Of a DNA stretch of 38,733 bases, positions 1 through 38,733 are shown in pieces. Position 1 is the stretch's first letter, and each line of letters starts with the position of its first letter. A program made the translations under genes and the position numbers. The notes below the pieces were generated by a model, which was not told where the DNA came from, searched no databases, and saw only the letters and a program-made list of their open reading frames with translations. This DNA is from Parvibaculum sp. (lineage in GTDB: Bacteria; Pseudomonadota; Alphaproteobacteria; Parvibaculales; Parvibaculaceae). The stretch is taken from the NCBI GenBank assembly GCA_019635955.1, contig JAHBYL010000024.1:1-38733 (forward strand). Reading direction: 5' to 3'.

Positions 1-399
1 AGAACCCGAGCCCGGCTCCGAATAGCCTTGGCACCACCAGTCGTCGCCCGAAAGGATACCGGGGATAAAGCGCTTCTTCTGCTCTTCATTGCCGAAGGTG
101 TAGATCACCGGGCCGACCATGGAGAGGCCGAAGGGAAGCAGCGGCGTCGTCTCGGCGCGCGCATTCTCCTCGTTCCAGATGTAGCGCTGCGTGATCGTCC
201 AGCCGGTGCCGCCATATTCCACCGGCCAATGCGGCACGACCCAGCCCTTCTTGTAGAGGATGCGGTGCCATTTCAGGATGTCGTCCTTCGACATCTCGCC
301 GCGGCGCGCGCCCCGCAGTTCCTGCGGGTAGTTGTTGGCGATGAACTCGCGCACTTCGTCGCGGAAGGCGAGCTCATCGGGGGAGAAGCGCATATCCAT
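1..399 (-). CDS. Acyl-CoA dehydrogenase, N-terminal part (runs off the window)
   Basis: The first 133 codons of an acyl-CoA dehydrogenase are visible; the rest lies beyond position 1. The protein begins MDMRFSPDELAFRDEVREF, the usual start of the alpha-helical N-terminal domain. It later has HWPVEYGGTGW and ends near WWCQGYSEPGSGS, where the flavin and substrate-contacting loop of the family begins (GYSEPGAGSD-type motif). The family oxidises acyl-CoA thioesters at the alpha-beta bond and passes electrons to ETF. I chose the ATG at 399 because GGAGG lies 8 bases upstream; a second in-frame ATG at 393 lacks that spacing. Substrate chain length cannot be told from this part. Confidence 0.9.
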   Translation of the reverse strand, partial: MDMRFSPDELAFRDEVREFIANNYPQELRGARRGEMSKDDILKWHRILYKKGWVVPHWPVEYGGTGWTITQRYIWNEENARAETTPLLPFGLSMVGPVIYTFGNEEQKKRFIPGILSGDDWWCQGYSEPGSGS

Positions 400-530
400 A
401 GGGTCAACCTCCAAAGCGGCAGCCGCGCGGACGGGACCGTCGCGCCGACATGCCGGATTATCATTGCACTGGCCCGGTACCGTTCCCCGTGCGGGCGAAC
501 CCGCCGATCCCACGTCCTCAGCCTGTTATT

Positions 531-552
531 TTGGCGGAGATAATAGTGCCAA
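531..552. promoter_or_regulatory. Inverted repeat TTGGC-N12-GCCAA upstream of the acyl-CoA dehydrogenase gene
   Basis: Five-base arms at 531-535 and 548-552 flank an AT-rich centre, in the intergenic stretch from which the acyl-CoA dehydrogenase gene would be read on the minus strand. The position fits a dimeric repressor site, and the minus-strand arm TTGGCA could double as a -35 box. The arms are short and chance is possible. Confidence 0.25.
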
Positions 553-599
553 GCGCCCCCGTTGCAAGCGCGCCCTCTCATAAGCAACGAACGGGGCGC
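553..599. repeat. Intergenic hairpin downstream of cobT
   Basis: Interrupted inverted repeat: GCGCCCCCGTTGC at 553-565 pairs with GCAAC-GAA-CGGGGCGC at 584-599 around an 18-base loop. It lies 3' of cobT, which ends at 627 on the minus strand, so it may end that transcript. There is no T-run after it on either strand, so an intrinsic terminator is not proven. The rest of 400-626 holds nothing else I can name. Confidence 0.35.
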
Positions 600-626
600 T
601 GAACGGATTTGAACGGCGGCCCGCGG

Positions 627-1607
627 TCAGAGCATGTCCCGCGTGACGGTGGCGCCATGCACGGCAAGGGCCGATTTGACGAGACCGAGGGCGAGCGCGG
701 CGCCCGCCCCTTCCTCGAGCCGGATGCCGGTTTCGATGAGCGGCCGCTTGCCGATGGCGGCGAGAAGACGGGCATGGGCCGGATCACCGGAAGCATGGGC
801 GGCGAGGCAATGGTCGATGGCGGAGGGCTTCAGCTTCCAGAGAAGCGCGGCAGCGGCGCAGGTGACGAATCCGTCGAGCAGGACCGGGATGCGCTGATAG
901 CGCGCGGCGAGGATCGCGCCCGCAATCGCCGCAAGTTCGCGCGAGCCGAGACGGCGGAGCGCCTCCAGCGGGTCGGCGAGATGGCCTTCATGGGCAGCAA
1001 GAGCCTTTTCGACCGCTTCATGGGCGAAGGCCGACCCGTCGGTCCAGTCTTCCGCCGTGCCGCCGAAAAGCGCCAATGCGAGCGCGGCGGCGGCGATGCG
1101 CCCGCCTTCACCCGCTGCGCCTAGGCAGAGGAGATCCGTACCGCCCGCGATCGCCTCCATGCCGAACGCCATGGTGGCGGCACAGCCTGCCTCGGAAAGC
1201 GCCTCGCCCGTGCGGATATCCGGCACGGGCATGTCGAGCGCGAGGTCGAAGACCTTGAGGCCGGCTTCCGCGCCAAGGGCGAGCTGGTTCACCGGCGCGC
1301 CGCCGGCTGCATAAAGCTCGACCAGGCGGTGCGTCGCATCGCGCTCGGCGCCCGGCATGGCGAGGCCGAGTTCGCTGGTGCCTGCGAAGATCGCGATAAG
1401 CGGGCGGGAAATGGCAGGCTTCGTCATGCCGGCCCAGGCGGCTATCCATTCGGCGATTTCGGCGAGACGGCCAAGCGAGGCCTCCGGCACGGCGAGCGCT
1501 GCAGAGCGGGCAGCGGCGGCCTCGCGCGCCTCCACATCTTCGGGCGGGAGACCCTCCAGCAGGTTCCTGATATCGTCGAAAGGCAGGCCGGTTGCCGCGC
1601 GGGACAT
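627..1607 (-). CDS. cobT: Nicotinate-nucleotide--dimethylbenzimidazole phosphoribosyltransferase
   Basis: CobT transfers the phosphoribosyl group of nicotinate mononucleotide to 5,6-dimethylbenzimidazole, making alpha-ribazole phosphate for the lower ligand of cobalamin. The 326-residue protein has the family hallmarks: a Gly-rich segment (DLLCLGAAGEGG), VLLDGFVTCAAAA, and near the C-terminus RLEEGAGAALAL, whose second Glu (about residue 299) matches the catalytic Glu of Salmonella CobT. I start at ATG 1607 (MSRAATG), which has GAGG 5 bases upstream. A start 48 bases further up is open but has no ribosome site and adds unconserved-looking sequence. It is divergent from the DUF1289 gene; cobA lies 0.6 kb away, but the two are not in one operon. 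Confidence 0.93.
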   Translation of the reverse strand: MSRAATGLPFDDIRNLLEGLPPEDVEAREAAAARSAALAVPEASLGRLAEIAEWIAAWAGMTKPAISRPLIAIFAGTSELGLAMPGAERDATHRLVELYAAGGAPVNQLALGAEAGLKVFDLALDMPVPDIRTGEALSEAGCAATMAFGMEAIAGGTDLLCLGAAGEGGRIAAAALALALFGGTAEDWTDGSAFAHEAVEKALAAHEGHLADPLEALRRLGSRELAAIAGAILAARYQRIPVLLDGFVTCAAAALLWKLKPSAIDHCLAAHASGDPAHARLLAAIGKRPLIETGIRLEEGAGAALALGLVKSALAVHGATVTRDML

Positions 1608-1690
1608 TGACGCCTCGGTTCTCGCGTGAAAGGAAGTGACGGCTCTATACTCCATTCATATGTACGGCGGAAACCCGGAAAGGCGAGCGC

Positions 1691-1939
1691 GTGAGCTATT
1701 CGAAGCCGATCAAAAGCCCCTGCCTTCGCGTCTGCGCCGTGGACGGGCGCGCGAATGCCTGCCGGGGCTGCGGGCGGACGCTCAAGGAAATCGCCGGCTG
1801 GGGCGCGATGAGCGATGTCGAACGCGACGATGTGCTGCGGCTCCTGCCGGCGCGGATCGAGGCGCTGGGCGAGCGGGCGAGCAACCGCGACGAGGCGCTG
1901 ACCAAAATTGCGGAACTGCTCGGCGATCAGGCGCGCTGA
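1691..1939 (+). CDS. DUF1289 family protein
   Basis: A small 82-residue protein starting at GTG 1691 with a GGAAAGG-like ribosome site just upstream. Near the N-terminus it has the four-cysteine pattern of DUF1289, SPCLRVCAVDGRANACRGCG (C-x3-C-x8-C-x2-C), followed by RTLKEIAGW. This probably binds a zinc ion or an Fe-S cluster. The family is common in proteobacteria and its function is unknown. The C-terminal half is helical and charged. It is transcribed divergently from cobT. Confidence 0.85.
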   Translation: MSYSKPIKSPCLRVCAVDGRANACRGCGRTLKEIAGWGAMSDVERDDVLRLLPARIEALGERASNRDEALTKIAELLGDQAR

Positions 1940-1961
1940 GGCGGCCGCTCCGGACGTTGCG

Positions 1962-2180
1962 TCAGGCTTTCTTCAGAAATTCAGTCTTGAGCACGACACC
2001 TTTTACTTGCGGTGTGTTGCACTCGATATTGGCCGGGTCGCCGGTCAGGCGGATATTCTTGATGAGGGTGCCGCGCTTCAAGGTAACAGATGTACCTTTG
2101 ACCTTGAGGTCCTTGATGACGGTAACGCTGTCGCCATCGGCGAGAATGTTTCCGTTGCTGTCTTTCGTTTCATCCGACAT
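1962..2180 (-). CDS. PhnA-like (YjdM) SH3-fold protein, short form
   Basis: A 72-residue protein matching the C-terminal domain of the PhnA/YjdM family: [21 protein letters not shown], then [16 protein letters not shown] and a final EFLKK. E. coli YjdM has an extra N-terminal zinc ribbon, which is absent here. Despite the old name (alkylphosphonate uptake), YjdM is not needed for phosphonate use and its role is unclear. A GGAGG lies 12 bases before the ATG, a rather long spacing. The neighbours, DUF1289 and cobA, give no functional hint. Confidence 0.85.
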
Positions 2181-2248
2181 GCGGCTGTCTTTCCTCCCGG
2201 CGTTGAAGGACCTCTTTAGGCAGCAAGACTGAGAAGCGCAAGGAGGGC

Positions 2249-3145
2249 CTAAACCGCGTCCTGCCTCGAGCGGACACTGAGCGGGTCGCGCTTCAGGATG
2301 CGGCCTTCGAGGGCGCCGAGCCAGTCGAGGCCTTCGCGGAGTTTCACGACATCGCCGATGACGATGATGGCGGGGGCCTTGAAGTCCGCGCGGGTGACGT
2401 CGTCCGCTGCCGATCCGAGCGTCGTTTCGAGAACCGACTGGTTCTTCAGCGTGGCGTTGCGGACGAGAGCCACGGGCTCATCGGCACGGCGGCCGTTTTC
2501 GATCAGGAGTTTCGAGATCGCATCGAGATGCGAGATCGCCATATAGAGGACGATGACGGGCGAGCCCTTCGCAATAGACGGCCAGTCGAGATTTTCCGGC
2601 ACCGCGCCGCCCGCCATATGGCCCGTGACGAAGGTGACGGCGTGGTTTACGTCGCGATGCGTGACCGGGATGCCTGCATAGCCGAGGCCGCCAATGCCCG
2701 CGGTGACGCCCGGCACGAGGCGGAACGGAATGCCCGCATCGACCAGCGCCAATGCTTCCTCGCCGCCGCGGCCGAAGACGAAGGGGTCGCCCCCTTTGAG
2801 GCGCAGCACGCGTTTGCCCGCGCGGGCGAGTTCCACCAGGCGGGCGGAAATATCACGCTGCTTCGGGCTCGGCTTGCCGCCGCGCTTGCCGGAATATTCA
2901 AGCGTGGCGCGCGGGTTTGCGAATTGAAGCACCGCTTCATCGACCAGCGCGTCATAGACAACGACATCGGCCTTACGGAGCGCATTCAACGCATGAAGGG
3001 TGAGAAGGCCCGGATCGCCCGGCCCGGCACCGACAAGCCAGACCCAGCCCGGCTCGAAATCAGGCAGGGCAAGGCATGACGCGGCTTCCACCGCACCTTC
3101 CGGCGCGGGGCTACGGCCGAGCGATATGACCTTGCCATCCTTCAT
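2249..3145 (-). CDS. cobA: Uroporphyrinogen-III C-methyltransferase (SUMT)
   Basis: SUMT methylates uroporphyrinogen III at C-2 and C-7 with S-adenosylmethionine, giving precorrin-2 for siroheme and cobalamin. The 298-residue protein has the N-terminal SAM loop [12 protein letters not shown] (residues 38-49), the [12 protein letters not shown] segment, [35 protein letters not shown] and VTGHMAGG, all typical of single-domain SUMT. A 35-residue N-terminal extension precedes the domain. No CysG-type dehydrogenase/chelatase domain is fused to it. I found no cobalamin riboswitch in the upstream gap (3146-3279). Confidence 0.94.
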
Positions 3146-3208
3146 TTTACACGTTTGTTCCGATATTCATGATTGAGGGTCATTCTAACATGTAAATAGG
3201 AGCCTGTC

Positions 3209-3239
3209 GCGGGCGTTCCAAGGGACAAAATCCGCCCGC
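3209..3239. repeat. Inverted repeat between cobA and the protease gene
   Basis: Perfect 7-bp arms GCGGGCG (3209-3215) and CGCCCGC (3233-3239) with a 17-base loop, midway between two divergent genes. It could be an operator or an RNA hairpin in the cobA leader. The sequence does not decide. Confidence 0.35.
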
Positions 3240-3267
3240 ACGTTACGCATTGCTCACCCTCCTGGGC

Positions 3268-3273
3268 TAGACT
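3268..3273 (+). promoter_or_regulatory. Candidate -10 box for a leaderless transcript of the protease gene
   Basis: TAGACT lies 6 bases before the ATG at 3280, which would put the transcription start on or next to the A of the ATG. No Shine-Dalgarno-like sequence lies between (the gap is all C). The -35 region (ACGCAT or TTACGC, depending on spacing) is weak, so the assignment rests on the -10 box and the missing ribosome site. Confidence 0.35.
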
Positions 3274-3279
3274 CCCCCC

Positions 3280-3978
3280 ATGAAACAGAACAACTGGACA
3301 TGGGTGGCGCTTTTCCTGCTCGGGCTGGCGGCGCTGGTCATTTTCCTGATGAGCCGGTTTCCGGAGGCTCTCGAGAGCGAGGACCGGCAGATGCGGCTCG
3401 TCTACAGCCTGCTGCTGCTGACCTTCGTGGGCGGCAGCGTGATCCTCGGCTGGCGCGAGAGGGCGGGGGTAGCCCTGAAACAGGCGCTCGCCTGGGTCGC
3501 GATCGGGCTGGTGCTGGTGATCGGTTATTCCTATCGGGATGTGTTCTCGGATATGGGGATGCGGGTGCAATCCGAGCTTGTGCCCTCCTCTCCCGTGGCG
3601 CGGGAGCCGGGCACGGCCTATCTGTCGCGGGGGCTCGGCGGGCATTTCCATGCCGATGCGCTGGTCAACGGGACACATGTCCGCTTTCTCGTGGACACGG
3701 GCGCTAGCGACGTGGCGCTGACAGGCGCCGATGCGCGGCGGCTCGGCATCGACACGGAGCGGCTCAACTACACGATCCCCTATCAGACCGCGAATGGCGT
3801 GATCCATGGTGCAAGGGTCACGCTGGACGAGGTGAAGGTCGGCGCCATTGCGCTCCGCAACGTGCAGGCCTCGGTCACACAGGGAGACGGGCTTGGCGTC
3901 TCGCTGCTCGGCATGAGTTTCCTCGGGCGGCTCGACGCCGTGGAAGTGCGCGGCGAGCGGCTGGTGCTCCGCGAATAG
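3280..3978 (+). CDS. Membrane-anchored retropepsin-like aspartic protease (TIGR02281 type)
   Basis: A 232-residue protein with three N-terminal hydrophobic segments (about residues 8-25, 40-57 and 69-85), then a periplasmic retropepsin-like domain. The single active-site motif is FLVDTGASDVALT with the catalytic Asp at about 139; a hydrophobic Gly motif (SLLGMSFLGRLDAVEV) follows about 75 residues later. One such domain per chain means it should act as a homodimer. This small clan-AA family is widespread in alphaproteobacteria and its substrates are unknown. The ATG at 3280 has no ribosome site; see the -10 box just upstream. Confidence 0.85.
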   Translation: MKQNNWTWVALFLLGLAALVIFLMSRFPEALESEDRQMRLVYSLLLLTFVGGSVILGWRERAGVALKQALAWVAIGLVLVIGYSYRDVFSDMGMRVQSELVPSSPVAREPGTAYLSRGLGGHFHADALVNGTHVRFLVDTGASDVALTGADARRLGIDTERLNYTIPYQTANGVIHGARVTLDEVKVGAIALRNVQASVTQGDGLGVSLLGMSFLGRLDAVEVRGERLVLRE

Positions 3979-4096
3979 AAGCCCAACTGCTGCCGCAATC
4001 GGGGGTCAGATATCGGGCTCCCGCAACTTATCCCCTCCCCCGCCGTTCGGGTATATAACCGCACAACCCCAACTTTTCCGCCCTCCGGAGACCTTG

Positions 4097-5596
4097 ATGC
4101 CGCTCACCCCCCGCGCCGACCTGAAGCCCAATACGCCCGAATTCGAGAACCTGCCGCTCGTCTCGCCGAACGGCTTTCGCGAGTATGACGCGCGCTGGCT
4201 CTTCGAGAAGGAAATCAATCTCGTTGGCGTACAGGCGCTGGGGCTCGGGCTTGGTACGCTGATCCATGAGATGGGCGTGAGCCCGAAGATCGCGGTGGGT
4301 CACGATTTCCGTTCCTATTCCGCCTCGATCAAGCAGGCGCTCATCATCGGGCTGATGAATGCGGGCTGCGAGGTGCATGACATCGGGCTCGCGCTTTCGC
4401 CTGTCGCCTATTTCTCGCAATTCGCGCTCGACGTGCCCTGCGTCGCCATGGTGACCGCGAGCCATAACGAGAATGGCTGGACGGGAGTGAAGATGGGTGC
4501 GCAGCGGCCGCTCACTTTCGGGCCAGACGAGATGAGCCGGCTGAAGGAAATCGTGCTCGCGGGCAATGGCAAGCCGCGCGATGGTGGGCGCTATATCCGC
4601 GTGGAAGACATGGCGGCGCGCTATATCGCCGACCTCACCGACCGACCGAAAGTGAAGCGGAAGCTCCGCGTCGTCGCGGCCTGCGGCAATGGCACGGCGG
4701 GCGCCTTCGCGCCGAAGGTTCTCGAAGGCATCGGCGTGGAGGTGATCCCGCTCGATTGCGAGCTCGACTGGACATTTCCGCGCTACAACCCGAACCCGGA
4801 AGACATGGAAATGCTCCATGCGCTGGCGGCGAAGGTGAAGGAGACGGGCGCCGATGTGGGCCTCGGCTTCGACGGCGACGGCGACCGCTGCGGCGTGGTG
4901 GACGACACGGGCGAGGAAATCTTCGCCGACAAGGTGGGCGTGATGCTGGCGCGCGATCTTTCGGCGCGACATGCCAATGCGCAATTCGTGGTGGATGTGA
5001 AATCGACGGGGCTCTTCCTCACCGATCCCGTTCTCATCGCCAATGGCGCGAAGACGGACTACTGGAAGACGGGCCATTCCTATATCAAGCGGCGGGCGCA
5101 TGAACTAAAGGCGCTGGTCGGCTTTGAGAAGTCCGGGCACTATTTCTTCAATCCACCGATCGGGCGCGGCTATGACGACGGGCTCGTTTCGGCGATCGCG
5201 ATCTGCGACATGCTGGACCGCAATCCGGACAAGAAGATGTCCGAACTGCGCGATGCGCTGCCCAAGACATGGGGCTCGCCCACCATGTCGCCATATTGCG
5301 CGGACGAACAGAAATATGAAGTCGTGGAGCGGATGGTCCGGATCTTCGAGGAGATGGAGACGAAGGGCGAAAAGCTTGTCGGCCAGAAGATCCGCGACAT
5401 CGTGACCGTGAACGGCGTGCGCGTGACAGTGGAAGACGGCACCTGGGGCCTTGTCCGCGCCTCCTCCAACAAGCCGGGGCTTGTGGTCGTGGTCGAAAGT
5501 CCGGCATCGGAAGCGAATATGCGCGCCATGTTCGCGGAGATCGACAAGCGGCTCTCGGCGCAGCCGGAAGTCGGCGAATACGACCAGAAGATTTGA
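4097..5596 (+). CDS. Phosphomannomutase/phosphoglucomutase
   Basis: A 499-residue alpha-D-phosphohexomutase of the AlgC/ManB type. It interconverts hexose 6- and 1-phosphates and so supplies GDP-mannose or nucleotide-glucose precursors for surface polysaccharides. Visible motifs are the phosphoserine loop TASHNENGWTG (Ser122), the metal-binding loop DGDGDR (Asp259, 261, 263), the sugar-binding EKSGH (344-348), and a C-terminal phosphate-binding domain around RASSNKPGLVVVVES. I start at ATG 4097, 6 bases after GGAG; an in-frame TTG at 4094 is not needed. A TATATAA-like -10 lies near 4052. It converges on the lipoprotein gene with only 5 bases between stops. Confidence 0.92.
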   Translation: MPLTPRADLKPNTPEFENLPLVSPNGFREYDARWLFEKEINLVGVQALGLGLGTLIHEMGVSPKIAVGHDFRSYSASIKQALIIGLMNAGCEVHDIGLALSPVAYFSQFALDVPCVAMVTASHNENGWTGVKMGAQRPLTFGPDEMSRLKEIVLAGNGKPRDGGRYIRVEDMAARYIADLTDRPKVKRKLRVVAACGNGTAGAFAPKVLEGIGVEVIPLDCELDWTFPRYNPNPEDMEMLHALAAKVKETGADVGLGFDGDGDRCGVVDDTGEEIFADKVGVMLARDLSARHANAQFVVDVKSTGLFLTDPVLIANGAKTDYWKTGHSYIKRRAHELKALVGFEKSGHYFFNPPIGRGYDDGLVSAIAICDMLDRNPDKKMSELRDALPKTWGSPTMSPYCADEQKYEVVERMVRIFEEMETKGEKLVGQKIRDIVTVNGVRVTVEDGTWGLVRASSNKPGLVVVVESPASEANMRAMFAEIDKRLSAQPEVGEYDQKI

Positions 5597-5601
5597 AGTG
5601 G

Positions 5602-6231
5602 TTATCGCCTCGTCTGAATTCGAAGCCTCCCGGTGGGAAGCCCTTTGGCTGAAGCCTGCTGCGTTCCCGTCGGGATGATCACTGGGTAGATAAAGAGGCC
5701 CGGCGCATCGCGAATATGGGATTCGCCGCCTTCCACAAACTGTTTCGATGTATGGACGACCACATATCTCGCGCCGTCGTCCGGTAGGACTGTAAAGGAA
5801 ATCTCGCGCCGATAGACGTTGTCCAGCAGAACTTGGACAGGTGCAGGACGTTTCACCGGAATAACGTTTTTTGAACCATCCAGAAGTTTCACTGTCTGAA
5901 GAAAAAAGGCAGCCCCGCAACCGATACAGCTGACCGCATACTGATAACTGTTGATCACGACATGATAGGGCTCATTCATTTCAGGCAACTCGAATGCCTG
6001 AAAGTAACTCGCGCCTTCCGCACCGAAATCAAAGACCGGAGAGCCCGTCTTGATTTCAAAGTCCTTTCGCTCCAACGGGCGGAGCGGTTCGAAGATCATA
6101 TCGTCGTAGGATGCCACCGTCGGCCGGAGGGATGCATATTCGGCCTTCTTATCCTCAACATTCACCCGCGGAATGCATGCCGACACAAGCGCGCCGGTCA
6201 CAACCGCGAACACGATCCCGGAAAATTTCAT
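5602..6231 (-). CDS. Putative lipoprotein of unknown function
   Basis: A 209-residue protein with a short signal peptide and lipobox (LVSAC, Cys19), so it should be lipid-anchored. The mature part is mostly beta-strand, with SYFQAFELPEMNEPYHVV, then VLLDNVYRREISFTVLPD and YVVVHTSKQ. The strand order and the motif of a lipoprotein giving 'F.LP' and a late 'V.H/FT...' strand remind me of MalM-type maltose-operon periplasmic proteins, but this is a weak guess and no maltose genes are near. CIGCG in the middle could form a disulfide. GGAGG lies just upstream of the ATG at 6231. The amino-acid mix is less GC-driven than in its neighbours. Confidence 0.7.
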   Translation of the reverse strand: MKFSGIVFAVVTGALVSACIPRVNVEDKKAEYASLRPTVASYDDMIFEPLRPLERKDFEIKTGSPVFDFGAEGASYFQAFELPEMNEPYHVVINSYQYAVSCIGCGAAFFLQTVKLLDGSKNVIPVKRPAPVQVLLDNVYRREISFTVLPDDGARYVVVHTSKQFVEGGESHIRDAPGLFIYPVIIPTGTQQASAKGLPTGRLRIQTRR

Positions 6232-6342
6232 AGCCCCTCCGCCAATCTATCAAGCCTGCTTTGCAGTACCGGATGAATTGATTCATTCTGTTTGAAAGTC
6301 ACCTTCCCTGAAAGCGGAAAATCCGGAATCGAAGTTCAACAA

Positions 6343-7443
6343 ATGTCCGCAAGCAATGAAAAGCTGATCGACGCGATCGATGCGCTGCTGCCTGCGTTGC
6401 TGCAGGGGATGGATGCCATGTCGTTCATCGCGCGGCATCTGCATCCGCCGCTGCTGCCTTCGCTGGCCGAGCAGGCGGCACCGATTGCGGCGAAGCTGGG
6501 GGACGCGCGGTCGCCCTTCGACGCCGCCGACTGGCCGGAGGAGCTTCGCGGCTTCGCCGCCCATGTGCGTGAGGCGGCGGACGAGACGGAAGCATGCTTT
6601 GAGGGGCTGCGCATAGCAGCGGATGACCGGGGGGCGGCGGCTTCGGGCGGGCCTGTCTTTGCCGCCTATCGCGCGCTCCGCCATGCCCCCCGCGCGATGG
6701 AGGCGCTCTATCCCGTTTCGTCGATGCTGGCGCCGGTGAGCCGCTTCTTCCTCGACGACGATGCACGCAACGATGCGGCGCTGATCGGACGGCTGGCCGA
6801 AGGCGCGGCGCGCGCGGACACGGGCGTGCATCACTTCGGCAATGCGAAGAGAGATCGCGGCGGCTTCTCGCTTTATGTGCCGGAGACATATGACGGCACG
6901 GAGAAGCTTCCGCTGATCGTCGCCTGTCATGGCGGCAGCGGGCATGGGCGCGGTTTCCTGTGGAGCTGGCTCAGGACCGCACGGGCGCGGGGCTGCCTGC
7001 TGCTGTCGCCGACATCGCTCGATGCGACATGGTCGCTGATGGAACCGGAACAGGACCGGGCGAGCCTTGCGCGTATGATGGCGCATGTGGGCGAGACGTG
7101 GCGCGTGGACGAGAGCCGCATTCTCCTCACGGGCATGAGCGATGGCGGCACCTTCACCTATCTGGCGGGGCTTGCGGGCGGGCCCTTCACGCATCTCGCG
7201 CCTGTCTCAGCCGCATGGCACCCGATGCTGATGGGGATGGCGAGCCCTTCGCGGATTGCGGGACTTCCCGTCTACATCACGCATGGCGCGCTCGACTGGA
7301 TGTTTGCCGCCGACATGGCGCGGCTGGCCTATGCCGAACTATCGGCGGCGGGCGCGAGTGTCACCTATCGCGAGATTGCCGATCTCTCGCACACCTATCC
7401 CTCGGAAGAGAATGCGCGGATTACCGACTGGTTTCTCGGCTGA
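6343..7443 (+). CDS. Alpha/beta-hydrolase (esterase/PHB-depolymerase-like)
   Basis: A 366-residue protein with an N-terminal helical region of about 165 residues and a C-terminal alpha/beta-hydrolase domain. The oxyanion loop is VACHGGSGHGRGF, the nucleophile elbow GMSDGG (Ser266), the acid HGALDWMF (Asp318), and the catalytic His lies in LSHTYP (His350). The layout resembles the phospholipase/carboxylesterase or poly(3-hydroxybutyrate) depolymerase-like groups; the substrate is unknown. No signal peptide is visible. I chose ATG 6343 (MSASNEKL) over an in-frame TTG at 6292, whose extra 17 residues look non-coding; neither start has a strong ribosome site. Confidence 0.8.
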   Translation: MSASNEKLIDAIDALLPALLQGMDAMSFIARHLHPPLLPSLAEQAAPIAAKLGDARSPFDAADWPEELRGFAAHVREAADETEACFEGLRIAADDRGAAASGGPVFAAYRALRHAPRAMEALYPVSSMLAPVSRFFLDDDARNDAALIGRLAEGAARADTGVHHFGNAKRDRGGFSLYVPETYDGTEKLPLIVACHGGSGHGRGFLWSWLRTARARGCLLLSPTSLDATWSLMEPEQDRASLARMMAHVGETWRVDESRILLTGMSDGGTFTYLAGLAGGPFTHLAPVSAAWHPMLMGMASPSRIAGLPVYITHGALDWMFAADMARLAYAELSAAGASVTYREIADLSHTYPSEENARITDWFLG

Positions 7444-7446
7444 GGG

Positions 7447-8280
7447 TCAGCCGAAGAGCCGGTAGAACATCTGGAAAGATGTCAGCACGAGGAAGAAGGC
7501 GAAGGCGCGGATGAGCGCCTTCTGGCTGATCGCGTGCGCAAGCGCGGCGCCCCAGGGGGCCGCCAGCACCGAGAGCGGCGCGATGAGCGCCATGCCGACA
7601 AGGTTCACATAGCCGAGGCTGAATGGCGGCAGGGCCGGATCGTTCCATCCCGCCCAGACGAAACCGATGACGGCCGGAATGGCGATCAGCACGCCGAGGC
7701 CCGATGAGGTGGCAACCGCTTCGCGCGCGTCCTTGCCGTAAAGCGTCATGAAACTGACCGCGAATGTGCCGCCGCCAATGCCCATGAGCGCGGAGAGGAC
7801 ACCGATGACGCTCGCCACCGAATATTGCACGGGCATACCCGGCAGCTTCGTGCCGAGGCGCCAGCTCTCCTTGCCGAAGGCGAGATTGGCGGCGACGACA
7901 AGCGCGATGGTGGCGAAGACGGCGGTGAGGACATCGCCGCTCACCCAGGCCGCGATCAACGTGCCGCTGACGACGCCAACAAGGATGGGCAGCGCCCAGC
8001 TTCTCAGCATGTCCCAATCGACAGCGCCTTTCTTCGCGTGGGCACGGACGGAACGAATGGAAGTCAACACGATGGTGCCGAGCGATGTACCGACCGCAAG
8101 GTGCATGCGCACCGCTTCGTCGATGCCAAGCAGCGTGAAGACGTGATAGAGCACCGGCACGATGACGATGCCGCCACCGACGCCGAGCAGGCCCGCCAGC
8201 ACGCCCGCGACAAGGCCCGTGACGATGAGGCCCGCCGCGAAGGGGGCGAGATCGAGAAGCGACATGGATTCGATGGGCAT
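7447..8280 (-). CDS. TauE/SafE family sulfite/sulfonate exporter
   Basis: A 277-residue polytopic membrane protein with about eight hydrophobic segments. It has two copies of the family's glycine-rich motif: AGLLGVGGGIVIVPVLY near the N-terminus and LMGIGGGTFAVSFMTLYG in the second half. Related proteins export sulfite, sulfoacetate or other organosulfur anions, and the substrate here cannot be told. It starts 14 bases after the dusA stop on the same strand, so the two may be co-transcribed. A second ATG at 8265 is a possible start. It converges on the hydrolase gene with 3 bases between. Confidence 0.88.
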   Translation of the reverse strand: MPIESMSLLDLAPFAAGLIVTGLVAGVLAGLLGVGGGIVIVPVLYHVFTLLGIDEAVRMHLAVGTSLGTIVLTSIRSVRAHAKKGAVDWDMLRSWALPILVGVVSGTLIAAWVSGDVLTAVFATIALVVAANLAFGKESWRLGTKLPGMPVQYSVASVIGVLSALMGIGGGTFAVSFMTLYGKDAREAVATSSGLGVLIAIPAVIGFVWAGWNDPALPPFSLGYVNLVGMALIAPLSVLAAPWGAALAHAISQKALIRAFAFFLVLTSFQMFYRLFG

Positions 8281-8294
8281 GGAGCGGCGGTTCT

Positions 8295-9290
8295 CTATTG
8301 AGCGGCGGCAACGGCGGGAAGGTGAGAGACTTTCTGCAAGGCTTCGCGGATGACTTCAATGCCGGCGCCGGCACGCGGCGCATTTTCAGAGATATGACGG
8401 CGGAAGGCGCGCGCGCCCGGCTGCCCCTGGAAGAGCCCCAGTATATGGCGGGTCATGGCGTGAAGATGCGTTCCATGCGCCAATTCTCTTTGCACGTAAG
8501 GCAGGAAGGCTTCGAGCACCTCTTGGCGCGTGAGCGGGGATGTGCGCTCGCCAAAGAAGCGTGCATCCACTTCGGCGAGGAGATAAGGATTCTGATAGGC
8601 GGCGCGGCCGAGCATGGCGCCATCGACATGGGCCAGGTGCTGCGCCGCCTCGTCGAGCGTCGCGATGCCCCCATTGATGACGATTTCCATGTCCGGCATC
8701 GTCTGTTTCAGGCGATAGACCAGCGGATAGTCGAGCGGGGGAATGTCGCGGTTCTCCTTCGGCGAGAGACCTTCAAGCCAGGCCTTGCGGGCATGGACGA
8801 TCAGCGTTTCGCAGCCGGCTTCGCGCACGGCAAGCGCCATGGCCGGTAGCGCCTCCTCCGGCTCCTGCTCGTCGACGCCGATGCGGCATTTGACGGTGAC
8901 GGGGACGGTGACCGCCTTGCGCATCGCCTCGACGCAGCGCGCGACGAGATTCGACTCGCGCATGAGACAGGCGCCGAAGCGGCCGGACTGCACGCGGTCC
9001 GACGGGCAGCCGACATTCAAGTTCACTTCGTCATAGCCGAAATCGGCGGCGATGCGCGCAGCCTCGGCAAGCTCGGCCGGCTCCGAACCGCCGAGCTGCA
9101 CGGCAACGGGGTGCTCCGACGCATCGAAGCCGAGCAGGCGCCGACGGTCGCCATGCAGCACGGCGCCGGTCGTCACCATCTCGGTATAGAGAAGCGCGCG
9201 GCGCGTGATGAGGCGCAGGAAGAACCGGTCGTGGCGATCGGTCCAATCCATCATAGGGGCGATGGATACTTTATTTTTCAGTGTATTCAA
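8295..9290 (-). CDS. dusA: tRNA-dihydrouridine(20/20a) synthase
   Basis: DusA reduces uridines in the tRNA D-loop using FMN and NADPH. The 331-residue protein has the FMN-binding start SIAPMMDWTDRHDRFF, the catalytic loop LNVGCPSDRVQ (Cys95), VKCRIGVDE, the LIVHARKAWLEGLSPKENR substrate loop typical of the DusA subgroup, and INGGI near the phosphate site. The start is TTG 9290: upstream in frame there are only CTG and other codons before a stop, and the same TTG-AAT is kept in the truncated copy at 29170. It is complete although its 5' flank now belongs to the copper island, so it needs a promoter from the island side. Confidence 0.93.
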   Translation of the reverse strand: MNTLKNKVSIAPMMDWTDRHDRFFLRLITRRALLYTEMVTTGAVLHGDRRRLLGFDASEHPVAVQLGGSEPAELAEAARIAADFGYDEVNLNVGCPSDRVQSGRFGACLMRESNLVARCVEAMRKAVTVPVTVKCRIGVDEQEPEEALPAMALAVREAGCETLIVHARKAWLEGLSPKENRDIPPLDYPLVYRLKQTMPDMEIVINGGIATLDEAAQHLAHVDGAMLGRAAYQNPYLLAEVDARFFGERTSPLTRQEVLEAFLPYVQRELAHGTHLHAMTRHILGLFQGQPGARAFRRHISENAPRAGAGIEVIREALQKVSHLPAVAAAQ

Positions 9291-9335
9291 CAGCTTACCC
9301 TGACCTCGGGGATGTGCAACCAGCCTAGTTTACGC
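9236..9335. repeat. Direct repeat, dusA-proximal copy (candidate attachment site)
   Basis: These 100 bases span the first 18 codons of dusA and 45 bases upstream. They align without a gap to 29116-29215 in the same orientation, 80 of 100 matching by my count. The longest identical block, GTATTCAACAGCTTACC (9283-9299), covers the dusA start codon. A second identical block, GCCTAGTTTACGC (9323-9335), ends the similarity. The blocks are the natural candidates for the recombination core. Confidence 0.85.
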
Positions 9336-9337
9336 CC

Positions 9338-9367
9338 TTGTACTTCCTTATGCGCATATAGGTACAA
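9338..9367. repeat. Inverted repeat with inner palindrome next to the dusA-side junction
   Basis: Arms TTGTAC (9338-9343) and GTACAA (9362-9367) enclose the palindrome TATGCGCATA (9349-9358), almost concentric. It lies 3 bases beyond the end of the dusA repeat, inside the island. It could be a recombinase or excisionase arm site, or part of a promoter/operator now serving dusA (minus-strand TTGTCT and TATATG lie nearby at an 18-base spacing). Confidence 0.4.
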
Positions 9368-9432
9368 GAGAAATTCCCAGACAACCGAAAGACTCCGGAT
9401 GGATCGGATACTGGCGATCGAGTCGCTTGCTT

Positions 9433-12400
9433 TCACCTCGCGCTGCCGCCTTCGGCGTCGTATTCGGACAACCTCATGCCGTGGACGATCGCGTAGATCG
9501 CCGGAATCACCACGAGGGTGAGGAGGGTGGAGGACACCATGCCGCCGATCATCGGCACGGCGATGCGCTGCATCACCTCGGCGCCGGTGCCGGTCGCCCA
9601 GAGGATCGGCAGCAAGCCCGCCATGATGGTGATGACGGTCATCATTTTCGGCCGCACGCGCCCGACGGCGCCCGCCATGATCGCGCCGTTGAGATCGGCG
9701 CGGCTGAAGGCGCGGCCCTCGGCCGCGGCCAAGGCCTTCGCGTCCCGCAAGGCATGGTCGAGGTAGAGAAGCATCACGACGCCGGTTTCGGCAGCCACCC
9801 CCGCCAGCGCGATGAAGCCGACGGCGGCCGCGACGCTCATGTTGAAATCGAGCGCCGCCATCAACCAGAGCCCGCCGACCAGCGCGAAGGGCAATGACAG
9901 CATCACGATGAAGGTTTCGGTCAGACGCTGGAAGTTGAGATAGAGGAGCAGAAAAATCACCAAGAGCGTGACCGGGATGACGACGGAAAGGCGCTGCTGC
10001 GCCCGCGCCAGATATTCGAACTGGCCGCTCCAGGCGACCGTGTAGCCGGGCGGCAGCGCGACTTCGCTTGCGACCATGCGCCGCGCCTCACCGACATAGC
10101 CGCCGAGATCGCGGTCGCGGATATCGACAAAGACATAGACGACCGGCTGGCCGCTTTCGGTGCGCACCATGGTGGGACCGCGCGCCCGCGTGATGTCGGC
10201 GATCTCGCCGAGCGGAATGGCGGCGCCGGCCGGCGTCGTGACGAAAACCTCGCGCGCGATCGCCTCCGGATCGGCGCGGGAGGCCCGCGGGTAGCGCATC
10301 ACCACGTCGTAGCGCTCGCGCCCCTCGACCGTGGTGGTGAGGGCTTTGGCGCCCAGCGCCATCGCAATCGTCTCCTGCACCGTCTCCATTGACAGACCGT
10401 GCCGGGCGATGCGGTCGCGGTCAGGCTTGATGTCGAGGAAATAACCGCCATTGACGCGCTCGGCATAGGCCGACGAGGTGCCGGGAACGGCGCGCAAGGC
10501 GGTTTCGATCTCGCGGGCGATCCGTTCGAGCTCGACGAGATCGGGCCCGAAGATCTTGACGCCGACCGGCGTGCGGATGCCGGTCGAGAGCATGTCGATG
10601 CGGGCCTTGATGGGCATCGTCCAGGCATTGGAGACGCCCGGAAACTGGAGCGCGGTGTCCATGTCGGCAATCAGCTTGTCGAGGTTCATGCCCCGCCGCC
10701 AGTCGCGCTCGGGCTTCAGGTTGATGACGGTCTCGAACATTTCCATCGGCGCGGGATCGGTCGCACTGTCGGCGCGGCCCGCCTTGCCCCAGACCGAGGC
10801 GACCTCTGGAAAGGAGGCGATGATCCGGTTCTGCGTCTGCAGCAGTTCGGCCGCCTTTGTTACCGAAAGCCCCGGCAGCGTCGTCGGCATGTAGAGAAGC
10901 GTCCCCTCGTTGAGGTTCGGCATGAATTCCGAGCCGATGCGGCTGAGCGGCACCACCGTGACGGCGAGCATGATGACGGAAGCGAGGATGGTGACGCCGC
11001 GGGCGCGCAGCACCAGCCCGATCACGGGCCGGTAGAGCCAGATCAGCGCCTTGTTGAGCGGGTTCTGGGCCTCCGGTACGATCCGTCCGCGAATGAAGAT
11101 CGTCATCAGCACCGGCACCAGCGTGATCGAAAGAAGGGCGGCTGCCGCCATCGCGAAGGTCTTGGTGGCGGCCAGCGGCTTGAAGAGGCGGCCTTCCTGC
11201 GCCTCCAGCGTGAAGATCGGCAGGAAGGAGACCGTGATGATCAGCAGGCTGAAAAAGAGTGCCGGCCCCACTTCCTGCGCCGCCTCGATGACGACGGCCG
11301 TGCGCGAGGCGCCGGGCGGCGCATGCTCGAGCCGCTTGTGGGCGTTTTCGATCATCACGATCGCCGCATCGACCATGGCGCCGATCGCAATCGCGATGCC
11401 GCCGAGGCTCATGATGTTGGAGGGAATGCCGAGCACATGGGTGGCGGCAAGCGCCATCAGAATGCCGACCGGCAGCGTGACGATGGCGACAAGCGCGCTA
11501 CGCGCATGCCAGAGAAAGAGAAAGCAGACCAGCGCGACGACGATGCTTTCCTCGACGAGTGTGCGGACCAGCGTGTCGATGGCGCGGCGGATGAGTTCGG
11601 AACGGTCATAGACCTCGACGATTTCGGTATTGCCGGGCAGGCTCGGCGCAACGGCCACCAGCTCGCGCTTGACATTTTCGATGACCTCGAGCGCATTGGC
11701 GCCGTGGCGCTGCAGGGCGATGCCGGAGACCGCCTCGCCCTCGCCGCCCAGTTCGGCGACGCCGCGCCGTTCGTCGGGCGCGAGCTCGACGCGCGCCACG
11801 TCGCGCAGCAGCAGCGGCGTGCCACCCTCGGCGCGGAGCACGATCCTTTCGATATCCTCGATGCCGGCGAGATAGCCGCGGCCGCGGATCATGAATTCGG
11901 TTTCGGCAAGCTCGATGGTGCGGCCGCCGACATCCATGTTGCTGGCGCGCACCGCGCCGGCGATATCGGAAAGCGTCAGCCCCGTGCTTTTCAGCAGCAG
12001 CGGATCGACGATGATCGCATATTGCTGGACGATGCCGCCGACCGTTGCAACCTCAGCAACGCCGTCGGCGCGCGAGACGGCGAAGCGGACCTGCCAGTCC
12101 TGCAACGAGCGGAGTTCGGCAAGATTCAGCTCCGAGGATTTCAGCGCATATTGATAGACCCAGCCGACGCCGGTTGCATCCGGCCCGAGCGAGGGCGTCA
12201 CGCCGTCCGGCAGGCGTTCGGCCGACGCGCTCAGATATTCGAGAACGCGACTTCGCGCCCAGTAGAGGTCGACACCGTCCGCGAAGACGACATAGACGAA
12301 GGAAACGCCGAAGAAGGAAAAGCCGCGCACGACGCGCGCGTGCGGCACGTTGAGCATCGCGGTCGCGAGCGGAAAAGTCACCTGGTCCTCGACGACCTGC

Positions 12401-12573
12401 GGCGCCTGGCCCGGATAGTCGGTGACGATGATGACCTGCGTGTCCGACAGGTCCGGTATCGCATCGAGCGGAATGTGCGCGATCGAATAGACGCCGGCGA
12501 CGATCGCAAAGAGCGTGCCGATCAGCACCAGAACGCTGTTGCGTGCCGACCAGCCGATGATGCCCGCAATCAT
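9433..12573 (-). CDS. cusA: CusA/CzcA-family heavy-metal RND efflux pump, Cu(I)/Ag(I) type
   Basis: A 1046-residue inner-membrane RND transporter that moves metal ions from periplasm or cytoplasm through a tripartite complex using the proton gradient. It shows the RND start (NSVLVLIGTLFAIVAGVYSI), IPLDAIPDLSDTQVIIVTDYPGQAPQVVEDQVTFPL, and the TM4 motif GGIAIAIGAMVDAAIVMIEN, which is the monovalent (CusA/SilA) form rather than the divalent CzcA form. Length is normal. It overlaps cusB by 4 bases (ATGA), so the two are translationally coupled. No outer-membrane CusC/TolC gene or CusF chaperone follows. It is the last island gene before dusA. Confidence 0.93.
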   Translation of the reverse strand: MIAGIIGWSARNSVLVLIGTLFAIVAGVYSIAHIPLDAIPDLSDTQVIIVTDYPGQAPQVVEDQVTFPLATAMLNVPHARVVRGFSFFGVSFVYVVFADGVDLYWARSRVLEYLSASAERLPDGVTPSLGPDATGVGWVYQYALKSSELNLAELRSLQDWQVRFAVSRADGVAEVATVGGIVQQYAIIVDPLLLKSTGLTLSDIAGAVRASNMDVGGRTIELAETEFMIRGRGYLAGIEDIERIVLRAEGGTPLLLRDVARVELAPDERRGVAELGGEGEAVSGIALQRHGANALEVIENVKRELVAVAPSLPGNTEIVEVYDRSELIRRAIDTLVRTLVEESIVVALVCFLFLWHARSALVAIVTLPVGILMALAATHVLGIPSNIMSLGGIAIAIGAMVDAAIVMIENAHKRLEHAPPGASRTAVVIEAAQEVGPALFFSLLIITVSFLPIFTLEAQEGRLFKPLAATKTFAMAAAALLSITLVPVLMTIFIRGRIVPEAQNPLNKALIWLYRPVIGLVLRARGVTILASVIMLAVTVVPLSRIGSEFMPNLNEGTLLYMPTTLPGLSVTKAAELLQTQNRIIASFPEVASVWGKAGRADSATDPAPMEMFETVINLKPERDWRRGMNLDKLIADMDTALQFPGVSNAWTMPIKARIDMLSTGIRTPVGVKIFGPDLVELERIAREIETALRAVPGTSSAYAERVNGGYFLDIKPDRDRIARHGLSMETVQETIAMALGAKALTTTVEGRERYDVVMRYPRASRADPEAIAREVFVTTPAGAAIPLGEIADITRARGPTMVRTESGQPVVYVFVDIRDRDLGGYVGEARRMVASEVALPPGYTVAWSGQFEYLARAQQRLSVVIPVTLLVIFLLLYLNFQRLTETFIVMLSLPFALVGGLWLMAALDFNMSVAAAVGFIALAGVAAETGVVMLLYLDHALRDAKALAAAEGRAFSRADLNGAIMAGAVGRVRPKMMTVITIMAGLLPILWATGTGAEVMQRIAVPMIGGMVSSTLLTLVVIPAIYAIVHGMRLSEYDAEGGSAR

Positions 12574-14126
12574 GGCGCCACCGGTTCGGCGGTGAAGGCC
12601 GAAAGCGCGGTCTGGAGATTACTCTCGGCATCGATCAGGAAGATGCCGGAGGTGACGATCTCCTCGCCGGCGGCCAGACCCTCCCTGATCTCGACTTCAG
12701 CGCCGGCGCGGGCGCCGAGGCGAACGTCGCGCGGCTCGAAAAGCCCGTCGCCACGCGCGACGAAGACGATCTGGCGCGCGCCGTCGTCGATGACCGAGGC
12801 AGCCGGCACGGCAAGCGCCGGTCCGTCACCGAGCGGCGCGGCGATATCGACGCGCACGAAATGGCCGAGCTTGAGGCGCCCGTCTTCGTTCGGCACGACG
12901 AGCCGGACCCGGCCGGAGCGGGTCGCCATGTCGAGATCGGGATAGACGAAATCGACAATCGCCGCGCGCGTTTCGCCGGGCATGGCCGGCATCGACAATT
13001 GCGCGGCCTGGCCGGGCCTGACGAGCGCGAGATCCTGTTCGGCGATCTCGGCCATCACCCAGAGCGCCGACAGATCGGCAATCCGGAAAAGCGTGTCGCC
13101 AGCCGAAAAGCGCATGCCGTCGAGCGAGGGCTTTTCGATGACGGTGCCGCCGAGCGGCGCCTCGAAGGTCACCACCCGCGCCGGCGCGCGCGTGCGCGCC
13201 ATTTCGGCGATGGTGGTGCTCGAAATGCCGAAGAGACGGAGGTTCTGCGCGGCGCGTTCGACATCGCGGCCGCCGCGCGTGAGCGCCGAGAGGTAGTCGG
13301 CCTGCTTGCGCAACAATGCGTCGCTTTCGATCCAGGCCGTCATCAGCGGCGCGCCGACCGCCACCATGCCGCCGGTCGTGCGGACATCGAGACGTTCGAC
13401 AAAGCCGTCGAAGCGCGCCGTCACCAACGCGACGCGGGCTTCGTCCGCCGTCACGATGCCCGCGCCCCGGACGGTGCGGACGAGGGCGCGGCGCTCCACC
13501 GGCACCGTCCGGACGCCGGCGCGCTGCGTCTTTTCCGGGCTGACGCGGACGGTTCCGGCGGGAGCTTCAACATCCTCCTCATAGACGGGGATGTAATCCA
13601 TCCCCATCGAATCCTTTTTCGGCACCGGCGATATGTCGGGCAGGCCCATCGGGTTGCGGTAGTAGCGTATCTTGCGCTCCCCTGCCGCTGGCGCGGCAGG
13701 GGTTGCATCGGCTTTTTTCTCGACGGCTGTGTAGATAACGATGCCCTTGACGGGCGCCGGCACGCCGTCGATTTCCGCCTCGATCGTGAGCGCCCATCGA
13801 CCGGCCATCACGATCTTCGTTTCGAAAACGATGACATCCGGCGCGTCGGCCGGAACCGGCTTGAGCGGCGTATCCATCATCGCCATGCCGTCGGGGCCCA
13901 TGTCGAGCCGCGTCGAGACGATGTCGATATCCCCGGCCGGCACGGGCTTGCCGCTCGGGTCATGCAGCCGGACCTCGATCCGGACGCGCTCGCCGACCGG
14001 TATTTCCTCCGACACGGCCTCGAACTTGTAGGTCTGAGATTGGGCGCCGGCGATACTCCATACGCCGATCGCCGCCACGACCGCCGCAAGCGCAGCGATC
14101 GTGAACGCTTTGGGCAAGCGAACCAT
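12570..14126 (-). CDS. cusB: CusB-like periplasmic adaptor with heavy-metal-binding domain
   Basis: A 518-residue membrane-fusion protein that links the CusA pump to an outer-membrane channel. After an N-terminal anchor (residues about 8-28) comes an extra beta-sandwich domain (about 30-135, YKFEAVSEEIPVGERVRIEV to GIVIYTAVEK). Next is the short heavy-metal-binding domain YYRNPMGLPDISPVPKKDSM followed by GMDYIPVY (about 155-182), then the HlyD-type hairpin, lipoyl and barrel domains. The Met residues in the short domain fit Cu(I)/Ag(I). CAGGAG lies 6 bases before ATG 14126. It overlaps cusA by 4 bases. The N-terminal sandwich domain (YtkA/FixH-like in appearance) is present in only part of the family. 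Confidence 0.9.
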   Translation of the reverse strand: MVRLPKAFTIAALAAVVAAIGVWSIAGAQSQTYKFEAVSEEIPVGERVRIEVRLHDPSGKPVPAGDIDIVSTRLDMGPDGMAMMDTPLKPVPADAPDVIVFETKIVMAGRWALTIEAEIDGVPAPVKGIVIYTAVEKKADATPAAPAAGERKIRYYRNPMGLPDISPVPKKDSMGMDYIPVYEEDVEAPAGTVRVSPEKTQRAGVRTVPVERRALVRTVRGAGIVTADEARVALVTARFDGFVERLDVRTTGGMVAVGAPLMTAWIESDALLRKQADYLSALTRGGRDVERAAQNLRLFGISSTTIAEMARTRAPARVVTFEAPLGGTVIEKPSLDGMRFSAGDTLFRIADLSALWVMAEIAEQDLALVRPGQAAQLSMPAMPGETRAAIVDFVYPDLDMATRSGRVRLVVPNEDGRLKLGHFVRVDIAAPLGDGPALAVPAASVIDDGARQIVFVARGDGLFEPRDVRLGARAGAEVEIREGLAAGEEIVTSGIFLIDAESNLQTALSAFTAEPVAP

Positions 14127-14186
14127 AAGACTCTCCTGAAGTTGATGTGACAGTTGACGCGCAGCCGAAAGGGCCGCGCCGGTCCG

Positions 14187-14588
14187 TCACACCGGCTTGG
14201 GAGGTCGTCGCAAGGGAGAGGGGGAAAGATCGGCCCGGCTACCATCCGGATCGCGAACCGCTTTGATTGCATGCTCGGCCGGGACAAATCCGGACGCAGC
14301 AGCGAGTTGAAGCGGCAGCTTACCGCAAGCGGTCATGCAGAGGGCCGAGCTGTCGCAGGTTGTCGTGTCGGCGCGGTCGCAATCGTCGCAGCAGGGACCC
14401 GCCATATCGCCCGCGCCATGTGCCATATGCGTCGTGGCGCCCTCATCGGCCATCGCGTAAGCCGAGGTCATCATATCGAGATCGGTCGCCGGCGCCGCAA
14501 CCGTTGTCAGAAGAAACGCAACCGCCAGCGCCGCCGCAAGCCAGTGGCGGCAGTTTATACTTCGGCAAACGATAGAGGTCCTCTTCAT
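14187..14588 (-). CDS. Small secreted Cys/Met/His-rich protein of the cus operon
   Basis: A 133-residue protein with a signal peptide (hydrophobic core HWLAAALAVAFLLTTVAAPA). The mature part has a metal-binding look: TTHMAHGAGDMAGPCCDDCD, then TTTCDSSALCMTACGK, in all six cysteines plus His and Met. The tail ends in SPLRRPPKPV. Small proteins of this kind open many copper RND operons; I recognise no named family with certainty (CopL or DUF2946-like at best). It lies 60 bases upstream of cusB and is probably co-transcribed. No good ribosome site precedes the ATG. It is a candidate periplasmic Cu/Ag buffer or chaperone that could stand in for the missing CusF. Confidence 0.65.
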   Translation of the reverse strand: MKRTSIVCRSINCRHWLAAALAVAFLLTTVAAPATDLDMMTSAYAMADEGATTHMAHGAGDMAGPCCDDCDRADTTTCDSSALCMTACGKLPLQLAAASGFVPAEHAIKAVRDPDGSRADLSPSPLRRPPKPV

Positions 14589-14865
14589 GACAACAGGCTA
14601 ACACAGACATCTTTACGGAGGGCTACACAAAAAAGTCATCGAAAATGGCCCCTCCCAACCTCCTTCTGACGACAGGAGAGTTTACGGCCACCTCACGACA
14701 TCGGCGTACCGAAGCCGCCGGTTCAAAGTTCTCTTTCGGTTCGGAAACAGGTTCCAAGACATCGAATAAGGCCAACCTGCGATCTCATTGTCGTTCAGCT
14801 TGATGGTATTTCAAAGCGACCAGTGTACCGGGCGAAAACAGGTCGACTACATCGATGAAGAAGCA
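14589..14865. other. Longest non-coding gap inside the island
   Basis: 277 bases between two minus-strand genes, the only sizeable gap in the array. It probably holds a promoter for the cus genes, but I see no CueR-type palindrome here. It contains a T-run (minus strand, near 14630) and a GGAGG near 14680 with no obvious open frame after it. I see no clear hairpin. Confidence 0.3.
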
Positions 14866-15321
14866 TCAGCGTTTCTTCATCGTATGCCCCAGCCACCAGA
14901 AGGTCAGTCCCGGCAGGACGATCCACTGGGCGACCGGCGAGAGGCCGGCCTCGAGGATCGGGATCACCGGCATCAGGTCGCGATAGGCCCATGAGGCGCG
15001 GATGACGATGTTGAGCCATTCGCTGAAGAGCGTGTAAGCGAGGCCGATGACGACCGTCGCAATCGCAACGCGCCCATAGCTCTGCGCCGGCCAACGGCCA
15101 TTGCCGAAAAGGAAAAGCGCCGCCATCAGCGCGGCAAGCGCGATCAGGATGTCGCCACCGGTGCAATGGATCGCGGCGAAGACGATCTCGCCTCGCGTTC
15201 CGGTCTCCCAGAGTGTGTAGAGCGGCATATGCGCGAATTCCCAGGCGAGATTGCCCAGCGCCATCAGGGCGATGTAGCGCCGCAGGAAAGGGAGCCAGTC
15301 GTTCCGGCCGTCGTTGAACAT
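14866..15321 (-). CDS. Small polytopic membrane protein of unknown function
   Basis: A 151-residue protein with about four hydrophobic segments: FLRRYIALMALGNLAWEF, EIVFAAIHCTGGDILIALAA to ALFLF, YGRVAIATVVIGLAYTLF and QWIVLPGLTFWWLG. It ends in KKR. Acidic and His residues sit at the segment edges (EFAHMPLY, HCTGGD, SEWLN). I know no named family. I chose ATG 15321 because GAGG lies 9 bases upstream; ATG 15327 is in the same frame but too close to that site. It follows the nuclease gene by 11 bases and is likely co-transcribed. Confidence 0.72.
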   Translation of the reverse strand: MFNDGRNDWLPFLRRYIALMALGNLAWEFAHMPLYTLWETGTRGEIVFAAIHCTGGDILIALAALMAALFLFGNGRWPAQSYGRVAIATVVIGLAYTLFSEWLNIVIRASWAYRDLMPVIPILEAGLSPVAQWIVLPGLTFWWLGHTMKKR

Positions 15322-15332
15322 CGGCATCCGCC

Positions 15333-16691
15333 TCACAGCGTGAAGACCTGGTCCTGGCGGGGAACGGCGACGTTCCAGCCGAGCTCGCGGTCGATGCGGA
15401 CGCGCAGGGCTTCCGAGGCATCGGGTTCGCCATGAACGACAAAGGCCTGTTGCGGCGGGCGGCGGAGGGCGGAGAGCCAGCGCATGATCTCGTCGCCATC
15501 GGCATGGGCCGACAGCATCGGCAGTTCGGCGACCTCGGCGCGGACCGGCACCCACTGCCCGTGGATCTTCGTTTCGCGCGCGCCCTGCAGCAGGGCGCGG
15601 CCGCGCGTGCCGGCGGCCTGAAAGCCGGAAAAGAGGATCGTGTGCTTGCGGTCCGTCGCGAAGGATTTCATGTGATGCAGGACACGGCCGCCGGTCGCCA
15701 TGCCGCTCGCCGAGATGACGATCTTCGGGTAGGCGTTGGCGGTGACCTCCTTCGAGTCGTCGACCTCGCGCACATAGGTCGCGATGCCGCAGACCTCCTT
15801 GCAAAGTGGCGGCGAGAGGCGGTGGTCGTCGAGATGGGCGCAAAGGAGCTCGCTCGCATTGATCGCCATCGGGCTGTCGAGATAGACCGGCACGTCGCGG
15901 AGGCGCCCGGCCTGTTTCAGCGCCCAGATGTAATAGAGAAGCGACTGGGCGCGGCCGACGGCAAAGGCCGGGATCACGACCGTGCCGCCGCGCGCCACCG
16001 TCGCCTCGATCACGGCGCCGAGCTGTTCGACCGGATCGGATTCGTCGTGCGCGCGGTTTCCATAGGTCGATTCAACGACGACATAATCGGCTTCCGGCAC
16101 CGGTTCGGGATCGACCATCACCGGGTCGCCATAGCGGCCGAGATCGCCGGAGAAGAGGATATTCTTCCCGCCCCAGCCGATCTCGGCCGTGGCGGCGCCG
16201 AGAATGTGGCCGGCATGGCGGAAGGTCAGCGTGGCGCCGCCGGGCAGCGAAACAGGTTTGCGATACGGGACGGCGGTGAAAGCCTCGACCGCGCGCTCGG
16301 CGTCGCGGATGCCGTAGAGCGGCAGGGCCGGCTTGTGCTTCGAATAGGCCTTGCGGTTGGCGTATTCGGCGTCCTTCTCCTGAATATGGCCGCTGTCCTT
16401 CAGAATGAGCGCCGCCACTTCGCGCGTCGCATCGGTCGAGAAGATGCGGCCGCGAAAGCCGTCGCGCACGATCTTCGGCAGATAGCCCGAATGATCGAGA
16501 TGGGCGTGAGTGAGCACGATGGCGTCGATCGAGCGGGGATCGACCGGGAACGGCGCCCAGTTGAGCTCGCGCAGGTTCTTCAGCCCCTGGAAGAGGCCGC
16601 AATCGACAAGGACGCGGTGGCCGTCCAGCGTCAGCAGATGTTTGGAGCCCGTGACGGTGCCCGCGCCGCCCAGCGAAGTCAGAGTGAACAT
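15333..16691 (-). CDS. MBL-fold/beta-CASP ribonuclease (YSH1/CPSF73-like)
   Basis: A 452-residue metallo-beta-lactamase-fold protein with a beta-CASP insert, the family of CPSF-73-like RNA endonucleases. Metal ligands are visible: THAHLDHSG (61-69), HAGHILGA (near 160), SGDLGR (near 180), and in the C-terminal half LSAHADGDE and FVVHGE. Such proteins cut RNA, and bacterial members often accompany stress or resistance genes without known targets. Its place in a copper array is not explained by any known copper pathway. It is separated from the upstream adaptor gene by a 94-base gap holding interleaved inverted repeats. Confidence 0.9.
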   Translation of the reverse strand: MFTLTSLGGAGTVTGSKHLLTLDGHRVLVDCGLFQGLKNLRELNWAPFPVDPRSIDAIVLTHAHLDHSGYLPKIVRDGFRGRIFSTDATREVAALILKDSGHIQEKDAEYANRKAYSKHKPALPLYGIRDAERAVEAFTAVPYRKPVSLPGGATLTFRHAGHILGAATAEIGWGGKNILFSGDLGRYGDPVMVDPEPVPEADYVVVESTYGNRAHDESDPVEQLGAVIEATVARGGTVVIPAFAVGRAQSLLYYIWALKQAGRLRDVPVYLDSPMAINASELLCAHLDDHRLSPPLCKEVCGIATYVREVDDSKEVTANAYPKIVISASGMATGGRVLHHMKSFATDRKHTILFSGFQAAGTRGRALLQGARETKIHGQWVPVRAEVAELPMLSAHADGDEIMRWLSALRRPPQQAFVVHGEPDASEALRVRIDRELGWNVAVPRQDQVFTL

Positions 16692-16713
16692 GTGACGCTT
16701 TCTCTTGTTGGCG

Positions 16714-16763
16714 ACAGGCCCGAATGCCGGCCGCGTTTCCCTGCCCGGCCTGTGCCGGCATTC
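16714..16763. repeat. Two interleaved inverted repeats upstream of the MBL nuclease gene
   Basis: ACAGGCC at 16714-16720 pairs with GGCCTGT at 16747-16753, and GAATGCCGGC at 16722-16731 pairs with GCCGGCATTC at 16754-16763. The arms alternate (a, b, a', b'), so in RNA they form either of two hairpins, or a pseudoknot. They lie in the 5' region of the nuclease transcript and 3' of the HlyD gene, a fitting place for an attenuator, processing site or autoregulatory target. Confidence 0.5.
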
Positions 16764-16785
16764 CCGCGTTCCCTACACACCGCGT

Positions 16786-17997
16786 TCAACGGATGACGCG
16801 CTCGGCAACCGCCGTGCCCTCTTCCACCCGGTCGCTTGGATGCAGCACAACCCGGTCGCCGGCTTGGAGGCCGTCCCGCACTTCGGCGACGCGATTGTTC
16901 CGACGGCCGATTTCGACGGGCGTCGTCCGCGCGCGGCCGTCCCGGACCGCGTAAACGGCCCAGTTGTCGCCCTTGCGAAAGAGCGCCGCGACCGGAACGG
17001 CGACGGCCTCTTCGGCGCTCCATGCCGTCACGTGAACGACGACGTGGAAATCGTGCCCGAGCCGCGCCCAGGTTTCCGGCGGATCGACAAGATCGATGAC
17101 CGTGCGGACCCGCTGTTCCTCGATGCCGAGGGTCGAAATCTTGGTGAAGCCCGCAGGGTCGATGCGCGCCACCCTGCCCCGAACCGGCGCGCCGCCCCAA
17201 CCGTCGATGCGCACCGCAGCGCCCGGTTCGATCTGCACAGCATCGGCGGAGAGAAGGTCTGCAACCACTTCAAGATCGGCCGGGTCGCCGATCTCGATCA
17301 ACGGCGCCCCGGCCTGAACGACCGACTCGCTTTCCTGACCGATCCGCAGGACGCGGCCACTAACCGGCGCGCGCAATTCGATGCGCCAATCGGAGTCATC
17401 CGACGCCGCGACCGCCAACGGGTCGCCCAAGCGCACCATGACGCTTGTCCGCTCGCTGCGTCTCACATCGAGTTGCGCCTTTGCGCTGGAGAGCGCGGCA
17501 TTGCCGGTTTCGGCATCGAAGCGGGCCTTGTCCAGAGTCTTGGCCGAGATCACGCCCCTGCGCGCCAGTTCCTCGGCGCGGCGAAGCTCGTTCTGAGCGA
17601 AATCATGCGCAGCCTCGATACGGTGGATTTCGTGTTCGGCGAGTTCGATGCCCGCCTCGGCGGCGACAAGCGCGGCCTGAAGCTCGTCACGCGTGCGCGC
17701 ATCGAGGAAGGCCGGCGCCATGGGCTGCATTGCCGCCACGATTGTTTCATCGGCCGTGACTTCGTCGCCGACATAGCGCGGCGTCCGCAAGACCTTGCCG
17801 GCAATCGGCGCCGAGACCGTGTAGACATGACGCACGCGGGTGCGGCCGGTGTCCTCGACCGTGACCTCCATGGGGCCCCGGACAATTTCCGCCATGTCGA
17901 CCGCGACCGGTTGCGGCCAGGCGAACCAGATGAGGAATGCGAAGGCCACCGCGACGGCAAGGACCGCCATTATTCTCTTCAGCCCAATCGTCTGCAT
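16786..17997 (-). CDS. HlyD-family periplasmic adaptor of an ABC exporter
   Basis: A 403-residue membrane-fusion protein with one N-terminal membrane anchor (about 8-28), a lipoyl half-motif (YTVSAPIAGKVLRTPRYVGD), a long helical hairpin rich in Ala, Glu and Arg (about 105-175), the second lipoyl half (IELRAPVSGRVLRIGQESES), a beta-barrel and a membrane-proximal domain. MacA-like adaptors join ABC exporters to TolC-type channels. It follows the FtsX-like permease gene by 3 bases and is clearly part of that transporter. The substrate is unknown; the Met-rich protein upstream suggests a copper link. Confidence 0.88.
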   Translation of the reverse strand: MQTIGLKRIMAVLAVAVAFAFLIWFAWPQPVAVDMAEIVRGPMEVTVEDTGRTRVRHVYTVSAPIAGKVLRTPRYVGDEVTADETIVAAMQPMAPAFLDARTRDELQAALVAAEAGIELAEHEIHRIEAAHDFAQNELRRAEELARRGVISAKTLDKARFDAETGNAALSSAKAQLDVRRSERTSVMVRLGDPLAVAASDDSDWRIELRAPVSGRVLRIGQESESVVQAGAPLIEIGDPADLEVVADLLSADAVQIEPGAAVRIDGWGGAPVRGRVARIDPAGFTKISTLGIEEQRVRTVIDLVDPPETWARLGHDFHVVVHVTAWSAEEAVAVPVAALFRKGDNWAVYAVRDGRARTTPVEIGRRNNRVAEVRDGLQAGDRVVLHPSDRVEEGTAVAERVIR

Positions 17998-18000
17998 GAT

Positions 18001-20364
18001 TCAATCCCGCGTTTTGAGAACGGCCACAAGGTCCAGCCTGTTAATCCGGCGGCGCATGACAAGCGCCGAGAGCGTGGCCGCGGCGAGCACGACCAGACTG
18101 GCAAAAACATAAGTCGTATTTTCGATGTTCAGCGGCGTGCGCATCAACTCGCCGGCCATGTTGGCATTGAGGAGCCCGGCCAGGCCGTAACCGATCGCCC
18201 ATCCCGGCGGTTGGGCGATGAGAACGATGAGCGCCAATTCAAGCAGCAGAAAGCGCAAGGCCTCCGCGCGTGAAAAGCCCAGGACGCGAAGACTGGCCAG
18301 TTCGCGGGCCCGCTCCGAAAGCGATATCCGGGCGCTGTTGTAGACCACACCGAAGGCGATGACGGCCGCGAGCCCGGTATAGATTGCCGCCATGGTCGTC
18401 ACGATCGTGACCATGGCCTCGCGGAAATTTGCCAGCGAAACGCGCTGCAGGGCGACGCCGCTGACGGCCGGCATGATCTTCAGCGCATCGTAGAGAGCGC
18501 CGAGCATGGTCTCGTCGAGGCGCAGATGGACGCCGTTCACCGTCGGCGCCTCGCGCATCAGACGCGACAGCGCATCGGCGTCCATCATGCCGCTGATACC
18601 GAAATAATCCTCGACCTGCGCCGCGACCGGCAGCGAGACGGTTCGGCGCTGCCCTTCCAGAATGTCGATCTCGACAAAATCACCGACACCGACACCGAGA
18701 ACGGAAGCCAGCCAGTCCGAAATCGCCAGCCCCGTTTCGGGCAGGACGACGGGGCGCAGATCGACGTCGATGACGCGGCTCAGATCGGCATCGCGCGTGC
18801 GGCATGTGATCATCACGCGTCGCTCGATGCTGCCGTTGCGAATGCGCACGGAAACGCCGCGATAGGGCTCGGCATTGAGAACACCCGGCAGGCGCGCCAT
18901 CTGAACGACGGCGTCACGGGGCCGCTTCTCGACGAAGCTGACCGTTGCATCCTGCCGGTCGGCCATGAAATAGGTGACGTCGATCAGCTCATTCATGGCG
19001 TCGTTGATGAAGAGCGAGACGATGAGGATGCCGGTGCTGAAGGCCATGCCGAGCACCGTCAGCGCGGCGCGGACCGGATGCCGGGTCACATTGCGCAGCA
19101 TCATCACGGAGGGTTGCGAGAGGACACCGCGAAAGGGAACGCCTTGCGGCAGCAGGCGCCGGAAGCGCGGCGGCGACGGCGGCTGCATCGCGACTGCGGG
19201 CGCCAGCCCGATAATGTCGCGGAGCGCGCGGGCGGCGCCGATGGTCGCGGCGGCAATGCTCAGCGCCGCGCCCGCCACATAGATGTCCGGGCTCTTGATG
19301 AAGACCAGAAAGGGGAAGCGGTAATATTCGGCAAGGAGGCTCGTGATGTGGCCGCCGAGCCAGGTGCCGGCGACGCTGCCGATGACAATGCCCGTCACGG
19401 CGATGGCAAGCACCAGCTTGAGATAATGGATGGCGACGGCCGCATTTCCATAGCCGACCGCCTTCAACAGGCCGATCTGCTCGCGTTCGAGCGCGACCAG
19501 CCGGCCGAGCGTGAGATTGACCAGGAAGGCGGTGAGGAGAAGGAAGATCGGCGGCAGCGTGCGGCTCATATTGCCGAGCATGTCGAGCGAGTGATCGAGA
19601 AAGGCGTGCGAGGTCTGGTTCTCGCGACCATAGGCCGCCGTACCGCCATAACGATCCAGCAAGGCATCGAGCTGCTGGATGACCTCGCGCTCGGAGGCGT
19701 CGTGCGAGAGCTTGAGGCTGACGGCGGAAAAGGCGCCTTCGAGATCGTAGATGCCGGCAAGCGCCTTTTTCGACATCCAGACAATGCCGAAACGGCGGTC
19801 GTCGGGCATGCGGTCCCCCGGCCCGATCGCGTAAACGAATTCCGGCGAGAGTGCGATGCCGACCACGGTCACCTCGCGTTTGCGGCCGTTCAGGATCGCC
19901 GAGAAGCGAGCGCCGGGCGTGAAGGCATGGGCCTTGGCGAAGGACTCGTTGACGACGACCTCGTCGGTCCGGGCCGGGTCCGGCATCCGGCCGAGACGCA
20001 GATAGAGGCGGTTGAGGACCGGCTCGCCGCTTTCGGGCAGGGAGATGAACTGGCCGGTGGCCGGCTCGCGCACGCCCGCGATGTCGAGCAGGGCGAGACT
20101 GGCAATCCGCGTCTCGACCGCGATGACGCCGGGGATTTCTGCGATGCGGGCGGCGAGTGTGTCCGGCGCGCGGCGAACCGTGGCGAAGACGTCGGCAAAA
20201 CGATAGCGCTCGTAATAGGCGAGCCGCGTCTCGTCAAGCGAGCGGTAGGAGCCGACGGCAAGGATGATCGTGGCGACGCCGCCGGCGACGACCAGGGCGA
20301 TCGCCAGCACCTGCGCCCGGAGGCGGATCAGGTCACGAAACAGCTTGATGTCGAGAATGCGCAT
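18001..20364 (-). CDS. FtsX-like (MacB-type) ABC transporter permease
   Basis: A 787-residue permease with two FtsX-type units. The first has a membrane segment near the N-terminus, a large periplasmic domain (about 45-270) and three segments (PPIFLLLTAFLVNLTLG, VLAIAVTGIVIGSVAGT, IYVAGAALSIAAATIGAA). A linker follows, then a second unit with segments near 425 and the C-terminal trio ending ASLVVLAAATLSALVMRRRIN. This is the double-length form, which can work as a monomer or dimer with one ATPase type. MacB-like systems use the mechanical motion to drive periplasmic substrates out rather than to carry them through the membrane. It is tightly packed between the ATPase (3-base gap) and the adaptor (3-base gap). 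Confidence 0.88.
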   Translation of the reverse strand: MRILDIKLFRDLIRLRAQVLAIALVVAGGVATIILAVGSYRSLDETRLAYYERYRFADVFATVRRAPDTLAARIAEIPGVIAVETRIASLALLDIAGVREPATGQFISLPESGEPVLNRLYLRLGRMPDPARTDEVVVNESFAKAHAFTPGARFSAILNGRKREVTVVGIALSPEFVYAIGPGDRMPDDRRFGIVWMSKKALAGIYDLEGAFSAVSLKLSHDASEREVIQQLDALLDRYGGTAAYGRENQTSHAFLDHSLDMLGNMSRTLPPIFLLLTAFLVNLTLGRLVALEREQIGLLKAVGYGNAAVAIHYLKLVLAIAVTGIVIGSVAGTWLGGHITSLLAEYYRFPFLVFIKSPDIYVAGAALSIAAATIGAARALRDIIGLAPAVAMQPPSPPRFRRLLPQGVPFRGVLSQPSVMMLRNVTRHPVRAALTVLGMAFSTGILIVSLFINDAMNELIDVTYFMADRQDATVSFVEKRPRDAVVQMARLPGVLNAEPYRGVSVRIRNGSIERRVMITCRTRDADLSRVIDVDLRPVVLPETGLAISDWLASVLGVGVGDFVEIDILEGQRRTVSLPVAAQVEDYFGISGMMDADALSRLMREAPTVNGVHLRLDETMLGALYDALKIMPAVSGVALQRVSLANFREAMVTIVTTMAAIYTGLAAVIAFGVVYNSARISLSERARELASLRVLGFSRAEALRFLLLELALIVLIAQPPGWAIGYGLAGLLNANMAGELMRTPLNIENTTYVFASLVVLAAATLSALVMRRRINRLDLVAVLKTRD

Positions 20365-20367
20365 GGC

Positions 20368-21078
20368 TCACCAGGTGATTTCATCGGCCGCCTGCCGCCG
20401 TTCGTTCTCGACGGTTCCCGACACCCGGCCATCGGCAAAGGAGATCACCCGATGGGCGAGCTTTTGAATCGCCGCATTGTGCGTGATGATGAGGGTCGTG
20501 GTTCCCAATTGCTCGTTGACGCCCAGCAGCGCTTCGATGACGCGCATGCCGGTCACGGAATCCAGCGCACCGGTCGGCTCGTCGCAGAGCAGCACCTCCG
20601 GCCGCTTCGCGATCGCGCGCGCCACGGCGACGCGCTGCTGCTCGCCGCCGGAAAGCTGCGCCGGGAAATGGTCCATGCGCTGCTCAAGCCCGACCAGCGC
20701 CAGCGCGTCTTCCGGCGACATCGGGTCTTCGGTGATTTCCGTCACCAGCGCGACATTTTCGCGCGCCGTCAGGCTCGGGATCAGATTGTAGAACTGGAAG
20801 ACGAAGCCGATATGCCGGCGGCGATAGGCGGTGAGGCCGCGGTCGTCCAAAGCGGTGATATCCGTGTCCTTGAACAACAGACGGCCGCTTGTCGCGTGAT
20901 CGAGGCCGCCGGCGATGTTCAGCAAGGTCGACTTGCCGCTTCCCGACGGCCCCAGCAGCACCACCACCTCGCCGGTCCATATGTCGAGGTCGACGCCGCG
21001 CAGCGCATGAACCTGCACCTCGCCCTGCGTGTAGGTTTTCGTCAGTCCCTCGGCAGCGAAAAGTTTCTGCCTGGTCAC
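20368..21078 (-). CDS. ABC transporter ATP-binding protein (MacB/LolD type)
   Basis: A 236-residue ATPase with Walker [10 protein letters not shown], the Q-loop [18 protein letters not shown], the signature [15 protein letters not shown], Walker [14 protein letters not shown] and the H-loop IITHN. The sequence is that of the LolD/MacB subgroup that pairs with FtsX-like permeases. The start is GTG 21078 ([16 protein letters not shown]): its GTGA overlaps the stop of the Met-rich protein gene by 4 bases, so the two are translationally coupled. An open frame continues upstream but encodes no recognisable sequence. Confidence 0.92.
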
Positions 21079-21668
21079 GGGAGTTGCCGCACCAGGCCCG
21101 GATGGCGGTTGAAGGCGAGCTTCTGGACCAGCGAACCGTCGACGGTGACGATTTCGGCCGTGATGCCGCCATCGGTCGCCTTCGCGATCTTGCCGATCTT
21201 CAAACGCGGGTTGGCGTGCCATTCGAGCCGCTTTTCGAGGAAGCTGCGGACGCTTTCCGGCGTCATCTCTTCCGTCGCGCCATGCGGCATGCCGTAGAGC
21301 AGGCCCGGACCGCCCATCATGCCCTGCATGTCGGCGCCGGCGCGCATGCCCATCATCATCTGCATCGAGGGACACATCATCATGGCGTTTTCCATGTTCA
21401 TGCCGCCGCCCTCGCCTTTGGACCCACCCATCATGCCCTGCATCATCTTCATCATTTCGGGCGTCATCATGCCCTTCATGCCGGACATACCCTCCATGCC
21501 GGCCGCCGTTCCGGCTTCAGGTGCCGCGGCCGGGGCTTCAGCGGGATGATGGGCGTCGTGGTCGTCGGGATCGGCGGTCTGGGCGGCGACGGAGGCCGCG
21601 CCAAAGAGCAACAGGGCGGCAAGGGCCGCCGCGCGCAATGAATATGTTCTCATGGCATATGTTCTCAT
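21075..21668 (-). CDS. Methionine-rich secreted protein coupled to an ABC exporter
   Basis: A 197-residue protein with a signal peptide ([19 protein letters not shown]). A His/Asp patch (DPDDHDAHH) is followed by two very Met-rich stretches, [19 protein letters not shown] and [19 protein letters not shown] (one Cys). A short folded C-terminal domain then runs from [20 protein letters not shown] to [12 protein letters not shown]. Met clusters bind Cu(I) or Ag(I), as in CusF, PcoE and SilE. The stop overlaps the GTG of the ABC ATPase, which ties it to that transporter. I start at ATG 21668 (GGAG 10 bases upstream); a second ATG at 21653 arises from a 15-bp duplication and lacks a ribosome site. 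No exact family recognised. Confidence 0.82.
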
Positions 21669-21670
21669 GG
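21642..21670. repeat. 15-bp tandem duplication at the start of the Met-rich gene
   Basis: ATATGTTCTCATGG occurs at 21642-21655 and 21657-21670. On the coding strand it repeats the first codons, giving [10 protein letters not shown] and two candidate start codons. It looks like a recent slippage event. Confidence 0.8.
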
Positions 21671-21717
21671 GTTTCGTACTCCTTGTTCGGTGTTGCGGAC
21701 ATCCGGCGCGGCGCGGT

Positions 21718-22374
21718 TCATGGCGTACCTTCGCCCGACAAGGCGGAGAGGCGGGGAATGAAGGCCGGAACGCGCGCGGCGTAGCGGCGGTAGCTTTCGC
21801 CGAATTTGGCTTCCATCTCGCGTTCCTCGCGCATGGCGAGACGCCAATACATGACGAGAAGGACCGGCAGCATCAGGCCGGTGACGAGGGTCGGCCACTG
21901 CAGGAAGAAGCCGATCATGATCAGCGCGAAGCCGGCATATTGCGGATGGCGCAGACGGGCATAGGGCCCGGCCACCGCAAGCGTTCCTTCGCCCTGCGCT
22001 TCGTGAAGCCGGCGCCACGCGGCCGCGATCAACACGAAGCCGCCGCCGATCAGCACGAAACTCAGGAGATGGAACGGGCTCCAATGCGGGTTCATGGACC
22101 AGCCGAAAAGCGCCGGCCAGAGATGTCCCGCATCGTGGGAGAAGGGATCGAGTGCCGGGAATTGATTGCCGGCCCAGCCGGCCAGCAGATAGAGCGTCAG
22201 CGGAAAGCCGTACATTTCCGCAAACAGCGCCACGATGAAAGCGGAGAAGGCACCGAGCGAGCGCCAGTCGCGCGGCGTTTTCGGCTTGAAAAAGCTGAAG
22301 GCGAAGAGGATGAAGACCGCCGCATTGACGGCAGCCAGAAACCAGAGGCCATAGGCCGGCACGTCACCGTTCAT
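21718..22374 (-). CDS. Isoprenylcysteine-carboxyl-methyltransferase-like membrane methyltransferase
   Basis: A 218-residue membrane protein with about five hydrophobic segments. Its C-terminal part has the conserved SAM-binding pattern of the ICMT/PEMT superfamily: GPYARLRHPQYAGF, then REEREMEAKFGESYRRYAARV and PAFIPRL. Members methylate small membrane-associated thiols, lipids or carboxylates, but the substrate in copper clusters is not known. I start at ATG 22374 (MNGDVPAYG), which has GGAGG 8 bases upstream and overlaps the DUF2933 gene by 11 bases. An ATG at 22392 has no ribosome site. The Gly/His-rich gene just upstream and the Cu ATPase suggest one operon. Confidence 0.82.
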   Translation of the reverse strand: MNGDVPAYGLWFLAAVNAAVFILFAFSFFKPKTPRDWRSLGAFSAFIVALFAEMYGFPLTLYLLAGWAGNQFPALDPFSHDAGHLWPALFGWSMNPHWSPFHLLSFVLIGGGFVLIAAAWRRLHEAQGEGTLAVAGPYARLRHPQYAGFALIMIGFFLQWPTLVTGLMLPVLLVMYWRLAMREEREMEAKFGESYRRYAARVPAFIPRLSALSGEGTP

Positions 22375-22618
22375 CGTCCCGTCCTCCGTCATTGTCGCGG
22401 CGATCATGGGAGCCGTGACCGCCATGGCCGCCATGGCCGCGATGCATGAAGAAATGCATGCCGCCGCACAGCAGCAGGAACAGGAGCGGCCAGGCGCCCA
22501 GAAGATGCGCGCCGTGTTCGAGCACCAGAAAGAGCGCCGCGACCACGAGGAAAACACCGAGAGTCAATCCCGCGGGCGAGCGCCAGAAGACATTCCTGTC
22601 ATCGCGTCGGATGGTCAT
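22364..22618 (-). CDS. DUF2933 family small membrane protein
   Basis: An 84-residue protein with two hydrophobic segments (LTLGVFLVVAALFLVLEH and AWPLLFLLLCGGMHFFMH) and a His/Gly-rich tail (HRGHGGHGGHGSHDRR) that could bind copper. This is the usual form of DUF2933, small proteins found beside copper ATPases and multicopper oxidases; their function is unknown. A GGAGA site precedes the ATG. It lies 28 bases after the ATPase stop and overlaps the methyltransferase gene. Confidence 0.82.
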   Translation of the reverse strand: MTIRRDDRNVFWRSPAGLTLGVFLVVAALFLVLEHGAHLLGAWPLLFLLLCGGMHFFMHRGHGGHGGHGSHDRRDNDGGRDDER

Positions 22619-22646
22619 GAGACGGATCTCCTTTCATGCGGTTCGA

Positions 22647-24962
22647 TCATTTGTCGAGCCCGAGCTTCGCGCGCTTCAGCAACAGCGAATTGCCGATGAC
22701 CGAGAGCGAGCTGACCGTCATGGCGACGACGCCGATCATCGGATGCAGCAGGCCAAGGGCGGCAATCGGGATCGCCGCAAGGTTGTAGAACCAGGCCCAG
22801 AAGAGGTTTTCGACGATCTTGCGGAAGGTCGCCTTCGAGAGGCGGATCGCCTCGACGACCTTGGTCAGTTCGCCGCTCACCAGCGTGACGTCGGCGGCCT
22901 CGATGGCGACATCGGCGCCGGCGCCGATGGCGATGCCGACATTGGCCTGTTTCAGCGCCGGGGCGTCGTTGATGCCGTCGCCGACCATCGCGACCTTGTC
23001 GCCATATTTTTCCTGAAGCGCCCGAATGGCGTCGACCTTGCCCTCGGGCAGGACGGCCGCCATCACCTCCTCGATGCCAACCTGGCGGGCGACGTAACGC
23101 GCAGTGCGCTCATTGTCGCCGGTGATCATCACCACATGGATGCCCATTTGCAGCAGGGTGGAAATGGCGGCGGCCGAGTCCTCCTTGACGGTGTCGGCCA
23201 CCGCGACGATTCCAGCCGCACGATCTTCGATCGCCACCAGCACGGCGCTCTTGCCGGTGGTTTCAAGTTCGGCCAGTTGCGTTTCGAGCGCCGCAATATC
23301 GATCCCCGCTTCGCCGAGATAGCGACGGTTGCCGACGCGCACGCGCCTGCCGCCGACGCGGCCCTCCACGCCCCGCGCGACATGCGCCGCGAAGCCCTCG
23401 ACCTTCGGCACCTCGATGCCCCGATCGCGCGCACCGGCAACCATGGCCTGGCCCAGCGGATGTTCGGAGCCCGCCTCCACAGAGGCCGCGGCGGAAAGCA
23501 CCTCATCTTCGACGAAACCGTCGGCCGCCACGACATCGGTCAGCGCGGGCTGGCCGCGGGTGATGGTACCGGTCTTGTCGAGCACAACCGCCCTGATGTC
23601 CTTCAGGGTCTGGATCGCCTCGCCGGAACGGATCAGCACGCCGCGCTCGGCGCCGAGCCCCGAACCCACCATGATCGCCGTCGGCGTCGCCAGGCCCAGC
23701 GCACAGGGGCAGGCGATGACCAGCACGGCGACCGCCGACAGAATTCCCACCATCAGCGGGGAAAGTTCAGGGTTGACCCAGGGCAGAAAGGCGGCGCCCC
23801 AGAACAGAATTGAGCGCAGCCCATCGGCGAAGAAGAGCCACATGGCGAGGCTGCCGAGGCTGATCAGGATGACCGCCGGGACGAAGCGCGCCGTCAGCCG
23901 GTCGGCGAATTCCTGGATCGGCACTTTCGAGCCCTGGGCCTCTTCGACCAGACGGATGACCTGCGACAGGAAGGTGTCGGCGCCGATCTTCGTCGCCCGG
24001 ACTTTCAGCATACCTTCCTTGTTGATGGTGGCGCCGATGACGGGATCGCCCGGCCCCTTCTCGACGGGCACGGACTCCCCCGTCGCAATCGACTCGTCGA
24101 GATGGCTTGCGCCTTCGACAATCTCGCCGTCGGTCGGGACCTTGGCACCCGGCCGCACCACCATGATGTCGCCCGTCTGCAGCTCTGCAACGGGCACCTC
24201 GATCTCGGCTTCATCGCGCAGTACCGTGGCGGTCTTGGCGCCCATGGTGATCAACCGCTTGATCGCCTGACTGGCGCGGCCCTTGGCGCGCGTCTCCAGA
24301 TAGCGGCCCAGCATGTGGAAAGTCATGATGGTGGCCGCCATCTCGATGAAGGAAGTCATCGGATAGAAGAAACCGACAAGGCCGATCAGATAGGGCGGCA
24401 GGCTGCCCATCGAGATCAGCACATCCATGTTGGCGGTGCGGTTGGTCAGCGAAAGCCAGGCCGAGCGATGCGTGGCGAAGCCGCCATAGAGAAACACCAC
24501 CGGGAAGGCGAGAATGGCGACAATCGCCAGGTAGCCCGGAATCGGCTGCCAGAACATGTGCGGCGCCATGATCAGCATGATTACCGATGTCGGGACGGCG
24601 GCGATCCAGAGCCGTTTCGAAGCCTGGGCAAGGTAGCGGTCCTCGACAGCGCCTTCGTCGGCCGCCGAGGCGGGTTTCGCCTCGTCAAGCGCCGCAACTT
24701 CGTAGCCCGCACGTTCGACGGCGGCGCGAAGGCTTGACGTGTCGGTTCGCGCCGGGTCGAAGCGGACCGTCACGCGATGATTGGCGATGTTGGTGCCGAC
24801 ATCCGCGACGCCATCGAGCCGCTTCAGCGAAGTGGAGACAAGCCCGGCACAATGATCGCTGCCCATGCCGGGCACGACGAGGCGGGCCGTGCGATTTGCC
24901 GCCGTTTGTTCCCCGTCGCCCGAGGAAGCGGCGGTTGTGCTGTCAGGCTTCGACATTTTCAC
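22647..24962 (-). CDS. copA: Cu(I)-translocating P1B-type ATPase
   Basis: A 771-residue copper exporter, one HMA domain followed by the P-type core. Motifs: TGES (294-297), CPC in the sixth membrane segment (418-420), DKTGT with the phosphorylated Asp (462-466), HP (501-502) and GDGIND. The last two membrane segments carry N-x6-YN-x4-P (NLFWAWFYNLAAIP) and MTVSSLSVIGNS, the signature of the monovalent-copper P1B-1 group. The N-terminal HMA domain has GMGSDHC (32-38) in place of GMxCxxC, so it lacks one metal-binding Cys. The start is GTG 24962, overlapping the stop of the gene before it (GTGA); ATG 24956 is an alternative. Confidence 0.94.
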   Translation of the reverse strand: MKMSKPDSTTAASSGDGEQTAANRTARLVVPGMGSDHCAGLVSTSLKRLDGVADVGTNIANHRVTVRFDPARTDTSSLRAAVERAGYEVAALDEAKPASAADEGAVEDRYLAQASKRLWIAAVPTSVIMLIMAPHMFWQPIPGYLAIVAILAFPVVFLYGGFATHRSAWLSLTNRTANMDVLISMGSLPPYLIGLVGFFYPMTSFIEMAATIMTFHMLGRYLETRAKGRASQAIKRLITMGAKTATVLRDEAEIEVPVAELQTGDIMVVRPGAKVPTDGEIVEGASHLDESIATGESVPVEKGPGDPVIGATINKEGMLKVRATKIGADTFLSQVIRLVEEAQGSKVPIQEFADRLTARFVPAVILISLGSLAMWLFFADGLRSILFWGAAFLPWVNPELSPLMVGILSAVAVLVIACPCALGLATPTAIMVGSGLGAERGVLIRSGEAIQTLKDIRAVVLDKTGTITRGQPALTDVVAADGFVEDEVLSAAASVEAGSEHPLGQAMVAGARDRGIEVPKVEGFAAHVARGVEGRVGGRRVRVGNRRYLGEAGIDIAALETQLAELETTGKSAVLVAIEDRAAGIVAVADTVKEDSAAAISTLLQMGIHVVMITGDNERTARYVARQVGIEEVMAAVLPEGKVDAIRALQEKYGDKVAMVGDGINDAPALKQANVGIAIGAGADVAIEAADVTLVSGELTKVVEAIRLSKATFRKIVENLFWAWFYNLAAIPIAALGLLHPMIGVVAMTVSSLSVIGNSLLLKRAKLGLDK

Positions 24963-25240
24963 GCATTCCCCGACTTGCGGCCGAAACCGATGAAGAAATT
25001 ATGGATCGGCGCGAAGACGACCGCGATGTACCAGCCAAAGACGAAGGCCCATACAAGGCCGATGAAGAAGCTCGGCCATGTGATCCAGGTGAACCCGGGC
25101 AACAGGTCGGACAGAAGCCGGTGCATGCCGGGATCCGATACCAGAAGACCGAAGAGCACGCACAGAATGTAGGTAACGACGAGGAATGTGCCGAGGATCA
25201 TCCCCAGCGGCACCATCGCGATGCGTCCTGTCTTGTCCAT
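24959..25240 (-). CDS. Small membrane protein, DUF5676-like
   Basis: A 93-residue protein with two membrane segments (VPLGMILGTFLVVTYILCVL and a second from WPSFFIGLVWAFVFGWYIAV). The sequence between them and the second segment, IGLVWAFVFGWYIAVVFAPIHNFF, match what I know of DUF5676 proteins, which sit beside copper P-type ATPases. Function unknown; a helper subunit or copper-entry protein is possible. I start at ATG 25240 (MDKTGR), 7 bases after GGGAG, rather than at the in-frame TTG 25246. It is coupled to copA by a 4-base overlap. Confidence 0.72.
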   Translation of the reverse strand: MDKTGRIAMVPLGMILGTFLVVTYILCVLFGLLVSDPGMHRLLSDLLPGFTWITWPSFFIGLVWAFVFGWYIAVVFAPIHNFFIGFGRKSGNA

Positions 25241-25313
25241 AACCAATCTCCCTTTTCTTCAACACCATTTGCAGTGCGCCGGTCCCGAATGGATCTCGTT
25301 CAAGCCTGAAATC

Positions 25314-25883
25314 TCAGCTCACGACGATCAGGCCTTTCATGCCGACCTCGGAATGACCGATCAGGTTGCAGGAAAATTCGAAGGTTCCCGCCCTGGTGAA
25401 AGCCCAGACGAGCTCCTTCGTTTCGCCGACATCGAGCGTGACAGTGTTGCCGGCCGCGGCGTGCATCGCCGCATGTTCCGGCGAGACCGGGTCCATTCCC
25501 ATCTCGATCATGTGCCGCATCATCTCGCGCGCCTTTTCCTGATAGGCGGTGTCGCCGAGCGTGAACTCATGCGGCTGTTCGCCATTGTTGACGATCACGA
25601 AACGCACCGTCTCGCCGACATTGAAATTCAACTCGGCTGTGCCGAACCTGATATCGGCAGCTTCGATCTCGACGGTCCTTGTGACTTGCGCGGGCTCACC
25701 CCGGTGACCGAAGGCCGAGGTGTCGGCCATCTGCCGGTCCATCTCGCTCATCATGTCCGACATGTCATGGGTCATGCCCGGCATGGATCCGTGGTCGTGA
25801 CCCTTTTCCGAAGCGACCGCCGGGCCCGTCAACAGACCGAGGGCCGCCGCCATCAAAAACGAATTCCGGATTGTGCGTCTCAT
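25314..25883 (-). CDS. Secreted cupredoxin with Met/His-rich N-terminus
   Basis: A 189-residue periplasmic type-1 copper protein. After the signal peptide (NSFLMAAALGLLTGPAVA) comes a Met/His-rich tract (HDHGSMPGMTHDMSDMMSEM, residues 29-48), then a plastocyanin-fold domain. The four copper ligands are His105 (QPHEF), Cys172, His177 and Met182 (C-x4-H-x4-M). An inserted helical stretch with KAREMMRHMIEMGMDPVSPE lies between the first and second ligands. It probably binds or shuttles copper or electrons with the multicopper oxidase encoded upstream. AAGGAG lies 8 bases before the ATG; a 67-base gap separates it from copB. Confidence 0.88.
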   Translation of the reverse strand: MRRTIRNSFLMAAALGLLTGPAVASEKGHDHGSMPGMTHDMSDMMSEMDRQMADTSAFGHRGEPAQVTRTVEIEAADIRFGTAELNFNVGETVRFVIVNNGEQPHEFTLGDTAYQEKAREMMRHMIEMGMDPVSPEHAAMHAAAGNTVTLDVGETKELVWAFTRAGTFEFSCNLIGHSEVGMKGLIVVS

Positions 25884-25950
25884 TGTTACAGCTCCTTGAG
25901 GGTTGAATGATGCGCCACCGCACCGATCCCGTTTCGCCGTCCTCGCGCCT

Positions 25951-26673
25951 TCAGAACCAGGCTCTCACACCGATGCGCAAGGTCGTGTCCTCGACATCGT
26001 CACCGGCGGCGCGGGTGATCGATGCCGTTTTGCCAAGATCGCGCTCCCAGACGAGATCGACATAGGGCGCGAATTTCCGAACAGTTTCGTAGCGAAGCTG
26101 AAGACCCACCTCGATGCTGCTGAAGCCGGCGCCGACGCCCCGTTCGGGGACATCCTGCGCGAAGAGGTTCAGCTCGACATGCGGTTCGGCGATCAGTTTC
26201 TGCGTGATCGGAAGATCGAAGCTCTGTTCGAAGCGCGCCGACAGATCGCCTTCCGTCGAAAGGAAAGCGGTCGCTTCCGTTTCGAAGAAGTAAGGCGCGA
26301 GGCCGACGACGCCGGCAGCGAGATATGTTTCACCGCGCGGCTCGAAATCCTGCCGGATGCCGACCAGCAGGTCCCAGAAGGGATGGACATTCCGGCCGTA
26401 GAAGAGCTGGGCTTCCGCTTTCTCGACATCGCCGTCGGCGATCTCGCCTTCGGCCCTGATCCAGAGACGCTCGACATCGCCGCCGATCCAGCCATCGAGA
26501 TTGCCGTTCCAGAGGCCGCCATGCCTGTCGGCATAATCGACCTCCAGCTTGATCATGTTGAAAAGATCGGGGCCGTGATCGTCGTGTAGCACTGCCGGCT
26601 CTTCGGCGCGGGCGAAAGCGGGGATGGCGATGGCGAGGGTGAGCGCGAGCGTGGGGACAAGAATGTTCTTCAT
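25951..26673 (-). CDS. copB: Copper resistance outer-membrane protein B
   Basis: A 240-residue beta-barrel of the CopB/PcoB family. After the signal peptide (cut after AFARA) it has the family motifs MIKLEVDYADRHGGLWNGN, DGWIGGDVERLWIRAEGE, AEAQLFYGRNVHPFWDLLVG and a final aromatic residue (VRAWF). It works with the CopA oxidase at the outer membrane. The N-terminal Met/His-rich region seen in Pseudomonas CopB is nearly missing here (only HDDHG). I start at ATG 26673, which shares one base with the copA stop (TGATG) and has GGGAG upstream; a GTG immediately before is possible. Confidence 0.92.
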   Translation of the reverse strand: MKNILVPTLALTLAIAIPAFARAEEPAVLHDDHGPDLFNMIKLEVDYADRHGGLWNGNLDGWIGGDVERLWIRAEGEIADGDVEKAEAQLFYGRNVHPFWDLLVGIRQDFEPRGETYLAAGVVGLAPYFFETEATAFLSTEGDLSARFEQSFDLPITQKLIAEPHVELNLFAQDVPERGVGAGFSSIEVGLQLRYETVRKFAPYVDLVWERDLGKTASITRAAGDDVEDTTLRIGVRAWF

Positions 26674-28460
26674 CACATGCTCCCATGGCCAGCATGCGAC
26701 CCGTGCGCCGTGCCGTCTTTCGCGACGCCGATCGGCACGACCGCGCCATCCGGCGTGATTGCGTTATCGGCTATCTCCGGCGGCTCGACGATGAAGGTCG
26801 TCATCATGCCCGAGACCATGTGGTAGAGCAGATGGCAGTGCAGCGGCCAGCCGCCGACCTCGCGCGCCGTCAACACAACTGAGACCGACTGACCCGGTGG
26901 CACGATGACGGTGTCCTTCAGGGGCCGGCGATCCTTGCTGCCGGTTTCGAGCTCGAAGAACGTGCCGTGCAGATGCATCGGATGCGCCATCATCGTCTCG
27001 TTGACGAAGGTGAGACGAACGCGCTCGCCATAGCGCACGCGGATCGGCGCCGCTTCCCGGAAGCGCCGGTCGTCCAGCGTCCAGACATAGCGTTCCATGT
27101 TGCCGGTCAGGCGCAGTTCGATGGTGCGGGTCGGCTCGCTGTTGTCGACGTTGGGGCGAAGGGCGCGCAAGTCGCTGTAAGCCAGCACTTTCGCGTCCGG
27201 CGGAAAGCCAGAAGCCCAGCCGATCGGCCGGGTTTCAGGCGCGTCCGTTTCCGCGGCGGTCTGCCCCATTGCGCTGTGATCCATGGTGCTGTGGTCCATC
27301 GTGCTGTGATCCATCGTGCTGTGATCCATGGGGCCGGAATCCATCGCCCCCATGTCGTGACCCGCATGCGCCATACCCATATCGGCCATGCCGAGCAGCG
27401 CGCGGGGACGCCGCTCGGGGATTGGTCCCGCCCCGCCTTCCGAGGTCGCGAGCGTCGCGCGCGCGTAACCCGCGCGGTCGATCGACTCCGCGAACAGTGT
27501 GTAAGGCATGTCTTCCTTCGGCTCGACGATGACGTCGTAACGCTCGGCAACGCCGATCCTGAGTTCGTCGACCGGCACCGGGTTCACATCATTGCCGTCC
27601 GCCGCGACGACGGTCATTTTGAGGCCGGGAATCCGTACATCGAAGAGCGTCATCGCTGCGCCGTTGATCAGGCGCAAGCGAATGCGCTCGCCCTTGCGAA
27701 AGAGAAAGGTCTCGTTCCGTTCGGGCGCCTTGCCGTTGACGAGGAAAGAGTAACCCGTGACATCGGCGAGGTCGGTCGGATCCATCCGCATGGCGCCCCA
27801 GTCGAGACGGTCCTGGACGGTGGCGCCGACGCCCTCTCTGCCGACATCGGCGAAGAAGTCGAGCAGCGTGCGCTTGCTGTAGTTGTAGTAGCCCGGATCG
27901 GCCTTGAGATTACGCAGGACCCGATCGGAATCCTCGGGCGTGGCGTCGCCGAGAAGGACGACGTAATCGCGGTCCGCGCTGAAGGGCGTGGGCTTTGCCG
28001 GTTCAATGACAATCGCGCCGAGCACTGTCTGGTCCTGCGTGCCCGAATGGCTGTGATACCAATAGGTGCCGCTCTGACGGATGGGAAAAGTGTAGGTATA
28101 GGATGCCCCAGGCGCGATGCCCATGAAGCCGTTGAAGCCCGGTGCGCCGTCCATGATGCCGGGCAGAAGAATGCCGTGCCAGTGTACCGATGTCGCTTCA
28201 TCGGTCTTGTTGGTGACGGTAATCGTCGCATCCTCACCTTCGCGAAGGCGCAAGGTCGGGCCCGGAACGCCGCCGTTGATCGTCATCTTCTCGACCATCC
28301 GGCCGCCGATCTCGACATGCGCGGTCTCGACCGTGAGGTCATATTCACCGGCGACAGCCGGGCCGGCGCCGGGCAGCGCCCAGAGCAGCGTGGCGCCAAG
28401 GATTGCAATCGTTCGTCCACGCACAACACACGCAGGGCCGGGCAAAATTTTCGGAAACAT
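26673..28460 (-). CDS. copA: Multicopper oxidase CopA (copper resistance)
   Basis: A 595-residue periplasmic oxidase of the PcoA/CopA type, thought to oxidise Cu(I) to Cu(II) and bind copper. Copper-ligand motifs are VHWHG (about 92-96), YHSHSG (135-140), HPMHLHG and the C-terminal HCHLLYHMVSGM. A Met/His-rich insert (358-398) contains four MDHS repeats. The signal sequence (VVRGRTIAILGATLL) lacks the twin-arginine pair that exports most CopA proteins via Tat, which is odd for an enzyme normally loaded with copper in the cytoplasm. I start at ATG 28460, 9 bases after GGAG; ATG 28475 is also open. It shares the gene symbol of the Cu ATPase by convention only. Confidence 0.92.
   Translation of the reverse strand: MFPKILPGPACVVRGRTIAILGATLLWALPGAGPAVAGEYDLTVETAHVEIGGRMVEKMTINGGVPGPTLRLREGEDATITVTNKTDEATSVHWHGILLPGIMDGAPGFNGFMGIAPGASYTYTFPIRQSGTYWYHSHSGTQDQTVLGAIVIEPAKPTPFSADRDYVVLLGDATPEDSDRVLRNLKADPGYYNYSKRTLLDFFADVGREGVGATVQDRLDWGAMRMDPTDLADVTGYSFLVNGKAPERNETFLFRKGERIRLRLINGAAMTLFDVRIPGLKMTVVAADGNDVNPVPVDELRIGVAERYDVIVEPKEDMPYTLFAESIDRAGYARATLATSEGGAGPIPERRPRALLGMADMGMAHAGHDMGAMDSGPMDHSTMDHSTMDHSTMDHSAMGQTAAETDAPETRPIGWASGFPPDAKVLAYSDLRALRPNVDNSEPTRTIELRLTGNMERYVWTLDDRRFREAAPIRVRYGERVRLTFVNETMMAHPMHLHGTFFELETGSKDRRPLKDTVIVPPGQSVSVVLTAREVGGWPLHCHLLYHMVSGMMTTFIVEPPEIADNAITPDGAVVPIGVAKDGTAHGSHAGHGSM
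27270..27329. repeat. Four 15-bp coding repeats (MDHST) in the multicopper oxidase gene
   Basis: Four nearly identical 15-bp units on the minus strand encode MDHST, MDHST, MDHST and MDHSA. This is the copper-binding Met/His box of CopA proteins, whose copy number varies between strains by slippage. Confidence 0.85.
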
Positions 28461-28526
28461 CGCGAAGCACTCCATCCAATGGCAAAGAGGACGCGCGGGG
28501 GCGTCCCGTTCCAGAGAATGGCGGCT

Positions 28527-28949
28527 CTAGATCAGCAGTCGTCCGGTGCGGGCGAAGGCTTCGGCATAGCTGTGAAGGGAATGCGTTCGTCGGTCCGGCG
28601 GCCCGCGCGCGGTATAGGCGCCCGAAGGTGCCGCGAAAGCCAGCGTTGCCACCGACGGCAATACGACGCTTTTCGACACCGGATCGGGCGCCGCCGCCAA
28701 AGCAGACAGCAGCGCCGGCGACGAGAACGCGATGGCACAGGCGGTTTCGTCGCCAAGACACCCTTCGGTGGAGATGCCATCCGGCTGCCCATGCGCCTTG
28801 TGTGCAACGGCTTCATCGTGGCTGTGAGAGGCGGACGCCGCCGGTGCCGGGGCGGCGTTGGCCGGGGACGCGGACCAGCAGTGACCGAGCGCGATGAAGA
28901 CCACGCTCAGAATGTACAAAGCCGATATATGGGCCCGGAACCGTTTCAT
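28527..28949 (-). CDS. Small secreted protein at the head of the copper operon
   Basis: A 140-residue protein with a signal peptide (ALYILSVVFIALGHCWSASP) and a His-containing stretch (HSHDEAVAHKAHGQ) with two later cysteines (EGCLGDETACA). The C-terminal half is Ala/Ser-rich and ends YAEAFARTGRLLI. Small proteins before copAB in other bacteria (CopL, DUF2946) have a similar layout, but I cannot assign a family. It is the first gene after the CueR-type operator. The predicted transcription start falls about at the ATG, and no ribosome site is visible, so translation may be leaderless. It lies 66 bases before the multicopper oxidase gene. Confidence 0.65.
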   Translation of the reverse strand: MKRFRAHISALYILSVVFIALGHCWSASPANAAPAPAASASHSHDEAVAHKAHGQPDGISTEGCLGDETACAIAFSSPALLSALAAAPDPVSKSVVLPSVATLAFAAPSGAYTARGPPDRRTHSLHSYAEAFARTGRLLI

Positions 28950-28962
28950 CTTCTTATAGTGA

Positions 28963-28984
28963 GACCTTCCGCCATGGGAAGGTC
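28963..28984 (-). promoter_or_regulatory. CueR/HmrR-type operator-promoter of the copper operon
   Basis: Perfect inverted repeat GACCTTCC-N6-GGAAGGTC. On the minus strand it overlaps a -35 box TTGACC (28986-28981), and a -10 such as CACTAT (28961-28956) follows at a 19-base spacing. This is the overlong-spacer design of MerR-family copper activators; E. coli copA has ACCTTCC-N7-GGAAGGT at the same place. The N6 centre is one base shorter than in E. coli. Transcription would begin near 28949, the first base of the next gene. Confidence 0.85.
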
Positions 28985-29113
28985 AAGCATCAAATCAAGA
29001 GAGGGACAGTCGGCCGCAGTACCGCAGGCAGGACGCTGGTTTCGCACACAAAGCCATGTCTGTCGTTGCACACGCAGAGCACACGACACGTACTAAGTCA
29101 TTGAGATAAAAAG

Positions 29114-29170
29114 CAGATCGCTCAAATCCATCATGGGCGCGATGGAGATTTTATTTGTCAGCGTATTCAA
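29114..29170 (-). pseudogene. dusA: Remnant of the dusA 5' end
   Basis: From TTG 29170 the frame reads LNTLTNKISIAPMMDLSDL, matching LNTLKNKVSIAPMMDWTDR of intact dusA, and then loses all similarity. Many of the differences are at third codon positions, as between dusA genes of different strains. It marks the far end of the island. Confidence 0.85.
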
Positions 29171-29215
29171 CAGCTTACCGGGCTTTGGCGAGTGTTCAAG
29201 CGGCCTAGTTTACGC
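29116..29215. repeat. Direct repeat, distal copy (candidate attachment site)
   Basis: Same orientation as 9236-9335; 80 of 100 bases match with no gap. The identical 17-bp core is at 29163-29179, and the second identical block (GCCTAGTTTACGC) at 29203-29215. The remaining gap from 29216 to 29314 holds only a perfect 12-bp palindrome (29292-29303) and no clear terminator for the acyl-CoA ligase gene. Confidence 0.85.
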
Positions 29216-29314
29216 TGTTCTATCCCCGGATGCCCCGGTTACACACAAGAATCTTGAGGCGCCTGCGAAACTGCGCGCGAAAGCCCAGGTGGCGCGATCG
29301 CGCGGGATCTTCTC

Positions 29315-30997
29315 TCATGCCGTCTTCACCACTTCGAGTTTCAGTTCCTCGATCATCGCATCGCGGATCTGGAATTTCTGCACCTTGCCCGTCACCGTCA
29401 TCGGGAATTCCGGCACGAAGCGCACATAGCGCGGCACCTTGTAATGCGCGATCTGGCCCTTGCAGAAGGCCTTGATCTCGTCTTCCGTCGCGCTTTCGCC
29501 TGGCTTCAGCTTCACCCAGGCGCAGATTTCCTCGCCGAATTTCGGGTCGGGCACGCCCACCACCGCCACATCCTCGATCTTCGGATGACGATAGAGATAT
29601 TCCTCGATCTCGCGCGGATAAACGTTCTCGCCGCCGCGGATCACCATGTCCTTCAGCCGCCCGACGATATTGCCATAGCCCTCGGCATCGATGGTGGCGA
29701 GGTCGCCCGTATGCATCCAGCCTTCGGCGTCCACCGCCTCGGCGGTCTTCTCCGCATCGTCCCAATAGCCGATCATTACGGAGTAGCCGCGCGTGCAGAG
29801 CTCGCCCGGCGTGCCGGGCGGTACGGTCTTGCCGTCGAGATCGACGATCTTGCATTCGAGATGCGGCTGCACCCGGCCGATGGTCGAGACGCGCCGCTCC
29901 AGCGGATCGTCCTCGCCGGTCTGAAAACTCACCGGGCTCGTCTCCGTCATGCCATAGGCAATGGTGACGTCCGTCATGTGCATGTCGGAGATCACCTTCT
30001 TCATCACCTCCACGGGGCAGGGCGAGCCCGCCATACAGCCGGTACGAAGCGAGGTGAGATCGAACTGCGAGAAATCGGGATGCGAAAGCTCGGCGATGAA
30101 CATGGTCGGCACGCCATAGAGCCCCGTGCAGCGTTCACTCTCAACCGCCTGCAGCACGGCCAGCGGATCGAAGGCCTCCGCCGGATAGACCATGGTGGCG
30201 CCATGCGTGAGACAGCCGAGATTACCCATCACCATGCCGAAGCAATGATAGAGCGGCACGGGGATGCAGAGACGGTCGCCCCGCTTGAGCCCGATGCTGC
30301 GGCCGACGAAGAAGCCATTGTTGAGGATATTGTGATGCGACAGCGTCGCGCCTTTCGGCAGGCCCGTCGTGCCGCTGGTGAACTGGATGTTGATGGGGTC
30401 ATAGGCATCGAGGTCGCGCTCCGTCATCGCCAGCATGCGGCGCTCGTCATCCCCTGCGAGCCCGGCAATGCCGTCGAATGCATGCCAGCCCTTGCGCGGC
30501 GTACCACCGATCTGGATCGCATGTTTCAGATGCGGCAGCCGCGCCGAAGAGATGATGCCCGTGGAGCGCGCAATTTCCGGCGCCAGCTCCTCCACCATCG
30601 CCACATATTCGGACGTCTTGAAACGCTCCGGCGTGACGAGTGCGGCAACGCCCACCTTGTTCAACGTGTATTCGAGTTCGGAGAGACGATAGGCCGGATT
30701 GATATTGACGAGGATGACGCCGATCTTCGCCGTCGCGAACTGCGTCAGCGTCCATTCGGCATTGTTGGGCGACCAGATGCCGAGCCTGTCGCCGCGCCGC
30801 AGCCCGAGTGCCAGAAACCCGGCGGCAAGCGCATCGGCCTTTGCATCGAGCTCGGCATAAGTCCAGCGGATAGCCTGATGAACGGAGACAAGCGCCTCCG
30901 TATCCGGCCATTTCTCCGCCGCCGCCTTTAGCGCCGCACCGATCGTCTCCTCGCGGAGCGTCGGCGTCGTGGCACCGCGCACATGGGCTTCCTTCAT
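29315..30997 (-). CDS. Acyl-CoA synthetase (AMP-binding, ACSF2-like)
   Basis: A 560-residue ANL-family ligase that activates a carboxylic acid to its CoA thioester via an acyl-adenylate. Motifs: [18 protein letters not shown] (P-loop, A3), YGMTETSP (A5), [12 protein letters not shown] (A7), [20 protein letters not shown] (A8) and [14 protein letters not shown] with the catalytic Lys (A10). The full-length match is to medium-chain or branched acyl-CoA synthetases. I start at ATG 30997, 5 bases after GGAGG. It is the last gene of the hydratase-SCO-alcohol dehydrogenase run, 95 bases after the dehydrogenase. The role I infer is CoA activation of the acid made from that alcohol, but the acid itself is unknown. 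Confidence 0.9.
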
Positions 30998-31092
30998 CGC
31001 ATCCTCCCTCTTCCCTTGCGTCATTATCGGCGTTGTGCGGCTAGCGCTCAATGGAGAAAGGTACGTTCAGTCGAGGCTCATGGCTTGTTTAC

Positions 31093-32199
31093 TCATTGGC
31101 CCGGCAGGAGGACGGCTTTGAGAACCCCGCCGCGCTCCGAGGCACGCGCCGCTTCCTCGATTTCAGAGAGCGGATAGAAGCGGATCAGCCGGTCGAAGGG
31201 GAAGCGGCCCTGCCGCCAGAGCTCGATGAGCTGGGGGATGAAGATATCCGGGATGCTGTCGCCTTCGATGATGCCGCGCACAGTGCGGCCGAAGAGCACG
31301 GCATTCATGTCCAGCTTGAATTCGGTGCCGAGCGGGGCAACGCCGACGATGCCGCATGTGCCGGTGAGCCTCAGGCAATCGACCGCCTGGCGCACGACCT
31401 GCGGCAGACCGGTGCATTCGATCGAATACTGAACGCCCTCACCACCCGTCAGCGCCTGGATGGTCTCAACCGTCTGTCCGTCGCCATGAAGCGTGTGGGT
31501 GGCGCCGAGCTCACGCGCAAGCGCGAGGCGCTGGTCGTTTAGGTCGACGGCGACGATGGTCGTGCAGCCTACCGTCTTCGCCGCCATGATCGCGGCAAGG
31601 CCGACGGAACCGGCGCCGAAAATCGCGATGCTCGATCCCGCACCGGGCTTCAGCGCGTTAATCACAGCACCCGCGCCGGTCTGGATGCCGCAGCCGAGCG
31701 GTCCCATGATTTCGAGGGGCACATCCTTTGCGATCTTCACGACGTTGCGCTCGGTCGCCAGCGCATAGTCGCCGAAAGAGGATTGCGCGAAGAAGTAGCT
31801 GCTGATGCGTTCGCCTTTTTCGCCACAGCAGGGCGATGAGCCGTCCGGCCGCGCGCCACTGAAATTCCGGCCGTAGAGATCGGGGCAATAACCGTAAAGC
31901 CCGCGCTGGCAATTCGTGCAGGTACCGCAGCTTGCATAGCTCAGCACGACATGATCGCCGGGCGCGACCTTGGTGACGGATTTGCCCACCTTCTCCACCA
32001 CGCCCGCGCCCTCATGGCCGAGCACGGCGGGCAGCGGCGTCGGAAAATACTGGTCGCGCACCACGAGGTCGGTGTGGCACATGCCCACGCCCTTGATACG
32101 CACCAGCACCTCATTGTCGCGCGGATCCTCCAGCTTCACCCTCTCGATGGTGAAGGGACCCTCCTTCTCGCGCGTGACGGCCGCTTGCATGTCCGGCAT
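31093..32199 (-). CDS. Zinc-dependent alcohol dehydrogenase (aryl/allylic alcohol type)
   Basis: A 368-residue medium-chain dehydrogenase that oxidises a primary alcohol to the aldehyde with NAD. Catalytic zinc ligands lie in GVGMCHTDL and LGHEGAGVVEKVG plus the later GCGIQTGAGAV; the structural zinc has four cysteines in SCGTCTNCQRGLYGYC. The nucleotide-binding GAGSVGLAAI follows, with an acidic residue after it (VAVDLNDQRL) that favours NAD. The sequence is closest in type to benzyl-alcohol dehydrogenase XylB and geraniol dehydrogenase GeoA. GGGAAA lies 6 bases before ATG 32199. It follows the SCO gene by 36 bases. Confidence 0.9.
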   Translation of the reverse strand: MPDMQAAVTREKEGPFTIERVKLEDPRDNEVLVRIKGVGMCHTDLVVRDQYFPTPLPAVLGHEGAGVVEKVGKSVTKVAPGDHVVLSYASCGTCTNCQRGLYGYCPDLYGRNFSGARPDGSSPCCGEKGERISSYFFAQSSFGDYALATERNVVKIAKDVPLEIMGPLGCGIQTGAGAVINALKPGAGSSIAIFGAGSVGLAAIMAAKTVGCTTIVAVDLNDQRLALARELGATHTLHGDGQTVETIQALTGGEGVQYSIECTGLPQVVRQAVDCLRLTGTCGIVGVAPLGTEFKLDMNAVLFGRTVRGIIEGDSIPDIFIPQLIELWRQGRFPFDRLIRFYPLSEIEEAARASERGGVLKAVLLPGQ

Positions 32200-32235
32200 T
32201 GCCGTTTCCCGTTCTGCCTTGTTGTCGTTTCTGTC

Positions 32236-32736
32236 TCAAGCCGTAGCGGCGGATTTCGCCAGCATGTCGCGGAGACCACCCGCCATTTTCGCGGGGTCAG
32301 CGGTGTCCATGAAATGCGTCAGATATGTACCGTCCGGTCCGAGCAGGTATGCGAAGGCTGTATGTGGCACCGCATAGCCCTCCGCGTCCTCCGGGTCCGG
32401 CCCTTTGCGGGTGAAGACGTGGAAGGATGCCTTCGCGCGGTCGATTGCCTCGCGGCTTCCGGTCAGTCCTGTGAAGCGCGGAAAATTTTCTTCGAGGAAA
32501 GACTTCATCACCTCCGGCGTATCGCGTTCGGGATCGACGGTGATGTAGAGCGGTACGATCCGCTTGCCGGCCTCGCCCAATGCGTCCAGCGCCGCCGTCA
32601 TGCAGGCGAGCGAGCGCGGACAGACTTTCCGGCAATGGGTGAAGCCGAAATAGACCAGCATGAAGCGGCTGCGATAGCTCGCTTCCGTGACGGCGTTCCC
32701 ATCGTGATCGGTCAGCGAGAAAGTGCCGTCGAGCAT
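32236..32736 (-). CDS. SCO1/SenC-family thioredoxin-fold protein, no membrane anchor
   Basis: A 166-residue protein of the SCO/PrrC family. It has the Cu- and redox-active CxxxC in FGFTHCRKVCPRS and the conserved His in VPHTAF. SCO proteins normally carry an N-terminal signal or membrane anchor and deliver copper to cytochrome oxidase. Here the reading starts right at the fold (MLDGTFSLTDHDGNAV) with no hydrophobic segment, so it appears cytoplasmic. GAGG lies 8 bases before the ATG. It is set between the linalool-dehydratase-like gene (10-base gap) and the alcohol dehydrogenase gene, not near any oxidase gene. A thiol-redox role for its neighbour is an inference. Confidence 0.88.
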   Translation of the reverse strand: MLDGTFSLTDHDGNAVTEASYRSRFMLVYFGFTHCRKVCPRSLACMTAALDALGEAGKRIVPLYITVDPERDTPEVMKSFLEENFPRFTGLTGSREAIDRAKASFHVFTRKGPDPEDAEGYAVPHTAFAYLLGPDGTYLTHFMDTADPAKMAGGLRDMLAKSAATA

Positions 32737-32746
32737 GATCGCCGCC

Positions 32747-34309
32747 TCAGTGAAAACTCATGACGAAATTCGCCGGCGCGGCGGCGCTGCATTCGAGAAC
32801 GAGCCTCTCGCCTTCGCGCTTCGCCGCGACGGCACCGGCAGATGCGCCCGGCTCGCTCGCGCTGCCGGACAGAACATGCTCGCCATCGGCGGCAAGCGAC
32901 CAGCCGCCGCGGTCCCATACATTGCCAAGTTCCAGCCGCAACCTGCCGTCGCGACCGGCGCGAGGAGAAAGCGTCAGCACAAGGCTTTGCGCATCGCGCT
33001 CATAGCGCGCGCGCAGCACGTCGGCATTGTCCGAAATATTCGTCAGTGCAGGCTCCCTGAAGTGCTCTTCGCCCCATGGTTCCGCATAAAGCTTCTCGAG
33101 ACCGCCCGGCACGTTGAGCCGCGCGTAACCGAGAAGCGCATTGCCGGTATGAGGGTCCATCGCACTGAAATGCCCGTCTCTATCGAACGACTCGTCGTGA
33201 CGGCGATAGTGAAGGCCCCCGTCGGACCATGTGCGATGCAGGAACCTGTCTGCATAGGCGAGCATTCTCTGCAGCCCATCCGCATCGCCGACTTCCGAGG
33301 CGCAAACCGCCGCCCAGCCGAAATCGCGCGCCGATGTGAAGCCGAGGCTCGTCGGAATGCCGGGCGTTTCGTTCACCCACAGCGTGCCGTCCGGCCCCGC
33401 CTCACCCCACCGGGCGATCTGTGCCGGATAATGTTCTTCGACGAAGCCCGGATTCCAGGCATGCATCAGCGAGCCGAGCCAGAAATCGACCCAGGGCGCT
33501 TCGGTGGGGATCAGGTTCCGCTCGATCTCCTGCACCATCATGTTGAAATGGCCGCGCTCGTTGGCGATGCCGAAATCGGACCAGGCGCGCAGATAACCGT
33601 CGGTGACGTCCTTCGCCAGCGTCCCGCCATAGACGAGATCGTGAAAGCGGAAGCCGAGGATCGGCACCTGGTTGCAGATCTGGAAGACGCAGTTCGGCTC
33701 GCAGGCGATGCCGAGATAACCCTTCTCCACCATCATCCAGTAGAGATGATCGTTGAGCGAACACTCGTCATAGACGAACTTTTTGCCGCCCGCTCCCCAG
33801 TAGAGCGGCTTCAGTTCCATCGTCAGCGCGCCGGGCTGCGCATAGCGATCGTCGTTGAAGATGTAGTGATAGAGCAGCGCCATCGACTGCAGATAGGCGC
33901 TGTACATGATGTTGTCCTTGACGACCGGATTCCATTCGGCGGGCAGTTCGCCCTGCGCCGCATTGATCGGGCCGTTGCCGGTGCTGACATAATGCCAATA
34001 GGTCCAGACATCGGGCGACAGCATCTTTTCGATCAGACGCTCGAATGTCTTGCGGAAGACGCCCGGCGCGGCCGGCAGACGATGCCTGTGCGTCAGCGCC
34101 AGCGCATAGGACATGTAGGCGAGCTGAAACCGCAGCCCGCCGAAATCTTCCTGAAGGCTCGACTTGCCCTGCATGCCCGACCAGTCGTCTGGCAGAAGCA
34201 ATGAGAGATTTTCGATGCGGCGCAGATGGCCCACCTGATCGGCGTCGAGTTTCGGCAGACACGCGACGTCGAATGGTTCGTTCCTCGGAAACTCGCCGGG
34301 CGCAGCCAT
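32747..34309 (-). CDS. Linalool dehydratase/isomerase-family protein
   Basis: A 520-residue protein whose first 400 residues resemble the (alpha/alpha)6-barrel of linalool dehydratase/isomerase (Ldi) from Castellaniella defragrans, which interconverts myrcene, linalool and geraniol. Matching blocks are KDNIMYSAYLQSMALLYHY (131-149), KKFVYDECSLNDHLYWMMVE (176-195) and GIACEPNCVFQICNQ (200-214). The last has C203-x8-C212, the spacing of the two active-site Cys in Ldi as I recall them. The Ldi catalytic His (in MYSGH) appears to be Tyr139 here. Unlike Ldi, no signal peptide is visible. About 110 extra beta-rich residues follow. I start at ATG 34309 (GGAGG 6 bases upstream) rather than ATG 34330. 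Confidence 0.78.
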   Translation of the reverse strand: MAAPGEFPRNEPFDVACLPKLDADQVGHLRRIENLSLLLPDDWSGMQGKSSLQEDFGGLRFQLAYMSYALALTHRHRLPAAPGVFRKTFERLIEKMLSPDVWTYWHYVSTGNGPINAAQGELPAEWNPVVKDNIMYSAYLQSMALLYHYIFNDDRYAQPGALTMELKPLYWGAGGKKFVYDECSLNDHLYWMMVEKGYLGIACEPNCVFQICNQVPILGFRFHDLVYGGTLAKDVTDGYLRAWSDFGIANERGHFNMMVQEIERNLIPTEAPWVDFWLGSLMHAWNPGFVEEHYPAQIARWGEAGPDGTLWVNETPGIPTSLGFTSARDFGWAAVCASEVGDADGLQRMLAYADRFLHRTWSDGGLHYRRHDESFDRDGHFSAMDPHTGNALLGYARLNVPGGLEKLYAEPWGEEHFREPALTNISDNADVLRARYERDAQSLVLTLSPRAGRDGRLRLELGNVWDRGGWSLAADGEHVLSGSASEPGASAGAVAAKREGERLVLECSAAAPANFVMSFH

Positions 34310-34348
34310 CGATTTCCTCCCCGAAACCATTACAGCGCAATTTCGGGC

Positions 34349-34377
34349 AGAATATGAAATTGAACATATTTTGTCAA
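34349..34377 (-). promoter_or_regulatory. Sigma70-type promoter of the Ldi-like operon
   Basis: On the minus strand TTGACA (34377-34372) and TATTCT (34354-34349) are 17 bases apart, a near-consensus promoter. Transcription would begin about 33 bases before ATG 34309. The region is sharply AT-rich against its surroundings. TTGA-N10-TCAA (34360-34377) spans the -35 box and spacer and could be a TetR operator. Confidence 0.7.
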
Positions 34378-34398
34378 TATGGACTACTTATGTATAAA
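34371..34398 (+). promoter_or_regulatory. Divergent promoter of the tetR gene
   Basis: TTGTCA (34371-34376) and TATAAA (34393-34398) with a 16-base spacer read towards tetR. The -35 box overlaps that of the opposite promoter by five bases through the shared TTGTCAA, so one bound repressor could shut both. Confidence 0.6.
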
Positions 34399-34430
34399 GT
34401 ATTTCGCGACTCACTAGGTTCGGAGTGAAA

Positions 34431-35060
34431 ATGGCTGGCGGAACCGCACTAAGACGCGCCGAGATCGGATTGGAGCGCCGCGAGAAGACGCGGCAGAAGC
34501 TCATCGCCGCGGCCGCGCGCGTGATCGCCACGAGCGGCGACAAGAATGCGACCATCGACGACTTCATACAGGCAGCCGGCGTCGCGCGAGGCACCTTCTA
34601 CAACTACTTTCCCACCCGCGAAGACCTGCTGGACGCGCTATGGACGCAGGTCGGCAAGGATCCGTTTCTGGAAATTCGTCAAGCCTGCGCCACCCTGGAC
34701 GATCCTGCGGAGCGCCTGATCGCGCAGGCCTACCTCATATTGAAGCGATCCGGCGAAGATCAGGTCTGGGGCTGGCTGGTGTTCGCCCTGTCGGGGAATG
34801 CGGAAACGGTGAACGCAGACTTGCGCGCCTACCCTGCCCCGGATCTCGAAGCCGGGCTGGTTGGGGGCCGGCTCCACTACGATAACCTCGACAGCGCGCG
34901 CGATCTGGTAGTAGGCACAGTCCGCGCGGGCATGAAGACGCAATTGAGCGGCCGGGGATCCTGTGAGTATGCCGTCGCAATTTGCAGGATGATCCTGCTC
35001 GCCCTCGCAGTGCGGCCAGCGGAAGTCGACAGGATCACGAAGGTGCTCCCCCTGAAGTGA
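34431..35060 (+). CDS. TetR family transcriptional regulator
   Basis: A 209-residue regulator with a typical N-terminal TetR helix-turn-helix: REKTRQKLIAAAARVIATSG, then DDFIQAAGVARGTFYNYFPT with REDLLDAL after it. The C-terminal ligand-binding domain has no recognisable close relative. I start at ATG 34431, 5 bases after GGAG; an in-frame GTG at 34425 overlaps that site. It is divergent from the Ldi-like operon across a 121-base gap with overlapping promoters, so it most likely represses that operon and itself, released by a pathway substrate or CoA intermediate. It could also act on the meta-cleavage operon on the other side. Confidence 0.9.
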   Translation: MAGGTALRRAEIGLERREKTRQKLIAAAARVIATSGDKNATIDDFIQAAGVARGTFYNYFPTREDLLDALWTQVGKDPFLEIRQACATLDDPAERLIAQAYLILKRSGEDQVWGWLVFALSGNAETVNADLRAYPAPDLEAGLVGGRLHYDNLDSARDLVVGTVRAGMKTQLSGRGSCEYAVAICRMILLALAVRPAEVDRITKVLPLK

Positions 35061-35137
35061 AAGTACGCTTCTGCGTTCGGTCGAACGCTCCGGCAAAACG
35101 CCGTGCGACTGCAATGCTCTTCGCGCTTTTGACCAGA

Positions 35138-35266
35138 TCAGAATCTGAACCTCAGCGTCAGCTCAAGAAAGTCGATATCGGCAGAAGGCCCGGTAGATTC
35201 CAAAAGAGGCTCCAGCGGAAAAATGGGTATAGATCGCTTGCCCAGCCCTGGCGAATATTCGGGTGG
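35138..35266 (-). pseudogene. 3' remnant of an outer-membrane beta-barrel protein gene
   Basis: A 42-residue open stretch on the minus strand begins after two in-frame stops and ends ADIDFLELTLRFRF followed by TGA. Alternating hydrophobic residues with a C-terminal Phe are the signature of the last beta-strand of a barrel recognised by BamA. Upstream PEYSPGLGKRSIPIF looks like barrel loop sequence. There is no start codon or ribosome site, so it is a truncated gene. An uptake porin or receptor for the local substrates is possible; the family cannot be told. Confidence 0.5.
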
Positions 35267-35319
35267 TTACTTTCAGGCTGTTGCATCCCTCATTGTGCTC
35301 GCAATGCACATGAAAATTG

Positions 35320-35352
35320 GCGGCCGGACCAGCACTGTGCCGGCCCGGCCGC
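35320..35352 (-). terminator. Hairpin terminator of the meta-cleavage operon
   Basis: On the minus strand the 33 bases fold into a 15-bp stem (GCGGCCGG-GCCGGCA with TGCTGGT-CCGGCCGC, two G-U pairs) and a 3-base loop CAG, followed by CAATTTTC. It lies 17 bases after the stop of the FAA-hydrolase-family gene. The T-run is short but the stem is very strong. The rest of the 309-base gap holds the barrel-protein remnant. Confidence 0.75.
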
Positions 35353-35369
35353 GACATCTTGCCTTCGGG

Positions 35370-36203
35370 TCAGAACTGGCCGAGTGCCACACGGCGCACC
35401 GCCTCGCTGTCGGTCGGCTGGTGCCCGACCTTGTGGGCCGGTGCGGGCGCTTCCTGCACGGTATTGGAAATGCGGCCGATGCCTGTCACCTCCACTTCGA
35501 CCACGTCCCCGATATTCATGGGCCGTGAATTGGCGGGCGTGCCCGTCAAGACGATATCGCCCGGCAGGAAAGTGATGTGCCGCGACAGGTCGGCAAAGAT
35601 GTAGTTGATCGGGAAGGTCATCTCGCTCACCGGCCCGTCCTGTACGACCTTGCCGTTGATATAGGTGCGAACGCGCTCCTTGCGGATGTCGACGCCGCGG
35701 ACGATGCCTGGGCCGACGGGGCAGAAACCGTCCTGCCCCTTCACGCGCAACATGGAGCCCGCATCGGTGTCGCGGAAGTCCTGCGCACCGACATCGTTCG
35801 CCGGGGCGAAGCCAGCGAGATGATCCCAGACATCCTCCGGCGCCACATTCCGCATCGGCTTGCCGACGATGGCTGCGATCTCGCCTTCATAGTTGAGATA
35901 CTGGCAATCCGCCGGACGATTGAGGAAGCCGCGATGCGAATTGAGTGTCGTCAGCGGCTTCTGAAAATAGGTCGGCGTGACGAGCGGCGGCGCCTTGAAC
36001 TCGACGCGGCGCGAATCGTAATTCAGGTGAATGCAGATGATCTTGGTCGGATCGCAGGGCGGCAGGTAGGTCGCGCTTGCTTCATCCACTGTTCGTCCAT
36101 CGCCGAGGCGGAGCCTGCCGCCCTCCTCCGGCTTCACCCAGACCGGCGTTCCCTGATGCAGAATGCGCCGCCACTCCTCGCGCGGACCTTCCAGAACCGA
36201 CAT
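35370..36203 (-). CDS. Fumarylacetoacetate-hydrolase-family enzyme (HpaG/HpcE-like)
   Basis: A 277-residue enzyme of the FAA hydrolase family. Such enzymes hydrolyse, decarboxylate or isomerise ring-opened dienoates after meta-cleavage. Visible are IICIHLNYDSRRVE, TYFQKPLTTL, the metal-binding region YLNYEGEIAAIVGK, the second acid stretch FAPANDVGAQDFRDTD, KGQDGFCPVGPGIV and ITFLPGDIVLTGTPA. The best functional guess is a 4-oxalocrotonate-type decarboxylase/isomerase as in homoprotocatechuate breakdown. GGAG lies 7 bases before the ATG. It is the last gene of the operon, 49 bases after the dioxygenase. Confidence 0.88.
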   Translation of the reverse strand: MSVLEGPREEWRRILHQGTPVWVKPEEGGRLRLGDGRTVDEASATYLPPCDPTKIICIHLNYDSRRVEFKAPPLVTPTYFQKPLTTLNSHRGFLNRPADCQYLNYEGEIAAIVGKPMRNVAPEDVWDHLAGFAPANDVGAQDFRDTDAGSMLRVKGQDGFCPVGPGIVRGVDIRKERVRTYINGKVVQDGPVSEMTFPINYIFADLSRHITFLPGDIVLTGTPANSRPMNIGDVVEVEVTGIGRISNTVQEAPAPAHKVGHQPTDSEAVRRVALGQF

Positions 36204-36252
36204 ATTTCTTCTCCCTGCTTGCTTGATGCGCGGCGCGTGGCCGACCTTGCGG

Positions 36253-37155
36253 TCAGACCTCCATCAGCCCCTTGTTCATGACTTCCTGGTTTTGTTCGTG
36301 GCCGTAAGTGTCGCGCTGGTAGTATTCCGACTGATGCGTCGCCGGCCGCGCGCCCCAGCCCACTTCGCACATCCAGCCGGACGGGTTCATGAAGTAGAAG
36401 GAGTACATGTGATCGTTTGCATGGCGCCCCGGCAGCATGGTGATGGGGATGCCGGCCTGACGGACGATCTCATAGGTGAGGCCGACATCGTCGAACTCTT
36501 CCACCTCGATCATCATGTGATTGATGCGCTTCTCACCGGGCGGACCGAAGGCGACCGTATGGTCGCGTGCATTGCAATGCATGAACATGAGATCGAAGGG
36601 CTTGTCGAGGCCGGGAAACGGGATCCGGTATTCGATGCCGCCGCGCATGCCGAGCAGCTTGTAGAACTCGTAGGTCTTTTCGAATCCGACCGTTTCCTTC
36701 TGGATGAGGTGGCCGAGACCGCCTTCACCCGTCTTGAAGCGGCCATGCATACGGCGGCCCGGATGAAACGGTTTGTCGAACTGAACCTGCGGCCCGTGGA
36801 ATATCTCGACCGGAAAGCCGCTGGCGTCCTTCAACTTCATCACCTCAAGCACGCGGCGATCCGCCGCCTCGGCGTCCGAGCCAATACGGACCTCGATTCC
36901 TGTATTGGTAAGCTTGCGGAACATCTCGCGGAACTCTTCCTGTCCGGCGACACGAAAGCCGAGAAAGTTGAGATCGTCGGTGCCATCTTCCTCGAGAATG
37001 AAGCGGTGGTGCCAATAGTCCATCCGCAGATAGCAGCGGCCGGGCTCGCCCTCGTCGGCCACTTCGAGCGCAAGGATTTTCGTTGCGTAGTCTTTCCAGT
37101 CCTTGAGGCTTTTCACGCCGAGCCCCATATAGCCGAGCTCCGTTACCTGAACCAT
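36253..37155 (-). CDS. Extradiol ring-cleavage dioxygenase (VOC superfamily, BphC-like)
   Basis: A 300-residue type I extradiol dioxygenase that opens a catechol ring next to the hydroxyls with Fe(II) and O2. It has two repeated VOC domains. The iron ligands are His149 (GLGHLIQ), His213 (RINHMMIEV) and Glu264 (MCEVGWG); the catalytic His199 (ARDHTVAF), His249 and Tyr254 (NDHMYSFYF) also match the BphC/HsaC pattern. This size and pattern favour bicyclic or substituted catechols rather than catechol itself, but the substrate is open. GGGAGG lies 5 bases before the ATG. It follows the aldehyde dehydrogenase gene by 12 bases. Confidence 0.92.
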   Translation of the reverse strand: MVQVTELGYMGLGVKSLKDWKDYATKILALEVADEGEPGRCYLRMDYWHHRFILEEDGTDDLNFLGFRVAGQEEFREMFRKLTNTGIEVRIGSDAEAADRRVLEVMKLKDASGFPVEIFHGPQVQFDKPFHPGRRMHGRFKTGEGGLGHLIQKETVGFEKTYEFYKLLGMRGGIEYRIPFPGLDKPFDLMFMHCNARDHTVAFGPPGEKRINHMMIEVEEFDDVGLTYEIVRQAGIPITMLPGRHANDHMYSFYFMNPSGWMCEVGWGARPATHQSEYYQRDTYGHEQNQEVMNKGLMEV

Positions 37156-37167
37156 GTGTGCCTCCCT

Positions 37168-38628
37168 TCAGGCGAACGATCCCTTGCGGACCGAAATGTT
37201 TTTGATGTCTGTGTAGAAGTCGAAGCTCCAGGTGCCGCCTTCGCGGCCGAGGCCTGAATCCTTCGCGCCGCCGAAAGGCGCCGCGAGATCGCGGATGAAG
37301 AAACAGTTGACCCACAGGGTGCCGGCCGTGACGCGCGAGGCAATTTCCATCGCGCGCTTTTCATTGCGGCTGAAGAGGGTGCCGGCAAGGCCATAGCGCG
37401 TGTTGTTCGCCATCCCGATCACCTCGTCATCCGACGAGAAGCTCTGCCAGGTCAGCACCGGACCGAAGACCTCGCGCTGCGCGATTTCGAGTTCGGGCGT
37501 GACATGGGCAAAAAGCGTCGGCTCGAAGTAAAGCTCGCCGAAATTCGCCCGGCTGCCGCCCCAGAGCGGCACCGCGCCATCGGCCTTCGCACGCTCGACG
37601 AAGCCCGCCACGCGCTCGAAATGCTCCTTGTGGATGAGCGGCCCGACGCGTGTGTCCTTGTCGCGGGGGTCGCCGACGACCATATGGGCAGCCGCGCCGC
37701 GCACCATTTCGAGGAATTGTTCCTCAATCTTCTTCTCGACCATGATGCGGGTGCCCGCGAGGCAGACCTGGCCTGCATTCATGTATTGACCGGCAACCGT
37801 TTGCGCCGCCGCTTCGAGATCGGCATCCGCACAGACGATGAAGGGGGACTTGCCGCCAAGCTCCGCGCTGAGCGGCGTGATGGAGCTTGCCGCAGCGCGG
37901 CCGATGATCTTTGCCGTGTCGGTCGAGCCGGTGAAGCTGATGCGGTCGACATCCGGGTGGTTCACCAATGCATCGCCCGCGTCCTCGCCGATTCCCTGCA
38001 CCACATTGAGGACGCCGGGCGGCAGGCCCGCCTCATGCGCGATGTCGGCCATGAGCGAACAGGTGAGCGGCGCCCATTCAGGCGGCTTCACGACCACGGT
38101 GTTGCCCGCCGCAAGCGCCGGGCCGACCTTCCATGTGGTCAGCATGAGAGGCGCATTCCACGGCGTGATGAGAACGGCGACGCCGGCGGGATCGTATTTC
38201 ACATGGTTCACGACTTCCGGCGAGTCGATCGAATGACCATCGAGCGTCAGCGCCCAGTCGGCGAAGAACTCGATGTTCTGCGCGGCGCGCGGCACGACAC
38301 GATGGACATTGCCCATGAGGAGTGAGCCATTGTCCATCGTCTCGACGGCGGCGAGATCGTTCACCCGCGCCTTGATGCCCTCTGCGAATTTCTTGAGATA
38401 GGGGAGCCGTCCTTTCGGCCCGAGCGCCGCCCAGGCGGGAAAGGCTTTCCGCGCCGCCTCGACGGCGGCATCGGCTTCAGCCTTGCCGCCCGCCGACACA
38501 TCCGCGAGATACGAGCCGTCGATCGGCGAGAAGTCGGCGAACTTCTCCTTCGAGGCAACGCGCCTGCCGCCGATCCAGTGATCGGTCGACACCTCCACGC
38601 CCGCGACTTTCACCCTGTTGCCGCTCAT
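37168..38628 (-). CDS. Aldehyde dehydrogenase (2-hydroxymuconic-semialdehyde dehydrogenase type)
   Basis: A 486-residue NAD-dependent aldehyde dehydrogenase. It has TPWNAPLMLTTWKVGPALAAGN with VVVKPPEWAP (cofactor binding), FTGSTDTAKIIG, the general base SAELGGKSP (Glu256), the catalytic Cys289 in NAGQVCLAGTR and EVFGPVLTWQSF near the C-terminus. It resembles HpaE/DmpC-type enzymes that oxidise the ring-opened semialdehyde made by extradiol cleavage, which agrees with the next gene. I start at ATG 38628, 7 bases after GGAGG; a GTG immediately upstream is in frame. Its ATG shares a base with the stop of the gene before it (TGATG). Confidence 0.9.
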   Translation of the reverse strand: MSGNRVKVAGVEVSTDHWIGGRRVASKEKFADFSPIDGSYLADVSAGGKAEADAAVEAARKAFPAWAALGPKGRLPYLKKFAEGIKARVNDLAAVETMDNGSLLMGNVHRVVPRAAQNIEFFADWALTLDGHSIDSPEVVNHVKYDPAGVAVLITPWNAPLMLTTWKVGPALAAGNTVVVKPPEWAPLTCSLMADIAHEAGLPPGVLNVVQGIGEDAGDALVNHPDVDRISFTGSTDTAKIIGRAAASSITPLSAELGGKSPFIVCADADLEAAAQTVAGQYMNAGQVCLAGTRIMVEKKIEEQFLEMVRGAAAHMVVGDPRDKDTRVGPLIHKEHFERVAGFVERAKADGAVPLWGGSRANFGELYFEPTLFAHVTPELEIAQREVFGPVLTWQSFSSDDEVIGMANNTRYGLAGTLFSRNEKRAMEIASRVTAGTLWVNCFFIRDLAAPFGGAKDSGLGREGGTWSFDFYTDIKNISVRKGSFA

Positions 38629-38733
38629 CACACCGCCTCCGCGAGCTTGAGTTCCGGCGCCAAGACGGTCTCTTCCTTCAGGAAGCGGTCGACAAGACGG
38701 TCGGCCCTCGACCTGTCGGCGATCATGTGGGCA
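38628..38733 (-). CDS. 3' end of an unidentified gene (runs off the window)
   Basis: The last 34 codons of a minus-strand gene enter from beyond 38733 and stop at 38628 in a TGATG overlap with the aldehyde dehydrogenase gene, so the two are translationally coupled. The visible end is charged and helical (RADRLVDRFLKEETVLAPEL). Too little is present to identify it. By position it should belong to the same aromatic or cyclic-compound pathway. Confidence 0.6.
   Translation of the reverse strand, partial: AHMIADRSRADRLVDRFLKEETVLAPELKLAEAV

Follow-up and report, generated by a model that had tools for sequence, protein, structure and literature searches.

The window, by which we mean the whole analysed stretch of 38,733 nucleotides from a Parvibaculum contig, carries dusA, a cluster of copper genes on the same strand and an acyl-CoA ligase gene. 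Its features are as follows.

8295..9290, minus strand: dusA, an intact 331-aa frame with a TTG start at 9290 (Pfam Dus, E 1.7e-84)
9236..9353, minus strand: near junction, made of a foreign-type dusA-upstream block, the core and native-type dusA
9246..9267, no strand assigned: core at the near junction, an inverted repeat ATCCATC-8 nt-GATGGAT around the presumed exchange point
9433..12573, minus strand: CusA-type RND heavy-metal exporter (TIGR00914)
12570..14126, minus strand: CusB-type periplasmic adaptor (family search)
15333..16691, minus strand: metallo-beta-lactamase fold, beta-CASP/RMMBL protein
16786..17997, minus strand: membrane-fusion protein
18001..20364, minus strand: FtsX-like permease
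20368..21375, minus strand: ABC ATPase
21718..22557, minus strand: PEMT/ICMT-like membrane methyltransferase
22647..24962, minus strand: copper-translocating P-type ATPase (TIGR01511)
24959..25246, minus strand: DUF5676 protein with two TM segments
25314..25883, minus strand: CopI-like cupredoxin, below the CopI family cut-off
25951..26676, minus strand: CopB copper-resistance protein
26673..28475, minus strand: CopA multicopper oxidase (TIGR01480)
28527..28949, minus strand: small frame at the cluster's left end, without a family match
29060..29142, minus strand: left end with core, variants of which occur in islands of unrelated cargo (82.9 bits, this site being among the ten of the model)
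29068..29085, minus strand: direct repeat CGTGTGC-4 nt-CGTGTGC in the left end, a candidate integrase arm site
29127..29233, minus strand: far junction, made of the core and a native-type upstream block (the presumed old dusA 5' end)
29315..31051, minus strand: acyl-CoA ligase

The cargo of the window is copper export and oxidation. Among the 15 island frames scanned, 12 matched a Pfam family not related to transfer and three matched no family. None was a recombinase, and neither PF00589 (tyrosine recombinase) nor PF00239 (resolvase) had a match on the contig. Since no relaxase or conjugation Pfam family was found among these 15 frames either, and the island has no integrase of its own, it does not qualify as an integrative mobilizable or conjugative element. 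These scans agree with the earlier note, which had described a one-strand copper cluster free of recombinases, enclosed by two copies of the dusA 5' end and separated from dusA by 142 bp (dusA starts at 9290 and the stop of cusA ends at 9433). When the copper cargo was compared with plasmids, 209 records matched, none with a single place covering 80%; the far junction had no match in the plasmids collection.

The two dusA 5' copies form a 118-nt direct repeat (9236-9353 and 29116-29233) with a spacing of 19,880 bp and 76% identity over the 118 nt. Aligned without gaps, 9236-9335 and 29116-29215 have the same base at 80 of 100 positions, whereas the best of all other 100-bp offsets of the window, on both strands, reached 44 (mean 25, sd 4), which upholds the duplication first noted at this spacing. 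A BLAST search of the repeat against its own genome gave only two real copies (E 1.1e-20), the third match being 14 bp long (E 4.8). In the relatives, block matches lay at dusA or adjoined the shared left end described below, except for one unchecked 24-bp match in genome G058. The longest identical run between the copies, GTATTCAACAGCTTACC, is 17 bp long and does span the TTG start of dusA, as had been claimed, but the start codon was rejected as the crossover: comparison of the junctions moves the break ~36 bp deeper into the gene, to ATGATGGAT or the bases just ahead of it, so that the exchange probably took place at about codon 13.

An empty ligase-dusA junction, which the earlier note had proposed to look for in close relatives, is present in G021, a genome of the same genus. 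There the ligase match stops 180 bp short of the dusA match, making it plausible that the gene beyond the far repeat is the old upstream neighbour of dusA. The far junction is 94% identical to this empty site. At the near junction, the 120 bp of dusA inward of the core are 93% identical to G021 and the 60 bp upstream 80%, and the block itself was closest to that of G023 (80%). The dusA upstream region and the first ~12 codons therefore appear, from these identities, to have arrived with the island. Both junctions share one core, and its ATCCATC-8 nt-GATGGAT repeat, labelled a terminator-like stem by our scan, may be the integrase core site. The position of the break is approximate: at the right ends on the integrase side in G013 and G022, six of the last 23 bases before ATGATGGAT differ. 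A consensus scan found no sigma-70 consensus in either block; a promoter role for the blocks is suggested by their conservation and by the work on Vibrio discussed below.

The left end is ~75 bp long and recurs with variation whatever the cargo. We modelled it from ten sites, the window site included, and obtained near-full matches in nine of 61 genomes, all of the same genus. Beyond its own ten sites the model found G001, G008 and G023 as well as further places in G011, G013 and G022; the arm differs in the left end of G011. The CGTGTGC direct repeat is exact at the left end of the window island (chance mean 0.6 at up to two mismatches), and its inverted counterpart is present at the integrase-side right end. 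A role of the left end as promoter of the copper operon was rejected, as it also stands in front of cargo of the nitrate, signalling and other types. Its exact pattern had nine matches in genome_contigs, two of them (L151 and L154) from this group; the other seven (four Nitrospirales, one Nitrospirae, one Nitrospinaceae and one Bacteroidetes) show neither left end nor block beyond the pattern and were taken as chance. No match to the pattern was found in viral_contigs.

In seven genomes, 12 dusA-upstream blocks run into variants of the left end instead of into dusA, and all meet them at the same core, two of the 12 sites being degenerate. Five have dusA on the same contig (G000, which is the window's own genome, G002, G009, G011 and the far site of G013) and five lie on G022 contigs without dusA, three of these in series on one contig with spacings of 10.3 and 8.6 kb. 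The site in G023 adjoins gltX/gltA-like genes, the copper copy in G013 lies 788 kb away from dusA, and the middle G013 site lacks an upstream block. The complete order, that is, block and left end, cargo, then block and dusA, was found in G000, G002, G009 and G011 with differing cargo. As judged by reading translations, the other islands carry nitrate assimilation, signalling and other functions; in G002, an unrelated nitrate-type cluster occupies the same place between the same pair of junctions, with a weak contrast between native and foreign sides (far 83% and near 75% identity to G021 over 60 bp). G025 may hold the empty counterpart of the site that the island occupies in G011, though this is no more than suggestive: the nitrate-cobA stretch is 75% and the block 78% identical, but 835 versus about 256 bp lie between them. 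Copper clusters elsewhere stand beside another integrase (G013) or have a decayed left end (G001 and G011).

As the main route, one might propose that linear DNA was taken up and recombined by homology in dusA and the ~100-bp block, with no recombinase involved. The closest other block for each block is 73-94% identical, which provides some homology, and the upstream neighbour of dusA varies widely across the genus. We nevertheless regard this route as distinctly improbable, as all breaks fall at one core, where the left end begins in front of unrelated cargo, and a 100-bp stretch of ~80% identity is ill suited to homologous recombination.

A tyrosine integrase lies beside dusA in two relatives, G013 and G022, next to the same core, a combination that the earlier note had proposed to search for, and with an inverted right end resembling the left end; in G013 an integrase-bearing island adjoins a unit of block and left end. 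No PF00589 match was found between the junctions in G000, G002, G009 and G011, or on contig C79 of G022. The inverted right end was absent from all five integrase-less right ends tested, which have a dusA-upstream block in its place, and the left-end model gave no integrase-side arm at the right end of the window island. As read from its sequence, this end is an attB-like dusA-upstream block and not a classical attR.

The copper left ends of G000 and G022 (left end plus copper DNA) are identical at 560 of 560 bases from the core inward, with the first differences on the other side of the core at -4, -12 and -19, while the dusA DNA of the two species is 79.7% identical, which argues for recent movement. 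That a copper left end should be identical to that of another draft, in a draft assembly with 86.8% completeness and 5.4% contamination, could also point to an assembly chimera, in which a short sequence common to both would have linked copper DNA of another strain to this genome. We hold this to be very improbable: the two-contig assembly of G002 has the same layout with other cargo, the one-contig genome of G013 contains junctions of block and left end, and the near block of the window is not among the G022 blocks read (closest 73%).

The earlier note had left the choice between a decayed island and a passenger mobilised in trans. In the first case, the integrase and right end of a dusA island would have been deleted, a second 5' block acquired by homologous recombination with the dusA region of a relative, and the island would now be fixed. 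The missing right-end arm, the decayed left ends (G001, C40 of G011 and G023), the block lacking at the middle G013 site and the negative search for the G013 integrase in the window's genome (90-aa query; assembly 86.8% complete) are consistent with decay, but the layout shared by four genomes with different cargo and the recent movement implied by the G000/G022 identity make it unlikely. The passenger fits better, because the left end is common to islands of unrelated cargo and because one left end was recently shared across species with the break at the core.

We therefore favour, with a probability of about two in three, the reading that ~9255-29135 (19.88 kb) is an integrase-less, site-specific island of the dusA 5' end, a passenger of the cis-mobilizable type whose integrase would come from elsewhere. 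A cis-mobilizable element would have att sites at both ends and neither recombinase nor transfer genes; the window island has the core at both ends, but its right end showed no arm. We infer that the island moved as a circle joining upstream block, core and left end, whose core the tyrosine integrase of another element, such as those of G013 and G022, would recombine with the core in dusA. Insertion would replace the dusA 5' end and leave an uninterrupted site of upstream block and dusA, to which further islands could therefore be added. As no right-end arm was found by the model, a one-armed site would join a bare site, unlike the textbook attP x attB reaction. More tentatively, and with the odds against it, dusA in Parvibaculum might serve an integron-like exchange in which an integrase brought in by occasional full islands chains operon-sized cassettes, each having one composite site of dusA-upstream block, core and left arm. 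With an intact dusA site restored after every insertion, copper, nitrate and denitrification pathways could be swapped between species while dusA keeps gaining donor 5' ends. Integron arrays hold single-site cassettes in series near an integrase, and the units here are likewise single-site and in a row near one, but they are operon-sized, and an integron integrase was rejected (31.2 bits for the G013 integrase against a TIGR02249 cut-off of 265).

Island finders seeded with integrases would miss such elements. With a one-armed end shared between unrelated cargoes, a naturally empty site and a junction identical at 560/560 bases across species, this system lends itself to the question whether passengers having a single arm site can be moved by a tyrosine integrase, and it bears on the movement of metal and nitrogen pathways between environmental bacteria. 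Judging from the comparison, a tRNA-modifying enzyme also seems to have its N-terminus and upstream region exchanged together with the cargo.

Among known systems, the dusA-specific genomic islands described in Farrugia 2015 (PMC4482086), a set collected by way of integrase genes located in dusA and for which a 21-bp logo is published, insert at the dusA 5' end, are bounded by imperfect direct repeats and replace that end. The window island likewise has a single insertion site there and direct repeats, and its foreign-type near block and native-type far block would correspond to a new dusA 5' end, with the weaker contrast in G002. In Vibrio, IncC plasmids mobilise IMEVchUSA3 and its relatives, elements with int and rdfN genes, and expression tests were reported to show that dusA acquires both a new N-terminus and the sequence upstream of it from the island (PMC8409611); our island, which has no integrase, would supply dusA with the same two parts. 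The Dehalococcoides ssrA islands stand in tandem at one gene, with repeats of the gene end, and 15 without an integration module were proposed to move with their neighbours, serine recombinases being the likely enzymes (McMurdie 2011, PMC3146451), whereas here the target is dusA, the enzyme would be a tyrosine integrase and one end is shared. From the published dusA islands the window island differs in its integrase-less make-up and its attB-like right end.

The dusA 5' region is duplicated at the place and spacing that the earlier note had claimed, as sequence comparison confirmed:

9236..9353, near copy, beside dusA (core at about 9255)
29116..29233, far copy, beside an acyl-CoA ligase gene (core at about 29135)

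The metal genes between the copies, described in that note as lying on one strand, proved to be a one-strand copper cluster in a Pfam scan of frames, which assigned a family in 12 of the 15 island frames scanned and none in the other three; no gene was assigned at 14127-15332 within the island. The reported lack of a recombinase held for the whole window contig, with 0 matches to the tyrosine recombinase (PF00589) and resolvase (PF00239) models. The genome, G000, is a draft of 3.26 Mb in 201 contigs, with 86.8% completeness and 5.4% contamination. The CopA multicopper-oxidase frame contains tandem 15-bp units (27251-27346). Upstream of dusA, a linalool dehydratase/isomerase-family protein (Ldi; 32747-34330, minus strand, E 1e-116) lies near the acyl-CoA ligase and genes for a zinc-type alcohol dehydrogenase and an aldehyde dehydrogenase; together they may form a monoterpene-degradation cluster.

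The empty ligase-dusA junction, which the earlier note had suggested seeking in relatives, was found in G021, where the ligase and dusA matches lie 180 bp apart. At the thresholds used, matches to the dusA query occurred in 44 of the 61 genomes sampled and matches to the ligase query in 19; both fell on one contig in six (G000, G001, G002, G017, G021 and G024) and less than 25 kb apart in three (G000, G002 and G021), adjacency not being judgeable in fragmented drafts. Against the G021 empty site, identity of the far copy of G000 is 93% upstream of the core (60 bases) and 36% after it (120 bases), whereas the corresponding values for the near copy are 80% and 93%. Within a 98-base dusA-upstream block, G021 matches the far copy at 94% identity; the closest match to the near copy is in G023 (80%), and the donor of the near block is absent from the genome sample. 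Judged by this identity contrast with the empty site, the native left half in G000 is the far copy, and the native right half is contained in the near copy. The ligase and dusA of G002 are 13.3 kb apart; the DNA between them is bounded by the same junction pair as in G000, and translations read as mobA, mobB, a NasT-like regulator, nitrate transport, nitrite and nitrate reductase, and cobA. The contrast of G002 with G021 is weaker (far copy, 83% upstream and 36% after the core; near copy, 75% and 93%); on these identities the near copy clearly holds the native right half, and for the far copy as native left half they are only suggestive. The dusA locus looks like a general hotspot, because translations also revealed a very large polyketide-synthase-like frame upstream of dusA in five relatives (954 aa in G012, where the contig cuts it, and ~2,470-2,500 aa in G001, G017, G024 and G026).

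When 28 sites were compared in one register, 12 had no dusA after the block, the continuation being variants of a left end (LE) of about 75 bp. It consists of ATGATGGATTTGAGCGA, a T-rich stretch, CTCAA and then CGTGTGC-4-CGTGTGC, except that the G011 copy deviates in the last part and that on G022 contig C104 is degenerate. An alignment of ten of these 12 sites had 79% mean column identity, and the sequence model built from those ten, which match it by construction, called 12 of the 61 genomes at E <= 0.01 (search filters lose some weak matches). Near-full matches occurred in nine genomes, all within the 27 of the window's genus; in G005, G010 and G057 the match was at the dusA start only. Beyond its own sites the model matched G022 C123 and C104, G001, G011 C40 and G023 C422, as well as one solo LE-like end, beside a serine recombinase, in each of four genomes:

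G011, contig C14, 108561
G008, contig C147, 3116
G013, contig C1, 1908861
G022, contig C293, 2188

These four have nearly identical sequence context, adjoin a serine-recombinase-like frame and acyl-CoA-type genes, and show no upstream block.

In total, 12 block-LE junctions were read in seven genomes: one each in G000, G002, G009 (HGW-Alphaproteobacteria-3), G011 and G023 (C422, with a degenerate core), two in G013, which is probably P. lavamentivorans DS-1, and five in G022 (isolate ACE_PRO2). Five of the 12 share a contig with dusA (those of G000, G002, G009 and G011 and the far site of G013), and none of the five in G022 does. Since 788 kb separate the copper copy of G013 (at 366 kb) from dusA, some units would either land away from dusA or get moved later by other means.

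The copper left end shared by G000 and G022 suggests recent movement. On G022 C123, the stretch that runs from the core to the end of the contig is identical to the window at 560 of 560 bases, whereas on the other side of the core differences occur at -4, -12, -19 and beyond; the dusA DNA of the two genomes is 79.7% identical. The other G022 copper contigs are 86-100% identical to the window by 500-base bins and probably blend two copies, because the ends of C123, C87 and C272 fall no more than two bases from window position 28575. Identity to the window's copper cluster is 93% in G011 (dusA, 84%) and 84-93% in G001 (dusA, 81%).

A tyrosine integrase adjoins dusA in G013 and G022. Its first 90 residues, used as query, found three of the 61 genomes at E <= 1e-8 (G013, 100%; G022, 99%; G007, 37%). 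Both PHROGs and Pfam classify it as a tyrosine integrase, and from its position and site, rather than a family model, we infer membership of the published DusA family. The integrase-side island end in both genomes carries an inverted LE-like stretch (model 22-78, minus strand); with filters off, the right end of G000, G002, G009, G011 or G025 gave no such match to the model, and that of G022, used as control, scored 24.8 bits. The 41-kb island of G013 has an LE at its left (1113400) and the integrase with the inverted LE at its right. Adjoining it is a 17-kb block-LE unit that has 0 PF00589 matches and carries genes resembling those for nitric oxide reductase and kdp. Neither PF00589 nor PF00239 matched between the junctions of G002, G009 and G011, or on G022 C79. 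Upstream of the core, the G013 and G022 integrase ends differ by 36 mismatches in 1025 bases, six of them in the last 23, and beyond it identity is 79.6% over 900 bases; because of this mismatch pattern, the exchange point is located only to ~25 bp. A second tyrosine-integrase family (MRLTDISLKTLQPPVKG...), similar in size to a PF00589 match on G023 C126, adjoins Czc- or copper-type metal clusters in two genomes:

G005, contig C220, 3363-4526 (L093)
G013, contig C1, 380705-381874 (L096)

The core site of a tyrosine recombinase is expected to look like inverted repeats around a short spacer. Both cores show inverted 6-7-bp repeats around 8 nt, listed as stems by a terminator scan, and fit such a site, although this is not independent proof because the core is also dusA coding sequence. 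An integrase made elsewhere could recombine a circle carrying the block, the core and LE with a target made up of block, core and dusA, which would yield the observed junction pair and swap the dusA 5' end. Insertion would leave an open dusA site, so that chains of islands could grow; G022 C79 has three block-LE sites in a row and stops short of dusA. To give rise to one-armed units, ordinary genes lying between dusA and a solo LE on its left would be enough.

Among the papers listed by searches of the open-licence PMC literature on dusA islands, Parvibaculum and cis-mobilizable elements, no description of this Parvibaculum island family was found. The dusA site, the integrases and the replaced 5' end are established by Farrugia (2015; PMC4482086) and a 2021 Vibrio paper (PMC8409611). 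For islands without integration modules, McMurdie (2011; PMC3146451) describes 15 Dehalococcoides ssrA islands as possible cis-mobilizable elements.
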